A stretch of 64,000 nucleotides of DNA, taken from contig CAMLGF010000002.1 in NCBI GenBank assembly GCA_946479515.1, forward strand, positions 62,001-126,000, read 5' to 3'. A model generated the notes under the pieces. The model was not told the DNA's origin and did no database searches. It saw nothing but the letters and a program-made list of their open reading frames with translations. Both the position numbers and the translations under genes were made by a program. The stretch's first letter is position 1, and every line of letters begins with the position of its first letter. Positions 1 through 64,000 of the stretch are shown piece by piece. The DNA comes from an uncultured Pseudomonadota bacterium. GTDB taxonomy: Bacteria > Pseudomonadota > Gammaproteobacteria > Steroidobacterales > Steroidobacteraceae.

Positions 1-1
1 A

Positions 2-223
2 TTCCGCGATATAAAGGAGTTCAAGCGATTGCTGGCGAGCGACGAGGCATCCGTGGCACGCAATCTGGCCCGGCAGCTGGTGACATTCGCGACGGGCGCG
101 CCGGTGCGCTACACCGATCGCGACGAGCTGGAGCGGATCCTGCAGCGCGCCAGCACGCACGGATATGGCGTGCGCACGCTGGTCGAGGAGATCGTTCGCA
201 GCGAGTTGTTCCAATCCAAGTGA
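2..223 (+). CDS. C-terminal end of a DUF1592/DUF1588/DUF1585 protein (5' truncated)
   Basis: The reading frame is open from the window edge and 73 residues are visible. The stretch with FKRLLASD, a middle [17 protein letters not shown] and the ending ELFQSK matches the DUF1585 domain, which closes large secreted proteins that usually also carry DUF1587/1592/1588 and sometimes a cytochrome c-like domain. The function of the family is not established. The next gene encodes a DUF1552 protein, the usual partner of this family in planctomycetes and in some Gammaproteobacteria, so the two probably form one operon. The N-terminus lies outside the window, so signal peptide and heme motifs cannot be checked. 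Confidence 0.75.
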
Positions 224-251
224 CGCTGCGCGTCATCGGGCATTCGACATC

Positions 252-1580
252 ATGAACACCAGATCCCGCGTTCCCTTCGTCGTCACCCGACCCCTCTCGC
301 GCCGGCGCTTCCTGCGAGGTGCCGGGGTCGCCATGGCGCTGCCCTTTCTCGATGCGATGTATCCCGGAACGGCGCACGGCGCCGGCTCCGCACCGCTCGC
401 GGCCGGCGCCAGGCCGCGCCGCATGTTCGGCATCTGCAACAATCTCGGCCTTCGGCCGGACCTGTTCTTTCCGGCCGGGACGGGCCGCGAGTACGTCGCA
501 TCTCCCTATCTCAAACTACTCGAAGCGCATCGCGACGACTTCACGGTGATCAGCGGCGTTTCGCACCCGAACGTCGACGGCGGGCACCCCTCCGATATCA
601 GCTTTCTCACGGCGGCGCCGCATCCCGCGAGCAGTTCCTTCCGCAACACTATTTCGCTCGACCAGTACATTGCCGAGCGCATCGGTACGCTCACACGCTT
701 TCCGTCGCTCACGCTGGCCGTGAACGGCGCCGCGCGCAGCCTGTCGTGGACCGGCACCGGCGTGGCCATTCCCCCCGAGGAGCGGGCCGTCGACGTGTTC
801 AATCAGCTCTTCCTGCAAGGCACACCCGAGCAGGTGGAGGCGCAGATCCACAAACTCGACACCGGCCGCAGCATCCTCGACGCAGTCGCGGACCAGGCGA
901 AGGACCTGCAACGTGACGTCGGTCCGGGTGACCGCAGCCGGCTCGAGCAGTATTTCACGAGCGTTCGCGATCTCGAGCACCGCCTGCAGGAATCGCGCGA
1001 GTGGGAGCGCAGACCCAAGCCGGTGGTGAGCGTGGCCGCGCCGGCCGATTTCGGCAGTCCGGCGCAATACATGGACAAGGTGAAGGCCATGTACGACCTG
1101 GCGCGGCTCGCGTTCGAGACCGACTCGACGCGTGCCATCACGCTCATGCTGAACAGCGTCGCCACGCCGGTGGTCACCATTCCCGGCGAGACCATCACCG
1201 ACAGCTACCACAATCTCTCTCACCACGGGAAGGCGGAGGAGAAACTCGCCCAGCTCAAGGTGCTGGACGAATGGCACATGAAACTGCTCGCGAAGCTGTT
1301 CGACGACCTGAAGGCCGTGAGCGAGCAGGGCGAGAGCCTGCTCGACCGCACCATGATCCTCTACGGCTCGAATCTCGGTGACGCCAACGCGCATTCGACC
1401 ATCAATCTGCCGACTTTGTTCGCTGGCGGCGGATTTCGCCACGGCCAACATCTCGCCTTCGACCGCTCGCAGAACTATCCACTGCCGAACCTGTTCGTCT
1501 CGATGCTGCAGCGGATGGGCCTGAACGAGGATCGGTTCGCCTCGTCCACCGGCGCGATGCGCGGCCTCGAGATGACATGA
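252..1580 (+). CDS. DUF1552 family protein with Tat signal
   Basis: This 442-residue protein is assigned to DUF1552. The ATG at 252 was chosen because it places a twin-arginine signal ([16 protein letters not shown], about residues 14-29) near the N-terminus; longer upstream starts only extend into the spacer. Family features visible are the [16 protein letters not shown] region, [19 protein letters not shown] and, near the end, [26 protein letters not shown]. The Tat signal implies export of a folded, perhaps metal-containing protein to the periplasm. It follows the DUF1585 gene by 28 bases and its TGA overlaps the next ATG by four bases, so three genes are probably cotranscribed. No biochemical role is known. 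Confidence 0.85.
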
Positions 1581-2113
1581 ATCGCCGCGTCGCCATCGTG
1601 CTTTTCGCCCTGCTCGGCGCCGCTCCCGTGAGCGCGGAGGAGCTGATGATCGACTTCGAGCAGGCCGAGATCGGCAAGCCCATGTCGAGCTGGACGGAGC
1701 AGGGCGTGGTCTTCGAGCTTGCCGGCCCGCCCGTTCACAGCAAGGCAGCGGGGCGGATCATGTTCTTCCCGCATCTCGCGACGAATCACAAGGGCATTCT
1801 CAATGCCATGGCCACCGAGCAGGCCATTCCGGTGCAGGCAACGTTTCCACGCGCCGCGGCGGCCGTCACGCTCGTGCTGTGGGGATCGACCGGATGCCCG
1901 GCCGTCCTCGAGGCGCTCGACAAGAATGGCAAGGTGGTCGACCGGGTATCGGTCGTTGCCGTGCCCGGGCGCAAGGCGCCGGCGGATCCGGTTCCGTTCG
2001 TGCGGCTGACCGTGAAAGCACCGGAAATCGCGGCCATCCGCTTCAGCGGACCGCGCGACGGCGAGTTCCTCGCCGCGGACGAAATCAGGATCACGACTGC
2101 AGGCCCAAAGTAA
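1577..2113 (+). CDS. Small secreted protein downstream of the DUF1552 gene
   Basis: A 178-residue protein with a clear Sec signal peptide ([20 protein letters not shown], likely cleaved before EELMIDFE). The mature part opens with a [23 protein letters not shown] segment and looks all-beta, resembling small carbohydrate-binding or jelly-roll domains found beside DUF1552 genes; I do not recognise a named family. It overlaps the upstream gene by four bases (ATGA), so translation is probably coupled. A role in binding or processing an extracellular substrate is only an inference from export and neighbourhood. Confidence 0.7.
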
Positions 2114-2179
2114 GAGACCCAAAGCAATAGACGCGAAGTAGTCTGTCCGGCGTCGTCGCGCTTCCACGGAGGGAATGCC

Positions 2180-3991
2180 TTGGCAAGATTCGTCGCAACG
2201 CTCTTACTGCTGGCGCTCGGACCGGCCGCCACGTCCACGGCCGCCGACGCGACCGCGCGTACCTACGCCAATCCGGTCGACGTCGATTACCGCTACAACT
2301 TCGAGCAGATCAACGAGCAGATTTCGTACCGCACGGGCGCGGACCCGGTCATCGTGCGCCATCGCGGCGCCTACTATCTATTCATGACCCTGGCGGATGG
2401 CTACTGGCGCTCGACCAACCTGCTCGATTGGCGCTTCATCGTGCCGAGCCGCTGGCCGGTGGCCAGCGTGGTGGCGCCCGCGGCGATCTCGGATGGCGAC
2501 CGGCTGATCCTGCTGCCCTCGACGACTCGGCCGGACCCGATCCTGGTGTCGCGCGATCCGGCGCAGGGAAAGCTCGAGTTCCTGACGCGGCGATTGCCGG
2601 CGATGCCCTATCCGGAAGGCGTGGCGCCGCCGGGGCCGGGTGAGCCCGAGACCTTCCCGCCGGGGCCATGGGACCCTGCGCTGTTCAAGGATGACGACGG
2701 TCGCTGGTATCTCTACTGGGGGTCGTCCAATGTCTTTCCGCTGTACGGCATCGAGCTCGACCTGCGCGAGGTCGACTCCACGCAACGCATCCGCTACATC
2801 GGCAGGCCGCGGCCGCTGATCACGCTGCATCCCGGGCAACATGGCTGGGAGCGATTCGGCCAGGATCACTCGGGCGAGAATCTGCCCACGTACCTGGAAG
2901 GCGCCTGGATGACCAAGCACGGCGGGCGCTACTACCTGCAGTACGGCGCACCCGGCACCGAGTACAACGTCTACGCCACCGGCACCTATGTCGCCGACGA
3001 GCCCCTGGGTCCGTTCGAGTACGCGCCCTACAACCCGGTGGGCTACAAGCCCGGTGGCTTCGTGCACGGCGCCGGGCATGGGAACACGTTTCAGGACGAG
3101 TTCGGCAATTGGTGGAACACGGGCACGCCCTGGATCGGTCACAACTGGAATTTCGAGCGCCGCATCGCGCTGTTTCCGGCGGCCTTCAGCGATGACGGCC
3201 AGATGAGCGTCGACACGCGCTTTGCCGATTTCCCGCACTACATGCCCGCCCGCAAGGTGCGGCACGCGGACGAGCAGTTCACCGGCTGGATGCTGCTGTC
3301 ATACCGCAAGCCCGCGAAGGCATCTTCGCAGCTCGGCGAGTACGGGGCCTCACGTACGACGGACGAGGATCCACGCACCTTCTGGGTGGCGGCGGCGAAC
3401 GAGGCCGGGCAGACTCTCACGCTCGATCTCGGCGCGCGCAAGACGCTGCGCGCCGTGCAGGTCAACTTCGCCGACTATCTATCGGGCCGCTACCGGGATG
3501 CGCCGGACGTGTATACCGAATTCGCGCTCGAGCATTCCCTGGACGGCAGGCACTGGTCGCCCCTGGCCAGCACCGGGGCCGAGCGGCGCGACCGGCCGAA
3601 TGCCTACTTCCAGCTGCCCGCGCCCGTGCAGGCGCGTTACGTGCGCTACGTGCACGAGCACGTCGGCGCCCGGCACCTCGCGATCAGCGACCTGCGTGTT
3701 TTCGGTGACGCGGGCGGCCGCGCGCCGCGAGCGCCCGGGAAAATCCGCGCCGTGCGTTCCGAGCCACGGGCGATGACGGTGAGTTGGCGGCGTGTGCCGG
3801 GCGCGGTCGGATACAACGTGCGCTGGGGTATTCGTCCCGATCGGCTGAATTCCTGCTACCAGGTATTCGCAGACCGCGGCACCACGCTGGAAGTGCGGGC
3901 GTTGAGCGCGGGCGTCGCCTACTACGTCTCGGTGGAGTCATTCGACGAGAATGCCGTCTCGCCGCTCGGCAGGGTGGTGCCGGTGCGCTGA
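2180..3991 (+). CDS. Secreted GH43-like glycosidase with discoidin and fibronectin III domains
   Basis: A 603-residue protein. I take the TTG at 2180 because a GGAGGG ribosome site lies 6 bases upstream and it directly precedes a signal peptide (MARFVATLLLLALGPAAT); the nearby ATG at 2175 is in another frame. Residues 50-350 form a five-bladed propeller of clan GH-F type. The expected acids are present: Asp55 in GADPVIV (base), Asp165 in WDPALFKDDDG (modulator) and Glu240 in YLEGAWM (acid). Residues 370-505 look like an F5/8-type C (discoidin, CBM32-like) module and 515-603 like fibronectin type III. Arabinan, xylan or a related plant glycan is the usual substrate class, but subfamily cannot be fixed by eye. 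Confidence 0.8.
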   Translation: MARFVATLLLLALGPAATSTAADATARTYANPVDVDYRYNFEQINEQISYRTGADPVIVRHRGAYYLFMTLADGYWRSTNLLDWRFIVPSRWPVASVVAPAAISDGDRLILLPSTTRPDPILVSRDPAQGKLEFLTRRLPAMPYPEGVAPPGPGEPETFPPGPWDPALFKDDDGRWYLYWGSSNVFPLYGIELDLREVDSTQRIRYIGRPRPLITLHPGQHGWERFGQDHSGENLPTYLEGAWMTKHGGRYYLQYGAPGTEYNVYATGTYVADEPLGPFEYAPYNPVGYKPGGFVHGAGHGNTFQDEFGNWWNTGTPWIGHNWNFERRIALFPAAFSDDGQMSVDTRFADFPHYMPARKVRHADEQFTGWMLLSYRKPAKASSQLGEYGASRTTDEDPRTFWVAAANEAGQTLTLDLGARKTLRAVQVNFADYLSGRYRDAPDVYTEFALEHSLDGRHWSPLASTGAERRDRPNAYFQLPAPVQARYVRYVHEHVGARHLAISDLRVFGDAGGRAPRAPGKIRAVRSEPRAMTVSWRRVPGAVGYNVRWGIRPDRLNSCYQVFADRGTTLEVRALSAGVAYYVSVESFDENAVSPLGRVVPVR

Positions 3992-3998
3992 CGGTTTC

Positions 3999-5693
3999 TC
4001 ACCGCCGAGCCGTCATTGCATCGGCCAGCGCGGAAGCGGCGGGGCCGACGATCAGGTGCAGGACGCCGGGAGCCGCCTGCATCACGGCCCGCACGCCGGC
4101 CTGGCGCGCGCTGCCGGAGTCGAAGCGCGCCGCGTCCGCCAACTGCACGCGCAGGCGCGTGCCAGCGACGGCCCGCAGGCTGCGCAGGTTGCCGGCGCCT
4201 CCCAGCGCGCGCAGCAGCGCCGGCGCGGCCGAGACATCCGGCAGGTGCTGAGATTTCAACCACGCTTCGATGTCGGTCTTGAGATTCTCCGAGACCGGTC
4301 CGAACACGGCTTGCACGGCGTTGCCCACCACGAGCACGCCGGAGGCGCCCAGCGCCTTGAGTCGCTGCTGGTCGACTCTCGCGGCATCGACCACCGTGGC
4401 GCGCAATCGTGTTACGCAGGCATCGAGCGCCGCGAGATTGGCGGCACCACCGAAAGCGCCGACGAGCTCGCGCGCCAGGTTCCCGCTGGCCTCGGACCGG
4501 ACGGATTCGCCGGCGGCCTCCTGCTCGCGGCCCGGCGTCTGCAGGTTCAACCAGCGGATCGCGGCGCTGAACAGCGCGTAGTAGATAGCGGCGTACAGCG
4601 GCCCCAGCAGCAGCACCAGCCACCACTTCTGCGAGAAGGGGCTGAGCACGTTGTACAGCAGGAAGTCGATGCCGCCCTGGGAGAACGTGAAACCCAGATG
4701 CGCGCCGAACGAGGCCATGAGGAATTGCGCCGAGGCCGCCAGTACCGCGTGCAACAGGTATAGCACCGGCGCCACGAACAGGAAGGCGAACTCGATGGGC
4801 TCGGTGATGCCGGTGAGGAACGAGGTGAGCGCGGCGGTCATCATCATGCCGCCGATGGCGCGTCGTTTCTCCGGCCGTGCCGCCCGCCACATGGCGAGCG
4901 CCGCCGCGGGCAGGCCGAACATCTTGAAGAGGAAGGCGCCGCCGAGAATTCCGGCGGTGGGGTCGCCCGCGAAGTAACGCGGAATGTCGCCGTGGATGAG
5001 CCGGCCATCCGCGCCGACATAGGAGCCGATCTCGAAGAAGAACGGGGCGTTCCAGATATGGTGCAGCCCGAAGGGCAGCAGCAGGCGCTCGACGAAGCCA
5101 TACACGCTGGCCGCGGTGCGCGGATCGCCCGCGGCGGCCCAGCGCGAAAACACGTCGATGCCCTGCTGGACCGGCGGCCAGACTACCGACAGCACCAGGC
5201 CCAGGCCGATCGCGGCCAGCGCCGTGACGATGGGCACGAACCGCTTGCCGGCGAAGAACGACAGATAGGCGGGCAGCTCGATGTGATAGAAGCGCCTGAA
5301 CATCGCCGCCGCCAGGCCGCCCGCGAGAATGCCGCCGAACACGCCGGTCTGCAGCGTGGGAATGCCCATCACGTTCACCGGCTCCGCATGCCACACGCCG
5401 GTCATCACCCCCAGGGTGGCCAGCATCACCAGGTAGCCGATGGTGGCCGCCACGGCGGCGACGCCATCGTTGTCGGTGAAGCCCAGCGCCACGGCGACGG
5501 CGAAGATCAGCGGCAGGTTGGCGAAGATGACGTCGCCCGCGTCCTTCATCAGCATTGCGACGACCGGCGGCATCCAGTCGAAAGGCGCCGCACCGATGCC
5601 GAGCAGCAGGCCGGCCACGGGCAGCACGGCCACCGGCAGCATCAGCGCCTTGCCCACCTTCTGCAGGAACACGAATGCGCCGGCCGCCTTCAC
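3999..5693 (-). CDS. ptsG: PTS glucose-type EIICB transporter with an extra EIIB-like domain
   Basis: This 564-residue permease imports and phosphorylates a hexose. The GTG start at 5693 overlaps the upstream TGA by four bases. EIIC (about 1-385) carries PtsG-type signatures: GFTDNDGVAA, FFAGKRFVPI, GLHHIWN, HGDIPRYFAGDPTAG and GITEPIEF. These are nearer to E. coli PtsG than to NagE, so glucose is the likeliest substrate. EIIB (about 405-480) has the phosphoacceptor Cys426 in LDACVTRLR. A second EIIB-like repeat (about 490-555, NLRSLRAVAGTRLRV) has valine where the cysteine should be. There is no EIIA; the upstream fusion protein supplies it. The gene converges on the GH43-like gene with only 7 bases between stops. 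Confidence 0.88.
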   Translation of the reverse strand: MKAAGAFVFLQKVGKALMLPVAVLPVAGLLLGIGAAPFDWMPPVVAMLMKDAGDVIFANLPLIFAVAVALGFTDNDGVAAVAATIGYLVMLATLGVMTGVWHAEPVNVMGIPTLQTGVFGGILAGGLAAAMFRRFYHIELPAYLSFFAGKRFVPIVTALAAIGLGLVLSVVWPPVQQGIDVFSRWAAAGDPRTAASVYGFVERLLLPFGLHHIWNAPFFFEIGSYVGADGRLIHGDIPRYFAGDPTAGILGGAFLFKMFGLPAAALAMWRAARPEKRRAIGGMMMTAALTSFLTGITEPIEFAFLFVAPVLYLLHAVLAASAQFLMASFGAHLGFTFSQGGIDFLLYNVLSPFSQKWWLVLLLGPLYAAIYYALFSAAIRWLNLQTPGREQEAAGESVRSEASGNLARELVGAFGGAANLAALDACVTRLRATVVDAARVDQQRLKALGASGVLVVGNAVQAVFGPVSENLKTDIEAWLKSQHLPDVSAAPALLRALGGAGNLRSLRAVAGTRLRVQLADAARFDSGSARQAGVRAVMQAAPGVLHLIVGPAASALADAMTARR

Positions 5694-8203
5694 GATGGCT
5701 GCTCCGGACTCGCGGCCGCGTGCCGGGACAGCAGGCCGCGCACCTCGGCCGGGGTGGACATGGCGAGCGCCTGCCGGGCGATGCCCTGGCATTCGGCGAG
5801 CGTGACACGCGCCAGCGCGGCCTTGACCGGCGCGATCGCACGCACGTCCACCGAGAGTTCGTGGACACCGAGACCGGCCAGCAGCGGCGTCGCGAGCGGA
5901 TCGGAGGCGAGCCCGCCGCACACACCGACCCGGCGGCCGTGCCGGCGTGCGCCGTTCACCGTGAGGTCTATCATGCGCAGCACCGCGGGATTGAGCGCAT
6001 CCGCCTGCCGCGCGAGCAGCGGATGGCCGCGATCCATGGCCAGGGTGTACTGCGTGAGATCGTTGGTGCCGATGGAGAAGAAGTCGACTTCGCGCGCCAG
6101 CTCGTCCGCCAACACGGCGGCCGCGGGTACCTCGATCATGACGCCCACCGGCAGCCGCGCCGGCAACGTGCGTCGTTCCTCTGCGAGCAAGGCGCGCGCG
6201 GCGCGCACTTCCTCGATGCTCGCGACCATCGGGAACATCAGCTCGACGTTGCCGTGGTCCGCCGCGGCGCGCAACACTGCACGCAGCTGGGTGCGGAACA
6301 GGGCGGGGTGCTCCAGGCTCACGCGAATGCCGCGAAGACCGAGGAAGGGATTGTCTTCGTCCGCCAGGGGTAGATAGGCGAGGGGCTTGTCGCCGCCGGC
6401 GTCCAGCGTGCGGATGACACAGCGATGCGCCGCACCCAGTGCCGCCGCGATCGAGGCATAGGCGGCGAACTGCTCGTCTTCTCCGGGCGGCGTGGCGCGA
6501 TCGAACAGGTATTCGGTGCGCAGCAGGCCGACACCCTCGGCGCCGGCCGCCAGCGCCGCGCGGGCATCGCCCAGGTTGCGGATGTTCGCGACCACTTCGA
6601 CGCGATGGCCATCGCGCGTGCGTGCCGGCGCCTGGCCCACCGCCTGTTCCGCCTCGCGCTGGCGTGCATCGCGCGCGATGCGCTCGCGCGCCCGGTTCAC
6701 CGCGGTTTCGTCGGGCTGCGTCTGCAGCAGACCGCGTGTGCCATCCAGCACCACCTGGCGCCCCTCGGGCAGCGCAAGTGCGGCGGCATCGAGTCCGCAG
6801 ACGGCGGGCAGGCCCAGGCCGCGCGCAAAAATGGCGGCATGACTGGTCGAGCTGCCGGAGATGGTGCAGACACCGGCAGGCAGGCGGCGTTCGAAGGCCG
6901 CGAGCTCCGCTGGCGACAGCTCTTCGGCCACGAGGATGGCATCCGGGGGCAGGGACTCCGGCCTGACATCGGCCGTGGCGTTGCCGCTCAGCATGAGCAG
7001 TACACGCTGGCCTAGCGCCCGCACGTCGGCGGCGCGCTCGCGCAGCAGCGGCGAGTCGAGTGTGGCGAGCGCGGCCGCGTGCGCATCGATGGCGGCATGC
7101 CAGGCAAAGGCGGCGCTCTTGCCGAGTTGCAGGGATTCTTCCGCCCGCGCGCCGAGCTCCGGGTCCTCGAGCAGCGCACGCTGCATGGCCAGCAGTTGTG
7201 CCTGCGGGCGGTCGGCGATGCCGCGTTCGAGCGCCGCGAGCTGCGCATCGGTGGATCGCAGCGCGTGGCGCAGGCGCGCGCGCTCGGCTTCGATGCCGGC
7301 ACCCGACTCGACGAATGTGGGGACGGCGCGCCGATACTGGTACACGCGACCGATGGCAATTCCGGGCGACGCCGGCACGCCGGCGAGCTCGCCGGGCCCC
7401 GGCGCCATCGTCAGCGAGGTCGGCGCTGCCGGAACCGGTGGCGGCAATTCGTGCGCCACTTCGCCGCTGCCCTTCGCCAGCAATTCCGTGAGCGCGGCCA
7501 CGGCGGCAGCGGCATCGGCGCCGGAAGCTTCGACTCGAAGCGAGTCGCCCGCCCGCGTCGCCAGGCCCATGATGGCCACGACGGACTTGGCGTTGGCCGC
7601 GGCGTCACCGCGCCGCAGCCGGATGTCGGCCTGGAACCGGCGCGCGCAGGCCGCGAGCACGGCCGCCGGCCGGGCATGCAGTCCGTCGGCGTTCGGAAGG
7701 GACACCGGCTCCGAGCGTTGCACGGTGCCGTCGGCTGCGCGCGTGGGTGAGGGCGCGGTGGCAAAGTCGACGCGCAGGAGCGCCGTCTGCCCGGCCTGCG
7801 CGAGACCGCTCGCGCGCTCGTGCACGGTCGCACCCGAGGTCATCACCACGGGCGTGAGCAGCGAGTATCCCTGGCAGGCGATGTCGTCGGCGTCGAAACG
7901 CAGCAGCGCCTGACCGCGTTCGACGCGCGCATTCAAGGAGACCAGCGGCGTGAAACCGCGCCCTGCCAGCTTCACGGTGTCGAGGCCCACGTGTATCAGT
8001 ATCTCGACGCCACGATCGTCGGTGATGGCCAGCGCGTGGCACGCGCGGTGCAGTTGTGTGACGCGGCCGGCCACGGGAGCCAGCACCTCGTTCGACGTCG
8101 GGTCGATGGCGACACCGTCGCCGACCAGCCTGCGCGCGAACACCTGATCGGGCAGGTCCTCCAGGGCAACGATCGGGCCGGACAGCGGTGCGAGGAGTTC
8201 CAT
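5690..8203 (-). CDS. Fused PTS phosphotransferase: EIIA(Glc)-HPr-enzyme I
   Basis: An 837-residue cytoplasmic phosphorelay protein that moves phosphate from phosphoenolpyruvate to the neighbouring EIICB. From the ATG at 8203, residues 1-150 are EIIA-Glc with the phospho-His71 in ILIHVGLDTVKL. Residues 163-250 are HPr with His176 in GLHARPA. Residues 272-837 are enzyme I with the swivelling-domain His455 in GSSTSHAAIFARG and a C-terminal GVCGGLASDP motif. A GTG seven codons upstream is an alternative start. The domain order is that of the NagF/FPr multiphosphoryl transfer proteins of xanthomonads. It overlaps the transporter by four bases, so the two genes alone make a complete PTS. Confidence 0.92.
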   Translation of the reverse strand: MELLAPLSGPIVALEDLPDQVFARRLVGDGVAIDPTSNEVLAPVAGRVTQLHRACHALAITDDRGVEILIHVGLDTVKLAGRGFTPLVSLNARVERGQALLRFDADDIACQGYSLLTPVVMTSGATVHERASGLAQAGQTALLRVDFATAPSPTRAADGTVQRSEPVSLPNADGLHARPAAVLAACARRFQADIRLRRGDAAANAKSVVAIMGLATRAGDSLRVEASGADAAAAVAALTELLAKGSGEVAHELPPPVPAAPTSLTMAPGPGELAGVPASPGIAIGRVYQYRRAVPTFVESGAGIEAERARLRHALRSTDAQLAALERGIADRPQAQLLAMQRALLEDPELGARAEESLQLGKSAAFAWHAAIDAHAAALATLDSPLLRERAADVRALGQRVLLMLSGNATADVRPESLPPDAILVAEELSPAELAAFERRLPAGVCTISGSSTSHAAIFARGLGLPAVCGLDAAALALPEGRQVVLDGTRGLLQTQPDETAVNRARERIARDARQREAEQAVGQAPARTRDGHRVEVVANIRNLGDARAALAAGAEGVGLLRTEYLFDRATPPGEDEQFAAYASIAAALGAAHRCVIRTLDAGGDKPLAYLPLADEDNPFLGLRGIRVSLEHPALFRTQLRAVLRAAADHGNVELMFPMVASIEEVRAARALLAEERRTLPARLPVGVMIEVPAAAVLADELAREVDFFSIGTNDLTQYTLAMDRGHPLLARQADALNPAVLRMIDLTVNGARRHGRRVGVCGGLASDPLATPLLAGLGVHELSVDVRAIAPVKAALARVTLAECQGIARQALAMSTPAEVRGLLSRHAAASPEQPS

Positions 8204-8305
8204 CACGCTCGCGCACACTGTCACGGCGCCCGGCGCCGTGTCATGCGGGGGAGCCCGCGCCGAAGGCTGTACTTGTACGTAGACCGGGGCAGGTGCCCCG
8301 TGAGA

Positions 8306-10021
8306 TCAGGCCTGCGCGCCCGCGGCCGCCTGGATGGCGCGCCACCAGTGCGGCGACAACAGCTCGCCGTGTCTTTCGCGGAAGGACTCGAGCAGCTCCG
8401 GCGGAATTCCCAGGAATGGCAGCCATTGCTCGGGGAAGACGTCGTGCTCGGCGACGAAGTACCAGGGTTCCGCGCTGAATTCCTCCTCGGGCGTCGCCGC
8501 GACCGGCAGCTCGCGGAAATGGCATTCGTGCAGGGAGGTCACTTCATCGTAGTCGTAGAAGACCACCTTGCCTTCACTGGTGACGCCGAAATTCTTGAGC
8601 AGCAGATCCCCGGGAAACACGTCGATGCCGGCGAGCTCGCGCAGCGCATCACCGTAGTCGAGCAGGGCGCGTTCCGCCGCGGCCGAATCCGCGTCGCGTA
8701 GAAAGAGGTCCAGGGGGCGCAGGCGGCGCTCGATGTAGCAGTGGCCGATGATCAGGTCGTCGCCCTCGAGGCGGCACACGCTGCCGGCCTCGTGCAGCAA
8801 CTCCTGGAGCAGCGCGGGCATGAAGCGCGACTGCGGAAGGCGCAGCTGCCGGTATTCCTGCGCGTCGACCAGCCGGCCGACACGATCGTGCCCGAACACC
8901 CATTGATAGCGCTCCATCACCTCGGCGCGCGTGGTGTTCTTGGGAGGGCCGAAGCGGTCGCGGATCACCTTGAACACCAGATCGTGCGACGGCAGGGTGA
9001 ACACGATCATCACCAGGCCACGCTGGCCGGGCGCGTGCACGAACACGTCGAACGACTGCGCGAGATGGCGGCGCAGCGCGTAGTAGCGCTCGGTCTTGCC
9101 CTGCTTGGCGCGCCCCAGGATGGTGTAGAGCTCGTCGACCGGCTTGCCCGGCATGAACGTGCGCAACAGGGACACCGCCGCGCTCACCACCGGCAGATCG
9201 ACGTGGAAGTACGACCGCGTGAAGCCGAACAGCGAGGCGATGTCGCTGCGTGCGAGCAGCACCGAGTCGATCCTCAAGCCGCCGGGCGCGTGCTGGAACA
9301 CGATCACGAAGGGCGTGATGCTGCCGTCGCCGATCAGGCGCCCGACCAGCGTGGCGGTGTCGCCGCGGTAGAAGGGCGCGTCGATCACTTCCACCAGCTG
9401 GGGCGCCGCGCTCTGCCGCCGGCTGTCGAAATGCGGCGTCAGCTCGCGGCAGATCTGCCGGGCAAAGGCTTCGGTGTCGGGAATCAGGCGCGCAAAGGGC
9501 AGGTCGGCCAGCAGTTCGCTCGCCGCCCGCTGCAAGGATTCGCCGACCGGGTGGACGCGAATCGGCACGCTGCCGGAGGCGCGGCCCGAAGCCGTCACGG
9601 TGAACTCGATCTGCTCATCGACGCCCACCGTGGCGAAGACGTCGCGCGTCACGGAGTTCAGGAACGTGCGGTAGAAGTCGCTGTCCGGCAGACCGTCGAT
9701 GATCTGCGCGAAGTGCCGCTTGATCGCCACCCACAGCGCGCGCTCGTGCAGCTGCGCGCCGAGCTGCCGGCGCAGCGCCTCGATCGATGCGCTCACGTGC
9801 CGCTCGTACAGCTCGATGCGCGCCACCGCGTCCATGCGCGCGGCGGACCAGTCGCGCGCCATGAAGTGCCGGGCCGCGCGACGAGTGATGCGCGTGAACT
9901 CCGCGTTGTAATCCTCGAAGCGGCGCCGCAGCCCGGCGGCCAGCTCCACCGGATCTGCCGCGGCCGGCGGCGCCGGCCGGGCCAGCGCGCACGCGTCGCG
10001 ATCAAGAAGCGCGGCTGACAT
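8306..10021 (-). CDS. aceK: Isocitrate dehydrogenase kinase/phosphatase
   Basis: A 571-residue protein (E. coli AceK has 578) that inactivates isocitrate dehydrogenase by phosphorylation and restores it by dephosphorylation, thereby switching carbon between the TCA cycle and the glyoxylate bypass. Diagnostic stretches are [25 protein letters not shown] (nucleotide-binding part of the kinase domain), [42 protein letters not shown] and [12 protein letters not shown] with the metal-binding Asp residues. Its ATG lies 20 bases inside the 3' end of aceA, so it is translated as the second gene of an aceA-aceK operon, as in enterobacteria. Confidence 0.97.
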
Positions 10022-11309
10022 GGAATTGCGCCTGCTCCGTACTGCCCTGCATGGCGCCCGTGGAGAATTGCCCCGCGGTGATCGCGGTCTGCACCGCGTC
10101 GAAATAGCCCGTGCCCACGAACGCCTGGTGGCGCGTGGCCCGGTAGCCGTCCGCTTCGCTGGCGAACTCGCGTTGCTGCAGCCGCGAGTAGCCGAGCATG
10201 CCCTCGGCGCGGTACGCCGTGGCGAGCTCGAACATCGACAGGTTCAGCGCATGCCATCCCGCGAGCGTGATGAACTGGAAGCGGTATCCCAGCGCCGCGA
10301 GCCGCTCGCGCCAGTCGCGCATCTCCTCGCTGCTCAGCTTCGATTCCCAGTTGAAGGACGGCGAACAGTTGTAGGCGAGCAGCTTGCCGGGATAGCGCGC
10401 GTGGATGCCGCTGGCGAAGCGGCGCGCCTCCTCGAAGTCCGGCTTGGCGGTTTCGCACCAGATCATGTCGGCGTAAGGGGCGTAGGCGAGACCGCGGGCG
10501 ATGGCCTGTTCGATGCCGTTCTTCACGTAGAAGAATCCTTCGGGGCTGCGCTTGCCGGTGAGGAATGGCCGGTCGCGCGAGTCATGATCCGATGTGAGGA
10601 GATTCGCGGCTTCCGCGTCGGTGCGGGCGATCACCACCGTGGGCACACCGGAAACGTCGGCGGCCAGGCGCGCCGCCACCAGCTTGTTGATGGCCTCGTC
10701 GGTGGGCACCAGTACCTTGCCGCCCAGGTGACCACACTTCTTTGCGGAGGACAGCTGGTCCTCGAAGTGCACGCCGGCCGCGCCCGCGCGGATCATCGCC
10801 TTGGTGAGCTCGAAGGCGTTCAGATTGCCGCCGAAACCCGCTTCGGCATCGGCGATGATCGGCGCCAGCCAGTCGATGCCACCGCCGGCGCCGCCCTGGC
10901 CATCGAGCGCGTGGATCTGGTCGGTGCGCAGCAGCGCATTGTTGATGCGCTCGATCATGCGCGGCACGGAGTCGACGGGATACAGGCTTTGATCCGGGTA
11001 CATCTCGCCGGCGCTGTTGCCGTCGCCGGCAACCTGCCAACCGGAGCAGTAGATAGCCTTGAGGCCGGACTGCACGGCCTGCACGGCCTGATTGCCCGTG
11101 AGGCAGCCGAGGGCACCCACTACGGGTTCCTCCCGCAGCAGGCGCCAGAACTTGTCGGCGCCGAGCAGCGCGAGCGAGTGCTCGACGTGCACCGTGCCGC
11201 GCAACCGCACGACGTCGGCTGAGGAGTAGGGGCGCTGCACGCCGCGCCAGCGGGGATGCGTGCTCCATTCGGTGTTCAGACGGCTCTGCTGGGTAAATCG
11301 ATCGGACAT
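10002..11309 (-). CDS. aceA: Isocitrate lyase
   Basis: A 435-residue enzyme that cleaves isocitrate to glyoxylate and succinate, the first committed step of the glyoxylate bypass needed for growth on acetate or fatty acids. The catalytic KKCGH signature is at about residues 190-194 (Cys192), preceded by HFEDQLSSA. Other family blocks are [33 protein letters not shown] and [11 protein letters not shown]. The ATG at 11309 has CGGAGT about six bases upstream. Transcription must start in the 111-base gap shared with the divergent regulator, where a group of GTGAA/TTCAC palindromes lies. Confidence 0.97.
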
Positions 11310-11376
11310 TGACGGACTCCGTGCAGGTGAAAGGGCGCTTGCCGCGCCGAGGGATCACAGAGTAGAGTCTTTGGAA

Positions 11377-11417
11377 GTGAAATTTTCACATCGGAAATTT
11401 CACAATGTGAATTTCAC
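11377..11417. promoter_or_regulatory. Cluster of GTGAA/TTCAC palindromes (probable operator)
   Basis: Three overlapping or adjacent inverted repeats occupy the end of the aceA-regulator gap. GTGAAATTTTCAC is at 11377-11389, TTCACAATGTGAA at 11399-11411 and GTGAATTTCAC at 11407-11417; GAAATTTC at 11394-11401 adds a further half pair. The half-sites GTGAA and TTCAC thus recur six times in 41 AT-rich bases within GC-rich DNA. The last repeat ends 3 bases before the regulator's ATG, so a bound protein would block its translation start or promoter, and the cluster also lies upstream of aceA. The adjacent XRE regulator is the obvious candidate ligand; this is inference. Confidence 0.65.
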
Positions 11418-11420
11418 ACC

Positions 11421-12953
11421 ATGAGTGCACTCGTCCGACAAGGCCATTTCCTCGGTTCCAAGCTGCGGTCGCTGCGCAAGCGCAATGGGCTGACGCTCGA
11501 CGAGCTGTCGGCGCGCTGCGTGCAGATCGACGCGGCCGCGGCTCCCTCCGTCTCGTACCTCAGCATGATCGAGAACGGGCAGCGCATGCCGTCCGATGCC
11601 ATGCTCGGTCTGCTGGCGGGAATCTTCGGCAAGTCGCCGGGCTGGTTCCTGGACCAGAACACCGAGCTCGCCGCGGAGCCGAAGCGCGCGACGCGCGGCG
11701 GGCTGGCCGCCATGCCGCTGGAACCAGGCTTCCTGTTCTCGCAGGACCTGCTGCGCATCGCGCTGCCGGAACTGCTGAGCCAGACTGCGACCACCGGCCG
11801 GCAGTTCGCGCAGTTGCTGATCCGCGTCTGGCAGGAAACCCGGCACAACGATTTCCCGGACATCGAGCGCGCCGCCGAGCAGGTGGGTGACCGCCGCATG
11901 CCGTTGTCGCCGACCGAGCTGCTGGCGATCTGCAAGCGCCTCGGCCTGCAGATCCGCTGGTTCGACGACCAGGACAAACCGGCGCGCGCCATGGTGCGTT
12001 CGCGCTTCGAAGCGCCCGACACGGTGTGGATCAACAAGCGGTTGAAGGCACAGGAGCCGCGGCTCAAGTACGAGCTCGCGTTTTTCGCCGGACATCGCAT
12101 CATGCACAATGGCGACGGGCTCATTTCGCCGCACGAGGCGACCTGGAACGACGTCGCGGAGGCCGCGGCCGGCGGCGCCGGCATGGGTCCGCAGGACGTG
12201 CTGCATGCCTGGCGCGACTTCGAGTGCAGCTGCTTCGCGGCCGCATTGCTGTGTCCGCGCGCGCCATTCCGCCGATTCCTCATTCGTGAAGCGCACTCGG
12301 TCGAAGCCGGCACGCGCCTTGGCGTGACCTCGGCGGTGATGATGCGCCGGATGACGTCGGTGTCACCCTATCGCCACTGGCATTTCTTCGACGCCTATCC
12401 ACCGGGCTTCCTGCGCGCCGTTTACCGGGCCAATGGCATTCCTCTGCCCTGGGGAAACATGAGCGTGGTGCCGGATCCCTGTCCGCGCTGGGCAGTGTTC
12501 CGCATGCTGCGCGACAGCGAGGGCGCCGCGGCGGAGAAATCGGGCCTGAAAACGGAGGCGAAGCCCAGGCAGAAGTCCGGCCAGCCGGCGAACCAGCAGC
12601 CGAAGTCGCAGATTTCCATCATGCCGGACGGCGAGCGCACGCGGCTGTACTGCTGCCACTCCATGCTGACCCGCGACGCGGCGTCCGTTTCGCACGTGCT
12701 GTCGGTGGGCGTCGATCTGTCGCCGGCCCTGTCGGCGCAGGGCTATGACGAAGCGGCGGTGATCCAGTCGGTGGCCGATGCCTGCCGCAAGGGCGGCGGT
12801 GACGCACCGATTCCCTCCGAGGCCCGGCAGGCGCTGCAGACCGTCTCGAAGGTGCTGAACATCGGCTGGATCGCCGATGCGCTGTCGCACGAAGCCACCA
12901 CGATCTGTTCGCGCAGCAATCATTGCCCGCGGCCCGATCACGCCTGCCACTGA
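11421..12953 (+). CDS. XRE-family regulator of the glyoxylate genes (DUF3612-like)
   Basis: A 510-residue protein. Residues 9-70 are a helix-turn-helix of the XRE/Cro type ([19 protein letters not shown], then [14 protein letters not shown]). The long remainder resembles the DUF3612/short-chain acyl regulator group, with [13 protein letters not shown] and a cysteine-bearing [21 protein letters not shown] stretch; the C-terminus has further Cys and His residues ([17 protein letters not shown]). Relatives sit next to aceA or malate synthase genes in Gammaproteobacteria, or control acyl-CoA metabolism in actinobacteria. It is followed by glcB 11 bases on and diverges from aceA. There is no ribosome site before the ATG, which abuts the palindrome cluster, so the mRNA may be leaderless. 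Confidence 0.75.
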
Positions 12954-12964
12954 ACGGAGTATCG

Positions 12965-15142
12965 ATGATGAGCAACTATCTGGATCGTGGCGGCCTGCAG
13001 GTGGCCGGGGAACTGGCGCAGCTCATCGAGCAGGACCTCGCGCCGCGGCTCGGCCTCGACCTCGCGAATTTCTGGCGCGGCCTCGCCACTGTGCTGGATC
13101 AGCTGGTGCCCATCAATCGAGCCCTGCTCGTTCGCCGCGACCAGTTGCAGAGCGAGATCGATGCGTGGCATCGCGCGCGGCGCGGACATCCCTTCGACGT
13201 GGACGCCCACGAAGCGCATCTGCGCCAGCTCGGCTACCTGGTGCCGGAGGGACCGGATTTCCAGATCGGCACGCGCGCCGTGGACGACGAGATCGCGCGC
13301 ATCGCGGGCCCGCAGCTGGTCGTGCCGCTGAGCAACGCGCGGTACGCACTGAATGCCGCCAATGCGCGCTGGGGCAGTCTCTACGATGCCTTCTACGGCA
13401 CAGACGTCATCGAAGACACCGCCAGCCTTGCGCGTGGCACGGGCTACAACCCGTCGCGCGGCCGCGCAGTCATCGAGCGCGCGCGTGCGGTGCTGGACCA
13501 GGCGGCGCCGCTCGCGCAGGGCAGTCATCGCGACGTCACCCGCTATTTCATCGAGCACGACCGGCTGCAGGCGACGCTGGTCGATGGGCGCGCAAGCGCG
13601 CTGGCCGCGGGCGCGCGGCTCGAGGGCTACCTCGGCAGCAAGGAATCCCCGAGCGCGCTGCTGCTCGAGCACCGGGGTCTGCACATCGAGGTGCGCATCG
13701 ATCGCGCCCATCCGATCGGCCGCGATGACCGGGCCGGGATCGCGGACATCCAGCTCGAATCGGCGCTGACGACCATCATGGATCTCGAGGATTCGGTGGC
13801 GGCGGTGGATAGCGCCGACAAGGTGGCGGTCTATCGCAACTGGCTGGGCCTGATGCGCGGCGACCTCACGGCGCGCTTCGCCAAGGGCGAGGGTGAGGTG
13901 GCGCGCGAGCTGAGCCCCGACCGCGAGTACCGGTCGCCGGCCGGCGGCACGGTGCGCATACCAGGCCGCAGCCTCATGTTGATACGCAACGTGGGTCACC
14001 TGATGACCACCGATCTCGTCCTGCATCGCGATGCCGAAGCGCCGGAGGGCATCGTCGATGCCGTGGTCACGGCCATGATCGCGATGTTCGACGTGAAGGG
14101 ACTGGGCCGGTACCGCAACAGCCGCGCGGGATCTATCTACATCGTCAAGCCGAAGATGCACGGGCCCGACGAGGTGGCGTTCGCCAATGCCCTGTTCGAT
14201 CGCACCGAGGACCTGCTGGGACTCGAACGTAACACCGTGAAGATCGGCGTGATGGACGAGGAGCGACGCACCACGGTCAACCTGAAGGAATGCGTGCGCG
14301 CCGTGCGCGATCGCGTCATTTTCATCAACACCGGCTTCCTCGATCGCACCGGTGACGAAATCCACACTGCCATGCAGGCTGGGCCGATGCAGCGCAAGGG
14401 CGAACTGCGCTCGGCCGTCTGGCTCAAGGCCTACGAGGACCACAACGTGGAGGTGGGCCTGGCCTGCGGCTTCGCCGGGCGCGCCCAGATCGGCAAGGGC
14501 ATGTGGGCGATGCCGGATCGCATGGCGGAGATGTTGCAGACCAAGGGAGCGCATCCCGCGGCGGGTGCGAACACGGCCTGGGTTCCCAGCCCCACAGCGG
14601 CGACCCTGCATGCGTTGCACTACCATGAGGTCGATGTGTCCGCCCGCCAGCGCGAACTGCAAACCCGCACACGCGCCGCCTTGCGCGACATCCTCACGGT
14701 GCCACTCGCGCGGGATACGTCGTGGAGCGACGCGCAGAAGCGCGAAGAGCTGGAAAACAATGCGCAGGGCATTCTCGGCTACGTGGTGCGCTGGATCGAC
14801 CAGGGCGTCGGCTGCTCGAAGGTGCCCGACATCCACGACGTGGGTCTCATGGAAGACCGCGCCACGCTGCGCATTTCCAGCCAGCACATCGCCAACTGGC
14901 TGCTGCATGCAGTAGTGACCCGCGAGGACGTGCTCACCGCGATGCGGCGGATGGCCAAGATAGTCGACGCGCAGAACGCCGCGGACCCGGCATATTCGCC
15001 GATGGCGCCCGACTTCGACGGTTCGATTGCTTTTCAGGCGGCCTGCGACCTGGTCTTCAAGGGCGCCGAGCAGCCGAACGGCTACACGGAGCCGCTGCTG
15101 CACGGACGCAGGCGCGAGCGCAAGAAGAGGCTCGGTGCCTAG
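12965..15142 (+). CDS. glcB: Malate synthase G
   Basis: A 725-residue enzyme (E. coli GlcB has 723) that condenses glyoxylate with acetyl-CoA to give malate, completing the glyoxylate bypass begun by AceA. Typical blocks are [54 protein letters not shown] [40 protein letters not shown] and [31 protein letters not shown] at 12956-12959 serves either ATG12965 or ATG12968. The gene is 11 bases behind the regulator and so probably shares its promoter, putting both bypass enzymes under the divergent palindrome-containing region. Confidence 0.97.
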
Positions 15143-15493
15143 CAATCTTTCCTGCCAGGGCCCGCCCGCCCACCAGCTGGCGACGACCCCGAGCAGATGC
15201 CTGCCGTACTTTCCCATGGCCGACGCGCTGGGCGATGCCGACCTCACCGTGGCGGCGAACCGGAAAATGGGGCGACGGCTGCAGGCCCACCGGCCAGGAC
15301 GACTTCCAATGCCAGTGAGGGCAACGCTAGCTAGCCTTCCGGAGCCCCGGGCAACCATAATGCAGAGCTTGTGCAACCGTCCGGCCGGTTGCTGCGTCTA
15401 AACCCCGAATGAGCCCAGGTGATGCGGAACGGATCGGCCCGTGGCGGGTCCGACGGTGTTCCCTGGGCGTGAACCAACAAGAACCCGCTACGC
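15143..15493. other. Noncoding gap between glcB and the ABC export operon
   Basis: This 351-base stretch shows no convincing coding frame. It contains a GCTAGCTAGC self-complementary decamer near 15328 and a 7-bp hairpin (GCAACCG at 15373-15379 with CGGTTGC at 15386-15392, six-base loop). The hairpin lacks a T run, so it is not a clear terminator. I could not match the region to a riboswitch class. It presumably carries the end of the glcB transcript and the promoter of the downstream operon. Confidence 0.5.
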
Positions 15494-16189
15494 ATGATCG
15501 AACTTCGCGGCATCCACAAGTATTACCAGACCGGCGATCAGTCCCTGCACGTACTGAAGGGCGTGGATCTGCACATCGGCGAGGGCGAGCTCGTGTCCAT
15601 CATGGGCTCGTCGGGCTCCGGAAAGTCCACGCTGCTCAACATCCTCGGCATCCTCGACGGCTACGACCAGGGCAGCTACACGCTCGCGGGCCGCACGGTG
15701 GGGCACATGGGCGAAACAGACGCGGCCCGGCTGCGCAATCGCATGCTCGGCTTCGTGTTCCAGTCCTTCAATCTGCTGCCGTTCAAGAACGCGGCCGAGA
15801 ATGTCGCGCTGCCGCTCTATTACCAGGGCGTGAGCCGCCGTGAGCGCAATGCGCGGGCCGAGGAGTACCTCGAGCTCGTCGGCCTCGCCGACCGCAAGCA
15901 TTTCATGCCGAACCAGTTGTCGGGCGGACAGAAGCAGCGCGTGGCTATCGCACGCGCGCTGATCGCGCGGCCCAAGGTGATCCTGGCGGACGAGCCCACG
16001 GGCGCGCTGGACAGCGCGACCACGGGCGAAATCATGGCGCTGCTGAAGGAAGTCCATTCGCGCGGCAACACCATCATCATCGTCACGCACGAGCAGGACG
16101 TGGCCGATCAGACCCAGCGGCAGATCGTGCTGCGCGACGGCCTGGTGACTTCCGAGCGCCTCGAGCCCGCGGAACTGGCGAGCCCGTAG
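15494..16189 (+). CDS. ABC transporter ATPase, MacB/LolD type
   Basis: A 231-residue cytoplasmic ATPase. Visible motifs are the Walker A GSSGSGKST (about residues 37-45), Q-loop FQSFNLLPF, signature LSGGQKQRVAIARAL, Walker B VILADEPTGALD and the switch histidine in IVTHEQD. The size and sequence place it in the LolD/MacB subfamily that powers export-type transporters with FtsX-like permeases rather than import. It opens a four-gene operon: two permeases follow after 2 and 13 bases, and an adaptor protein overlaps the last by one base. The exported substrate is unknown. Confidence 0.93.
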   Translation: MIELRGIHKYYQTGDQSLHVLKGVDLHIGEGELVSIMGSSGSGKSTLLNILGILDGYDQGSYTLAGRTVGHMGETDAARLRNRMLGFVFQSFNLLPFKNAAENVALPLYYQGVSRRERNARAEEYLELVGLADRKHFMPNQLSGGQKQRVAIARALIARPKVILADEPTGALDSATTGEIMALLKEVHSRGNTIIIVTHEQDVADQTQRQIVLRDGLVTSERLEPAELASP

Positions 16190-16191
16190 CC

Positions 16192-17430
16192 ATGCTCGAC
16201 GGCCTGCAGGAAATCTGGTTCACGATCCGGCAGAACAAGCTGCGTACGCTGCTCACCGCATTCGGCGTGTTCTGGGGCATCTTCATGCTCATCCTGCTGC
16301 TCGGCGCCGGGCGCGGCATGCAGAACGGTGTGATGCAGGACTTCGGATCCGACGTGCTGGACTTCATCATCGTGTGGTCCGGCGAAACCAGCGTCGCGTA
16401 CAACGGCATGGGGCTGGGACGCCGGATCCGCCTGGACGAGGCGGACATCGCCGCGGTGCGCCAGCAGGTTCCGGGCATTCGCATGATTGCCGGTGATTCC
16501 TCGCTGGGCACGAGCCTGATCACGTTCGGCAGCAAGACCAGCAATTCGCAGGTGAGCGGCATTCCGGACGAGTACTTCGACATCAAGGAAGACGTGCCCT
16601 TCAATTTCGGGCGCAGGGTCAATCCGCTCGACATAGATGACATCCGCAAGGTGGCGGTGATCGGCACCGCGGTCGCCGCGCGCCTGTTTCCACCGGGCAT
16701 CGAGCCCGTGGGCCAGAGCATCAAGATCAAGGACGTGGTGATGAAGGTCGTCGGCGTGTTCCACGACAAGGGAAACCGCGGCCGCAATTCCGAGAACGTC
16801 TTCATCCCCATGTCCACGTATCAGAAGGTGTACGGCGGTGGCGGCCGCATCGATCGCATCTGGCTGCGGCCACGTCCGGGCGTCGATGGCTTCGCGCTCG
16901 AAAAGCAGGTGGTCGAGGTGATCAAACGGCGCAAGGACGTGTCGCCCGAGGATCGGCGCGGCGTCAATTCCTTCAACATGGCCGAGCCCGCCAAGCGCGT
17001 CAATGGACTGTTCGTCGGCATCAACGTGTTCATCTGGTTCGTGGGCCTCGGCACGCTGACCGCTGGCATCGTCGGCATCAGCAACATCATGATCATCACG
17101 GTGAAGGAGCGCACGCGCGAGATCGGCATCCGCAAGGCGCTCGGCGCCACGCCGTTCTCCATCGTGAGCACGTTGCTGCTGGAGTCGACGCTGGTCACGG
17201 CCTTCGCCGGCTACGTGGGGCTGGTGGTCGGCGTCGGACTCATCGAACTCATCGCCTTCGTCATGCGCACGGCCGGCGTGCAGGGCGGGTACTTCGTCAA
17301 CCCGGAAGTGAACTTCAGCGTCGCTATGACGGCCATCGCCCTGCTGGTCGGCGTCGGGCTGCTCGCCGGGCTCATGCCGGCGCTGCGCGCCGCGAAGATC
17401 ACGCCCATCGAAGCGATGAAGGCCGAGTAG
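16192..17430 (+). CDS. ABC permease, MacB/FtsX type (first of two)
   Basis: A 412-residue inner-membrane protein. The N-terminal helix follows a cytoplasmic WFTIRQNKLRTLLTAFGVFWGIFML start; a periplasmic MacB_PCD domain spans about 45-275; three C-terminal helices (about 285-400) form the FtsX domain with the coupling motif VKERTREIGIRKALGATPFSI. It is about 40% similar by eye to the following permease and shares its FGVFWGIFML opening, so the two likely form a heterodimer with the upstream ATPase. It begins 2 bases after the ATPase stop. Confidence 0.9.
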   Translation: MLDGLQEIWFTIRQNKLRTLLTAFGVFWGIFMLILLLGAGRGMQNGVMQDFGSDVLDFIIVWSGETSVAYNGMGLGRRIRLDEADIAAVRQQVPGIRMIAGDSSLGTSLITFGSKTSNSQVSGIPDEYFDIKEDVPFNFGRRVNPLDIDDIRKVAVIGTAVAARLFPPGIEPVGQSIKIKDVVMKVVGVFHDKGNRGRNSENVFIPMSTYQKVYGGGGRIDRIWLRPRPGVDGFALEKQVVEVIKRRKDVSPEDRRGVNSFNMAEPAKRVNGLFVGINVFIWFVGLGTLTAGIVGISNIMIITVKERTREIGIRKALGATPFSIVSTLLLESTLVTAFAGYVGLVVGVGLIELIAFVMRTAGVQGGYFVNPEVNFSVAMTAIALLVGVGLLAGLMPALRAAKITPIEAMKAE

Positions 17431-17443
17431 GCGGGAGACAGCC

Positions 17444-18706
17444 ATGATCGACGTGGAGAAATGGCAGGAGATCTTCAGCACGCTGGGCCGCCACAAGCTG
17501 CGCACCACGCTCACGGCCTTCGGCGTGTTCTGGGGCATATTCATGCTCACCGTGTTGCTGGGCGCGGGCAAGGGGCTGGAGAACGGCGTACACGATGGCT
17601 TTCCGCGCGTCACCAACCAGGTGTGGCTGTGGTCGCAGGGCACGACGCAGATTCCCTACGAGGGCATGCCCATCGGCCGCAACGTGACCTTCGATTCGGC
17701 CGACCTCGAGGCGATCAAGCACGACGTGCCCAGCGTCGACATGATCCAGGGCCAGAACAGCGTGGGCATCTGGGGCGGTTCGCCTCCCTACACCGTGCAC
17801 AAGTCGAAGAACGGCACCTTCAGCGTGCAGGGCGGCTTCGAGGGTGTCGAGGACGTCAACAGCATGCGGATCGTCGCCGGACGCTCCATCAACGAGCTCG
17901 ACGTGCGCGAGCGGCGCAAGGTGGCGCTCATCGGCCAGCGGGTCCGCGAGCAGCTGTTCCTGCCAGGCGAGCCGGTGGTCGGCGCGCAGATCACCGTCAA
18001 CGGCATCAGCTTCGACGTGATCGGCGTGTTCAAGTCGCAGGCGAACGGCGAGGAGCAGCAGGAAGAGGAGCGAATCTATCTACCGAACGACACGCTGCGC
18101 CATGCCTTCAACCAGGTGGGCCGCGTCGGCAGCATGGTGTTCACGCCCAAGCCGGGTCTGCACGCCAGCGTCGCCGAAGAGGACGTGAAGAAATATCTCG
18201 CGCAGAGAAAGAGGGTGAGTCCGGACGACAAGGGCGTGTTCGGCAGCTTCAACCTGCAGACCGAGCACGACAAGGTGCAGGGCCTGTTCACCGGTATCCG
18301 CGTGTTCAGCTGGATCGTCGCGGTCGGCACCATCCTCGCGGGGGCCATCGGCGTCGGCAACATCATGCTGATCGTCGTGAAGGAGCGTGTGCGCGAGATC
18401 GGCCTGCGCAAGGCGCTGGGCGCCACGCCCGTGTCCATAGTCGCCATGATCATCCAGGAGGCGCTGTTCCTCACGGTGGTCGCCGGCTACAGCGGCCTGG
18501 TGGTGGGCGCGCTGCTGCTCGAGGGAGTGGCAAAAATGCTGGAGGCCAGCGGCGGCAAGGCCGGCTTCTTCGGCGCACCGGAAGTGGAATTCGGCACGGC
18601 GCTCATCGCGCTCACCGTACTCGTCATCGCGGGACTGCTCGCCTCGCTGATGCCAGCCGCCAAGGCCGCGGCGGTCAACCCGATCATCGCATTGCAGGAA
18701 GAATAA
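17444..18706 (+). CDS. ABC permease, MacB/FtsX type (second)
   Basis: A 420-residue paralogue of the preceding permease with the same architecture: first helix in LRTTLTAFGVFWGIFMLTVLLG, periplasmic MacB_PCD domain with YEGMPIGRNVTFDSADL and VIGVFKSQANG, and a C-terminal FtsX domain with VKERVREIGLRKALGATPVSI. The pair presumably dimerises. TAATG at the end links it translationally to the adaptor gene. Confidence 0.9.
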   Translation: MIDVEKWQEIFSTLGRHKLRTTLTAFGVFWGIFMLTVLLGAGKGLENGVHDGFPRVTNQVWLWSQGTTQIPYEGMPIGRNVTFDSADLEAIKHDVPSVDMIQGQNSVGIWGGSPPYTVHKSKNGTFSVQGGFEGVEDVNSMRIVAGRSINELDVRERRKVALIGQRVREQLFLPGEPVVGAQITVNGISFDVIGVFKSQANGEEQQEEERIYLPNDTLRHAFNQVGRVGSMVFTPKPGLHASVAEEDVKKYLAQRKRVSPDDKGVFGSFNLQTEHDKVQGLFTGIRVFSWIVAVGTILAGAIGVGNIMLIVVKERVREIGLRKALGATPVSIVAMIIQEALFLTVVAGYSGLVVGALLLEGVAKMLEASGGKAGFFGAPEVEFGTALIALTVLVIAGLLASLMPAAKAAAVNPIIALQEE

Positions 18707-19779
18707 TGAAGCGCATCATCAAGTACCTGGTCCTCGCCCTCATCGCGCTGGTGTTCGTCGGCACGATCGTCTTTCTGTACAAGAAGTCGCAGGGCGCGCC
18801 GGTGGTCTATCAGATCGACTCGCCCGCCACCATGACCATCGTCAAGAAGACCGTGGCCGTGGGCAAGGTGATCCCGCGCCGCGAGATCGAAGTCAAGGCG
18901 CAGGTTTCGGGCGTGGTGGAAAAGCTGTACGTCGAGCCGGGGCAGGTGGTGAAGAAGGGCCAGGTCATCGCGCGCATCGCGCTGCGTCCCAACGCGCTCA
19001 ACGTGAACCAGGCCGAGGCGCAACTGCAGTCGGCGCGCATCAATCTGCAGAACCAGGCGTCCGACCTCGAGCGTTATCGCAAGCTCGTAAAGGAGGGCGT
19101 GATCTCGCAGTCGCAGTTCAACCAGTACCAGACCACCTACGAAGTGCAGAAGGAGGCGGTGAACTCGGCGGAAAACGCCCTGCAGCTGCTGCGCACCGGC
19201 GCGACGCGCGGTTCCGGCCTGGTCTCCAACATGATTCCGGCGACCATCGACGGCACCATCCTCGATCTGCCGAACAAGGAAGGCGCGTTCATCATCGAGA
19301 CCAGCACGTTCCAGTCGGGCACCTCGCTCGCGACACTCGCCGACATGAACGACATGATATTCGAGGGACTGGTCGACGAGTCGGAAGTGGGCAAGCTCAG
19401 GCAGGGCATGGAGCTGGTGCTCAACGTGGGCGCGCTGCCCGGGAAGCCCTTCAAAGCGACGCTCGAATACATCGCGCCCAAGGGCGTCACCGATCAAGGC
19501 ACCATCAAGTTCACCATCCGCGCCGCGGTCGCCCTCGACCAGGACCTGTACCTGCGTTCCAACTACAGCGCGAATGCCGACATCGTGCTCGACAAGCGCG
19601 AGAACGTGCTGGCCATCAACGAAGGCGACCTGATCATCGAAGGGGACAAGACCTTCGTCGAAGTACAGACCGCGCCGCAGACATTCGTGAAACGCGAGAT
19701 CGAGACCGGCCTGTCCGACGGCATCAACATCGAGGTGGTGTCAGGGCTCGGGCCGGAGGACAAGATCAAGCACCGCTGA
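18706..19779 (+). CDS. Periplasmic adaptor (MacA/HlyD family) of the ABC exporter
   Basis: A 357-residue membrane-fusion protein anchored by one N-terminal helix (YLVLALIALVFVGTIVFLYKK). After it comes the lipoyl half-motif with KVIPRREIEVKAQVSGVVEKLYVEPGQVVKKGQVIARI, a coiled-coil hairpin at about 100-160 rich in Gln and Arg, then the second lipoyl half and beta-barrel domains (TLADMNDMIFEGLVDESEVGKL). Such proteins bridge an FtsX-type permease to an outer-membrane channel of the TolC kind; no TolC gene is in the window. The ATG at 18706 overlaps the permease stop by one base, and the gene's last 14 bases overlap the convergent MFS gene. Confidence 0.92.
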   Translation: MKRIIKYLVLALIALVFVGTIVFLYKKSQGAPVVYQIDSPATMTIVKKTVAVGKVIPRREIEVKAQVSGVVEKLYVEPGQVVKKGQVIARIALRPNALNVNQAEAQLQSARINLQNQASDLERYRKLVKEGVISQSQFNQYQTTYEVQKEAVNSAENALQLLRTGATRGSGLVSNMIPATIDGTILDLPNKEGAFIIETSTFQSGTSLATLADMNDMIFEGLVDESEVGKLRQGMELVLNVGALPGKPFKATLEYIAPKGVTDQGTIKFTIRAAVALDQDLYLRSNYSANADIVLDKRENVLAINEGDLIIEGDKTFVEVQTAPQTFVKREIETGLSDGINIEVVSGLGPEDKIKHR

Positions 19780-21031
19780 CCCCGGCGCCGCCGGCGGCGG
19801 GCATCGGGCTGCGCAGGCCGCGCTGCACGCGCCACAGCAGCCAGCAGGTGAGCAACGAAGTGGTGACCACCACGTAGCCCGCGCGGTCGTAGTGCTCGAT
19901 GCGCCCGTCGGCGCCGACGTGCACGATGTGCCCGGCCACCAGGGATGCCAGGCCTCCCGAGAGCTGCTGGATGGAGGCATTGATGGCATTGAACGAGCCG
20001 CGCTGCGTCTGGGCCGGCACCTGCGTCATGAGCGCCTGGAAGGGGATCATGCGCGAGAAGATGCCGATGAACAGCACGACATTGACCGCGATCACCACGG
20101 GAAGCGTCGTCGGCCCCAGGTGCGTGTAGAACAGCACCATTAAGATGGTCAGCGTGGTGCCCATGAGGAACACGCGCATCTTGCCCAGCCGGTCCGCGGC
20201 CTTGCCGATCAGCGGCCCGACGAAGATGGTGGCAATGCCGGTCACCAGGTAGATGGTCGGCAGGCTGGCGAGGGCAATTCCCAGGTTGTTCACCGTGAAT
20301 GCGCTGCTGAACGGCATGAGCATGAAGCCGCCGGTGGCGAGGAAGGTCACGCACAGGAACGCCAGCAGGTAGCGCGGTTCGCTCAAGGTGTGCAACAGGT
20401 GCATGAAGGGGCTGCGTTCCTGCGGATGTTTCAAGTGCTCGGCCACCGGCTGCATCCGCGCCGCGATCAGCAGGCCGCCCAGCACGCCGATGCCCGCCAG
20501 CGCCAGGAAGGGCACGTGCCAGTTCCAGTGGTTCGAGAGATAGATGCCGAAAGGGATGCCGAGGACCTGGCTGGCCGCGAACGACGTCTGCACCACGCCC
20601 ATCACGCGGCCACGCATCTGCGGCGGAAACAGATCCGTGGCAATGGCGAGCACGATGGAACCGATCACGCCGCCGAACAGCCCGGTGAAAATGCGCGCGG
20701 CGAGCAGCGAGGCGAAGCTCTGCGCCAGGCCGCACCAGAGCGTGCCGAGAATGAAGCCCGTATAGAAGAAGAGCAGCAGCTTCTTGCGGTCGAAGCGGTC
20801 CGCGAACCCGGCGGTGAGCAGGCCGGAGATGCCGGCGGCGAATGCGTAGGCCGACACCACGGTGCCGAACTGCGCCGAGGTGATGTGCAGCGCCGGCATG
20901 ATGACCACGCCCAGCGGCGACATCAGCATGAAATCGACGATGACGGCGAACTGCAGGAAGGCGAGCAGGCCGACGACGATCTTCTGGTAAGCGGAAAACC
21001 GCGCGGACGGGGCGTCGGACGGATGAGTCAT
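19766..21031 (-). CDS. MFS transporter (DHA1-type)
   Basis: A 421-residue protein with about 12 membrane helices. ATG21031 (MTHPSDAPSARFSAYQKIVV) was chosen because the first helix (LLAFLQFAVIVDFMLMSPLG) follows directly; longer upstream readings are low-quality. The family motif A appears as GFADRFDRKKLLLFF and a second copy as GKAADRLGKMRVFLMG. It resembles AraJ/sugar-efflux and drug/H+ antiporters of the DHA1 family; the substrate cannot be told. It converges with the ABC operon and diverges from the TonB receptor across a 387-base gap. Confidence 0.88.
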   Translation of the reverse strand: MTHPSDAPSARFSAYQKIVVGLLAFLQFAVIVDFMLMSPLGVVIMPALHITSAQFGTVVSAYAFAAGISGLLTAGFADRFDRKKLLLFFYTGFILGTLWCGLAQSFASLLAARIFTGLFGGVIGSIVLAIATDLFPPQMRGRVMGVVQTSFAASQVLGIPFGIYLSNHWNWHVPFLALAGIGVLGGLLIAARMQPVAEHLKHPQERSPFMHLLHTLSEPRYLLAFLCVTFLATGGFMLMPFSSAFTVNNLGIALASLPTIYLVTGIATIFVGPLIGKAADRLGKMRVFLMGTTLTILMVLFYTHLGPTTLPVVIAVNVVLFIGIFSRMIPFQALMTQVPAQTQRGSFNAINASIQQLSGGLASLVAGHIVHVGADGRIEHYDRAGYVVVTTSLLTCWLLWRVQRGLRSPMPAAGGAGVSGA

Positions 21032-21418
21032 GAGGCGAGGGCGGGGCCGGGGAAAACGCACAGTATCACGCCGCGGCACTCCGCACGGGATTAACGAAAA
21101 TTCAGTTGGCAAGCGGCCGCGGTTGTGCCGACTCCGCCCGCGATAGTTAGGCCACCCGGGCTTCTCCCGAAAGCGGGCCGCACCGATGCATGTGGCCCAT
21201 GGCGACTCGAACGGCCGGCCCCGGTCCCTGTCGCCGCTGGCCGGGCCGCATTCCGGTGCGCTCGGGCAGTGGCGCTTGTCGGACAAATCCATGTTCCGCG
21301 CGCAGGTGGTGGACGCCCGCCAGGATCTGGGTTAGCTTACGGCGCTAATAAAAATGTTTTCATGGGTGCAGTGTGCGGACGCTGTGCCCGTTCGCGTCAA
21401 TCTTCACGGGGGACTCAA
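21032..21418. other. Divergent gap between the MFS gene and the TonB receptor
   Basis: No gene is supported in these 387 bases, although one frame stays open through it into the receptor gene. The first 300 bases are GC-rich without clear structure. The last 80 carry the AT-rich palindrome described separately and a GGGGGA ribosome site at 21408-21413 ahead of the receptor's GTG. Promoters for both flanking genes should lie here. Confidence 0.5.
21349..21362. promoter_or_regulatory. LacI-family-like operator upstream of the TonB receptor
   Basis: TAAAAATGTTTTCA at 21349-21362 matches 12 of 14 positions of the LacI/GalR-type palindrome TGAAAACGTTTTCA, which often precedes carbohydrate-linked TonB receptor genes in xanthomonads and their relatives. 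It lies about 57 bases before the GTG start and stands out as AT-rich in GC-rich surroundings. No LacI-type gene is within the window, so a regulator elsewhere is assumed. Confidence 0.45.
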
Positions 21419-24376
21419 GTGAAAAAGTCGAGCGATTCACCAGCGCGTTCGGCCCTGGTGGCCGCGGGCGTACGCGCGGCATTGCTGAGAGGGCGCCGGG
21501 CCGCCACCGCCTCTGCCGTGGGCATCGGCCTCCTGACGGCGGCGCCGGTATTCGCGCAGACTGCCGACGAAGGCGCGAAGCCGGCCGCCTCTGCCGACGA
21601 GGTGAGCGAAATCATCGTCACCGGCATTCGCCGCCAGTTGGAAACCTCGCAGTTGCGCAAGCAGGAAGCCACCGAGCTGATCGATGCCGTGACCGCCGAG
21701 GACATCGGCGCATTGCCGGACCGCAGCGTGACCGAGGTACTGCAACGCATCTCGGGTCTCGCCATCGGCCGCGTCCCGGCGCCGCGCGACGCGGACCGCA
21801 TCGCCGTAGAAGGCTCGGGAGTCACGATCCGCGGCCTGAGCTGGGTGCGCAGCGAGCTCAACGGCCACTCGGCATTCTCCGCGAAGAACAGCCGCACGCT
21901 CGGCTTCGAAGACATACCGCCGGAGCTGCTCGCCGGCGTGGATGTCTACAAGAATCCCTCGGCGCAGCAGGTGGAGGGTGGGCTGTCCGGCACGGTGAAC
22001 CTGCGCACCCGCCTGCCCTTCGACTCCGAGGGACGCAAGTTCAGTTTCTCGGTCGAAGGCGCGGTCGGCGACCTCGCCGAAAAGTGGGAGCCGTCGGCGT
22101 CCGTGTTGTTCAGCGACCGCACCGAGACCTCGTTCGGCGACATCGGCGCGCTGCTCTCGGCGAGCTACTCGGATCTGACCAGCCAGACCGACACGATTCA
22201 CATCGAGAAGTACTACGCGCGACCGGACCTCGGCTCGGGCGTGTTCGCCACCGGCGGCATCGGCTGGCGCCAGCTGGAAATCGCCCGCAATCGCACCGGC
22301 GCATCGGCGGCACTGCAGTGGAGTTCGCCGAGCGAGAAGGTCGGTGCCACGCTGCAGTACTTCTATTCCGACGCCACGTTCGACCAGGACGAGAATGCGG
22401 TCTGGAATCTGCCGGGCGCCGGATTGAACGGCAGCGACCTGCAGATCGAAGACGGCTTCCTGACCGGCGGCACGATCAACGACGGCGGATACAACGGTTC
22501 GGCCCGCTACAACCGGCGCGCGACGCGCAATGACGACGTTTCGCTGCATCTGAACTGGGCGGCGACCGACAATCTGCGCTTCGAGGGCGACGTTCAGTAT
22601 TCGAAGGCCAGCACCAAGATCATCGACCTGACCATGGGGCCGTCGGCCGGGCCGAACTTCGAGAATGCAGGCCCGTACACTCTGCAGCTGCACGGCTCGG
22701 GCGTGCCGACCATCGTGATACCGGAAAACGACGTGCTGACGAACCCGGACACGGTCTATCACAACTTCGCGATGGACCATCACGAGGACAACGACGCAAA
22801 TGCGTGGGCGTACCGCGCCGATGCCGAGTACACCTTCGACAACAGCGACTGGCTCGACAAGATCCGCTTCGGCGTGCGCTATGAGGATTACAACTCGACC
22901 ACGCGCGAGACCGGCTATCGCTGGGGATCGATCAGCCAGAACTGGGCCGGAGGACCGGCGGTGTTCAGCGCGCAGGACGTGCCGTTCCTGCAGCAGAACT
23001 ACTCCAACTGGTTCCATGGCGGGCCGGGACCGAGCGGGTTCCTGTTCCCCGACACCCGGTTCTTCCGCGACTTCCAGCAGTGGTCCGACACCGTGGTGGA
23101 CGTCTCCACGGCGCCGGGCGTGAACAACGGCTGCTGCACCTGGGTGCCGTGGGATGGCGATTACTCGACGAAATTCCCGGCGAACGACGGCCTGGGTGTG
23201 AATCCCCAGGATCAGCAGACCTCGGCCGCCTACGCGCAGCTCTCGTTCAAGCACGACGACTGGGATGGCAACGTTGGCGTGCGCTTCGTGAAGACCGAGG
23301 CTGCCGGCTCCGGTCAGCTGGTGTTCTCGCAGGGCAATTTCGTCGGCGCACCGGCCGATGACGTGGCCTTCGCCAATGGCGCATCGACGGCAACGCACGG
23401 CAGCAACAGCTACGACCACGTGCTGCCCAGTTTCAACCTGCGCTACAAGGCCAGCGACAACTTCTACCTGCGTTTCGCGGTGGGCAAGGGCATCGCGCGG
23501 CCGGAATTCCCGCAGCTGCTGCCGTCGATCCAGATCACCCCGCAGGCGGGCCTGCTGACCGGGGGCGTGTGTGTGCCGCTGCCGTCGAGCTCGACCGACC
23601 CGGGCAACTGCGTGGCCAACTACAACGGCTTCGCGGGCAACGAAGACCTCGAACCGATGGAAGCCACCAACTACGACCTGAGCGCGGAGTGGTACATCAA
23701 TTCGACCAACTCGCTGACCATGGCGTTGTTCGACAAGGAAGTGTCGGGCTTCATCGAGACCACGCTCGGTTCGGTGGTGCCGTACACCAACAATGGCGTC
23801 ACCAAGGACGTCACCGTGCTGCGCCCGGAGAACCAGGGCAAGGGCTACGTGCGCGGCGCCGAAGTGTCATGGAACGGGTTCTTCGATTTCCTGCCCGGCT
23901 GGGGACGATTCTTCGGCGCGCGGGCCGCGTACACCTATGTCGACAGCGGCGGCACGCGCAATGCGGCGGCCAATCCTTACGACCCGAGCCAGCAGACGAA
24001 CTCGCTGCTCAACGACTATCCGCTGGAGGGCCTGAGCCGGCGGTCGTACAACGCGGAGCTCTATTACTCCGTGCCGAAGATGGAAGCGCGCCTCGCCTAC
24101 AACTGGCGCGAGCGCTATCTACTGACCACGGCGGCGGCCAACCTGAATGTGCCGGCGTTCGCCGACGACTACGGGCAGCTGGATGCGTCGCTGCAGTGGA
24201 AGTTCAGGGAGAACATGTCGGTGGGCATGGAGGCGGTCAACCTGACGCGCTCGAAGTTCAAGGTGCTGGTCGACAACGACGTCGTCGGCGGGGTGGGCAA
24301 TGGCGCGGGCCTGACCTACCACAACTGGGTGGATTCGGATCGGCGCTACACGGTGTATCTGCGCGCGTCTTTCTAG
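21419..24376 (+). CDS. TonB-dependent outer-membrane receptor
   Basis: A 985-residue receptor starting at GTG21419, which has a GGGGGA ribosome site 5 bases upstream and begins a signal peptide (MKKSSDSPARS..., cleaved near VFAQTADE). A TonB-box-like EIIVTGIRRQ at about residues 61-70 precedes the plug domain (AVTAEDIGALPDRSVTEVLQRISGL, VTIRGLSW). The remaining about 700 residues form the beta-barrel, ending in aromatic Phe (VYLRASF). It belongs to the large Xanthomonas/Caulobacter group of receptors for oligosaccharides. With a tryptophan-halogenase-like gene, a mutarotase and an alpha-L-fucosidase alongside, uptake of fucose-containing glycans is the best guess. Confidence 0.92.
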   Translation: MKKSSDSPARSALVAAGVRAALLRGRRAATASAVGIGLLTAAPVFAQTADEGAKPAASADEVSEIIVTGIRRQLETSQLRKQEATELIDAVTAEDIGALPDRSVTEVLQRISGLAIGRVPAPRDADRIAVEGSGVTIRGLSWVRSELNGHSAFSAKNSRTLGFEDIPPELLAGVDVYKNPSAQQVEGGLSGTVNLRTRLPFDSEGRKFSFSVEGAVGDLAEKWEPSASVLFSDRTETSFGDIGALLSASYSDLTSQTDTIHIEKYYARPDLGSGVFATGGIGWRQLEIARNRTGASAALQWSSPSEKVGATLQYFYSDATFDQDENAVWNLPGAGLNGSDLQIEDGFLTGGTINDGGYNGSARYNRRATRNDDVSLHLNWAATDNLRFEGDVQYSKASTKIIDLTMGPSAGPNFENAGPYTLQLHGSGVPTIVIPENDVLTNPDTVYHNFAMDHHEDNDANAWAYRADAEYTFDNSDWLDKIRFGVRYEDYNSTTRETGYRWGSISQNWAGGPAVFSAQDVPFLQQNYSNWFHGGPGPSGFLFPDTRFFRDFQQWSDTVVDVSTAPGVNNGCCTWVPWDGDYSTKFPANDGLGVNPQDQQTSAAYAQLSFKHDDWDGNVGVRFVKTEAAGSGQLVFSQGNFVGAPADDVAFANGASTATHGSNSYDHVLPSFNLRYKASDNFYLRFAVGKGIARPEFPQLLPSIQITPQAGLLTGGVCVPLPSSSTDPGNCVANYNGFAGNEDLEPMEATNYDLSAEWYINSTNSLTMALFDKEVSGFIETTLGSVVPYTNNGVTKDVTVLRPENQGKGYVRGAEVSWNGFFDFLPGWGRFFGARAAYTYVDSGGTRNAAANPYDPSQQTNSLLNDYPLEGLSRRSYNAELYYSVPKMEARLAYNWRERYLLTTAAANLNVPAFADDYGQLDASLQWKFRENMSVGMEAVNLTRSKFKVLVDNDVVGGVGNGAGLTYHNWVDSDRRYTVYLRASF

Positions 24377-24408
24377 GGGGTCTTGCCGGTTCCGGCGCGG
24401 CCGGAAGA

Positions 24409-24436
24409 GGGGGCGCACCTGCTCGGGTGCGTCCCC
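24409..24436. terminator. Strong hairpin between the receptor and halogenase genes
   Basis: GGGGGCGCACC at 24409-24419 pairs with GGTGCGTCCCC at 24426-24436 (11 bp, one G-T pair, six-base loop). It lies 33 bases after the receptor stop and is followed by GTTTCCTT. It probably ends the receptor transcript. Its distal arm is shared with the outer end of REP copy A, so element and terminator are interlocked. Confidence 0.6.
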
Positions 24437-24466
24437 GTTTCCTTGAAAACGAGGAATGTCCCCATT
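24429..24466 (-). repeat. REP element, copy A
   Basis: Read on the minus strand, this 38-base element agrees with the two copies flanking the RAYT gene at 36 of 38 positions; the two differences lie in the middle of the hairpin. It opens with AATGGGGACATTCCTC, whose first AA belongs to the TAA stop (24467-24465) of the halogenase-like gene. CCTCGTTTTC and GGAAACGGGG form the stem with G-T pairs and a two-base loop. Confidence 0.9.
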
Positions 24467-25952
24467 ACGGCGCGCGGCAGTTGTGCTCGATGAACTGCGC
24501 GTGCGTGGGCATGCGGGCGATGGCGCGATGCAATCCTTCGCGCAGTTCGCGCGCCTTCGATTCCAGTTCCGGCAGCGGCAAGGTCTCGGCCAGGGGATCC
24601 CAGTGCCGGGGCGTGACGTGCTGGCCGAGCATCACGGCGATCCAGCTCGAATCCGAGAACAGCTGGCCGTCGTGGCGCGCCACCTTGCCGCGCATGCGGA
24701 ACAGCTCCATGCGATGCGCCAGGCTGTCGGGCATCGGCAGCGAGCGGCAGGCGCGCCAGAACTCCTCGGGGCGTTGCTGTGCGACGTAGTGCAGGATGAT
24801 GAAGTCCCGGATCTGCTCGTACTCGGCGATGCTCAACCGGTTGAATTCCGCTTCCGCCGAAGGGTCGTAATCCGTCGAGACCGGCAGCAACGACAGGAAG
24901 CGGAAGACGGCGGCCTGAACCATGTGCAGGCTGGTGGACTCCAGCGGCTCGAGGAAGCCGCCCGCGAGGCCGAGCGCCACGCAGTTCCTGTGCCACAGCT
25001 TGCGACGGCGGCCAGTCTTGAAGCGCAGCAGGCGCGGTTCAGCCAGCGGCTTGCCGTCCAGGTTCTGCAGCAGCGTGGCGGCGGCTTCGTCATCGCCGAT
25101 GTGATCCGAGCAGTACACGTGCCCGTTGCCGGTACGGTGCTGCAGCGGAATGCGCCACTGCCATCCCGCCCGGTGTGCGGTGGACCGCGTGCAGGGAGCG
25201 AAATTGGCGGCGTTCTTTTCGCAGGGCACCGCCAGTGCCCGGTCCACGGGCAGCCAGTGCGACCAGTCTTCGAACCTGGTCTGCAAGGTCTTCTCGATGA
25301 GCAGGCCCTGGAAGCCGGAGCAGTCCAGCCAGAAATCGCCCGTGATCGAACAGCCGCCGGCCAGGCGTACGGCTTCGATGAATCCGCCCTCGCCATTGAG
25401 CGCGACGTCGACGACCCTGCCTTCGACGCGATTGACGCCACGGGCTTCGGCGTAGCGGCGCAGGAAGCTGGCGTAAAGGCCCGCATCGAAGTGATAGGCA
25501 TACGCCAGTTGCGGCGTGTCCGGCGGCATCTGGGGCAGCGGCGGCAGGAACCGCATCTGCGCCGCCGCGACTGCCGCGGGCGCGTATTCGCGCAGCGCAT
25601 GCGGATGTCCGTGGGCCGCGAGCCGCAGCCACAGCTGGTGGAAGGCGACGCCCTTGATGTTGACGCCGAACTCGCCGAACTGGTGGAAATAGCGGTGCCC
25701 GGCCGTGCCCCAGCCGAGAAAGTCGATTCCGAGCTTGAAGGTGGCCTGAGTGGCCTGGATGAAATCCCGCTCGTTGATGCCGAGCACCTTGTTGAAGAAC
25801 TGCAGCGGCGGAATGGTGGCCTCGCCGACGCCGACCGTGCCGATCTCCTCCGACTCGATCAACGTGATCCGCTGCGTGCCGTTGACCGCATGCGCGAGCG
25901 CGGCCGCGGTCATCCAGCCGGCGGAGCCGCCGCCGACGATTACGTAGTGCAT
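24465..25952 (-). CDS. Tryptophan-halogenase-family flavoprotein
   Basis: A 495-residue FAD-dependent protein. ATG25952 starts directly at the dinucleotide-binding motif (MHYVIVGGGSAGWMTAAALAH, residues 1-21), typical of the family. TVGVGEATIPPLQFF matches the family region near the catalytic Lys, and WQWRIPLQHR carries the W-x-W-x-I-P signature thought to suppress monooxygenase activity. GFLEPLESTSLH is the usual FAD-domain end motif. Genuine halogenases act on free Trp or other aromatics; many relatives sit beside TonB receptors in carbohydrate loci with unknown roles, as here. No flavin reductase is nearby. The stop codon is fused to REP copy A. Confidence 0.88.
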   Translation of the reverse strand: MHYVIVGGGSAGWMTAAALAHAVNGTQRITLIESEEIGTVGVGEATIPPLQFFNKVLGINERDFIQATQATFKLGIDFLGWGTAGHRYFHQFGEFGVNIKGVAFHQLWLRLAAHGHPHALREYAPAAVAAAQMRFLPPLPQMPPDTPQLAYAYHFDAGLYASFLRRYAEARGVNRVEGRVVDVALNGEGGFIEAVRLAGGCSITGDFWLDCSGFQGLLIEKTLQTRFEDWSHWLPVDRALAVPCEKNAANFAPCTRSTAHRAGWQWRIPLQHRTGNGHVYCSDHIGDDEAAATLLQNLDGKPLAEPRLLRFKTGRRRKLWHRNCVALGLAGGFLEPLESTSLHMVQAAVFRFLSLLPVSTDYDPSAEAEFNRLSIAEYEQIRDFIILHYVAQQRPEEFWRACRSLPMPDSLAHRMELFRMRGKVARHDGQLFSDSSWIAVMLGQHVTPRHWDPLAETLPLPELESKARELREGLHRAIARMPTHAQFIEHNCRAP

Positions 25953-26087
25953 CAACCCGAACCCCCATCCCGCGCCATGTCGATTGTGGACCACGGGGGC
26001 CGGCACTTCCACCGGAGGCCATGCATGCCGATGGAGAACCGCGTCGCGATCGGGTAGCGTCCTGCGACTGCTTCGCAGGAGGCGCAC

Positions 26088-26411
26088 GTGAAACGCTACG
26101 GTCAGATCCTGAAGCTCAAGCCCGAACATCGCGACGAATACGTGCGGCAGCATGCCGCCGTGTGGCCGGGCGTGCTGGCGCAGATCCGGCGCGCCAATAT
26201 CCGCAACTATTCCATCTATCTGCGCGACGACATCCTGTTCGCGTACTTCGAGTACGTGGGCGATGACTTCGCGGCGGACATGCGCGCCATGGCGGCGGAC
26301 CCCGAAACGCAGCGGTGGTGGGCGTTCATGGAGCCCATGCAGGCGAAATGGCCGTCCGCGACGGCCGAGGAATGGTGGTCGAACATGATCGAAGTGTTCC
26401 ATGCGGACTGA
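26088..26411 (+). CDS. L-rhamnose/L-fucose mutarotase family protein (DUF718)
   Basis: A 107-residue enzyme of the RhaM fold, which interconverts alpha and beta anomers of a deoxysugar. GTG26088 has AGGAGG five bases upstream. Family residues are in YVRQHAAVWPGVLAQI (His near position 22), NYSIYLRDDILFAYFEY and the tail WWAFMEPMQ. Because the next gene, overlapping by 11 bases, is an alpha-L-fucosidase, L-fucose is a more likely substrate here than rhamnose; the family is known to include both. Confidence 0.85.
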   Translation: MKRYGQILKLKPEHRDEYVRQHAAVWPGVLAQIRRANIRNYSIYLRDDILFAYFEYVGDDFAADMRAMAADPETQRWWAFMEPMQAKWPSATAEEWWSNMIEVFHAD

Positions 26412-27939
26412 CGGCTGGCGCCGGCGACTGTCGGTAGTTAGCCTGGCGATCGGGCTGGCGGGCGCCTCGGGCGCGGCGGCGGCCGCGCCGGCGCCGCGCT
26501 ACGCGCCCGACTGGAGTTCCATCGACAGCCGGCCGACGCCCTCCTGGTGGAGTGACGCGAAGTTCGGCATCTTCATTCACTGGGGCGTGTATTCGGTGCC
26601 GGCGTTCGCGCCCAAGGGCGAGTACGCGGAGTGGTACTGGGAACGCCTGGGCCGGCCGGGGAATCCCGCCTCGGCGCGCGACCAGCAGATCCGCCGCGAG
26701 ACGCGCGAATTCCATGAGCGCGTCTATGGCGGCGATTTCGGCTACCCGCAGTTCGCGTCGCAATTTCGCGCCGAGATGTTCGATGCTGGCAAATGGGCCG
26801 ACATCCTCGCGGCCTCCGGCGCCAGGTACGTGGTACTCGTGTCCAAGCACCACGATGGTTTCGCGCTCTGGCCGTCGCCGCAGGCGGACGCGAGCTGGGG
26901 ACGTCCCTGGAACGCGCTCGCCGTCGGGCCGAAGCGCGATCTGGTCGGCGAGCTCACGGCCGCGGTGCGCGCGCGCGGCCTCGAGGTGGGTTTCTACTAC
27001 TCTCTGTACGAGTGGTTCAATCCGCTGTGGCTGGCCGGTGACAAGGACGCCTACGTGCGACGCCATCTGTTTCCGCAGTTCAAGGACCTGGTGACGCGGT
27101 ACTCGCCCGCGGTGATCTTCGCGGATGGCGAGTGGGATCTGCCCTCGGAGCAGTGGCGCGCGCCGGAGTTGCTCGCCTGGCTGTACAACGAGAGCGCGGT
27201 CAAGGACCACGTCGTGGTCAATGACCGCTGGGGCGCCGAGAGCCGCCACCTGCACGGCGGGTACTACACCACCGAATATGGCGCCGGCTTGCCCGGCGCC
27301 ACGCATGCCTGGGAAGAGAATCGCGGCGTTGGCCACTCCTACGGTTTCAACCGCAACGAAGATCTCGGCGACTACGCCACGGGCCAGCGCCTGCTGCTGA
27401 CCTTGCTGGACACCGTGAGCCGCGGCGGCAATCTGCTGCTCAACATCGGTCCCACCGCCGACGGCCGTATTCCGGTGGTGATGCAGGAGCGTCTCGCCTA
27501 TCTGGGCGCATGGGTGCGGTACAACGGCGAGGCGGTGTACGGCACGCGCACCTTCCGCGAAGGGGCGCAATGGACCGCGGGCCGCCGGCAGGAGGTCGAT
27601 ACGTCGACCAACTACCGCGCCCGCTACGACGTGGAAAAACTCACGCTGCGCCCGGCCGCGGGCGATGCGCGCAAGGAAATCCTGTTCACGCGCAAGGGCG
27701 CCACACTTTACGCCATCCTGCCCATCTACCCGCGCGGCGAGCTCGCAATACGCGGTGTCCGCGCCGCGAAGGGTGCGCGCGTCAGCCTGCTGGGCTGGCC
27801 GCGTGATCGCATCGACTGGCGGCAGCGCGGCAATGACCTGGTGATCGCTGCGCCGCCGCTCGACGAAGTGATGCTGTCGCTGCCGTTCTCGGGCGCCTAC
27901 ACGTTCAGGATAGACGGCCTCGCGGCCGACGATCCGTGA
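26401..27939 (+). CDS. Secreted alpha-L-fucosidase, GH29
   Basis: A 512-residue retaining glycosidase that removes terminal alpha-L-fucose from glycans. A signal peptide occupies about residues 1-28. The (beta/alpha)8 domain shows FGIFIHWG (His60), VLVSKHHDGFALW (His150/151) and IFADGEWD with the likely nucleophile Asp242; the C-terminal 100 residues look like the beta-sandwich domain. The acid/base residue is not conserved in GH29 and cannot be placed by eye. Its ATG lies within the mutarotase gene, so the two are cotranslated: release of fucose and adjustment of its anomer. It converges with the following peptidase gene, two bases apart. Confidence 0.92.
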   Translation: MRTDGWRRRLSVVSLAIGLAGASGAAAAAPAPRYAPDWSSIDSRPTPSWWSDAKFGIFIHWGVYSVPAFAPKGEYAEWYWERLGRPGNPASARDQQIRRETREFHERVYGGDFGYPQFASQFRAEMFDAGKWADILAASGARYVVLVSKHHDGFALWPSPQADASWGRPWNALAVGPKRDLVGELTAAVRARGLEVGFYYSLYEWFNPLWLAGDKDAYVRRHLFPQFKDLVTRYSPAVIFADGEWDLPSEQWRAPELLAWLYNESAVKDHVVVNDRWGAESRHLHGGYYTTEYGAGLPGATHAWEENRGVGHSYGFNRNEDLGDYATGQRLLLTLLDTVSRGGNLLLNIGPTADGRIPVVMQERLAYLGAWVRYNGEAVYGTRTFREGAQWTAGRRQEVDTSTNYRARYDVEKLTLRPAAGDARKEILFTRKGATLYAILPIYPRGELAIRGVRAAKGARVSLLGWPRDRIDWRQRGNDLVIAAPPLDEVMLSLPFSGAYTFRIDGLAADDP

Positions 27940-27941
27940 AA

Positions 27942-30011
27942 TCAGCCTGCGCCGAGATTCGCCGAGAGGAATCCTTCGATTTGCTTCAGCAGGGTCACGC
28001 GGTCCGACTGGCGCTCGAGCTCATGATTTGCGCCCTTGATGACCACGAGGTCCACTTTCTTCTTCGCGCGGCGCAGTGCGATGGCCATTGCCTTGCTCTG
28101 ATCGGGTTGCACCTGCCAGTCTTTGGCGCCGTGGATGAGCAGGACCGGAATGTCGACGTGCGCCGCCTGCTTCACGGGTGAGTCCCGTTCGAGCTTGGCC
28201 GGATCGCCCCCGATCTGGTAGCGGCGAATCGCCTTGTCGCCGGTGACGATGCCGTGGTCGATCTGCATCTGCAGGTCGGCGATGCCGCCGATGCTGACTG
28301 CGCACCTGTAGACATCGCTGTTGCGCGCGGCGCCCAGCAGTGCGGCATACCCGCCGAATCCCCAACCCATGATGCAGACGCGCTTTGGATCGGCGATGCC
28401 CTGGGCGATCGCCCAGCGCGTGGCGTCATGAATGTCGGAATAGGTGATGCCACCCCAGTCCTGGTGCGCGACATTGCGCCAGTTCTGACCAAAGCCGGAC
28501 GAACCGCGATAGTTCATCTGCAACACGGCGTATCCGCGGCTCGCGAGGAAGGTGCGCAGGAACGAGAAGCTCCAGGAATCGCGCGCCAATGGGCCGTCGT
28601 GCGGCAGCACCACCAGCGGCAGGTTCTTCTTCTCCGCTCCGGTCGGCACCGTGAGATAGCCGGGGATGTCGGTGCCGTCGCTGGCCTTGTAGATGATGTT
28701 TGTCATCGTGCCGAGCGACCGGGTATCCAGCTCCGGGTACGCACTGCCGAGTTTCGACAGCTTGTCCTTGTCGCGGTCGTAGAGGAAGTACGTGCCCGCG
28801 TCGACGTCGCTGGAGGAGCGCACCACCAGGATCTTCAAGTCTTCGGTGCTGTCTACGATATCGTGCACGCGCCCCGGATACAGTCGCTCGAGCCTTTCGA
28901 TGAGCGCACGCAACCCCTCGTCCGCATACCATACGTACGGCCGTTCGACGTCGTAGCGCACGCCGAGCAGGCTGCGGTCGCCGCGCAGGATGGGCTCGCC
29001 GACGTCGACCAGCTTGTGATTGAAGAGCAGCTTGGGCTCGCTCTTGTCGGCAAGATCGATGGACCACAGCGCGTCCCGGCCGGCGTAGTTGCCGATGGCG
29101 TAGGCCGTGTTCGTGGACCGGGCCATGGCGATGGGACGAAGACGGTTCTCCTCGGTGAAGATCTGCGTCGCGTCCAGCTTGCGCCAGTCGTTCTCACCCT
29201 CCAGCCGCGCGTAATAGTTGGTCACCAGGCCTTCGAGGCCCCAGCCGAGGCGGGGATTGCCGCGACCGTCGGTGACGTATTCCTGGATCGGCGGATGATC
29301 GGGCATGCGCACGCCGCGATTGCCGCTGTAGATGTTGAGCACGAAGATGGAGTTGCAGCCGTTGCCGTCGTCGTCCATCTGTATGAGCACGCTCTCGTCT
29401 TCGCCGGGCGTGAAATCGATGACCTGGTCCTGGCGATCGGGCACGAAAGCCGAGGCGTAGGTGGCCACCGCCGTGCCGCTCGGCGCGTCGTTGTTCCAGG
29501 TGCCGCGATTCGAGTTGAAGCTCTTGTCGACCGTGGGCCCCTGGTTGATGTCGAAGTTGCGCATGCTCGTGGAAGCCACGAACAAGTTGCCCTGCCGCGC
29601 CGACTGGTCCAGCGCCTTGTAGGCGGAGCCGTCGACTTCCACCGAAAACATGCGCGTATAGGCAGGCTCCACGTACTTCTTGCCGATGATGTTGCCGTAC
29701 ACGCCGCACAACAGGCGCTTCTGGTTCGCGAAGCGGCACCAGCCGAGGTCGAACTTGCCGGGCACCGACATCGTGATCTTCTTGAACGGCGTGCCGGGCG
29801 CGGTGCGGTCGAAGGACATGAGTGCTGTCTCGTCGCCGACACCGGTGAGGAACGCCACGTAATGGCCGTCGGGCGAGATCGTCACGCCATGCATCTGTGG
29901 CCGGCGCGCGAAATTCTCGATGGCTGGCGGAGCGGCCAGGGAAGTACCAGCCAGGATTGCGCAAGAGACGAGAGAAGCCGTGGCGAAGGCCACACGGGCA
30001 GAGCAGTTCAT
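27942..30011 (-). CDS. S9 (prolyl oligopeptidase) family protein lacking the catalytic serine
   Basis: A 689-residue protein with a signal peptide (MNCSARVAFATASLVSCAILAGTSLAA). ATG30011 is preceded by GGGGGAC about eight bases upstream. Residues 35-430 are a WD/TolB-like propeller and 440-689 an alpha/beta-hydrolase domain (LPLVVLPHDGPLARDSWSF, YAVLQMNYRGSSGFG). The nucleophile elbow, normally G-x-S-x-G-G, reads MGWGFGGYAALLG, so position 551 is Gly (codon GGA). The other triad residues are in place: Asp631 in HGAKDWQVQ and His663 in ANHELE. A peptidase with this change should be inactive; a binding or scaffolding role, or a sequencing error, must be considered. Confidence 0.85.
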   Translation of the reverse strand: MNCSARVAFATASLVSCAILAGTSLAAPPAIENFARRPQMHGVTISPDGHYVAFLTGVGDETALMSFDRTAPGTPFKKITMSVPGKFDLGWCRFANQKRLLCGVYGNIIGKKYVEPAYTRMFSVEVDGSAYKALDQSARQGNLFVASTSMRNFDINQGPTVDKSFNSNRGTWNNDAPSGTAVATYASAFVPDRQDQVIDFTPGEDESVLIQMDDDGNGCNSIFVLNIYSGNRGVRMPDHPPIQEYVTDGRGNPRLGWGLEGLVTNYYARLEGENDWRKLDATQIFTEENRLRPIAMARSTNTAYAIGNYAGRDALWSIDLADKSEPKLLFNHKLVDVGEPILRGDRSLLGVRYDVERPYVWYADEGLRALIERLERLYPGRVHDIVDSTEDLKILVVRSSSDVDAGTYFLYDRDKDKLSKLGSAYPELDTRSLGTMTNIIYKASDGTDIPGYLTVPTGAEKKNLPLVVLPHDGPLARDSWSFSFLRTFLASRGYAVLQMNYRGSSGFGQNWRNVAHQDWGGITYSDIHDATRWAIAQGIADPKRVCIMGWGFGGYAALLGAARNSDVYRCAVSIGGIADLQMQIDHGIVTGDKAIRRYQIGGDPAKLERDSPVKQAAHVDIPVLLIHGAKDWQVQPDQSKAMAIALRRAKKKVDLVVIKGANHELERQSDRVTLLKQIEGFLSANLGAG

Positions 30012-30231
30012 CGACAAGTCCCCCTTCTGAACCGTCATTGAAAAGACATCCGTTCGAGTATCCGATTCCGCGGCGAAAAATCAAACCGCGATTTTCCACC
30101 CTGGCGCGGGGGTGGCGAGCACGCCGTGTCGCTGCGGGCCCAGGTGCCCGGGACGAAGCCCAACTACTGGCGCGACGGCGCCGGAAGCGACGGCGAGGCC
30201 GAGCGGCCATCGCCGCCACGACAGGGCGCGG

Positions 30232-30720
30232 CTAGCCTCGGCACATCGAGGGCAGATACCGGGCGGGAACCGTCGTGGCATGCGGAGCCGCGGCACGGCC
30301 GGGAGGGTCACTTCCCCGATCCGGAGCGTAGCCGCAGCTCCAGATGACTTCACCTGCGCTCGAGATGGTCGGGCGCAGCGTCAACTGCGTGCGCGCGAGG
30401 TGCGCGCCCGCCGCGCCAGAGTAGCGGATGACCACGGTGCCATGATTCAGCGCGGCGAATGTAACGTACCGGCCGCGAGGTGCGCTTTCGAACTTCAGTT
30501 CGCGGAGATCTCTCGGCCATCTTCCGGTCGCGAAGAAATGTTCCGTCACGGATGCCTTGAGCGAGCTGGCGAGAATCAAACCCTCGGCCACGTGCGAGCG
30601 CAGCGTGTAGTCCTGGTAAGCCGGTATCGAGATTCCGGCCAGGATGCCCAGGAAGAACGCCGGTGCGAACAGCACGTTGCCGCGCGAGCGGCGCATCCGG
30701 TCAGCTTTGCGGCGGTTCAT
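30232..30720 (-). CDS. Pilin-like protein without a prepilin leader
   Basis: A 162-residue protein starting at ATG30720 with GAGAGG upstream. GISIPAYQDYTLRSHVAEGLILASSLKASVTEHF (about 29-62) matches the region of type IV major pilins that follows the conserved N-terminal helix, and the end ATTVPARYLPSMCR with an earlier WSCGYAP matches the pilin disulphide loop. However the segment ahead (LFAPAFFLGILA) lacks the GFTLIEL motif with Gly(-1) and Glu5 needed for PilD processing and assembly. It may be an N-terminally decayed pilin or a single-helix membrane protein. No other pilus gene is nearby. Confidence 0.7.
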   Translation of the reverse strand: MNRRKADRMRRSRGNVLFAPAFFLGILAGISIPAYQDYTLRSHVAEGLILASSLKASVTEHFFATGRWPRDLRELKFESAPRGRYVTFAALNHGTVVIRYSGAAGAHLARTQLTLRPTISSAGEVIWSCGYAPDRGSDPPGRAAAPHATTVPARYLPSMCRG

Positions 30721-30802
30721 GTCGACCTCTCGCCACGTAACAGGCGGCCAGTGTAATGCGGGCACTTGCGCTTCGCTCGCGTTTGCTCCCAAATGCCACG
30801 CC

Positions 30803-32182
30803 TTGTCCACCGCAGAATCACTGACCGATGTTCTTGCATGCCCGCGTTGCGAACGCGGGCCCGTGACGCTCGGGCGCGCCGGCTGGATGTGCGGCGCCTG
30901 CAGCAGCGGCTATCCGGTCATCGGCGAGTTGCCCTGGTTGTTCCCCGAGCCCCGCCAGGCGCTGTCGGAATGGCGCGACCGCCTGAGTCTGTTGGCCCAG
31001 CACCTGGCCTCCGAGGCGGCGGCCATGCGTGCCGAGGCCGATTCGCCCGCATTGCCCGCTGCCACGCGGCGTCGGCTGGCGCACACGGCCGCCGCGCACG
31101 ACGACCAGATCCGCCGGCTCGACCAGTTGCTCGCGCCGCTCGGCATCCACGAGCCCGCCGCCGCCGAGGGCACCCTGCAGGCGCTGGGTACCCGATTGCC
31201 CACCGACCAGGGGCTGACTAACTACTACGTCAATCTGCACCGCGACTGGTGCTGGGGCGACGAGGAAAACGCCGCGGCGCTCGCCGAGATCCGCAGCGTA
31301 CTGGGCGGTGATCTCGCCGGTCTGGGACGCACTCTGGTGCAGGGCGCGGGCGGCGGGCGGCTGGCCTATGACCTGCACCAGGGCGGCGACGCGCCGCTCA
31401 CGGTGGCGACAGACTTCAATCCACTGTTGTTGTTCGCGGCGCGCGACATTTTCGCCGGCGGCACGCTCGAGCTGTACGAGTTCCCGATCGCGCCGCGCAC
31501 CATCGCGGATCACGCCGTGCTGCGCAGTCTGGCTGCGCCCGCGCGTGCGCGCACGGGCCTGGCCATCGTGGCGGCCGATGCCTTGCAGCCACCATTCGCC
31601 GAGGGGGTCTTCGACACCGTGGTGACGCCGTGGTTCGTCGACATCATCGGCGAGCCCTTCGCGCGCGTGGCCAGCCGCATCAACATGCTGCTCAAGCCGG
31701 GCGGGCGCTGGATCAACTCGGGTTCGCTGGCGTTTTCACGCGCGGCGTTCGCCGATCGGCTGTGTCTGGAAGAGGTGAGCGAAATCCTCCCGGGAACCGG
31801 CTTCGCGCCCATCACACCTCGGCAGACCCGCATTCCCTACATGCATTCCCCCGCGAGCCGCCACGCCCGGGTCGAGGAGATCGTGACCTGGGTTACCCGC
31901 AAGACCGGCGTGGCCGGCGAGCGGCCGCGGTGCAAGCAACTTCCGGACTGGCTGCTGCATCCAGAGCGACCCGTGCCGCGTACGCGCGCCGTCGAGATGC
32001 AGCAGGTATCGAGTCGCGTACATGCATTCCTGCTGGCGCTGATCAACGGCGAACGGTCCATTCGCGACATGGCGCGCGTGCTGACCGAGCAGCGCCTGAT
32101 GGCGCCCGACGAAGCCGAGCAGCAGGTACGGCTGTTTCTCGCGCGTTTTCACGAGGAGGCCGAAACGCGCCAGTTCCATTGA
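30803..32182 (+). CDS. N2227-like (carnosine N-methyltransferase type) SAM methyltransferase with zinc ribbon
   Basis: A 459-residue protein if translation begins at TTG30803, my preferred start because it leaves an 82-base divergent promoter gap to the pilin-like gene; ATG30719 in the same frame is the alternative. Residues about 8-40 have two Cys pairs (LACPRCERG, WMCGACSSGYPV), a Trm112-like zinc ribbon. The central domain shows LVQGAGGGRLAYDL (SAM-binding glycine motif), TVATDFNPLLLFAARDIF and VVTPWFVDIIGEP...LLKPGGRWINSGSLAF, which closely follow the N2227 family of eukaryotic carnosine methyltransferases. The C-terminal 60 residues (FLLALINGERSIRDMARVL) resemble PqqD-like peptide-binding modules. 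The substrate is unknown. Confidence 0.72.
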   Translation: MSTAESLTDVLACPRCERGPVTLGRAGWMCGACSSGYPVIGELPWLFPEPRQALSEWRDRLSLLAQHLASEAAAMRAEADSPALPAATRRRLAHTAAAHDDQIRRLDQLLAPLGIHEPAAAEGTLQALGTRLPTDQGLTNYYVNLHRDWCWGDEENAAALAEIRSVLGGDLAGLGRTLVQGAGGGRLAYDLHQGGDAPLTVATDFNPLLLFAARDIFAGGTLELYEFPIAPRTIADHAVLRSLAAPARARTGLAIVAADALQPPFAEGVFDTVVTPWFVDIIGEPFARVASRINMLLKPGGRWINSGSLAFSRAAFADRLCLEEVSEILPGTGFAPITPRQTRIPYMHSPASRHARVEEIVTWVTRKTGVAGERPRCKQLPDWLLHPERPVPRTRAVEMQQVSSRVHAFLLALINGERSIRDMARVLTEQRLMAPDEAEQQVRLFLARFHEEAETRQFH

Positions 32183-32341
32183 ATGGAACGCGCGATCGCT
32201 TGCGTCGATTGTTCCCACTTTTCGCCACAATCCATCGGCGCTGCGCCCGCAACCTGCCCCGGTACGCGCCCGATCTGCCGGTGAAATGGATCCCAAGAGC
32301 AGAAATGCTCGGGTCTTCATCCAAACTACCGGAGAACGCAC

Positions 32342-33019
32342 ATGGGCATCTGGAACAGCAAATTTCGCAAACCCGCGCTGATCGCCGGCGTGTTGGCCAT
32401 CACCCTGGCCGCCAACCCGGTTCTGGCGCGTGAACCCAACCCCGGCTCGAAGAAGGGCGCCGTGGGCTTCGCGTCGGGCGCAGCCATCGGCGCCGCAGCC
32501 GGTGGTCCGATCGGCGCCTTCGTTGGCGCGTCGGTCGGAGTCATCATGGGCGAGCGCAGCCACAAGAAGAGCGAGGTGCTGGCGGCCCGTCAGGCCGAAT
32601 CGGCCAGGCTGGCATCGGACCTCGATTCGCTGCACCTGACGCTGGCCGATTTTGCAACCAAGGCGGGCGCCATGGGTTCGATCGTGCAGTTCCGCACGGG
32701 TCAGACGGCAGTTCGCGACAGTGATCGCGCGCGTTTGCAGCGGCTGGGCGCACTGGTCGCGCAGCTCGACGGCATGCACGTGCGCATCCAGGGCTTCGCC
32801 GATTCGCGTGGCGACGAGACCTACAATCTGGCCCTCTCGCAGCAGCGCGCCGAGACGGTGGCGCAAGAGCTGGAGAAGGCCGGTGTTCCGAAGGAACGAC
32901 TGGTGATCGAAGCCATGGGCGAGCGCTTCGCGAGCGGCGACGCCACGACGGACGACCAGGCTTTCGAGCGCTGCGTCGAAATCCGATTCGAATCCGCTGC
33001 CTCGCTGGCCCGCAACTGA
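32342..33019 (+). CDS. OmpA-domain protein with glycine-zipper segment
   Basis: A 225-residue exported protein. A signal peptide ends near NPVLA (residues 25-29). Residues 37-70 form a glycine-zipper (VGFASGAAIGAAAGGPIGAF), followed by a short coiled region (AARQAESARLASDLDSLHL) and an OmpA/MotB C-terminal domain (about 105-218) with VQFRTGQTAV, QGFADSRGDETYNLALSQQRAETV. That domain normally grips peptidoglycan; the layout resembles PdsO-like and SlyB/OmpA hybrids. The gap from 32183 to 32341 has no gene. A hairpin terminator follows. Confidence 0.82.
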   Translation: MGIWNSKFRKPALIAGVLAITLAANPVLAREPNPGSKKGAVGFASGAAIGAAAGGPIGAFVGASVGVIMGERSHKKSEVLAARQAESARLASDLDSLHLTLADFATKAGAMGSIVQFRTGQTAVRDSDRARLQRLGALVAQLDGMHVRIQGFADSRGDETYNLALSQQRAETVAQELEKAGVPKERLVIEAMGERFASGDATTDDQAFERCVEIRFESAASLARN

Positions 33020-33055
33020 TCCGATCAACGGCGGATGTGCCCGTTCGCCGCGGGC

Positions 33056-33080
33056 GGGGTACGGCGGCAGGCCGTACCCC
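33056..33080 (+). terminator. Hairpin after the OmpA-domain gene
   Basis: GGGGTACGGC at 33056-33065 pairs perfectly with GCCGTACCCC at 33071-33080 around a GGCAG loop, 37 bases after the OmpA-domain stop. The following GTTCGAATCTGTT is only weakly T-rich, so termination is likely but not certain. Confidence 0.65.
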
Positions 33081-33111
33081 GTTCGAATCTGTTACGGCCA
33101 TACTCACGGCC

Positions 33112-33462
33112 ATGAAGATCATCGATTTCACCCGGGCGCTGCCCACCGAAAGCACCGCTCCCGCCGCAGAGCGTCTGATCTGCGGTGAGCCGCGGCAGAC
33201 CGTCGCCAACCACTTCACCGACCCAACCCAGCAGTTCTTTGCCGGCACCTGGTCGAGCACCCCCGGCAAGTGGCGCATCCGCTATACCGAATCGGAGTTC
33301 TGCTGCCTCACCCGAGGGCGGGTGGTGCTCGAAAATCAGTCAGGCGAACGCTGGGAGTTCGGTCCCGGAATGGGATTCGTCGTGCCCGCAGGCTTCGAAG
33401 GCACCTGGGAAGTGCTGGAACCTTGCACCAAGTTCTACGCCATTTTCGAAGCACGCACTTAA
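33112..33462 (+). CDS. Small cupin-domain protein
   Basis: A 116-residue protein of the DUF861/EutQ-like cupin type. The sequence FAGTWSSTPGKWRIRYTESEFCCLTRGRVVLENQSGERWEFGPGMGFVVPAGFEGTW covers both cupin motifs, with Glu and Cys rather than the classic His pair in motif 1, which suggests a non-metal or atypical site. Homologues are commonly annotated without function; some resemble ureidoglycine aminohydrolase domains. It stands alone between a terminator-like hairpin and the porin promoter. Confidence 0.8.
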   Translation: MKIIDFTRALPTESTAPAAERLICGEPRQTVANHFTDPTQQFFAGTWSSTPGKWRIRYTESEFCCLTRGRVVLENQSGERWEFGPGMGFVVPAGFEGTWEVLEPCTKFYAIFEART

Positions 33463-33579
33463 ATCGTGCATTGGCGGCTTCGATGACGGCATAATCGCGC
33501 CCGCGCACGTGGTTGTGTTTTTTTAAGCGACATCTAACTCGCTGAAATATCGACGCTTAACGCTTGTTTGCGACATGTA

Positions 33580-33595
33580 TGGCACAGCCCTTGCT
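33580..33595 (+). promoter_or_regulatory. Sigma-54 promoter (-24/-12) of the TorF-like porin gene
   Basis: TGGCAC at 33580-33585 and TTGCT at 33591-33595, separated by five bases, fit the RpoN consensus TGGCAC-N5-TTGCW exactly. The spacing to the downstream ATG (33632) leaves a leader of about 25 bases that includes the GGAGGA ribosome site. The AT-rich stretch at 33510-33570 upstream could hold sites for an enhancer-binding activator. Sigma-54 control of this gene is inferred from the match. Confidence 0.75.
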
Positions 33596-33631
33596 TGGCT
33601 ACATGGGGCCTATTAGCCCTCGGAGGAGCAA

Positions 33632-34348
33632 ATGAAATCTTTGAAGACGATGGCGCTCGTGGTTGGCCTCTTGGGCCTAAGCGGCGTTTCCCAAGCTCAA
33701 TTCAGTTCCACCTGGACCCTGGTGAGCGACTACGACTTTCGCGGCTTCAGCCAGAGCGCGAAGGATCCCGCCCTGCAGGCCAGCGCGGACTATGCATTCG
33801 GTGACAGCGGTTTCGCGGTCGGCGCCTGGGCGTCGAACGTCGATTTCGACGTGCCGGAGCTGGGCATCGATGTCGACGGCGACATCGAGCTCGACATCTA
33901 TGCGAACTACACGGGCGAGATCAACGACACGTTCTCGTGGACCGTTGGCTTCAACTACTACTCGTATCCGGGCTCGGACGACGTCGGCGAGTATCCGGAG
34001 TTCTTCGTCGGCCTGAACGCCGGCGACTTCTCCATCAAGCAGTGGTATGCCGACAGCCTGTTCGATTCCGGTGTGAGCGGCCAATACACCGAGGCCAACT
34101 ACTCGTACTCGATCAACGACGCGGTTTCACTGGGCTTCCACGCAGGCTATGCCTGGGGTGATGCCTGGGACAACGCCGAGCTGCTCGACTATGCGGTGCA
34201 GCTCAACTGGGACGTCAACAACTTCACGCTGTTCGCGAAGTTCACCGGCACGGATGCCAGCGGCGCTCAGAAGATCGAGTTCGACGGCAACAACAACGAG
34301 CCGCGCTTCCTGGTCGGCGTCACGACGACGCTGCCCTGGGGCGAATGA
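33632..34348 (+). CDS. TorF-family putative porin
   Basis: A 238-residue outer-membrane protein. A signal peptide (MKSLKTMALVVGLLGLSGVSQA) is followed by QFSSTWTLVSDYDFRGFSQS, the diagnostic start of the TIGR02001 family whose members begin with a conserved S-DY-FRG-SQ motif. The rest alternates aromatic and acidic beta-strands and ends with GVTTTLPW. Family members are often encoded beside ammonium transporter and GlnK genes; here the gene stands alone but has a consensus sigma-54 promoter, which fits nitrogen-linked control. Substrate is unknown. A classical terminator follows. Confidence 0.88.
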   Translation: MKSLKTMALVVGLLGLSGVSQAQFSSTWTLVSDYDFRGFSQSAKDPALQASADYAFGDSGFAVGAWASNVDFDVPELGIDVDGDIELDIYANYTGEINDTFSWTVGFNYYSYPGSDDVGEYPEFFVGLNAGDFSIKQWYADSLFDSGVSGQYTEANYSYSINDAVSLGFHAGYAWGDAWDNAELLDYAVQLNWDVNNFTLFAKFTGTDASGAQKIEFDGNNNEPRFLVGVTTTLPWGE

Positions 34349-34392
34349 GGTTCGCGTAAGAACAAGACCAGCTTCGCGCTGGCAATACAGGG

Positions 34393-34420
34393 AAAGGCCG
34401 GTCACAGTACCGGCCTTTTT
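34393..34420 (+). terminator. Rho-independent terminator after the porin gene
   Basis: AAAGGCCGGT at 34393-34402 pairs with ACCGGCCTTT at 34409-34418 around a six-base loop and runs into TTTTTCTTT. It is the clearest intrinsic terminator in the window and isolates the porin as a single-gene unit. Confidence 0.92.
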
Positions 34421-34441
34421 CTTTCCGCTTCCCGACACCGA

Positions 34442-35782
34442 ATGAAAGACCTCAGCAACGGTTCGATTCCGGGGCACATCGCCACGATGTCCATCACCAT
34501 GGCCATCGGCATCCTGGTGCAGACGCTGTATTTCTTCATCGACCTGTACTTCGTGTCGAAACTCGGCGACCACGCCATCGCCGGCGTGACCTCCGCCGGC
34601 AATCTGTGGTTCGTGGTGCTCGCGCTCACACAGATACTGAACGTGGGCACGGTCGCGCTGGTGTCGCATGCCGTGGGCGCGCAGCAGCGCGAACGCGCCA
34701 ACCTGGTGTTCAACCAGTCGCTGTTGTTGTCCGTGTACGTCGGCCTGTTCGTGATCGGCGGCGTGTATCTCGCCGCGCCCGTCTACATGCACACCGTGGG
34801 GGCCGACGAGGCGACGGCGCGCGCGGGCATCGAGTACCTGTACTGGTTCGCGCCCGGCCTCGGCCTGCAGTTCGCGATGATCGCCATGTTCGCCACGCTG
34901 CGCGGCACGGGCATCGTGAAGCCGACGATGATCCTGCAGATGGTCACGGTGTTCGTGAACGTGATGCTCGCGCCCGTGCTCATCGTCGGCTGGGGCACGG
35001 GCAGGCCCATGGGCACCGCGGGCGCGGGTCTCGCGAGCACGCTGTCGGTGATCGTCGGCGTGATCCTGAGCGCTTACTATTTTCACCGGCACGAGAAGTA
35101 TGTTTCCGTGCATCGCGAGCAGATGCGGCCGCGGTGGGTGGTCTGGGGCCAGCTGCTGCACATCGGGCTGCCGGTGGGCCTGGAGTTCTTCCTGATGTCG
35201 GTGGTGATGGCGGTCATCTACTGGGTGATCCGCGATTTCGGCGCGGCCGCGCAGGCGGGCTTTGGCGTGGGGCAGGGCATCATGCGCATCATCATGCTGC
35301 CGGCCATGGCCGTGGCGTTCGCGTCGGCGCCCATCGCCGGCCAGAACTTCGGCGCGCGCAAGCCCGAGCGTGTGCGCGAGACGTTCAAGTGGACGGTGGT
35401 CATCAGCATCGTGCTGATGCTGATGCTGACGGTGCTCTGTCAGTACGAGTCCGACGGCTTCATGCGCGTGTTCACCAACGAGGCGGCAGTGGTCGGCGTG
35501 GGTGCGCAGATGCTCATGATCAGCTCGTGGAATTTCGCGGCCAATGGCGTGATCTTCAGCTGCTCGTCGATGTTCCAGGGGCTGGGCAACACCTGGCCGA
35601 CCATTTTTTCCAGCGCCCTGCGGCTGGTGATCTTCGTCGTACCTGCGCTGTGGATGTCCAGGTTGCCCAGCTTCGAGCTGCACCATCTCTGGTACCTGTC
35701 CGTGTGCAGCATGTTCGTGCAGGCCATGGTGTCCTTCGGACTCGTGCGGCGCGAATTCAACCGCCGCCTGAACTTTGCTTAA
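34442..35782 (+). CDS. MATE-family efflux transporter
   Basis: A 446-residue inner-membrane antiporter with 12 predicted helices, expelling cationic drugs or metabolites in exchange for H+ or Na+. Family landmarks are the N-terminal ITMAIGILVQTLYFFIDLYFVSKLGDHAIAGV and mid-protein VAFASAPIAGQNFGARKPERV. ATG34442 begins 21 bases after the porin terminator. The TAA stop merges with the first bases of REP copy B. Confidence 0.92.
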   Translation: MKDLSNGSIPGHIATMSITMAIGILVQTLYFFIDLYFVSKLGDHAIAGVTSAGNLWFVVLALTQILNVGTVALVSHAVGAQQRERANLVFNQSLLLSVYVGLFVIGGVYLAAPVYMHTVGADEATARAGIEYLYWFAPGLGLQFAMIAMFATLRGTGIVKPTMILQMVTVFVNVMLAPVLIVGWGTGRPMGTAGAGLASTLSVIVGVILSAYYFHRHEKYVSVHREQMRPRWVVWGQLLHIGLPVGLEFFLMSVVMAVIYWVIRDFGAAAQAGFGVGQGIMRIIMLPAMAVAFASAPIAGQNFGARKPERVRETFKWTVVISIVLMLMLTVLCQYESDGFMRVFTNEAAVVGVGAQMLMISSWNFAANGVIFSCSSMFQGLGNTWPTIFSSALRLVIFVVPALWMSRLPSFELHHLWYLSVCSMFVQAMVSFGLVRREFNRRLNFA

Positions 35783-35818
35783 TGGGGACATTCCTCGTTT
35801 TCTAGAAAACGGGGACGC
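35781..35818 (+). repeat. REP element, copy B
   Basis: A 38-base element beginning at the MATE gene stop codon. It opens AATGGGGACATTCCTC, continues with the perfect 14-bp palindrome GTTTTCTAGAAAAC (35797-35810) and closes GGGGACGC. CCTCG and CGGGG extend the stem to 10 bp around a TA centre. It is identical over all 38 bases to copy C in the opposite orientation. The TAG in the palindrome centre is also the RAYT stop codon. Confidence 0.95.
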
Positions 35819-36485
35819 GCCTCGGCAGATACCTGCGCGGACGCCCGATCGGCGCGAGCGAGGCTTCGAGGTCGAGCGCCTGCGCCTGCGCACGAACCCA
35901 GTCGTGCGCGCCAAACGGACGCTGCCGGTTCACGCAGGTTCGGATCGCCGCCAACTCGGCCTCGGTCTGCGGCTCGTTCACGAGGTGTCGCCAGTAGCTG
36001 GGCAGCGCAACGGGCGCCTCCGCCAGGCACACCGGCGGCGAGCGCGAGCCGCGCCAGCTCAGACTGCCCCAACGCCAGTCTTCCGCGCGCTCCACCAGGT
36101 TGGCGCGCAGCGCATTCCTCTCCACATAGCGCAGGATCGTCAGCAGGTGGTGATCGCCCTGCGCGGGAAAAGCCTTGAACCGCCCCTGCCACATCCGGCC
36201 CGTGGTTGCGTACTTCGCGTGATGCCAGCGGACATGCGTCGTGAACACCCACTGCATCCATCGCGACAGATCGCCGGCCGCCGCGGGCCGCACCACCATG
36301 TGGACATGGTTTGGCATCAGGCACATCGCGAGTATGGGCAGTTCCAGCCGCTCTTGCGCGCGTGCGATCAGCGCCAGGAACTGGGCGTAATCGTCGGTAC
36401 CGTGGAAGATCCTTGCGCGCCGGTTCGCCCGATTGAGCACGTGGTAGCAGTAGCCGGGAATGATGGCGCGAGCGGTCCGGGGCAT
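35802..36485 (-). CDS. REP-associated tyrosine transposase (RAYT)
   Basis: A 227-residue Y1 HUH single-strand transposase. ATG36485 starts MPRTARAIIPGYCYHVLNRANRR, the usual family opening. The metal-binding HUH motif is MPNHVHMVV (His60, His62). The probable nucleophile is Tyr120 in LLTILRYVERNALRANLV, and EDWRWGSLSWR follows as in relatives. The last codons (Val-Pro-Val-Phe-stop) are read from REP copy B, the TAG coming from the palindrome centre. The family nicks and rejoins REP DNA as single strands; it is not known to mobilise its own gene often. Confidence 0.93.
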   Translation of the reverse strand: MPRTARAIIPGYCYHVLNRANRRARIFHGTDDYAQFLALIARAQERLELPILAMCLMPNHVHMVVRPAAAGDLSRWMQWVFTTHVRWHHAKYATTGRMWQGRFKAFPAQGDHHLLTILRYVERNALRANLVERAEDWRWGSLSWRGSRSPPVCLAEAPVALPSYWRHLVNEPQTEAELAAIRTCVNRQRPFGAHDWVRAQAQALDLEASLAPIGRPRRYLPRRVPVF

Positions 36486-36606
36486 GCGCGTCAGGGTAGT
36501 TGGGTGTGCCGATCGTCGGCACCCGGAAAGCTGCTCAGAGCACGCAGAAATGCGTTGCCTGGGCCCGCACTGGTTGCCGTGAGGATGGTCGCGGGAAAAA
36601 AGAGCC

Positions 36607-36644
36607 GCGTCCCCGTTTTCTAGAAAACGAGGAATGTCCCCATT
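36607..36644 (-). repeat. REP element, copy C
   Basis: The exact reverse complement of copy B (38 of 38 bases). Read on the minus strand it begins at the TAA stop (36645-36643) of the small membrane-protein gene and has the same GTTTTCTAGAAAAC core at 36615-36628. It lies 121 bases upstream of the RAYT start codon. Confidence 0.95.
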
Positions 36645-37011
36645 AAAGCAGGCCGTAGGTCGGGCCGAAGTCATGGCCGGTGACTCGGGCCGCGCGCTGC
36701 GTGAGTTCGACGTGATTGCGCAGAAACACCAGCAGCGTCAGCAGGCAGGCAATGGCGGCCAGCGATGCGGCGAGGCGCGAAGTGGCCTCGGAGGCCTTGC
36801 GCGCCAGCACGACGCAGATCAGTCCCAGCCCGAGGAACACGATGGCGAACACTCGGGTCGTGGACGCGGCCACTTCCCAGGTATCGGTGAGCGAAGCGCC
36901 GAGCTGCTGGTCGGTGAAGGGCGGGTGCGACCATTCATACAGGCCGAGCGCCAGCGCCAGCAGCGCGAAACCCAGCACCAGCCAGGGCAGCACACGCGCC
37001 AGCACCGGCAT
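36643..37011 (-). CDS. Small three-helix membrane protein
   Basis: A 122-residue protein with three hydrophobic segments (about 4-24, 51-70 and 80-97) and no motif I recognise. ATG37011 shares one base with the aminotransferase stop (TGATG), so translation is coupled to that gene; an upstream GTG at 37020 is a possible alternative. Its stop codon forms the start of REP copy C. Cotranscription with the aminotransferase does not by itself indicate a shared function. Confidence 0.7.
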   Translation of the reverse strand: MPVLARVLPWLVLGFALLALALGLYEWSHPPFTDQQLGASLTDTWEVAASTTRVFAIVFLGLGLICVVLARKASEATSRLAASLAAIACLLTLLVFLRNHVELTQRAARVTGHDFGPTYGLL

Positions 37012-38351
37012 CAGGCGCACTCCCGCAGTGCCTGCGACAGCACGCCGAACAGCTCATCCACGTGCTGCTGCTCGATGATGAGCGCTGGCGACAGTGCAAT
37101 CGTGTCGCCGGTGGTGCGGATCAGCAGTCCCCGCTCGAAGCACTGCAGATAGACGTCGAAGGCCCGCTTGCCGGGCGCGCCGGGCGCCGGTTCGAGCTCG
37201 ATACCGGCCACCAGTCCGTAATTGCGGATGTCGATGACGTGCGGCAGCCCGCGCAAGGCATGCACCGCATTCTCGAAGGCCGGCGCCAGGGTCTTCGCGC
37301 GCGTGAGCAGGCCTTCGCGCTGGTAGATGTCCAATGCCGCGAGTCCGGCCGCGCAGGCGATGGGATGCGCCGAGTACGTGTAGCCATGGAACAGCTCGAT
37401 GCCGGCGGGCCCCTGCATGAAGGTCTCGTAGATCGACTTCGACACCAGCACGGCGCCCATGGGCACGGCGCCATTGGTCAGCCCCTTGGCGCAGGTGATG
37501 ATGTCGGGAACGACGCCGAACTCCTGGGCGGCGAATGCCGATCCGGTGCGACCGAATCCCGTGATCACCTCGTCGAAGATGAGCAGGATGCCGTGCCGAT
37601 CGCAGATGTCGCGCAGTCGCTGCAGGTAACCCACCGGCGGCAGCACCACGCCCGTGGAGCCCGCGAGCGGCTCGACGATGACGGCGGCAATGGTCGAGGC
37701 ATCGTGCAGCGCGACCAGCCGCTCGAGATCGCCGGCGAGTTCCGCGCCGTGCGCGGGCAGGCCGCGGGTGAACGCATTGCGCGCCGGATCGTGCGTGTGC
37801 CGCAGGTGATCCACGCCCGGAATCATGGCCGTGGGCCAGGCCTTGCGATTGGCCACCATGCCGCCCACGCTGATGCCGCCGAAGCCCACGCCGTGATATC
37901 CGCGCTCGCGACCTAACAACCTGACGCGTGCCGCGTCGCCGCGTGCCCGGTGATAGGCCAGTGCGATCTTGAGCGCGGTGTCCACCGACTCCGAACCCGA
38001 GTTGGTGAAGAACACGTGCTCCAGCGCGGGTCGCGCCGCTGCCGCCGGCTGTGGCTTCGCGATCCGCACCAGCGCGTCGGCCAGCTGGAACGCGGCCGGA
38101 TGCCCCATCTGGAATGGTGGGGCGTAGTCCATCTGCGCGAGCTGCCGCGACACCGCCTCGGTGATCTCCGGGCGGCCATGACCGGCGTTCACGCACCACA
38201 GTCCGGCCACGCCATCCAGCACTTTGCGGCCTTCCGGGGTCTCGTAGTACATGCCCGACGCGCGCGCGAGCATGCGCGGCTTGTCCTTGAACTGGCGGTT
38301 CGCGGTGAACGGCATCCAGTAAGCGTCGAGCGGGATGGCTGGGTCTGGCAT
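37011..38351 (-). CDS. Class III aminotransferase (putrescine or omega-amino acid:pyruvate type)
   Basis: A 446-residue PLP enzyme beginning MPDPAIPLDAYWMPFTANRQFK, characteristic of omega-amino acid-pyruvate and polyamine aminotransferases. GLWCVNAGHGRPEI, FFTNSGSESVDTALKIA, LIFDEVITGFGRTGS and the PLP lysine in DIITCAKGLTNGAVPMGAV are all present. It diverges from a PuuR-like regulator and PuuC-like dehydrogenase only 42 bases away. Together with the puuA/B/D genes at 60-64 kb this suggests a polyamine or GABA/beta-alanine amino-group acceptor role. Distinguishing SpuC-like putrescine:pyruvate from beta-alanine:pyruvate activity needs phylogeny. Confidence 0.88.
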   Translation of the reverse strand: MPDPAIPLDAYWMPFTANRQFKDKPRMLARASGMYYETPEGRKVLDGVAGLWCVNAGHGRPEITEAVSRQLAQMDYAPPFQMGHPAAFQLADALVRIAKPQPAAAARPALEHVFFTNSGSESVDTALKIALAYHRARGDAARVRLLGRERGYHGVGFGGISVGGMVANRKAWPTAMIPGVDHLRHTHDPARNAFTRGLPAHGAELAGDLERLVALHDASTIAAVIVEPLAGSTGVVLPPVGYLQRLRDICDRHGILLIFDEVITGFGRTGSAFAAQEFGVVPDIITCAKGLTNGAVPMGAVLVSKSIYETFMQGPAGIELFHGYTYSAHPIACAAGLAALDIYQREGLLTRAKTLAPAFENAVHALRGLPHVIDIRNYGLVAGIELEPAPGAPGKRAFDVYLQCFERGLLIRTTGDTIALSPALIIEQQHVDELFGVLSQALRECA

Positions 38352-38393
38352 GTTCGACTCCGGGAGTTGCGCCGGATCATAATGCTTCGGCGT

Positions 38394-38942
38394 ATGTCCA
38401 TCGACGTTGGCGCCCGACTCAAACACGTTCGCGAGCTGCACGGCCTGTCGCAGCGCGAGCTGGCGCGGCGCGCGGGCGTCACCAACGGCCTCATCTCACT
38501 GATCGAGCAGAACCGCGTCAGCCCCTCGGTAGGCTCGCTCAAGAAGGTGCTCGACGGAGTTCCGCTGTCCATGGCGGAATTCTTCACCCTGGACGTGACC
38601 AGCGCCGCCCAGGTGTTCTATGCCGCCGACGAGCTGGTGGAGATCGGCGGCGAGGGTGCTTCGCTGCGGCTGGTCGCCGCACAGCGGCCCGGACGCCAGC
38701 TCACTGTCTTGCACGAGCGCTACGAACCGGGCGCCGCCACCGGCGAGGAAATGCTCAGCCACCGGGGCGAAGAGGGCGGCGTCGTCGTGCGCGGCAGGAT
38801 CGAGCTGACCGTGGGCGGCCAGAGCCGGGTGCTCGAGGCGGGCGATGCCTACTATTTCTCCAGCGCCACGCCGCACAAGTTCCGCAATGTCGGCCGGGAG
38901 GTCTGTGAGATCATCTCGGCATCCACCCCGCCCACGTTCTAG
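38394..38942 (+). CDS. puuR: XRE-cupin regulator, PuuR-like
   Basis: A 182-residue repressor-type protein. Residues 3-60 are the helix-turn-helix (VGARLKHVRELHGLSQRELARRAGVTNGLISLIEQNRVSPSVGSL), and residues 105-180 a cupin effector domain (VLEAGDAYYFSSATPHKFRNVG). This is the arrangement of PuuR, which represses putrescine catabolism. ATG38394 gives the family's short lead; ATG38382 in frame is possible. It is followed after 7 bases by the aldehyde dehydrogenase gene and diverges from the aminotransferase, so it probably controls both. The symbol rests on similarity and context. Confidence 0.8.
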   Translation: MSIDVGARLKHVRELHGLSQRELARRAGVTNGLISLIEQNRVSPSVGSLKKVLDGVPLSMAEFFTLDVTSAAQVFYAADELVEIGGEGASLRLVAAQRPGRQLTVLHERYEPGAATGEEMLSHRGEEGGVVVRGRIELTVGGQSRVLEAGDAYYFSSATPHKFRNVGREVCEIISASTPPTF

Positions 38943-38949
38943 CAGGCCC

Positions 38950-40455
38950 ATGTCCGCACAGCCGCAGATCTCCGCCGCCGAATGGCGCGCCCGCGCCGCC
39001 GCGCTGAAGCCCCGTTCACAGGCGTTCATCGAGGGCAGGTTCGTCGCCGCGGCCAGCGGCGCCACCTTCGACAACATCAACCCCGCCACCGGCAGGTCGC
39101 TGGGTGCGGTGGCCTCGGGCGACGACGTCGACGTCGACCGCGCGGTCGCGAGCGCGCGCGCCGCGTTCCGCCAGGGAAGCTGGGCCGGCATGCCGCCCAA
39201 GGCGCGCAAGAAGGTGCTGCTGAAGCTCGCCGACCTGATGCTGCAGCATCGCGAGGAGCTTGCGCTGCTCGAGACATTGGACATGGGCAAGCCCATCGCC
39301 GACAGCCTGGCGGTCGACATTCCCTCGGCGGCCAACTGCATCCGCTGGTACGGCGAGGCAGTGGACAAGATCTATGACGAAGTCGCGCCCACGGGCCCGC
39401 AGGCGCTCGCCACCATCACGCGCGAGCCCATGGGTGTGGTCGGCGCCATCGTGCCCTGGAATTTCCCGCTGCTCATGGCGAGCTGGAAGATCGGACCGGT
39501 GCTCGCGGCCGGCAATTCGCTGGTGCTCAAGCCATCGGAGAAATCGCCGTTGACGGCCTTGCGCGTCGCCGAGCTCGCGGTCGAGGCGGGCGTGCCGCCC
39601 GGTGTGTTCAACGTGGTGCCGGGTTTCGGCCACACTGCCGGCAAGGCGCTGGCCGCGCACATGGATGTGGATTGCATCGCCTTCACCGGTTCCACCGCCA
39701 CCGGCAAGACGGTGATGCAGCTCGCGGCGCAATCCAATCTCAAGAAAGTGGGGCTGGAGTGCGGCGGCAAGTCGCCCAATATCGTCATGGCCGACGCGCC
39801 GGATCTCGACAAGGCCGCGACCGCCGCGGCCTTCGCCATCTTCTTCAACCAGGGCGAGATGTGTTCGGCGGGCTCGAGACTTCTGGTGGAAGCGTCCATC
39901 AAGGACGCCCTGCTGGAGAAGATCGCCCGCGTGGGACGCGACATGCAGCCCGGCGATCCGCTGGACCCGGCCACCCGGCTCGGCGCCATCGTCGACGAGA
40001 CGCAGATGCAACGCGTGCTGTCGTACATCGACGCGGGCAGGAGCGACGGCGCCCGCATCGCCCTCGGCGGCGCGCGCGTGCGCAGCGACAGCGGCGGCTT
40101 TTTCATCGAGCCCACGGTGTTCGATGGCGTGCGTTCCGACATGCGCATCGCGCGCGAGGAGATTTTCGGACCGGTGCTCGCGACCCTCACGTTCGGCAAC
40201 GTCGATGAGGCGATACAGATCGCCAATGACGTGGAGTACGGACTCGCCGCGGCGATCTGGACCCGTGACATCAACATCGCGCATCGCACTGCGCGCGCGC
40301 TGCGCGCGGGCACGGTGTACGTGAACTGCTACGACGCCGACGACATCACCGTGCCCTTCGGCGGCTTCAAGCAGTCCGGCATCGGCCGCGACAAGTCGCT
40401 GCATGCCTTCGACAAGTACACCGAACTCAAGACCACGTGGATCGAACTGAGCTGA
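38950..40455 (+). CDS. puuC: Aldehyde dehydrogenase, PuuC-like
   Basis: A 501-residue NAD(P)-dependent dehydrogenase. The catalytic Glu lies in GLECGGKSPNIVMAD and the nucleophile Cys in FFNQGEMCSAGSRLL; NPATG near residue 45, VPWNFPLLMASWK and the C-terminal PFGGFKQSGIGRDKSLHA are typical. Best resemblance is to gamma-glutamyl-gamma-aminobutyraldehyde dehydrogenase PuuC, which oxidises the product of PuuB. Starting at ATG38950, it sits 7 bases after the PuuR-like gene. The next gene's GTG lies 19 bases inside its 3' end. Confidence 0.88.
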   Translation: MSAQPQISAAEWRARAAALKPRSQAFIEGRFVAAASGATFDNINPATGRSLGAVASGDDVDVDRAVASARAAFRQGSWAGMPPKARKKVLLKLADLMLQHREELALLETLDMGKPIADSLAVDIPSAANCIRWYGEAVDKIYDEVAPTGPQALATITREPMGVVGAIVPWNFPLLMASWKIGPVLAAGNSLVLKPSEKSPLTALRVAELAVEAGVPPGVFNVVPGFGHTAGKALAAHMDVDCIAFTGSTATGKTVMQLAAQSNLKKVGLECGGKSPNIVMADAPDLDKAATAAAFAIFFNQGEMCSAGSRLLVEASIKDALLEKIARVGRDMQPGDPLDPATRLGAIVDETQMQRVLSYIDAGRSDGARIALGGARVRSDSGGFFIEPTVFDGVRSDMRIAREEIFGPVLATLTFGNVDEAIQIANDVEYGLAAAIWTRDINIAHRTARALRAGTVYVNCYDADDITVPFGGFKQSGIGRDKSLHAFDKYTELKTTWIELS

Positions 40456-41879
40456 GCGCGGCCGGCTTTCCCCTGGACGGGCCGTTGGCCTTCGTCGACG
40501 TGGAGACCACGGGCGGCAACGCCGCGCTGCACCGCGTGATCGAGGTGGCGGTGGTCGGCGCCCGTGCCGACGAGCTGCAATTCGAATGGCGCAGCTTCGT
40601 GAATCCGGGCGTACGGCTGTCACCGGCGATCCGCGCGCTCACCGGCATCGACGACGACGTGCTTGCCGATGCGCCCACTTTTGCGCAGGTGGCGGACGAA
40701 CTGCGCCAGCGGCTGGACGGCCGCGTGTTCGTGGCGCACAACGCGCGCTTCGATTACGGCTTCATACGCCGCGAGTTCTCGCGCGCCGGGCATGACTGGC
40801 GCAGTCCGTCGCTGTGCACGGTGCGGCTCTCGCGCCGGCTGTATCCGGAGATGGAGCGGCACAACCTCGACGCGGTGATCGAATATCACGGGCTCGACGT
40901 GCCCGCGCGCCATCGTGCGCTGCCGGACGCGCAGGCGCTGTGGAAATTCTGGCGCGAGCTGCGCGCCGCCTGGCCGCGCGACGAACTGCAGGACGTGCTG
41001 GATGCGCTGGCTCGCCACGCGGAGGTGCCGCCCGGCGTGCGCGCCGATCTGGCCGACGATCTGCCGGAGGAACCCGGCGTGTACCGCCTGTTCGGCGTGG
41101 ACGAGGCGGGCGAGGAGTCGCTGCTGTACGTGGGCAAGGCCAACAACCTGCGCGAGCGCGTGTTCGATCACTTCCGCGGCCGCGATCCGAAGTCGCAGCG
41201 ACTGGCCGCGCAGACATGCAAGGTGACCTGGACGGTCACGGCCGGCGAACTCGGCGCACTGCTTCTCGAGGCGCGTGAAGTGCGCGAGCGTCAGCCGGTG
41301 TACAACAAGCAGCTGCGTGGCGCCGGTCCGCGTTACGCGTGGTTGTTCGAGGGCGATGCGCCGCCGCGGCTCATCGCGCTCGACTCGCAGGCACTGTGCG
41401 GCGGCAATGCCTATGGTTCCTGGCGTTCGGAACGCGACGCGCGCCGCGCGCTGACCGAGCTGGCGCGCGAGAAGCATTGGTGCCTGAAGATCCTGGGGCT
41501 GGAGGCGGGCGAAGGATCGTGCTTCGGGCTGCAGGTCGAACGCTGCACCGGCGTCTGCGTCGGCCGCGAACCGGTGACGCTGCACCTGGCGCGGGTGCGC
41601 CTGGGGCTGGCACGGCAGCACCTGCCTCCCTGGCCGCATGACGGGCCGGTGGTGATCCCGGAAGGCCAGGGCGAGCGCCGGCAATACCACCTGGTGGACG
41701 CCTGGCAGCACCTGGCCACCTTCGATGGCGACGAGGCCGAGGACGGTCTGTCGAACTACTCGCGCTTGCGGCGTCACCCGCGCGCCTTCGACGCGGACGT
41801 CTTCCGCATCCTCAAGCGCGCCTTGCGCACGCGACGCGTCATGCCGCTTCCCAGGCCGCGCGAGGACGACTGGTCGTGA
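40437..41879 (+). CDS. DEDDh exonuclease fused to a GIY-YIG (UvrC-like) domain
   Basis: A 480-residue fusion. Residues 18-175 form a DnaQ-type 3'-5' exonuclease: Exo I FVDVETTGG, Exo II VAHNARFDYGFI, Exo III HRALPDAQAL, i.e. the DEDDh set. Residues 205-290 are a GIY-YIG nuclease domain (EPGVYRLFGVDEAGEESLLYVGKANNLRERVFDHF), as in UvrC and Cho. The C-terminal 180 residues include a Cys pair (GSCFGLQVERCTGVCVG) resembling the UvrC Cys-rich region. Such proteins are annotated as PolC-like or Cho-related nucleases; a role in excision repair is plausible. Start GTG40437 overlaps puuC, and the stop overlaps rlmKL by four bases. Confidence 0.85.
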   Translation: MDRTELSAAGFPLDGPLAFVDVETTGGNAALHRVIEVAVVGARADELQFEWRSFVNPGVRLSPAIRALTGIDDDVLADAPTFAQVADELRQRLDGRVFVAHNARFDYGFIRREFSRAGHDWRSPSLCTVRLSRRLYPEMERHNLDAVIEYHGLDVPARHRALPDAQALWKFWRELRAAWPRDELQDVLDALARHAEVPPGVRADLADDLPEEPGVYRLFGVDEAGEESLLYVGKANNLRERVFDHFRGRDPKSQRLAAQTCKVTWTVTAGELGALLLEAREVRERQPVYNKQLRGAGPRYAWLFEGDAPPRLIALDSQALCGGNAYGSWRSERDARRALTELAREKHWCLKILGLEAGEGSCFGLQVERCTGVCVGREPVTLHLARVRLGLARQHLPPWPHDGPVVIPEGQGERRQYHLVDAWQHLATFDGDEAEDGLSNYSRLRRHPRAFDADVFRILKRALRTRRVMPLPRPREDDWS

Positions 41880-44047
41880 GCGGCCAGCGCTTTCTCGCGT
41901 CGAGCCCGCGCGGATTCGGCGACCTGCTGGCGCAGGAGCTGCGCGCGCTGGGCGCCGCGGACGTGCGCGAGCGCGCGCTGGGGGTGGAGTTCACCGGCGA
42001 CCTCGCGACGGCCTATCGCACCTGCCTGGAATCGCGCGTGGCGTCGCGGGTGTTCCTGGTGCTGGCCGAATTCGATGCACCCACCGACCAGGCCTTCTAC
42101 GACGCCGTGCGCGCGCTCGACTGGCGGCCGCACGTCGATCCGCGCCGTACGCTGGCCTGCGATTTCTCGGGCCGGCACCCGGCCCTCACGCACACGCGCT
42201 TCGGCGCGCTGCGCCTGAAGGACGGCATCTGCGATCAGCTGCGCGACGTCGCCGGCCAACGCCCGGACGTTTCGCCCGAGCGGCCCGCGGTGCGCGTGCA
42301 CGCCCACGCGAACGGCCCGCGCGTGACGGTGTCGTTGGACCTGTCGGGCGAAGGACTGCATCGCCGCGGCTACCGCGCCGAGGCCGGCGAGGCGCCGCTG
42401 CGCGAGAACCTTGCCGCGGGCATCCTGTTGCGCGCGGGCTGGGCCGGGAAATGCGCTGCCGCGAGCGAATTCCTCGATCCGATGTGCGGCTCCGGCACGC
42501 TGGTCATCGAGGCCGCCATGATCGCCGCGCGCATGGTGCCGAACGCCCGTCGACACTACTTCGGTTTCCTCGGCTGGCCGGGGCACGACGGAGTGACCTG
42601 GGAACGCCTCCGGGAGGAGGCGTTGGCGCGCGAGATCAGGCCGGCGATCGCACTGCGCGGCCAGGATGCCGACGAAAGGGTACTCGAAGCGGCGCGGGCC
42701 AATGCAGTTCGCGCGGGGCTCGGCGAGGTGGTGAGTTTCACGCGCGGCCAGATGCGTGCGGCGCGCCCCACGGTCGAGGGCCGCGGATTCCTCGCCACCA
42801 ATCCACCCTATGGCGTGCGCCTCGAAGACCGCGATGCCGCGCGTGCCCTGATGAAGGAGCTCGGCGCGCTGCTGCGCCAGCATTTCATCGGCTGGGATGC
42901 CGCCATCCTGGCCGGTTCGCCCGACGCGGGACTCGAGCTCGGCATCCGTGCCGAACGCGTGCACACGGTGTGGAATGGCGCGCTCGAATGCCGGCTGTTG
43001 CGGCTCGAGATCGGCGCTGCCGCGGCCCGGCAGTTCTTCCACAAGGGAGGAGCGGCGCGCATCGACGAGTCCCTGGCGGAGTCGCCGGGCTCGAAGATGT
43101 TCGGCAACCGCCTGGCGAAGAACCTCAAGCAGCTCGAGAAGTGGGCGGCGAAGGAGCAGGTGAGCTGCTTTCGCATCTACGACGCCGACATGCCCGAGTA
43201 CTCCTTCGCCATCGATCGCTATGCCGAGGCGGACGGCGAGCGTGTGTGGCTGTACGTGCAGGAATACGCCGCTCCCAGGACCATCGAGCCCGAAGCCGTG
43301 CAACGCCGGCGCAACGAGGCGCTGGCCGCACTGCCCGGGGTCACGGGCGTGCCCGCCGAGCGCATCCATCTGCGGCAGCGCCGGCGCACCACGCGCGGCG
43401 AGCAGTACGAGAAGTTAGGGGAATCGGCCGAGTTCCAGCTGGTGGCCGAGAGCGGCCTGCGGTTCTGGGTGAACTTCACCGACTACCTGGACACCGGGCT
43501 GTTCCTCGATCACCGCATCACCAGACAGCGCCTGCGCGCCGACGCCGCGCGCACCCGGTTCCTGAACCTCTTTGCCTACACCGGCAGCGCCACCGTGTAT
43601 GCCGCGGCCGGCCGTGCGCGCGAGACCACCACGGTGGACATGTCGGCCACCTACCTGGACTGGGCGCGGCGCAATCTCGCGGTGAACGGCTTCTCGGGTT
43701 CCGGCCACCAATTCGTCCAGGCGGACTGCATCGCGTGGCTCAAGGCAGCCGTGGCGGAGCGCCGCGCTTTCGACCTGATATTCCTGGACCCGCCCACGTT
43801 CTCCAACAGCAAGCGCATGGACGACGTCCTCGATGTGCAGCGAGATCACGCCGACCTGGTGCATCGCTGCATGGCGCTGCTGGCGCGCGGTGGCAAGCTG
43901 GTGTTCTCCAACAATGCGCAGAAGTTCAAGCTCGATCCGGCGCTGGCCGAGAGCTACGTGGTCCAGGACATCACCCGCGCGACATTGCCCCGGGACTTCG
44001 AGCGCAACCCACGCATTCACCAGTGTTTCGAGATCACCCCACGCTGA
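41876..44047 (+). CDS. rlmL: Bifunctional 23S rRNA methyltransferase RlmK/RlmL
   Basis: A 723-residue enzyme making m2G2445 and m7G2069 in 23S rRNA. The N-terminal THUMP-containing RlmL half has FLDPMCGSGTLVIEAAMIAA (SAM site) and the amino-methylation motif TNPPYGVR. The C-terminal RlmK half has DTGLFLDHRITRQRLRADA, FLNLFAYTGSATVYAA and the IFLDPPTFSNSKRM motif. Fusion of the two enzymes is typical of Gammaproteobacteria. The GTG start overlaps the preceding stop (GTGA). It ends the plus-strand run that begins with puuR. Confidence 0.95.
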   Translation: MSGQRFLASSPRGFGDLLAQELRALGAADVRERALGVEFTGDLATAYRTCLESRVASRVFLVLAEFDAPTDQAFYDAVRALDWRPHVDPRRTLACDFSGRHPALTHTRFGALRLKDGICDQLRDVAGQRPDVSPERPAVRVHAHANGPRVTVSLDLSGEGLHRRGYRAEAGEAPLRENLAAGILLRAGWAGKCAAASEFLDPMCGSGTLVIEAAMIAARMVPNARRHYFGFLGWPGHDGVTWERLREEALAREIRPAIALRGQDADERVLEAARANAVRAGLGEVVSFTRGQMRAARPTVEGRGFLATNPPYGVRLEDRDAARALMKELGALLRQHFIGWDAAILAGSPDAGLELGIRAERVHTVWNGALECRLLRLEIGAAAARQFFHKGGAARIDESLAESPGSKMFGNRLAKNLKQLEKWAAKEQVSCFRIYDADMPEYSFAIDRYAEADGERVWLYVQEYAAPRTIEPEAVQRRRNEALAALPGVTGVPAERIHLRQRRRTTRGEQYEKLGESAEFQLVAESGLRFWVNFTDYLDTGLFLDHRITRQRLRADAARTRFLNLFAYTGSATVYAAAGRARETTTVDMSATYLDWARRNLAVNGFSGSGHQFVQADCIAWLKAAVAERRAFDLIFLDPPTFSNSKRMDDVLDVQRDHADLVHRCMALLARGGKLVFSNNAQKFKLDPALAESYVVQDITRATLPRDFERNPRIHQCFEITPR

Positions 44048-44155
44048 GGCTGGGGTTGTCCGACAAGCCTTGAAGGTGGACGAGGCTCCAGGCTGACGGT
44101 ACAACGGGCCTCCCCAACCACCAGCGGCGCTCGCGCGGCGGGCAATGGAGTCACG

Positions 44156-44578
44156 ATGATCAAGAAAGGTTCCGCGGCCTGGAAAGGCAGTCTCACGGAT
44201 GGCAACGGCACGATCTCCGCCGAGTCGGGCGCGCTCAAGAGCGTGCCCTATGGATTCAAGGCACGCTTCGAGGATGGCCCCGGCACGAACCCCGAGGAAC
44301 TCATCGCCGCCGCGCATGCGGCCTGCTACTCCATGGCGCTGTCCGCGGGCCTCGGCAAGGCGGGTTTCACCCCGGATTCCATCGAGACCACGGCGGCCGT
44401 GCGTCTCGAGAAGGTCGGCGACGGGTTCGCGATCACGCACAGCGACCTGGTGTGCGTGGCCAGGGTGCCCAACATCGACGACAAGACCTTCATGGAGATC
44501 GCCGAGCAGACCAAGTCCGGCTGCCCCGTGTCGAAGGTGTTGAACGCGAAGATCAGCCTGGCGGCCAAGCTGGCCTAG
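44156..44578 (+). CDS. osmC: OsmC-family organic hydroperoxide reductase
   Basis: A 140-residue thiol peroxidase that reduces organic hydroperoxides using two cysteines, here in AAHAACYSMALS and TKSGCPVSKVLN. TNPEELIAAAHAACYSM is the family signature; length equals E. coli OsmC (143). TGGAGT precedes ATG44156. It converges with the DUF4139 pair with no gap between stops. Confidence 0.93.
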   Translation: MIKKGSAAWKGSLTDGNGTISAESGALKSVPYGFKARFEDGPGTNPEELIAAAHAACYSMALSAGLGKAGFTPDSIETTAAVRLEKVGDGFAITHSDLVCVARVPNIDDKTFMEIAEQTKSGCPVSKVLNAKISLAAKLA

Positions 44579-46276
44579 CTACTCGCCCGCGGGTTCCGGC
44601 GGGTCCTCGACGCGCAGGCGATAGCGCAGTTCCCGCACCGAGTTCGCCGGAACCTTCAGCCGCCACACGGGATCGCCAAACTTGCTCCCGGTGCGGTGCG
44701 TGGCCTTGAGCACCGAGAAGATGTCGTCGGAGTCGCCGCGCAACTGGCGGATTTCGACCAGCACCGGCGAGGCCTTGGCGTTGGTGACGCGCACGACGAC
44801 ATCGCTTTCATCCTCGTCGGCGTCTTCGTCCTCCACGGCCGTCACTTCCGCCGCGAGATCCAGCGCATTGGCCAGCGTGAGCTCGACCGGCACCCCCACC
44901 GGCTTGTCGCCGACCGTGCTTTCGCCGGCGAACACCCACCCGGAGTCCGTCGCCTCGAACAGGCGGAACATGCCGCCGGGCAGCGGTTCGCCGAGGCCGC
45001 TCGACTTGCGGTTCTCGAAGCTCAGCAGCACCTGGGGCCGCAGCGGGTCATCGTCGTATTCCATGTCATCGGGATCGATGCGCACGCCATAGAAGCTCTC
45101 GGCTTTCACGGCGTTCTTCTGCAGGAACACCACTTGCTTGGTCTGGCGCGCGGCAAGATCCGTGGCCCAGGGAATGCGGTAGAGGTGGTAGTCGGCAAGC
45201 ATCTCGGGCGCGTTGAGGGACGCGCGCATGCCGGTCACGATGACTTCTTCGAATTCGGCGTCGTAATAGCCGGGCGATATCATGCTGCTGCCGAAGCGTT
45301 GCGATCGCTGCGGAAGCGGGCGGCCTGAGGGCGGGCGCAGGCCGCTGAGTGGATAGCAGCCGTGCAGGAAGGCGAGATCGATCGCGCTGCCCGCGGGTTC
45401 GGATGCCATTTCCGCCAGCCGCTGGTCGCGCGATTCCTGCAGTTCCTGCTCCGAGCCGAAATCCGAACTGTTGCCGATGGTGCTCGAGCCGCCGTCCTCG
45501 ACGTAGATCAGGTTCAGTCGGCCTGCCACGACCTGCACCTCGGCATTGCGCAGGCTCGCGCGCGTCAGGTTGCGCAGCGTGACCCAGCCCGTGAGATCCA
45601 GGCGCCGGCCATCGGAACTCAGATGCGCCACGTAGTCGGACTTCCACGCGAAGCCCTGCGCGATGTAGCTCAGCTTCACCACGCGCTTGCCGGGCGGACC
45701 GGCGCCCAGTCGCACGCAAAGCCGCGGCGTCGGCTGCAGATCTCCCGGGATCTGCGTGAACGTCAGTCCTTCGGGCAGGCCCGAACATCGCAGCGCCTCG
45801 TGGCCGTCGGCGGTGCGCAGCGTCACGCCGCCGTCGTTCGCCGCGAGAATCGTGGCGGCGGTCTGGATGACTTTGCCCGAGCCGGGCAGGGTGCGCGTGA
45901 GCACGACGTCCTTGCCCACAGAGCGGTGCAGCAGATTCGCGGGTGCCAGCGTGTCGTAGTCGAAATTTCGCTCGACCTGGGCCCGATCCATTGCACCCAG
46001 CACGGCGGACGCGGGAATCAGCGTCTCCACCACGCCGTCGAAGGACAGGGTCACCTCGCCTGCCGGTAGATCAACGGTGCGCGTCTCGGTGATCAGCGCG
46101 AAGAGATCGCGGTACACGGTCACCGACACGGCATCCGCGCGAGGCGAGATGATCTCCACGGCTGCTTCTCCCGGCGGCGGGATGCGCGGCGGCGGCGCCT
46201 CGCCTTGCGCGGGCGCTCCGTTCGCCAGTGTGAGGCCCGGTGCGAGCAGCCACAGCGCGGCCATCAGTGAGCGCAT
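44579..46276 (-). CDS. DUF4139 protein, second of a tandem pair
   Basis: A 565-residue exported protein with a signal peptide (MRSLMAALWLLAPGLTLANG). Family hallmarks are VTVYRDLFALITETRTVDLP near the start, FDYDTLAPANLL, YIAQGFAWKSDYVAHL and GWVTLRNLTRASLRNAEVQVVAG in the middle. The C-terminus ends with the beta-rich VWRLKVPANSVRELRYRLRVEDPP. The upstream gene shares this layout (FDYDLLTPAKLM, YLTRGMTWNADYVVTF, GWITLRNTSGTTFSNARAQLVAGD), so they are diverged duplicates. ATG46276 is four bases after the upstream stop. Function is unknown; a periplasmic beta-sandwich assembly is likely. Confidence 0.85.
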   Translation of the reverse strand: MRSLMAALWLLAPGLTLANGAPAQGEAPPPRIPPPGEAAVEIISPRADAVSVTVYRDLFALITETRTVDLPAGEVTLSFDGVVETLIPASAVLGAMDRAQVERNFDYDTLAPANLLHRSVGKDVVLTRTLPGSGKVIQTAATILAANDGGVTLRTADGHEALRCSGLPEGLTFTQIPGDLQPTPRLCVRLGAGPPGKRVVKLSYIAQGFAWKSDYVAHLSSDGRRLDLTGWVTLRNLTRASLRNAEVQVVAGRLNLIYVEDGGSSTIGNSSDFGSEQELQESRDQRLAEMASEPAGSAIDLAFLHGCYPLSGLRPPSGRPLPQRSQRFGSSMISPGYYDAEFEEVIVTGMRASLNAPEMLADYHLYRIPWATDLAARQTKQVVFLQKNAVKAESFYGVRIDPDDMEYDDDPLRPQVLLSFENRKSSGLGEPLPGGMFRLFEATDSGWVFAGESTVGDKPVGVPVELTLANALDLAAEVTAVEDEDADEDESDVVVRVTNAKASPVLVEIRQLRGDSDDIFSVLKATHRTGSKFGDPVWRLKVPANSVRELRYRLRVEDPPEPAGE

Positions 46277-46280
46277 GTGC

Positions 46281-47669
46281 TCACCACCCGTCACGCATCG
46301 TGACCTTGAGAACGGTCATGCCGCCCGCGGGCACGGGGACGTCCCAGGCGAAGCTGTCGGCGTCGGTGCGCCTGCCCTTGATGCTCTCGCTGAGCACGGC
46401 ATTCTCGCGATGCAGCCCGTCCTGCCGCAACGTCACGATGACCGGCTCGCCGCGCCCGTTGCGTAGGGTGTAGCTCATGTCGTAGTCGGACTTGCGTTTG
46501 TTGACGCGCGTGGTCTTCTCGAGCACGGGCTGCACGGTGACGTCGAAGGCGTCGCCTATCTTCAGTGCGATCTCCGAGCCCGCGCTGGTGTGACCGATGT
46601 GATCTTCACCGATGAACTGTGGCTGGCCCCGCGCGTCGCGCGCGTACACGCGCACCACGCCGCTCGGCAACTGCTCGCCCAGGCCGCTCGCCTTCGAATT
46701 GGCGAAGCGCACGCGCACTTCCGCGGAAATGGGATCGTCGCTGGATGAGAACCCGTAGAACGACACTTCGTAGCCCTTGCCCGCCTTCACGCCGGCGGCG
46801 TCGACGAAGCTCACCTGCTTGTTCTGGTTGTTGGCTACGGTCGTGAGCTGGTGGATAGGGTAGACGTAATAGTCGCCGAGCCGCTGGCGGTTCGTGCTTT
46901 CGGTGCCGGCGCTGCGCACATTGCCGAGGTTGCGGCGCTGCTGCCAGAACTGCCACCACTGATCTTCCGACCCGGCCAGGTGCACGTCGCCCGCGACCAG
47001 CTGTGCGCGTGCATTCGAGAAGGTGGTGCCCGAGGTGTTGCGCAGCGTGATCCAGCCCTGGAATGCGGCCTGGGACTTCGCCTCGTCGAAGGTGACCACG
47101 TAGTCCGCGTTCCAGGTCATGCCACGGGTGAGATAGGTGAGTCGCGCCGTCTCGTTCACGGGCTTCGGCGCGTTCACCAGCACCGACAGCGTGGGCTGCG
47201 CGCGCAGGTTCTCGGGGACTTTGTCGAAGACCACGCGCGTGGGCAGGTTGTCCTCGCGCAGCACCTCGATGCGCGAGCCGATCCGGAGCACGGTGCCCCC
47301 TTCGGTCGACAGCACTTGCGCGGTTTCGCTGGTCTCGACCCCTGTGGCCGGATTCACGCGGATGATGCGTACCGTGCCACCCACGGCCTTCTCCATGAGC
47401 TTGGCGGGCGTGAGCAGGTCGTAGTCGAAATTCTGCTCGATGAGTTCGAGCCCAGGTGACAGGAAGGACACGGTCTCGGGGACGATCTGCGCGGAGACGC
47501 CGGCGAACTCGATGCGCTGCCGGCCCGCGGGCACGTGGAGTGGACGCACGTGCTCGATGAGCGCGAGGTCCTTGTTGTAGATGGTGAGCGAGATCTCCTT
47601 GTCGCCCGGCCCCTCCGCCGCCCCCGCCACTGCGGGTACCAGCCACAGACACCACAGCCACTTGCGCAT
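46281..47669 (-). CDS. DUF4139 protein, first of a tandem pair
   Basis: A 462-residue exported protein starting at ATG47669, with GGAGGACAG 5-13 bases upstream and a signal peptide MRKWLWCLWLVPAVAGA. It has the DUF4139 blocks described for its paralogue but is about 100 residues shorter, lacking an acidic insertion. A WWQFWQQRR patch at about 245 is unusual for a periplasmic protein. It diverges from an S9 peptidase gene 71 bases away and overlaps nothing on the other side but the closely following duplicate. Confidence 0.85.
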   Translation of the reverse strand: MRKWLWCLWLVPAVAGAAEGPGDKEISLTIYNKDLALIEHVRPLHVPAGRQRIEFAGVSAQIVPETVSFLSPGLELIEQNFDYDLLTPAKLMEKAVGGTVRIIRVNPATGVETSETAQVLSTEGGTVLRIGSRIEVLREDNLPTRVVFDKVPENLRAQPTLSVLVNAPKPVNETARLTYLTRGMTWNADYVVTFDEAKSQAAFQGWITLRNTSGTTFSNARAQLVAGDVHLAGSEDQWWQFWQQRRNLGNVRSAGTESTNRQRLGDYYVYPIHQLTTVANNQNKQVSFVDAAGVKAGKGYEVSFYGFSSSDDPISAEVRVRFANSKASGLGEQLPSGVVRVYARDARGQPQFIGEDHIGHTSAGSEIALKIGDAFDVTVQPVLEKTTRVNKRKSDYDMSYTLRNGRGEPVIVTLRQDGLHRENAVLSESIKGRRTDADSFAWDVPVPAGGMTVLKVTMRDGW

Positions 47670-47740
47670 GATCTGTCCTCCTGTTTTGTCTTGCTTCGGC
47701 CGTCGGATACAGTACGCCCAACTCCCGCAGAGAAACACTC

Positions 47741-49786
47741 ATGACGACATTCCGCCTGGCCGCCTGTGCCGCGACCCTGCTCACCCTGGTTTGCGAGGCC
47801 GGCGCCGCCGAGCCGAACTTGCAGCGATTCAAGTCCATCGACGTGTTCCAGCTCGAATACGCCGACGACGTGCAGATCTCCCCGGACGGCTCGCAGATCG
47901 CCTATGTGCGCGTCAGCCACGACATCATGACCGACCGCGCGCGGCGCAACCTGTGGATCATCGGCGCCGACGGCTCTAACAACCGTCCGCTGCGCTCCGA
48001 GACGAAGAGCTCCCAGTCGCCGCGCTGGTCGCCGGATGGCACGCGCGTCGCCTACGTCTCCGCCGCGGAGGGCTCGCCGCAGCTGTACGTGCGCTGGATG
48101 GACACGGGGCAGACGGCGCTGCTGACCAACCTGGTGCAGGCGCCGGGCGCGATTGCCTGGTCACCGGACGGCAAGTCGATCGCATTCACGCAGTTCGTGC
48201 CCGCGAACAAGCCGCCGCTGGCCCTGCCGCCGGAGAAGCCGGAAGGCGCGACCTGGGCGCCACCGGTGAAGGTCATCGACTCGGTTATCTACCGTGCCGA
48301 CGGCCAGGGGTACCTCGATGCCGGGTTCAACCATGTGTTCATCGTGTCGGCCGAGGGTGGCACGGCCCGACAGCTCACCGATGGGAATTTCAACGATGAC
48401 GGCCCGCTGTCGTTCACACCGGATTCGAAGCACATCGTGTTTTCCGCCAATCGTGGCGCGGACTGGGAACGCGACCCTCAGGAAAGCGAAGTCTTTTCGG
48501 TGGAGATCGCCACGGGCAGGCTCGCGCAACTCACCAACCGCGATGGCCCGGATTTCTCGCCGATGGTTTCGCCCGACGGCAGGCGCATCGCCTATCTCGG
48601 CTTCGACGACCGGCTGCAGGGCTATCAGGTCACGCATCTTTACGTGATGGACAGGGACGGCACGAACCCGCGTTCGATCACCGCGAAGTTCGATCGCGAC
48701 GTGGAAAACCCCCGCTGGGCCGGCGACGGCCGCGGCCTGTACTTCTCTTACGATGACCGCGGCGTCAAGAAGCTGGGACTGGTGTCGATCGAGGGCAGGG
48801 TGAGAACGATCGCCGCGGGGCTGGGCGGCACGGACCTCGGCCGGCCGTACACCTCCGGCATGTACAGCGTGGCGCGCAACGGTCGGCTGGCATTCACGCA
48901 CAACACGCCCGCGCGGCCGGCCGACGTCGCGATCGCCACCACGAACGGCGCGACGAAAGTGCTCACCGCGCTCAACGACGACCTGTTCGGCAACAGAACG
49001 CTGGGCCAGGTGCGCGAACTCACCTGGAAGAGCTCGCACGACCAGCGTGAGATCCAGGGATGGGTGATCACACCGCCGGACTTCGATGCGGCGAAGAAGT
49101 ATCCGTTGATACTCGAGATCCATGGCGGGCCGTTCGCGGCGTACGGGCCCAACTACGCCAGCGAGTTGCAGTTGTACGCGGCCGCGGGCTACCTGGTGCT
49201 GTACACCAATCCGCGCGGCAGCACGAGTTACGGCGAGGAATTCGGCAACCTCATCCACCATGCCTACCCGGGCAACGATTACGACGACCTGATGTCCGGC
49301 GTGGATGCCCTGATCGCGCAGGGCAACGTGGACGCCGACAACCTGTTCGTCACGGGCGGCTCGGGCGGCGGCGTGCTCACCGCCTGGATCGTGGGCAAGA
49401 CCGACCGGTTCCGTGCGGCGGTGGTGGCCAAGCCGGTGATCAACTGGTCGAGCTTCGTGCTCACCTCGGACGTGAACACGTTCTTCTACAAGTACTGGTT
49501 CGGCGCCCAGCCCTGGGAGCAGCCCGAGCAGTACTGGAAGCGCTCGCCGCTGTCGCTGGTGGGCAATGTGAAGACGCCGACCATGCTCATCACCGGTGAG
49601 GCGGACTACCGTACGCCCATCGAGGAATCCGAGCAGTTCTACCAGGCGCTGAAGCTGCGCAAGATCGACACGCTGATGGTCCGCATGCCCGAGGCCTCGC
49701 ACGGCGGCATGGTGGCCCGGCCGTCGAACCTGATCGCCAAGGTGGACAACATCCTGGCGTGGTTCGAGAGATACCGGAAAAAGTAG
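47741..49786 (+). CDS. S9-family serine peptidase (acylaminoacyl/dipeptidyl peptidase-like)
   Basis: A 681-residue exported peptidase with signal peptide MTTFRLAACAATLLTLVCEAGA. The TolB/WD-type propeller (about 35-390) shows repeated SPDG motifs (VQISPDGSQIAYVR, WSPDGTRVAYVS, WSPDGKSIAFT). The hydrolase domain (about 410-681) has the nucleophile Ser in VTGGSGGGVLTAW, Asp in TGEADYRTP and His in ASHGGM, so the triad is intact, in contrast to the protein at 27.9 kb. It probably trims peptides in the periplasm. Confidence 0.92.
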   Translation: MTTFRLAACAATLLTLVCEAGAAEPNLQRFKSIDVFQLEYADDVQISPDGSQIAYVRVSHDIMTDRARRNLWIIGADGSNNRPLRSETKSSQSPRWSPDGTRVAYVSAAEGSPQLYVRWMDTGQTALLTNLVQAPGAIAWSPDGKSIAFTQFVPANKPPLALPPEKPEGATWAPPVKVIDSVIYRADGQGYLDAGFNHVFIVSAEGGTARQLTDGNFNDDGPLSFTPDSKHIVFSANRGADWERDPQESEVFSVEIATGRLAQLTNRDGPDFSPMVSPDGRRIAYLGFDDRLQGYQVTHLYVMDRDGTNPRSITAKFDRDVENPRWAGDGRGLYFSYDDRGVKKLGLVSIEGRVRTIAAGLGGTDLGRPYTSGMYSVARNGRLAFTHNTPARPADVAIATTNGATKVLTALNDDLFGNRTLGQVRELTWKSSHDQREIQGWVITPPDFDAAKKYPLILEIHGGPFAAYGPNYASELQLYAAAGYLVLYTNPRGSTSYGEEFGNLIHHAYPGNDYDDLMSGVDALIAQGNVDADNLFVTGGSGGGVLTAWIVGKTDRFRAAVVAKPVINWSSFVLTSDVNTFFYKYWFGAQPWEQPEQYWKRSPLSLVGNVKTPTMLITGEADYRTPIEESEQFYQALKLRKIDTLMVRMPEASHGGMVARPSNLIAKVDNILAWFERYRKK

Positions 49787-49827
49787 CCAGGGACGTCAGA
49801 GCAAGTCGAGCCCATGAAATCCATCGC

Positions 49828-50778
49828 ATGAAATTCGCCATCCTTGGCGCGGGAGCGCTCGGCACGATACTCGGCGCGCACCTGTCGCGGGCCGGTCACG
49901 AGGTCGTGATGCTCGCGCGCGGCGAGCGCGCCCGCACCCTGCAACGCCAGGGGCTGGTGCTGAACGGCCTTTCCGACATCAAGGCGCGGCCGCAGGTGCT
50001 GGACGAGCCGTCCAGGCTGATCGAAACCGGCACGCTCATCATCGCCACCAAGGCCATCGACACCGCGCAGGCGCTCGAATCGCTGAAGCACGTCAAGCTG
50101 GAAAACGCCTTGTCGGTGCAGAACGGCGTGCTCAAGAACGAGCTGCTGGCCGCGGTGTTCGGTTATTCGCGCGTCATCGGCGCCATGGCGGATTTCTCGG
50201 GGGAGCTGCTGGCCAACGGCGAGGTCAAGTTCACGCGCAACGTCTGCCTGCATCTCGGCGAGGAGAAGGGCGGCACCAGCGCGCGCGTGGCAGCGCTGGC
50301 CGCGGCCATCGACGACGCCGGCGTGCGCTGCACGCAGGCATCCAACATACGTACGCGCGAGTGGTCGAAGTTCGCCGGCTGGATCGCCCAGTTCCCGCTG
50401 GCCGTGCTGACGCGCCAGATCACCTGGAAATTCCTCATGGACGAGCGCAGCGCGGGGGTGATCGTGCGCATCGTGCGCGAGGCGGCGCAGCTCGCTGCCG
50501 CGATGAAAGTGGAGCTGGTGGACATGCCGCCCCTGCCGGTGCCCAGCATCGCGCATGCCAGCGACGCCGATGCCATCGCCATCGTGCGCGACATCGGCGA
50601 GAAATTCCGGCAGAACTCGCCCGAGCACCGCATGTCCGCGCAGCAGGACGTCCTGCGCGGCAGCCGCCTGGAGAGCGAGGAGACCCTCGGCTACGCCTTG
50701 CGCAAGTCGCGCGAGCTCGGTGTTCCCATGCCGACGCTCGATACCTGCTACCGCATCCTCACGGTCGCCCATCCATGA
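49828..50778 (+). CDS. Ketopantoate reductase family (PanE/ApbA) protein
   Basis: A 316-residue NADPH-dependent reductase. ATG49828 begins at the Rossmann motif MKFAILGAGALGTILGAHL. The C-terminal domain has TREWSKFAGWIAQFPLAVLT, where the catalytic Lys of PanE is kept, but the usual following Asn is Trp/Ala, and EHRMSAQQDVLRGSRLESE instead of the standard S-M-QD stretch is only partly conserved. It may be a paralogue acting on another 2-oxo acid rather than true ketopantoate reductase. Its stop is followed at once by REP copy D and overlaps the next ATG. Confidence 0.83.
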   Translation: MKFAILGAGALGTILGAHLSRAGHEVVMLARGERARTLQRQGLVLNGLSDIKARPQVLDEPSRLIETGTLIIATKAIDTAQALESLKHVKLENALSVQNGVLKNELLAAVFGYSRVIGAMADFSGELLANGEVKFTRNVCLHLGEEKGGTSARVAALAAAIDDAGVRCTQASNIRTREWSKFAGWIAQFPLAVLTRQITWKFLMDERSAGVIVRIVREAAQLAAAMKVELVDMPPLPVPSIAHASDADAIAIVRDIGEKFRQNSPEHRMSAQQDVLRGSRLESEETLGYALRKSRELGVPMPTLDTCYRILTVAHP

Positions 50779-51626
50779 AATGGGGACATTCCTCATTTGC
50801 TAGCAAAAGGGGTCAGGCCTGGTGGGCCGTGATGGGATGGTGCTGGATGGCGGCCGCCCACGCCGCCGAGCCCGCCACGGTGCAGTTCTTCGACGATTTC
50901 GAGTCACAACCCGCAGGCCAGCTTCCCGGTGCGCCCTGGAAGGAAGAGACCTACAAGTCCGGCGCGGTCATCCGCATCGACGGCACGCATGCCCACAGCG
51001 GCCGACAGGCCCTGCACGTGTTCACGCCGCGCGGCGCACAGTACCGGCGCGGCTATGTCGCCATCCATCTCGGCGGACCGCTGCCCGCGCTGCAGGCCGC
51101 CCTGTACGGCCGCGCCATGGTCTGGCTCGACGACGCCCCGGTGTCGCTGACGCGCGAACCGGTCCACTGGACGCTGCTGCAGGGCGAAGGCCGCTCCGCC
51201 GATGACCGCTACAACGCCATCTACCGCCTGGGCGTGGAGCGGCAGCAGGGCACCCAGCTCATGGCCAACTACGAGACCACGCCGCCGCTGCGCACCGACT
51301 GCAAACAGCAGTCGCGGCGCACGCTGCCGCTGCGTCGCTGGGCCTGCGTCGAGTGGCACATGGACGTGGCCACGCAGGAGATGGAATTCTGGCTGGACGG
51401 CAAGCCCGTCACGCACGTGATCCGGCGCGCCGCCGCCGACCACGCCTGCCGCGGCGACGACCTGCAGGGCGAATGGCGTGCGCCGCCGAAATTCGACAGC
51501 CTGTACATCGGTTTCGAACGGTACGCGGACTCCGCCAACGATCAGAACCTGTGGATAGACGACGTGGCGCTGTCGCGCGCGCGCATCGGCTGTCCTGGCA
51601 CGAACCAGAAGGGACCAACGAGATGA
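50775..51626 (+). CDS. Secreted Cip1-like beta-sandwich protein; N-terminus read from a REP
   Basis: A 283-residue protein if started at ATG50775, which overlaps the PanE-like stop (ATGA). That start gives MKWGHSSFASKRGQAWWAVM and a workable signal peptide ending at AAAHA before AEPATVQFFDDFE; residues 2-14 are encoded by REP copy D. GTG50829 or ATG50832 would leave a signal without a basic head. The mature protein begins FDDFESQPAGQLPGAPW and contains HSGRQALHVFTPRG and an ending LYIGFERYADSANDQNLWIDDVALS, resembling Cip1-like and polysaccharide-lyase-like jelly rolls that bind glycans. Cys residues (C-K, WACVEW, HACRG, IGCPG) may form disulphides. It overlaps the next gene by four bases. 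Confidence 0.7.
   Translation: MKWGHSSFASKRGQAWWAVMGWCWMAAAHAAEPATVQFFDDFESQPAGQLPGAPWKEETYKSGAVIRIDGTHAHSGRQALHVFTPRGAQYRRGYVAIHLGGPLPALQAALYGRAMVWLDDAPVSLTREPVHWTLLQGEGRSADDRYNAIYRLGVERQQGTQLMANYETTPPLRTDCKQQSRRTLPLRRWACVEWHMDVATQEMEFWLDGKPVTHVIRRAAADHACRGDDLQGEWRAPPKFDSLYIGFERYADSANDQNLWIDDVALSRARIGCPGTNQKGPTR
50779..50816 (+). repeat. REP element, copy D
   Basis: Identical to the consensus over the first 16 bases (AATGGGGACATTCCTC) and 31 of 38 overall. The palindrome reads ATTTGCTAGCAAAA instead of GTTTTCTAGAAAAC, with a paired T-A to G-C exchange that keeps the stem. It starts right after the TGA of the PanE-like gene. It also lies inside the reading frame of the next gene, encoding roughly its residues 2-14. 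Confidence 0.88.
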
Positions 51627-52963
51627 AGCAGATGAAGTTCAGAACCGCGGCGCTGTCCGCCCTTGCGGCTTTCGTGCTCGGCGCGGCGCTGCTCGCGCCG
51701 GCCTTCTCCCAGGGTCAGCCGCCGGCGAATGCCACGGCGGCGCCCGCCGACGCCGCCGCGCCGCTGCCGCCCGTCATCGACCCGGCGATCATCGACGCGG
51801 CCCTCGCAGGCATGGTCGAGGACCAGCGGCTCATCGGCGTTTCCGCGCTCGTGTACCAGCACGACCGGGAAGCGTACTTCGGGGCCTTCGGCCTCGCGGA
51901 CCGCGAGAACCACAAGCCCATGACCCGCGACACGGTGGTGCAGATATTCTCCATGACCAAGCCCATCGTGGGCGTGGCGCTCATGCAGATGTACGAGCGC
52001 GGCAAGTTCAAGCTCGACGATCCGCTGTCGAACTACCTGCCGGAGTTCGCGGACGTGACGGTGTACGCCGGCGAGGACGCCAATGGCCAGCCGAAGTTCG
52101 AGCCGCCGAAGCGGCCGATCCTGGTGCGCGACATCCTGCGACACACGGCGGGTTTCATCGGCGGGGCCGACGACTCGCCCGTGGGCCGGCTGTATCGCGA
52201 CGCCGACGTGCGTGGCGGCTACAACAATCCGCTGCCGGTGGTGTCGCAGAAGCTCGCCCGCGTGCCGCTGCTGTACCAGCCCGGCACGCGCTGGCTGTAC
52301 TCCGATGCGGTCGACGTCCAGGCCGCGCTCACGCAGAAACTGTCGGGCGTGCCCTTCGACAAATATCTCGAGCTGCACATCTTCCGGCCGCTGGGCATGA
52401 GCTCGGTGCGTTACACCATCCTGCCCACCGACCCGGACCGTCCGCAGCTCGCCGCGATGTACACGCGCAACGACGACGGCACGTTCACGCGCCAGGCCGA
52501 CGAGGAGGCTTACAAGTTCAACAGCGCGAACTGGCCTTACAAGCCCGGCAGTTTCGGACTGGTCGCCACCATCGACGATTACATGAAGTTCGCACGCATG
52601 CTCCAGGGCGGCGGCAAGCTCGGCCGCGCGCGCATCCTCAAGCCCGAGACCGTGAAGCTCATGGCCACCGACGCCATGCCGAAAGAGGTGACCGACAAGT
52701 CGTGGCTGCCGAGCAAGGGCCAGGTGGGCTTCGGCATCGACTTCGCGGTTCGCGTCGCGCCGCCCAAGGACGCCAGCGAGTCCTCGGGCCAGGTGGGCGA
52801 GTTCTTCTGGGATGGCGCCGCCACCACGCTGTTCTGGGTGGATCCGAAGAACGAGATCACCGCGGTGCTGTTCACGCAGTTCCGTCCCTTCGACAGGATC
52901 AAGCTGCACAAGACCTTCCGCGACGCCGTGTATCACAACCTGCCGGAGGCATTGGCCAGGTGA
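51623..52963 (+). CDS. Serine hydrolase of the beta-lactamase (class C-like) family
   Basis: A 446-residue exported hydrolase. ATG51623 overlaps the previous stop (ATGA); a signal peptide runs to APAFSQ. The catalytic Ser-x-x-Lys is SMTK in VVQIFSMTKPIVG, and the Tyr motif is WLYSDAVDVQAAL (Y-S-D in place of Y-x-N). A late GEFFWDGAATTLFW provides the third element (W-D-G rather than K-T-G). This pattern fits esterases and D-amino peptidases of the EstB/LpqK type rather than antibiotic-resistance enzymes. It is joined to the next gene by a GTGA overlap. Confidence 0.88.
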   Translation: MKQMKFRTAALSALAAFVLGAALLAPAFSQGQPPANATAAPADAAAPLPPVIDPAIIDAALAGMVEDQRLIGVSALVYQHDREAYFGAFGLADRENHKPMTRDTVVQIFSMTKPIVGVALMQMYERGKFKLDDPLSNYLPEFADVTVYAGEDANGQPKFEPPKRPILVRDILRHTAGFIGGADDSPVGRLYRDADVRGGYNNPLPVVSQKLARVPLLYQPGTRWLYSDAVDVQAALTQKLSGVPFDKYLELHIFRPLGMSSVRYTILPTDPDRPQLAAMYTRNDDGTFTRQADEEAYKFNSANWPYKPGSFGLVATIDDYMKFARMLQGGGKLGRARILKPETVKLMATDAMPKEVTDKSWLPSKGQVGFGIDFAVRVAPPKDASESSGQVGEFFWDGAATTLFWVDPKNEITAVLFTQFRPFDRIKLHKTFRDAVYHNLPEALAR

Positions 52964-54003
52964 CCCGGAACCTCGGCTTCGGATTCATCGGCGCCGGCGC
53001 GATCGCGCACTTCCATGCGCGGGCGGTGGCCGTCTCGCGCGGCGGCGTCGCGCTCGGCGTGGTCAGCCGCTCGCGGGCGACGGCAGAGAAATTCGCGGCC
53101 GAGCATGGCCTGAGCTTCGCAGGCGACGACGTCGACGCCTTGCTGCAGCAGCCGGGCATCGATGCCGTGTGCATCACCACGCCGTCGGCGCTGCATCTCG
53201 AGCCCGCACTCGCGGCCATCCGCGCCGGCAAGCACCTCATGATCGAGAAGCCCCTCGATGCCACGGTCGAAGGCACGGACCGCATCCTGCGTGAAGCCGC
53301 GCAGGCCGGCGTGCGCGTGGGCTCGATTTTCCAGGCGCGATTCGGCGACGCTGCGCGTCGGGTGAAGGCCGCGCTCGACGCCGGCCGCTTCGGCCGGCTG
53401 GCGCTGGCGAGCTGCTACGTGAAGTGGCACCGCGCGCCGGAGTACTACACGGGTTGGAAGGGCAGACTCGCCGAGGATGGCGGTGGCGTCATCATCAACC
53501 AGGCCATCCACGGCGTCGACCTGCTGCAATGGTTCGCCGGCATGCCCGAGGAAGTATTCGCGTGGTCGACGCAGCGCGTGCACGCGATCGAATCCGAAGA
53601 CACCTGTGTCGCCGCGCTGAAATTCGCCAGCGGCGCGCTCGGCACCATCGAAGGCACTACGGCGGCCTGGCCGGGCTGGTCGCGACGCATCGAGATCTGC
53701 GGTGAGCACGGCTCGGCGGTTATGGAAGACGACGACATCGCGCGCTGGGACTTCCGCGAGGCGTGGCCCGAGGATGCGCAGATTCGTGCAATGCGCGAGA
53801 GCGCGGCCATGGGTTCGGGTGCCGCCGCGCCCATGGACATCAAGATCGAAGGGCATCAGCGGCAGATCCAGGATTTCATCGACGGCATCAACGAGCAGCG
53901 GCCGTTCTTCATCGAAGGCGCGGAGGCGCGCAAGGCGGTGGCGCTGGTGCGCGCCATCTACGAATCGGCGGCCAGCGGCCGGGTGGTGCGCCCGGCCGCC
54001 TGA
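52960..54003 (+). CDS. Gfo/Idh/MocA-family sugar-type dehydrogenase
   Basis: A 347-residue NAD(P)-dependent oxidoreductase. GTG52960 overlaps the hydrolase stop. Residues 5-30 are the Rossmann fold (GFGFIGAGAIAHFHARAV), and HLMIEKPLDA has the E-K-P catalytic-lysine motif. DGGGVIINQAIHGVDLLQWFAG supplies the conserved C-domain His-x-x-D. Members oxidise sugars, inositols or sugar acids. The four-gene chain from 49.8 kb suggests processing of one extracellular compound, but this is a guess. Confidence 0.9.
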   Translation: MTRNLGFGFIGAGAIAHFHARAVAVSRGGVALGVVSRSRATAEKFAAEHGLSFAGDDVDALLQQPGIDAVCITTPSALHLEPALAAIRAGKHLMIEKPLDATVEGTDRILREAAQAGVRVGSIFQARFGDAARRVKAALDAGRFGRLALASCYVKWHRAPEYYTGWKGRLAEDGGGVIINQAIHGVDLLQWFAGMPEEVFAWSTQRVHAIESEDTCVAALKFASGALGTIEGTTAAWPGWSRRIEICGEHGSAVMEDDDIARWDFREAWPEDAQIRAMRESAAMGSGAAAPMDIKIEGHQRQIQDFIDGINEQRPFFIEGAEARKAVALVRAIYESAASGRVVRPAA

Positions 54004-54061
54004 GCATCCTCGCCTGGCGCCGCCCGGATGCCGGGTGCATGCGCGCGGCGCGCAATCGGAG

Positions 54062-55000
54062 CTACTGGCAGATCGTGGTCAACTGCTCGCGCGGCTTGCG
54101 CGGCGCGTTCGCGGGCCAGGGTATGTGCCTGGCCTCCATGCCAAGCTCGATCAGCGTGCCGCCGTTCGGCGAGGCCACGTCGGGGTCGTAGTCGTAGGCG
54201 GCGTCGGACTGCGCCTCTTCCAGCGTGACGATCTCGAATCCTTCCGCCCGCAGTAGTTCGAAGAGGTCGGGCAGGATGTGCGCGCTGAACGAGCCCAGGT
54301 GCAACAGCGCCACGTGGTGGATGTCGCGGCCGAACACCTTGCGCGAGTACTCGACCTGGAAGCGGATGAAGTCGCGCGCCGTGGTCAGATAACTCTCGCG
54401 CAGCCATCGCAGGGCGGCCTCGTCGTGCTGCATCCAGCAGCGGGCGTGCGCGCTGTTCCAGAGATAGTCTTCCCAGTCGAGCGTGGTCTGCGCGATGCGA
54501 TAGCCGTTGGCCTGCAGGAAGGCGCGCACCGCGCGGCGCTTCTCCAGCGTGTCGCCCTCGTGCAGGAAGGGGTAGCGGAACCAGCGCCAGTCGTGGCCGG
54601 CGGGTTTGCCGCCCGGGGGGATCAGCAGTTCGAGGGTGGGTTCATTGCGCAGGATCTGGCGCTGGAAATCCTCGACGCTGTTCTGGGTGAGATTCAGATG
54701 GTCGTAGGTGTGGCTGCCGAGGGGGTGGCCGCCGTTCACCCAGATCTGCAGGGCGAGCGCCCCGTCCGGGTTGCGCTCGAGCTTCAGCGCGTTCACGAAA
54801 CCGTAGGAGGGTGGGATGCGGTGCTCGCGCAGCACGGCGATGGTGTCGCGCGCGAAGTCGGAGTCCTTCTTGCCCTCCGGCAGCGTCCCGTTTCGCGGCA
54901 GGTCGTCGAAGGTGAGCGCGACCTTCAGCGTGGGTCCGGCGGCCATGGCGGCGCTCGCCGCGAAAACCGTGGCGGCCAGCGCCAGCAGGGCATTTTTCAT
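54062..55000 (-). CDS. Secreted polysaccharide deacetylase family protein
   Basis: A 312-residue exported protein (signal MKNALLALAATVFAASAAMA). The NodB homology domain shows motif 1 VALTFDDLP with the metal and base Asp residues, and motif 2 PLGSHTYDHLNLT (H-x-x-x-H type). RYPFLHEGDTL replaces the usual motif 3 R-x-P-Y-G. WMQHDEAAL and ALLHLGSFSAHIL are late family blocks. It probably removes acetyl groups from cell-wall or exported glycans. It converges with the dehydrogenase gene. Confidence 0.88.
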   Translation of the reverse strand: MKNALLALAATVFAASAAMAAGPTLKVALTFDDLPRNGTLPEGKKDSDFARDTIAVLREHRIPPSYGFVNALKLERNPDGALALQIWVNGGHPLGSHTYDHLNLTQNSVEDFQRQILRNEPTLELLIPPGGKPAGHDWRWFRYPFLHEGDTLEKRRAVRAFLQANGYRIAQTTLDWEDYLWNSAHARCWMQHDEAALRWLRESYLTTARDFIRFQVEYSRKVFGRDIHHVALLHLGSFSAHILPDLFELLRAEGFEIVTLEEAQSDAAYDYDPDVASPNGGTLIELGMEARHIPWPANAPRKPREQLTTICQ

Positions 55001-55053
55001 TCAGGAGTCGCCGGTGAAGGGGCGGTGCGAGCGTGGCGCGCGAATGTGACAAC

Positions 55054-55075
55054 AATAATCAGGCATGTCCCCATT
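55054..55075 (-). repeat. REP half-element, copy E
   Basis: On the minus strand the bases after the Dps stop (TGA at 55078-55076) read AATGGGGACATGCCTGATTA. The first 11 match the REP consensus exactly, CCT is kept, and the second hairpin arm is absent. I read it as a decayed or partial REP. Confidence 0.6.
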
Positions 55076-55579
55076 TCACTTGAGGAGGCTGCGCAGCATC
55101 CAGGCGGTCTTCTCGTGCACTTGCAGGCGCTGCGTGAGCAGGTCGCAGGTGGACTCGTCGCCGGCTTTTTCGGCGGCGGGGAAGGCGGCGCGCGCGGTGC
55201 GCGCCACGGCTTCGTGGCCGGCGACCAGCAGCCGCACCATTTCCAGGGCTTCCGGGACGCCGCCGGTTTCCTCGATGGATGTCAGCCTGGCGAACTCGGC
55301 ATAGGTGCCGGGCGCGGGGAAACCGAGGGAACGAATGCGCTCGGCGATGGCATCGAGCGCGTTCCACAGCTCGGTGTACTCCTCCATGAACATGAGATGG
55401 AGGGTGTTGAACATCGGGCCTTCCACGTTCCAATGGAAGTTGTGCGTTTTCAGGTACAGCGTATAGGTGTCGGCCAGCACCTTCGAGAGGCCCGCGACGA
55501 TCTTCTCGCGATCCTTGCCCTTGATGCCGATGTCGATCTGCGGTGCGTCGGTCGACAGGGCGGTGTTCTTCCTGGCCAT
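55076..55579 (-). CDS. dps: Dps-type ferritin (DNA-protecting, iron-storing)
   Basis: A 167-residue protein forming dodecameric cages that oxidise and store iron and shield DNA. The ferroxidase motif [16 protein letters not shown] and [21 protein letters not shown] are present. ATG55579 is favoured because GAGGAG sits 7 bases upstream; ATG55585 is too near that site. The basic head MARKN may contact DNA. The stop borders REP half copy E. Confidence 0.93.
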
Positions 55580-55669
55580 TTGCATGCTCCTCACGAGTTT
55601 GCCGGGCAGTCTAGCGAGGCCCACCAACCCTCGCTATTGGCAATTTCCTATGAGGTGCATGGATGGCGT

Positions 55670-56734
55670 CTATGGCGCCGCGGCACGCGCGCCGCCGGTT
55701 CCGAGATAGTGCGCGCGCAGCACGTCGCCGCCGAAATCGTGCTGCAGGTCCCGATACACGGTGTGGATGTGATTGGCGCCGTTCTGCGTGTCGTCGTATT
55801 CGATGAGCAGCGTCGGGCCATGCACGCGGTAGTAATGGGGCTGACCGGGTTCGATGCCGCCGGCCCAGGCGAAGCGCAGCTCGTCGAAGCCCGCGGCATC
55901 CATGCGCTGCAGCACTTCGGCCGCCGCGCGGCTCTCGAGACGGTTCACGTACAGCGCCACCAGATCGCGCAGCTGCTCGCGCTCTTCGGCCGACATGTCG
56001 CGCGCCGGCAGGCCGGTCCTTTCGAGCTTCACCTCGCGGTCCGTGGTGGTGAGGATCTCGGAGAACGCCGTGTCACGAATGAGCGCGGTCTTGCGACGGT
56101 CCTCGGGCAGCATCCTGACCAGGGCGCGGCCCAGGTCTTCCTCGGCGGCGAGCAGCCGGAAGCCCTGGTGTGGTCCGGTGGGCACGTTCGCCGGGTTCGC
56201 GCCCATGAACACGGGTCCGATCAGTGGCGGTTGCCCGGGGGCCTGCGCCACGTTGATCGAGAGGTGATGGCCTTCGAAGCGCCAGGCCCAGGGCGCGGCG
56301 GCGCCCGGTTTGCCGAAGATGGACGTGTAGTAGAGCCCCGGATCCCGCCGCGTGGCGTCGATGCCGCGCGCGGTTTCGACGAATCGCAGGATGTTCTCGT
56401 GTTTCATGACACCGCGCGCGGCCAGCAGGCCTTCGGGGCTGAGCGCGGTGGCGAGCAGCGGGCCGACCCGTTCGGCCTGGCCGTCGTCGAGCTGCAGCAG
56501 GGAAACGCCTGCGCGTGCCTTGGGAATGAAATTCCAGTCGTAGCGCTGTGGAGAATCCAGCGCGAACTGGGCTGAACTGCGCAGGCCGGCCGGCAGGGAT
56601 GCCAGGAATGCATTGGCTGCATCGGCAGCGTCGTCGCGGTCGCCGCGCGCCGCATCGCTGGGCGTGAGCCACAGAGCGCCGGTGATTCCCACTGCCACCG
56701 CCAGGCCCATGGCCGTCAGATTCGCTGCACGCAT
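55670..56734 (-). CDS. DUF3500 protein
   Basis: A 354-residue exported protein with an N-terminal helix/signal (LTAMGLAVAVGITGALWL). DUF3500 landmarks include YDWNFIPKARAGVSLLQLDDGQ, RDPGLYYTSIFGKPG, WAWRFEGHHLSINVA, GPHQGFRLLAAEEDLGR and the closing HYYRVHGPTLLIEYDDTQNGANHIHTVYRD. The conserved His, Asp and Asn suggest a metal or hydrolytic site, but no activity is established for the family. It is a single gene between dps and the two-component genes. Confidence 0.88.
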   Translation of the reverse strand: MRAANLTAMGLAVAVGITGALWLTPSDAARGDRDDAADAANAFLASLPAGLRSSAQFALDSPQRYDWNFIPKARAGVSLLQLDDGQAERVGPLLATALSPEGLLAARGVMKHENILRFVETARGIDATRRDPGLYYTSIFGKPGAAAPWAWRFEGHHLSINVAQAPGQPPLIGPVFMGANPANVPTGPHQGFRLLAAEEDLGRALVRMLPEDRRKTALIRDTAFSEILTTTDREVKLERTGLPARDMSAEEREQLRDLVALYVNRLESRAAAEVLQRMDAAGFDELRFAWAGGIEPGQPHYYRVHGPTLLIEYDDTQNGANHIHTVYRDLQHDFGGDVLRAHYLGTGGARAAAP

Positions 56735-56762
56735 CGGTCCCCCTTGTTCGAGGAAGACGATG

Positions 56763-56783
56763 CTAATGGGGAATCCCCGTTAG
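56763..56783 (-). terminator. Hairpin downstream of the HDOD response regulator
   Basis: CTAATGGGG at 56763-56771 pairs with CCCCGTTAG at 56775-56783 (nine pairs, one G-T, AAT loop), 14 bases beyond the regulator stop on the minus strand. There is no T run. It could end transcription of the kinase-regulator operon; a distant link to the REP family (shared AATGGGGA) is possible but weak. Confidence 0.4.
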
Positions 56784-56796
56784 TGGGTAGCGAACT

Positions 56797-58032
56797 TCAG
56801 CTGCGGTCGGCGACGTTACCGATCAGGCTCTGGGCCGTTTCGCGGTTCTTCTTGAACGTCTCCTCGAGGCCGGCATCGCGCAGGAAGCTCACGTCGATGA
56901 TGCCGGAGCTGGCGACCCCCTGGCCGCCGCTGCGCTGTGCGTCAGTTGCCGTCATCTCCTCGACCAGGCCGCTGGCGATGTGCACCGCCGCGACCAGCGG
57001 CCGCGATTCGGGGGGCACCTCGCTCGGACGATGGTGGAAGGCCACCGCCTCGACGATCGGGAACGGGATGCCCCAAAGCCCCAATAGATAGGCACCGACC
57101 TCGGCGTGGGTGACGCCGAAGATCTCGCGCTCGGCCGCGGCGCCGTCGCCACCCAGTTCCTTCTTGCGCTCGAGCGCGCGCATGTAGTCAGGCGGCGCGG
57201 CGTGCAGCAGCACCAGCGCGCCGATGTCGTGGAGCAGGCCGGCCGTGAAGGCCGCGTCCGCGAGCTGCGGGTTGGAGACGATCTTCTTCGCGACCAGCGC
57301 CGTGAGCATGGAATGATGCTGCAGCCGGTCGGGCGAGAAGCCCTTCACTTCGCTGATGGCCTTGTCGGAGAACGAGGTCGAGCCCAGCACCAGCGACTTG
57401 ATGATCTCGACGCCGAGGTAGGTCACGGCCGGGCGGATCGACACGATCTTCTGGCCGAGGCCGAAGTAGGCGCTGTTCACCAGCTGCAGCACCTTGGCGC
57501 ACACGGCCGCATCCATCTCGATCACCTTGGCGAACGAGGCGCTGTCGGCCTTGGGATCCTGGGCCAGGCGCGACAGCTCGGTGTAGGTGGTCGGCACCGC
57601 GGGGATGCGTTCCAGCTTGCCGACCAGCGCGGTGAGCGCCGGATTCTGCATGAGCTTGTGCAGGTTGTGCGTCTGTTCGATGACGGCGCGCAGTGTCTCG
57701 CCGTCGCAGGGCTTGTGCAGGAACTGGTGGGTCACCGGCAGCGCGCGCATGATGGCTTCGCGCTCGGCCTGGCCGGACAGCACGATGCGCGCCGCGGCGG
57801 GGAAGTCGCGCTGGATCTGCCGCAGCAGCTCCGCGCCGTCCATGCCGGGCATGCGCATGTCGGTGATGACCACGTCGGCCGGAGACTGCTTCATGGCGTC
57901 CAGGGCCTGCTGTCCGCCGAGCGCGAACGTCATCTCCCAGCGTTTGCGTTCCTTGCGCAGGGAATTGCGCAGGCCATCGAGGATGGCCTGTTCGTCGTCG
58001 ACAAAGAGCACGTGAAGGGAAGGAGAAGTCAT
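56797..58032 (-). CDS. Response regulator with HDOD output domain
   Basis: A 411-residue signalling protein. The receiver (about 5-125) has the acidic pair VDDE, phospho-Asp58 in VVITDMRMPGMDG and Lys in FLHKPCD. The HDOD domain (about 140-345) has IPAVPTTYTEL, YFGLGQKIVSIRPAVTYLGVEIIKSLVL and GLLHDIGALVLL. HDOD domains resemble HD phosphohydrolases but usually act without nuclease activity, as adaptors. It overlaps the histidine-kinase stop by four bases, so the two form a cognate pair. Confidence 0.9.
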   Translation of the reverse strand: MTSPSLHVLFVDDEQAILDGLRNSLRKERKRWEMTFALGGQQALDAMKQSPADVVITDMRMPGMDGAELLRQIQRDFPAAARIVLSGQAEREAIMRALPVTHQFLHKPCDGETLRAVIEQTHNLHKLMQNPALTALVGKLERIPAVPTTYTELSRLAQDPKADSASFAKVIEMDAAVCAKVLQLVNSAYFGLGQKIVSIRPAVTYLGVEIIKSLVLGSTSFSDKAISEVKGFSPDRLQHHSMLTALVAKKIVSNPQLADAAFTAGLLHDIGALVLLHAAPPDYMRALERKKELGGDGAAAEREIFGVTHAEVGAYLLGLWGIPFPIVEAVAFHHRPSEVPPESRPLVAAVHIASGLVEEMTATDAQRSGGQGVASSGIIDVSFLRDAGLEETFKKNRETAQSLIGNVADRS

Positions 58033-59897
58033 GCGGCAGCCTGCTTGTTGGAAGGAGTGGCAAGGCTCGCCGTCTCCGACACCGGAAGTCGGATGTAGAA
58101 GGTCGTGCCCTTGCCCGTTTCGGTTTCGAAGTGAAGAGAGCCCTTGAGTTTCTCGACCACGATGCCGCGCGACAGCGTCAGGCCCTGGCCCGCGCCGCGT
58201 CCGACTTCCTTGGTCGTGACGAATGGTTCGAAGATGCGCCCGCGCACCGACTCCGGGATGCCGGCGCCCGTGTCGGCGACCGAGATCTCCACGTAGCCGG
58301 CGATGTACCGGGTGCGTACGGTAATGCGCCCCTTGTTGCTCGTTCCCTCGACCACGTCGCTGATCGCGTGGGCGGCATTGAGCACCAGGTTCAGCACCAC
58401 CTGGCTGATGTCGCCCGCATGGCAATGCACGGTCGGCACGTCGGCGAACTCGGTCACCAGCTCGGCGACGTTGCGGTACTCGTTGCGCGCCATGGTGAGC
58501 GTGGTGCGCACGGCCCGGTTCACGTCCACGTTGGATTTCTGCGTGTCCGGGTGTGCGAATTCGGTCATGGACTTGGCGATCGAGCCCACGCGGCCGATGC
58601 CCTCGAGTGCCCGGTCGAGCGCATCCGGCGCGTTCTTGAGGAAGTAGTCGACGTCGGCGGCCTCGTCGGTTTCGCCGGCCTTCTTCGCGGCCTCGGTCAC
58701 GTCCCGGCCCGAGAGCACACCCGCGGCCAGCGCGCGGTAGTCGGCCAACGCCGTCGGCAGATCCTTGAGCGCATGGCGCACGAAGCTCACGCTGTCGGAG
58801 ATGAACTGCACCGAGGTGTTGATTTCATGCGCCACGCCGGCGGCCACGCGGCCGACGGATTCCAGCTTCTGGCCCTGCGCCAGCTCGCGCACCAGGCGTC
58901 GCGCTTCGGTCACGTCGATCATGAGACCGCGCAGGCAGCGCGTGCCGCGTGCAACTTCGCACGACACGGTCCAGCGCAACTCGATCACGCGATTGTCACC
59001 GGTGATCACCGAGGACAGGGCCTCGAAGGTGCCGGGCGAGGCTTCGGCGAACTGCTGCCGTACCGCCATCTCGCGGTCACGCGGCAGGAGCTCGTCCAGG
59101 AAACCGGGTTCCAGCCAGCGCGCCTGCGGGATGCCGAGCAGCGGCTCGGCCTGCGGTCCCACGTACGTGAATCTGCCCTGCGTGAGGTCGAGCTCGAAAG
59201 GGATGGCGCGCGTGGTTTCCGCGATCAGCCGGTATTGCTCGCGGCTGCGTTCCAGGTCGGCGGCCTGCCTGCGCGCCTCGCGCTGGATGAGCTCGTTGTC
59301 GGCGCGCAGGTCGGCCTCGCGGCGCGCGAAGTTGAAGATGGTCAGCAGGCTCTGCTGGACGCCGATCAGCAGCAACACGGCCTCGCAGACCACCCAGATG
59401 CCCTGGTCGAACACGCGCCACAGAGCCGAGGGCCCGACGACGAAGGATTCGGGCAGCAACGCGATGCGCAGCACGGGATAGGCAACGGCGGCGACCGCGG
59501 CCGTCAGCATCACCGCCCAGTCGCGGTAGAACGCGATGAACGCCAGCGAAACGAATAGATGGAACTGGGCCTCGGAGCGGCCTTCGAGCAGCCACATGAA
59601 AACCAGCGACCAGCCCACCTGCGACAATGCCATGAAGTGCCGCACCCACCAGGCGGACGGCGCCGCGCGCGCGAACAACAGGGCTGGCACCGACAACATG
59701 GCGCCGAGGGTCAGCGTGAGCCACACACGCGTGCCGCCCGGCATCGCGGTATTCCACGCGAGCAGCAGCGCCGCGGGCCACTGCACCGCGAACAGGACGG
59801 CGAAAGTGCGATGCGTGCTCAACGTGAGCGCGGTCACGACTTCGTGACGCACTTCACGGGCACGAGCCTCGCGCTGCGCTTTTTCCTCCTCGTTCAC
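58029..59897 (-). CDS. Membrane sensor histidine kinase
   Basis: A 622-residue kinase, partner of the HDOD regulator. GTG59897 (AGGG 6 bases upstream) is preferred over longer readings. Six membrane helices occupy about residues 25-195 (for example FAVLFAVQWPAALLLAW, VWLTLTLGAMLSVPALLFAR). A coiled stretch and a PAS-like domain (FELDLTQGRFTYVGPQAEPLLGIP) follow. The dimerisation box has VAAGVAHEINTSVQF with the phospho-His. The catalytic domain shows NLVLNAAHAI (N box), VADTGAGIP (G1) and GAGQGLTLS (G2). It resembles soluble-domain kinases of the NtrB/HWE-like HPK4 type. The sensed signal is unknown. Confidence 0.9.
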   Translation of the reverse strand: MNEEEKAQREARAREVRHEVVTALTLSTHRTFAVLFAVQWPAALLLAWNTAMPGGTRVWLTLTLGAMLSVPALLFARAAPSAWWVRHFMALSQVGWSLVFMWLLEGRSEAQFHLFVSLAFIAFYRDWAVMLTAAVAAVAYPVLRIALLPESFVVGPSALWRVFDQGIWVVCEAVLLLIGVQQSLLTIFNFARREADLRADNELIQREARRQAADLERSREQYRLIAETTRAIPFELDLTQGRFTYVGPQAEPLLGIPQARWLEPGFLDELLPRDREMAVRQQFAEASPGTFEALSSVITGDNRVIELRWTVSCEVARGTRCLRGLMIDVTEARRLVRELAQGQKLESVGRVAAGVAHEINTSVQFISDSVSFVRHALKDLPTALADYRALAAGVLSGRDVTEAAKKAGETDEAADVDYFLKNAPDALDRALEGIGRVGSIAKSMTEFAHPDTQKSNVDVNRAVRTTLTMARNEYRNVAELVTEFADVPTVHCHAGDISQVVLNLVLNAAHAISDVVEGTSNKGRITVRTRYIAGYVEISVADTGAGIPESVRGRIFEPFVTTKEVGRGAGQGLTLSRGIVVEKLKGSLHFETETGKGTTFYIRLPVSETASLATPSNKQAAA

Positions 59898-59974
59898 GGG
59901 TTTCCCTGCATTCACCTGGCACCGAACTCCGGTTGTCCCCGGCGTTATCGGCCCAAAACAGGGCACGCTTTAGG

Positions 59975-60763
59975 CTATTTTCGGGGCGGACCCGGGAAAA
60001 AAGCGTTGGTTTTCAAGACGTAGTCGGCATATTGCGGCCGACCTTTGCCGATGCTCCGCTCCAGCCCCGCCACGCCGGACACGCGCAGCAGCAAGAACGA
60101 CAGCAGCATCGGCCCGGCCACCGACCACCAGGCGCCGGCCGACAGGGCGATCAGCCAGAAGCCCCACCAGACGCAGGCCTCGCCAAAGTAGTTAGGATGC
60201 CGGGTGTGGCGCCACCAGCCGCGGCGCAGCACCTGCCCGGCATTGGCCGGGTTGCGCCGGAAGCGGGCGAGCTGCCAGTCGGCGCCGGCCTCGAACACGA
60301 AACCGACCAGCCACAGCGCCGCGCCCGCGTAATCCAGCCAGCCCAGGGGTCGATTGCCCGCGAATGCTCCGAGCAGCGGCAGTGAAACTACCCAGGCCAG
60401 CGCCGCGCGCAGCCAGAACACGCGGTACAGGCTCTTCCAGGCGAAGCCGGGCCGGATGCGTTCGCGCAGCTCCCGGTAGCGCGGATCTTCGCCGCGGCCG
60501 ACATTGCGCGCCGCGAGGTGGACCGCAAGCCGCAGGCTCCACGCCGCCAGCAGCCACAGCACCAGCGACAGCCGCGGCGCGCGCGGATCGCTGCCCAGCG
60601 CATACACCACTCCCGCCATGAACAACATCAGGCTCCATAGCGGGTCCGCGAGGGATACGTTCTTCAGTGGCAGGGAGATCAGCCAGCTGAAGGTGGCGGC
60701 GCCTAGCAGGAAGGGCAGCGCGGAAAACCAGACGGCGAAGTCGAAGCCCGTCTGCGCGGGCAT
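59975..60763 (-). CDS. DUF1295 membrane protein (steroid 5-alpha-reductase-like)
   Basis: A 262-residue membrane protein with six or seven helices. RRGWWRHTRHPNYFGEACVWWGFWLIAL is the signature of the family, shared with ICMT-type methyltransferases and 5-alpha-reductases that use NADPH. PLWSLMLFMAGVVYALGSD is typical of the DUF1295 N-terminus. ATG60763 shares one base with the puuB stop (TGATG), so it is translated with the putrescine genes; GTG60766 is an alternative. A link to putrescine metabolism is not evident. Confidence 0.85.
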   Translation of the reverse strand: MPAQTGFDFAVWFSALPFLLGAATFSWLISLPLKNVSLADPLWSLMLFMAGVVYALGSDPRAPRLSLVLWLLAAWSLRLAVHLAARNVGRGEDPRYRELRERIRPGFAWKSLYRVFWLRAALAWVVSLPLLGAFAGNRPLGWLDYAGAALWLVGFVFEAGADWQLARFRRNPANAGQVLRRGWWRHTRHPNYFGEACVWWGFWLIALSAGAWWSVAGPMLLSFLLLRVSGVAGLERSIGKGRPQYADYVLKTNAFFPGPPRK

Positions 60764-62052
60764 CACAACAGGTCCAGCAAGCGGAACCAGAGCATGGCCA
60801 GCACCAGGGCGGGGCGCCGGAACAGGGGTCCGCCGGGAAAGTTGGCGTGCTCGATACGGCTGAACATGTCGAAGCGCTCGGCGCTACCGGCGATCGCGTC
60901 GCTGGCGAGCTTGCCGGCGATGCCGGCGATCACCATGCCGTGACCCGACAGCCCCTGGATGAACAGCGCATTCGCCCCCAGCCGCCCGAAGTGCGGCGCG
61001 CGATTGGTGGTGATGTCGAGGTAGCCGCCCCAGGCGTATTCGATGCGCGCCTCGGTGAGTTGCGGGAACACCCGGGCGATGCGCTGGCGCAGCACTCGCG
61101 AGGAATCGAAGGGGTCGATGCCCGAATAGCTCACGCGCCCGCCGAACAGCAAGCGCGTGTCTTTCAGCACCCGGAAATAATCCAGGATCCAGTTCATGTC
61201 GGCCACGGCAGCGCCATTGCGCACCAGCGAACGTGCACGTTCCTCGCCGAGCGGCTGGGTGGCGACGATATAGGTGCCGATGGCGATGAGCTTGCGCGCC
61301 AGCGGCGGCACCAGCCGGCCGAGCAGGGCGCCGCCGGCCACCAGCAGGTAGCGCGCGCGAACCGTTCCCTGCGCCGTGTGCACGGCGTTGTCGGCGGTCG
61401 CATCCTGCGCGACGTCCAGGCGTGTGACCCAGGAATTCTCGTGAATGGCCACGCCGGCGGCGGCGGCGGCGGCGCCCAGGCCGCGCGTGTAGCGGTAGGA
61501 ATGCAGATGCCCGCCGTTGGCATCGTAGAGCGCGCTGGTGTAGCGCTCGCTGGCGACGATGCCGCGCAGTTCTTCGCGGCCGATGAAGCGCAGCGAGTGG
61601 TAGTCGTAGCGTTCCGCCAGGTGATCGATCTCGGCGCGCAGCGCGTCGTCGTGGCGCTTCTTGAGCCCGACGATCATGTGGCCGGGCACGTAGTCGCAGT
61701 CGATGCGGTGACGGGCGATGAGCGTCCGCTGCAGGTCCAGTCCCTCGCAGGCCACGTCCCACATGCGGCGCGCGTCCGCGGCGCCGACCGCCTTCTCCAG
61801 CGTGCTCATTTCGCAGGCGTAACCGAAAATGGACTGGCCGCCGCTGCGGCCCGAGCCGCCGTAACCGAGGTGCTGGGCTTCGAGCAGCACGACCTGGTAG
61901 CCGCGCTCGCGCAGGTGCAGGGCGGCCGAGAGACCCGAGATGCCGCCGCCGACGACGCACACGTCGGCCCGCACCTCGCCGCGCAGCGGCGCGAACGGTG
62001 CCATGGGCGGCGTGCTCGCGTAGTAATAGTTCTGTGCGTCGGCGCTGGTCAC
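60763..62052 (-). CDS. puuB: Gamma-glutamylputrescine oxidase
   Basis: A 429-residue FAD enzyme (E. coli PuuB has 426). It oxidises gamma-glutamylputrescine to gamma-glutamyl-gamma-aminobutyraldehyde, releasing ammonia and H2O2. YYYASTPPMAPFAPLRGEVRADVCVVGGGISGLSAALHL holds the FAD site and closely tracks PuuB; LGYGGSGRSGGQ and the C-terminal LFIQGLSGHGMVIAGIAGKL are typical. GTG62052 starts 4 bases after the puuA stop; a TTG at 62082 is possible. Confidence 0.92.
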   Translation of the reverse strand: MTSADAQNYYYASTPPMAPFAPLRGEVRADVCVVGGGISGLSAALHLRERGYQVVLLEAQHLGYGGSGRSGGQSIFGYACEMSTLEKAVGAADARRMWDVACEGLDLQRTLIARHRIDCDYVPGHMIVGLKKRHDDALRAEIDHLAERYDYHSLRFIGREELRGIVASERYTSALYDANGGHLHSYRYTRGLGAAAAAAGVAIHENSWVTRLDVAQDATADNAVHTAQGTVRARYLLVAGGALLGRLVPPLARKLIAIGTYIVATQPLGEERARSLVRNGAAVADMNWILDYFRVLKDTRLLFGGRVSYSGIDPFDSSRVLRQRIARVFPQLTEARIEYAWGGYLDITTNRAPHFGRLGANALFIQGLSGHGMVIAGIAGKLASDAIAGSAERFDMFSRIEHANFPGGPLFRRPALVLAMLWFRLLDLL

Positions 62053-62056
62053 GATG

Positions 62057-63406
62057 TCAGAGTGGGCCGAGGTAGCGGGCAATTTCCAGCGGCGTGATCC
62101 ACGAGTTGAATTCCTCCATCTCCGCCCGCTTCACCGTGGTGAACAGGCTGACGAACTTTTCGCCGAGGCAGCCCCGCGCGAACTCGCTGCGTGCGAAGCG
62201 ACCGATGGCCTCGGGCCAGGTGACCGGCAGCGGCTCGCCGCCCTGCTCATAGGCGTTGCCGGTGAGCGCCGGCGGCGGCTCGAGCGCGTGCTCCAGTCCG
62301 TGCAGCATGCCCGCCAGCACCCACGCGAGCACCAGGTAGGGATTGGCATCCGCGCCCGCGAGGCGGTGCTCGATACGCAGATTGTCGGGGTCCGACGCGG
62401 GCACGCGGATGGCCGAGCCCCGATTGTTGATGGACCAGGTGGCGCACAGCGGCACGTACGCTTCGGCGCGGAAACGCCGGTAGGAATTCGGCCCGGGTGC
62501 GCACAGCGCCATGCCGTCGGCGAGCGTGGCGAGCGTGCCGCCGATGACGTGGCGCAACGGCCGGCTGTCGAGGGGACTGGCGGCCGCAAAGAGATTCTTC
62601 CCGCCGGCATCCCGCAGGCTCACATGGATGTGCAAGCCGCTTCCGGCCATGTCGCGATAGGGCTTGGGCAGGAATGTGGCCTCGCAGCCAGATGCGCGCG
62701 CCACGCTCTTCACGGCGCGCTTGAACCGCAGGGCCTCGTCGCAGACGCGCAGCGCGTCGGGCGCGTGGCGCAGGTTCACTTCGTATTGCCCCGGGCCGTA
62801 TTCGGCGAGCGCCGAGGTGGTCGGTATGTCCTGCAACCGGCACACGCGGTCGAATTCCGCCAGCAAGTCCGAATACTCGTTGAGGTCGGCCATGGAATTG
62901 ATCTGGGTGCGGTACTCACGGCGCCGGGTCAGCGGACTGCGCGGCGGCTGCGGCTGGCCGTGCTCGTTGCGCTGGGTGTCCACGAGATAGAACTCGTACT
63001 CGATGGCCACCACCGGGGTGAGACCCAGCGGCCTGAAGCGTTCCAGCACGCGGCCCAGCACGTGGCGCGGGTCGCCGAAGAACGGCGAACCGTCGTGCTC
63101 GTGCATGGTGAGCTGCACCTGCGCGACGCCGTCCGCCGCGGCCCAGGGAACTGGTACGAGCGTGCCCGGGATGGGCATGCAGGGTCGATCGGCGTCGCCG
63201 TCCGCGAAGCCCAGTCCGGTCGATTCGACGGTGCCGCCTTCGATGTCCAGCGCGAACATCGAGCCCGGCAGGGACATGCCGCGGGCGAACACACCCGGCG
63301 CGGCGGCGCGATCGATGCGTTTGCCGCGCTCCACCGTGTTGAGATCGTTCACGAAGGCGTCGACGAACCGGACCTCGGGATGTTCGGCGAGGAATCGTTC
63401 GATCAT
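62057..63406 (-). CDS. puuA: Gamma-glutamylputrescine synthetase (glutamine synthetase family)
   Basis: A 449-residue ligase that joins glutamate to putrescine with ATP, the first step of the Puu pathway. It has the glutamine-synthetase fold: VVAIEYEFYLVD with metal ligands, GPGQYEVNLRHAPDAL, GSGLHIHVSL (ATP and glutamate site) and APGPNSYRRF. It lacks the adenylylation Tyr region typical of GlnA and is shorter, as PuuA is (472 in E. coli). Presence of puuB and puuD supports the specific call over ordinary GlnA. Confidence 0.9.
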   Translation of the reverse strand: MIERFLAEHPEVRFVDAFVNDLNTVERGKRIDRAAAPGVFARGMSLPGSMFALDIEGGTVESTGLGFADGDADRPCMPIPGTLVPVPWAAADGVAQVQLTMHEHDGSPFFGDPRHVLGRVLERFRPLGLTPVVAIEYEFYLVDTQRNEHGQPQPPRSPLTRRREYRTQINSMADLNEYSDLLAEFDRVCRLQDIPTTSALAEYGPGQYEVNLRHAPDALRVCDEALRFKRAVKSVARASGCEATFLPKPYRDMAGSGLHIHVSLRDAGGKNLFAAASPLDSRPLRHVIGGTLATLADGMALCAPGPNSYRRFRAEAYVPLCATWSINNRGSAIRVPASDPDNLRIEHRLAGADANPYLVLAWVLAGMLHGLEHALEPPPALTGNAYEQGGEPLPVTWPEAIGRFARSEFARGCLGEKFVSLFTTVKRAEMEEFNSWITPLEIARYLGPL

Positions 63407-63407
63407 G

Positions 63408-63419
63408 GCTGTCTATTAT
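63408..63419 (-). promoter_or_regulatory. ATAATAGACAGC motif at the puuA start
   Basis: The minus strand carries ATAATAGACAGC, ending two bases before the puuA ATG. The same 12-mer occurs on the plus strand at 63617-63628, upstream of puuD, so the two copies face outward from the shared 253-base gap. AATAAT/TAATAG could serve as a -10 element or as part of an operator. Confidence 0.4.
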
Positions 63420-63616
63420 TTTCGACGCCAATACCGCGCCAGGCGCCGCAGCATATGCCCGCCGCGAGCCGGGCGGCAAACCGGGATATTGTCGGGTAAG
63501 GGGGGAAATGAGCCCGTCAGCACCCCTGTCACCGCGACCATCCCGCCGAGCCCGATTCGCGTGAGCTGTGGTCTAATGGCGGTCTCGCGCGGGTCGTCGC
63601 CGCGAGTCCGTAAAAG

Positions 63617-63628
63617 ATAATAGACAGC
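63617..63628 (+). promoter_or_regulatory. ATAATAGACAGC motif upstream of puuD
   Basis: An exact copy of the 12-mer at the puuA start, in mirror orientation, 31 bases before the puuD ATG. Surrounding bases are also similar (AAAAG before, GATC a few bases after). It may be a matched -10 region or a binding site for a PuuR-like repressor. No good -35 box was seen. Confidence 0.4.
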
Positions 63629-63659
63629 GTGGATCCCTCGATCCCCTGTAGCAAACGTT

Positions 63660-64000
63660 ATGGCCAACAAGCGTCCCGTCATTGGCATCCCCGCCGATCG
63701 ACGCATGATCGGTCCGCATGCGTTTCATGCGGTCGGCGAAAAATACATCGCGGCAGTGGTGCAGGCCGCCGATTGCCTGCCGTTCCTGATTCCCGTGCTC
63801 GAGACGCCGCTGGACGTGACCCAGATCCTGGCGCACGTCGACGGCATCTTCTTTCCCGGCTCGCCGTCGAACGTCGAGCCGGTGCACTACGCCGGCGAGC
63901 CGAGCCTGCCGGGCACGTTGCACGATCCGCACCGCGATGCCACCACGCTCACGCTGATACCGCGCGCCGTGAGCGCCGGCATTCCGGTGTTCGGCGTCTG
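63660..64000 (+). CDS. puuD: Gamma-glutamyl-GABA hydrolase, N-terminal part (3' truncated)
   Basis: The first 113 residues of a class I glutamine-amidotransferase-like hydrolase (peptidase C26). RPVIGIPADRRMIGPHAFHAVGEKYIAAVVQAADCLPFLIP and HVDGIFFPGSPSNVEPVHY match PuuD, which frees GABA from gamma-glutamyl-GABA, the last step of the Puu pathway. The window ends two bases into the codon after PVFGV, exactly where the nucleophile Cys of the G-x-C-R-G elbow should fall, so catalytic residues cannot be checked. It diverges from puuA. Confidence 0.88.
   Translation, partial: MANKRPVIGIPADRRMIGPHAFHAVGEKYIAAVVQAADCLPFLIPVLETPLDVTQILAHVDGIFFPGSPSNVEPVHYAGEPSLPGTLHDPHRDATTLTLIPRAVSAGIPVFGV

What the first reader, a model, noticed from the sequence alone, without database searches (positions are those of the whole stretch)
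24429..55075. Every REP copy begins at a stop codon and points with the upstream gene
Five copies of one REP family (24429-24466, 35781-35818, 36607-36644, 50779-50816 and a half copy at 55054-55075) share AATGGGGACAT. In all five the element starts at the stop codon of the preceding gene and is read in that gene's direction. In three cases the AA of TAA is the element's own first AA; in two it follows TGA directly. No copy is in an ordinary gap or the reverse orientation. This suggests target choice at stop codons or a role in 3'-end processing. Insertion beside stops of unrelated genes (halogenase, MATE, membrane protein, PanE, Dps) makes shared ancestry of the flanks unlikely.
Basis: seen in the sequence. 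Interest (0 to 1): 0.82.

Follow-up and report, generated by a model that had tools for sequence, protein, structure and literature searches.

The report
Transposon ends lodged in stop codons
The repeats are the ends of a small family of jumping DNA elements, one of which carries its own transposase, and they tend to settle in or beside the stop codons of genes, where their own first letters rebuild the stop so that the gene stays intact.

Summary
In detail: all five copies of AATGGGGACAT lie where stated and each touches a stop codon. The label "REP" misses the key fact: copies 35781(+) and 36644(-) are the terminal inverted repeats of one 864-bp element carrying a RAYT/TIRYT-type Y1 transposase. 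For a two-ended element, direction "with the gene" is automatic; only solo halves inform. No genome is held for the window, so I tested relatives. Elements touch a stop (-2..0 bp) in 22 of 52 (G016), 5 of 21 (G063) and 7 of 23 (G001+G002), against 1.2, 0.6 and 0.6 expected. Orthologues stop at the same residue in 16 of 19 comparisons: stops are native, the element splits T|RR and its own AA restores TAA. The preference is not a law: most of the relatives' copies do not touch a stop. Repeats that supply stop codons are already published. Apparently new, within a limited library: the T| phase, orthologue-checked stop restoration in a TIRYT family, and flanks that are mirror copies. Target choice versus selective survival remains open.

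The parts
35781..36644 (-). Complete 864-bp RAYT/TIRYT element lying between convergent genes (MATE transporter on the left, DUF350-like small protein on the right); both neighbours' TAA stops use the element's AA
35781..35823 (+). Left terminal inverted repeat; its tip completes the TAA of the MATE gene (34442-35782)
   Evidence: 45-nt inverted pair 35779-35823 / 36602-36646, 98% complementary; stop register
36602..36644 (-). Right terminal inverted repeat; its tip completes the TAA of the small membrane-protein gene (36643-37020, minus)
35802..36485 (-). Transposase gene, 227 aa, Y1_Tnp domain with HUH motif and conserved tyrosine; its own stop TAG lies inside the left repeat
   Evidence: Pfam PF01797 E 2.7e-16, 1.6e-16 for the 227-aa form; NCBIfam REP_Tyr_transpos 67.7 bits, cut-off 80; alignment; ORF and sequence
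24429..24466 (-). Solo half; its AA completes the TAA of the tryptophan-halogenase-like gene (24465-26402, minus)
50779..50816 (+). Solo half directly after the native TGA of the ketopantoate-reductase-like (PanE) gene ending at 50778
   Evidence: native TGA in G001 and G016
55054..55075 (-). Partial solo half (AATGGGGACATGCC..) directly after the native TGA of the Dps/ferritin-like gene (starts at 55076 on the plus strand, read minus)
   Evidence: native TGA in G001, G002 and G016

Best explanation
The repeats are the terminal inverted repeats, and solo halves, of a small transposon family moved by a RAYT/TIRYT-type single-strand (Y1, HUH) transposase; 35781-36644 is a copy that carries the gene. 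Insertions collect at gene 3' ends, with a peak inside the stop codon after its first T (T|RR), in some cases at the centre of overlapping or abutting convergent stops (TT|AA in the window, CT|AG and TGA|TCA in relatives). The element's tip (AAT.. here, AAA to AAAAA in G016) supplies AA, so each neighbour regains an in-frame TAA and the protein is unchanged. Shown: element structure, transposase domain, enrichment at stops, native stops in orthologues, phase bias. Inferred: that the peak reflects insertion preference as well as survival of harmless insertions; mobility itself; and that the hairpins add some transcription termination that helps retention.
For: Inverted repeats around a Y1 transposase. 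Stop contact 22 of 52, 5 of 21, 7 of 23, 4 of 4 against 1.22, 0.56, 0.59, 0.10 expected. Start-facing ends at 0-3 bp: 0 of 37, one more overlaps a start. In codirectional gaps nearer the upstream stop than the next start: 17 of 20, 7 of 8, 10 of 14, 2 of 2. Same stop residue in 16 of 19 orthologue comparisons, orthologue stops TAG 9, TGA 5, TAA 2, where G016 has TAA in 9 of those 10 genes. Empty sites TGA|TCA and CTAG read in relatives. T before the A-run in 24 of 27 contact ends against 21 of 73 other ends in G016.
Against: 30 of 52, 16 of 21 and 16 of 23 elements do not touch a stop. The within-gap test is not significant in G063 (2 of 12, 1.12 expected, P 0.30). G001's MITEs of 93-98 bp with genes called on both sides (L066, L076, L078) lie 27 to 521 bp from gene edges. 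Joined flanks form a stop in only 17 of 32 T|AA ends, about what flank symmetry alone would give. The transposase misses the NCBIfam cut-off. No movement was observed; the gene finder is my own; the genomes are related, so counts are not fully independent.
Confidence: 0.6

Rival explanations
1. Selection alone: elements insert anywhere, but in a genome that is about 90% coding only insertions outside coding sequence and away from promoters survive, and an A-rich tip makes insertion in the stop codon harmless.
For: Dense genomes (coding 93% in the window; 89% in G016 and G063). Divergent gaps hold 2 of 52, 0 of 21 and 0 of 23 elements. Published reasoning of this kind for pneumococcal repeats (passages).
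Against: In gaps of 15 bp or more contact still exceeds uniform placement in G016 (8 of 30, 2.61 expected, P 0.0018) and G001+G002 (5 of 18, 0.64, P 0.00025), though not in G063. All phases of the stop would be harmless, yet T| holds 24 of 27. In long codirectional gaps the element often sits within 11 bp of the stop, e.g. 9 of 765, 4 of 268, 0 of 141 bp in G016.
Confidence: 0.25
2. Functional retention: the palindromes act as bidirectional transcription terminators or 3'-end stabilisers and are kept where that helps, just after stops and between convergent genes.
For: G016 copies folded as near-perfect hairpins with A-tract before and U-tract after, -49.6, -69.8 and -195.6 kcal/mol for three copies; convergent gaps hold 30 of 52 and 13 of 21 elements, against 49 of 373 and 21 of 152 gaps without an element.
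Against: A terminator would work as well 5-20 bp after the stop, so it does not explain the T| phase. The window's halves have no U-tract and fold weakly (-12 to -16 kcal/mol for the three taken without flanks). No RNA data, and the terminator scan was not run.
Confidence: 0.1
3. Truncation: elements land inside the 3' part of genes and bring a new stop, so every element seems to begin at a stop codon.
For: T|AA in frame is an immediate stop. At L092:13943-14273 the joined flanks give no stop on either strand. Some genes read into the element (L121, L130, L135 in G016, L154 in G063, L084 in G001).
Against: Orthologues end at the same residue in 16 of 19 comparisons and at the window's PanE and Dps sites; TGA|AATGGGG cannot arise this way.
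Confidence: 0.04

Closest known systems
TIRtrons / TIRYT: tyrosine transposases flanked by long terminal inverted repeats (Di Nocera et al. 2013, PMC3733652, abstract and passages seen; Quentin et al. 2018, PMC6006769, passages seen)
   Same: RAYT-like Y1 gene between TIRs, TIR motif close to GGGGWSAS, dispersed single and paired TIR repeats.
   Different: The motif here is GGGGACAT, off at the last position; no C-terminal HTH found by Pfam, although most TIRYTs are placed in a subclass with HTH. The passages seen do not report a stop-codon register for TIRs.
GTAG REPs and REPINs (PMC3733652, PMC2817692, PMC3116915, passages seen)
   Same: Short palindromic repeats and inverted doublets tied to RAYT genes; convergent REPs lie under 20 bp from both gene ends; GTAG termini often provide a TAG stop.
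   Different: The tip is AATGGGGACATT, not GTAG/GGAG; the stop made is TAA, from the element's AA after the T of the stop.
Pneumococcal BOX elements (Croucher et al. 2011, PMC3049150, passages seen)
   Same: In 36 of 58 overlaps the repeat encodes the stop codon at the extreme 3' end of a gene, without strong evidence of truncation; enrichment between convergent genes.
   Different: Unrelated sequence; no RAYT pairing (recalled).
IS elements that target REP palindromes (Tobes and Pareja 2006, PMC1525189, passages seen)
   Same: Insertion at the symmetry axis of palindromes between convergent genes.
   Different: Those are other IS families that target REPs; here the element itself is the palindrome and native stops are the site.

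Membership tests
RAYT/TIRYT transposase | Y1 transposase (Pfam Y1_Tnp) domain | tested here: met
   PF01797 E 2.7e-16, 60.2 bits, cut-off 23
RAYT/TIRYT transposase | HUH motif and catalytic tyrosine | tested here: met
   NHxH and the tyrosine are present in all 14 aligned sequences, one of them partial; that these are the catalytic residues is recalled
RAYT (NCBIfam NF047646) | Score above the curated cut-off of 80 bits | tested here: not met
   67.7 bits for the window protein, 75.5 for the G001 copy
TIRtron | Gene bounded by terminal inverted repeats | tested here: met
   Arms of 41-45 nt at 98-100% in the window; inverted pairs around 4 of 5 genes and 10 of 12 loci
TIRtron | TIR motif GGGGWSAS | tested here: inconclusive
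   GGGGACAT matches 7 of 8 positions (sequence; motif)
TIRYT subclass 2.1 | C-terminal HTH extension | tested here: not met
   No second Pfam family up to E 10; HMMER filters drop most weak matches
GTAG REP | GTAG or GGAG head at one end | tested here: not met
   Tip is AATGGGGACATT
MITE | Short, no coding capacity, terminal inverted repeats | tested here: met
   For copies in relatives, 93-98 bp and 314-331 bp, not for the window copies
MITE of DDE type | Target-site duplication | tested here: inconclusive
   AA/TT tips make a short duplication ambiguous at the window element; by eye L072 and L065 show none
Bidirectional intrinsic terminator | Stem with A-tract before and U-tract after, ending transcription | tested here: inconclusive
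   Sequence and fold fit the three G016 copies folded, not the window halves; termination itself not testable here
Active transposon | Observed movement or excision | not testable with these tools
   Only occupied and empty sites in related species were compared

The most novel reading that the evidence does not exclude
A single-strand transposase family aims at translation stop codons (T|RR, and above all the dyads formed by overlapping convergent stops) and rebuilds both stops; the palindrome it leaves then spreads by template switching, so that two unrelated convergent genes come to share the same last codons (L140: both end IEGN*, L143: both end RRRQ*).
Probability: 0.25. Interest if true: 0.8.

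Novelty: new variant of a known kind. Interest (0 to 1): 0.55.

Why it matters
It is a countable case of mobile DNA that is nearly invisible to proteins because it lands in a stop codon and rebuilds it, and it makes two usually merged questions separable: where such repeats are tolerated and where they insert. If target choice is real, single-strand transposases can be steered to gene ends; if the mirror flanks are real conversions, palindromes rewrite the last codons of convergent genes. Both can be tested in laboratory strains.

Tried and rejected
Target-site duplication (TTAA or TA) was considered because AA/TT tips make it indistinguishable at the window element; set aside by eye, since L072 and L065 do not fit. 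Insertion into ready-made terminator hairpins was considered for the mirror flanks; at L116 the mirror arm is absent from the empty G001 site, and at L140 the mirrored codons are native on one side only, so spreading of the palindrome fits better. Five loci whose mirror flanks looked like older elements or were unclear (L120, L138, L142, L144, L146) were left out. The joined-flank stop test (17 of 32) was dropped as evidence because flank symmetry alone gives about half. A literature search by sequence string listed only papers that looked unrelated (30 of 664 listed). Structure prediction, the protein homologue search and the terminator scan were not run.

Selection of rows. G016: the tool listed 100 of 173 ends; the 40 stretches were drawn from that list plus the second RAYT site; 55 clusters were printed (my count) and 52 used, the 3 left out lying inside genes or at an edge. 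G063: 20 stretches were chosen from the capped list; other listed places of the same repeat (e.g. C87, C101, C118, C136) were not fetched. G001: all 24 sites, G002: all 10 copies; copies without a called gene on both sides, such as those at contig ends, fall out, which used a loosened pattern. Gaps were delimited with my own gene finder. Orthologues: 15 of 27 contact genes were sent; 20 of 24 hits outside G016 had loci and were read; 1 was cut off by a contig end, leaving 19. One search used 20 of the 24 distinct halves printed (the 55075 half was not among them); their first 11 bases agree by construction of the pattern.
Full report
What is there. AATGGGGACAT occurs five times in the window (5 found, 0.36 expected). 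Copies 35781(+) and 36644(-) are inverted arms, 45 nt at 98% complementarity, bounding 864 bp that hold a 227-aa Y1 transposase on the minus strand at 35802-36485 (PF01797 E 2.7e-16; best NCBIfam model REP_Tyr_transpos at 67.7 bits, below its cut-off of 80). The transposase's own stop is the TAG inside the left arm (sequence). So two of the five "REPs" are the ends of one transposon and the other three (24466, 50779, 55075) are solo halves. The left arm folds as a stem-loop, CCTCGTTTTC-TAGA-GAAAACGGGG, behind the tip AATGGGGACATT.

Relatives. No genome is held for the window. G001 has 27 exact copies of the 14-base tip and G002 10; G001 carries the element with a transposase 74% identical. G016, G001, G002 and G053 were returned as one genus. 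The window's sites 2 to 4 find matches lying within about 16 kb of one another in G016 and in G002, so the window's organism is probably close to that genus; site 1 gave no usable orthologue. Of 12 related RAYT loci in the family, 10 show inverted repeats around the gene, several of them at gene ends. G016 has 173 TIR ends of two related sequences; of the 49 pairs measured, 44 are 36-161 bp apart.

Is the stop register above chance? I measured the distance from each tip to the stop of a gene facing it. Contact (-2 to 0 bp) was seen in 22 of 52 elements in G016 (1.22 expected under uniform intergenic placement, P 2e-22), 5 of 21 in G063 (0.56, P 0.00019), 7 of 23 in G001+G002 (0.59, P 1.2e-6) and 4 of 4 in the window (0.10). 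Gene-start-facing ends at 0-3 bp: 0 of 23, 0 of 8, 0 of 6; one more in G016 overlaps a start. In codirectional gaps the element is nearer the upstream stop than the next start in 17 of 20, 7 of 8 and 10 of 14. Restricted to element-free gaps of 15 bp or more, and asking only where in the gap the element lies, contact is 8 of 30 (2.61 expected, P 0.0018) in G016 and 5 of 18 (0.64, P 0.00025) in G001+G002, but 2 of 12 (1.12, P 0.30) in G063. Against the finding as worded: 30 of 52, 16 of 21 and 16 of 23 elements do not touch a stop, and three G001 MITEs of 93-98 bp (L066, L076, L078) lie 27 to 521 bp from gene edges.

Native stops or truncations? At the window's Dps site the TGA lies at the same place in G001, G002 and G016; at PanE it does so in G016 and G001, and G001 carries a different GGGGACAG element, in the other orientation, at that very stop. 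At the MATE/DUF350-like junction G001 has a same-family element of about 300 bp where the window has the transposase copy, which may be an old shared insertion or a second one. For G016, 15 of 27 contact genes were searched in the genus; 12 had readable orthologues, and 16 of 19 comparisons (10 of 12 genes) stop at the same residue, with stops TAG 9, TGA 5, TAA 2, where G016 has TAA in 9 of those 10 genes; the other two genes differ by 1 and 3 residues. Two empty sites were read directly: TGA|TCA for L116 (G001) and CTAG, both stops overlapping, for L140 (G002). So in the cases checked insertion mostly does not truncate; it splits or abuts the native stop, and the element's AA makes TAA.

Phase. 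In G016 the base before the A-run is T in 24 of 27 contact ends against 21 of 73 other ends; TAA makes up 24 of the 27 contact stops but 21% of all called stops. With an A-rich tip, insertion after T, after TR or after TRR would all be harmless, so the T| excess (P 3e-9 against one third; 0.00018 against 0.55, a rate I reckoned by hand from stop usage to allow for unseen TA| and TAA| cases) points beyond pure selection. Against this, joined flanks form a stop in only 17 of 32 T|AA ends over all genomes, about what the symmetry of the flanks alone gives; among codirectional T| ends 4 of 6 fit a clean split and L126 and L131 do not.

Mirror flanks. In G016 the two flanks of an element match each other, read outward, beyond the TIR: 16 of 49 pairs score 6 or more, which re-paired flanks do in 0.17% of cases; in G063 1 of 20. 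Leaving out five loci that looked nested in older elements or were unclear (40 pairs left), the match falls from 72% at the first base to near background by about base 6, with scattered later excess (bases 7, 8, 10 and 14). At L140 the rhodanese-like gene ends WEAEHRPIEGN* in G016 but WEAAKRPVERPADAPPSPN* in G002, while the opposite gene's EGN* end is native. Template switching inside a near-perfect palindrome (quasi-palindrome correction, recalled) would explain this; it is not shown.

Known or new. From the abstract and passages of PMC3733652: RAYT-like genes flanked by TIRs are called TIRYT/TIRtrons, many TIRs sharing GGGGWSAS; in two genomes most convergent REPs lie under 20 bp from both gene ends; GTAG termini often provide TAG stops. 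From passages of PMC3049150: BOX repeats encode the stop in 36 cases without strong evidence of truncation. From passages of PMC6006769: 20 of 26 TIRYTs fall in a subclass with C-terminal HTH, which I did not detect here. Of the papers listed (capped lists; passages of eight papers seen), none that I looked into reports a T|RR insertion phase or orthologue-checked stop restoration for TIRs; the library lacks most subscription journals. I therefore rate it a new variant of a known kind.

How it most likely works. A single-strand transposase cuts and inserts a hairpin-ended element without clear target duplication (mechanism recalled from IS200/IS605). Insertions survive at gene ends; those inside a stop codon survive because the tip restores TAA on either strand; the T| phase suggests that the enzyme also prefers such sites. 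Whether the hairpins also end transcription is open.

Noticed in passing
window 24377-24466: The whole 88-90-bp gap between two convergent genes is filled by the solo half and further hairpins (-39.6 kcal/mol for the 90 bases), perhaps a decayed pair whose far end abuts the TAG of the other gene.
   Followed up: partly
window 35802-35804: The transposase's own stop codon TAG is the centre of the palindrome in its left terminal repeat, so the element also ends its own gene.
   Followed up: no
L140:6043-6117, L143:6009-6062, L116:5975-6024, L123:6044-6094 (G016): Flanks of palindromic elements are mirror copies of each other for 13-16 bp; at L140 the last codons of two unrelated convergent genes are the same, unlike the G002 orthologue.
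   Followed up: partly
L187 (G001), PanE stop: A different GGGGACAG element in the opposite orientation sits at the same PanE stop codon that the window's 50779 copy abuts.
   Followed up: partly
L082:4080-4396, L065:4006-4319, L092:13943-14273: Copies of 314-331 bp carry long internal sequence; part of the L082 interior also appears beside G001's 98-bp copies (L083, L085), as if elements carry or nest in other repeats.
   Followed up: no
window 16206-16331 and 17464-17589: Two 126-nt stretches 75% identical in neighbouring genes, as of paralogues.
   Followed up: no
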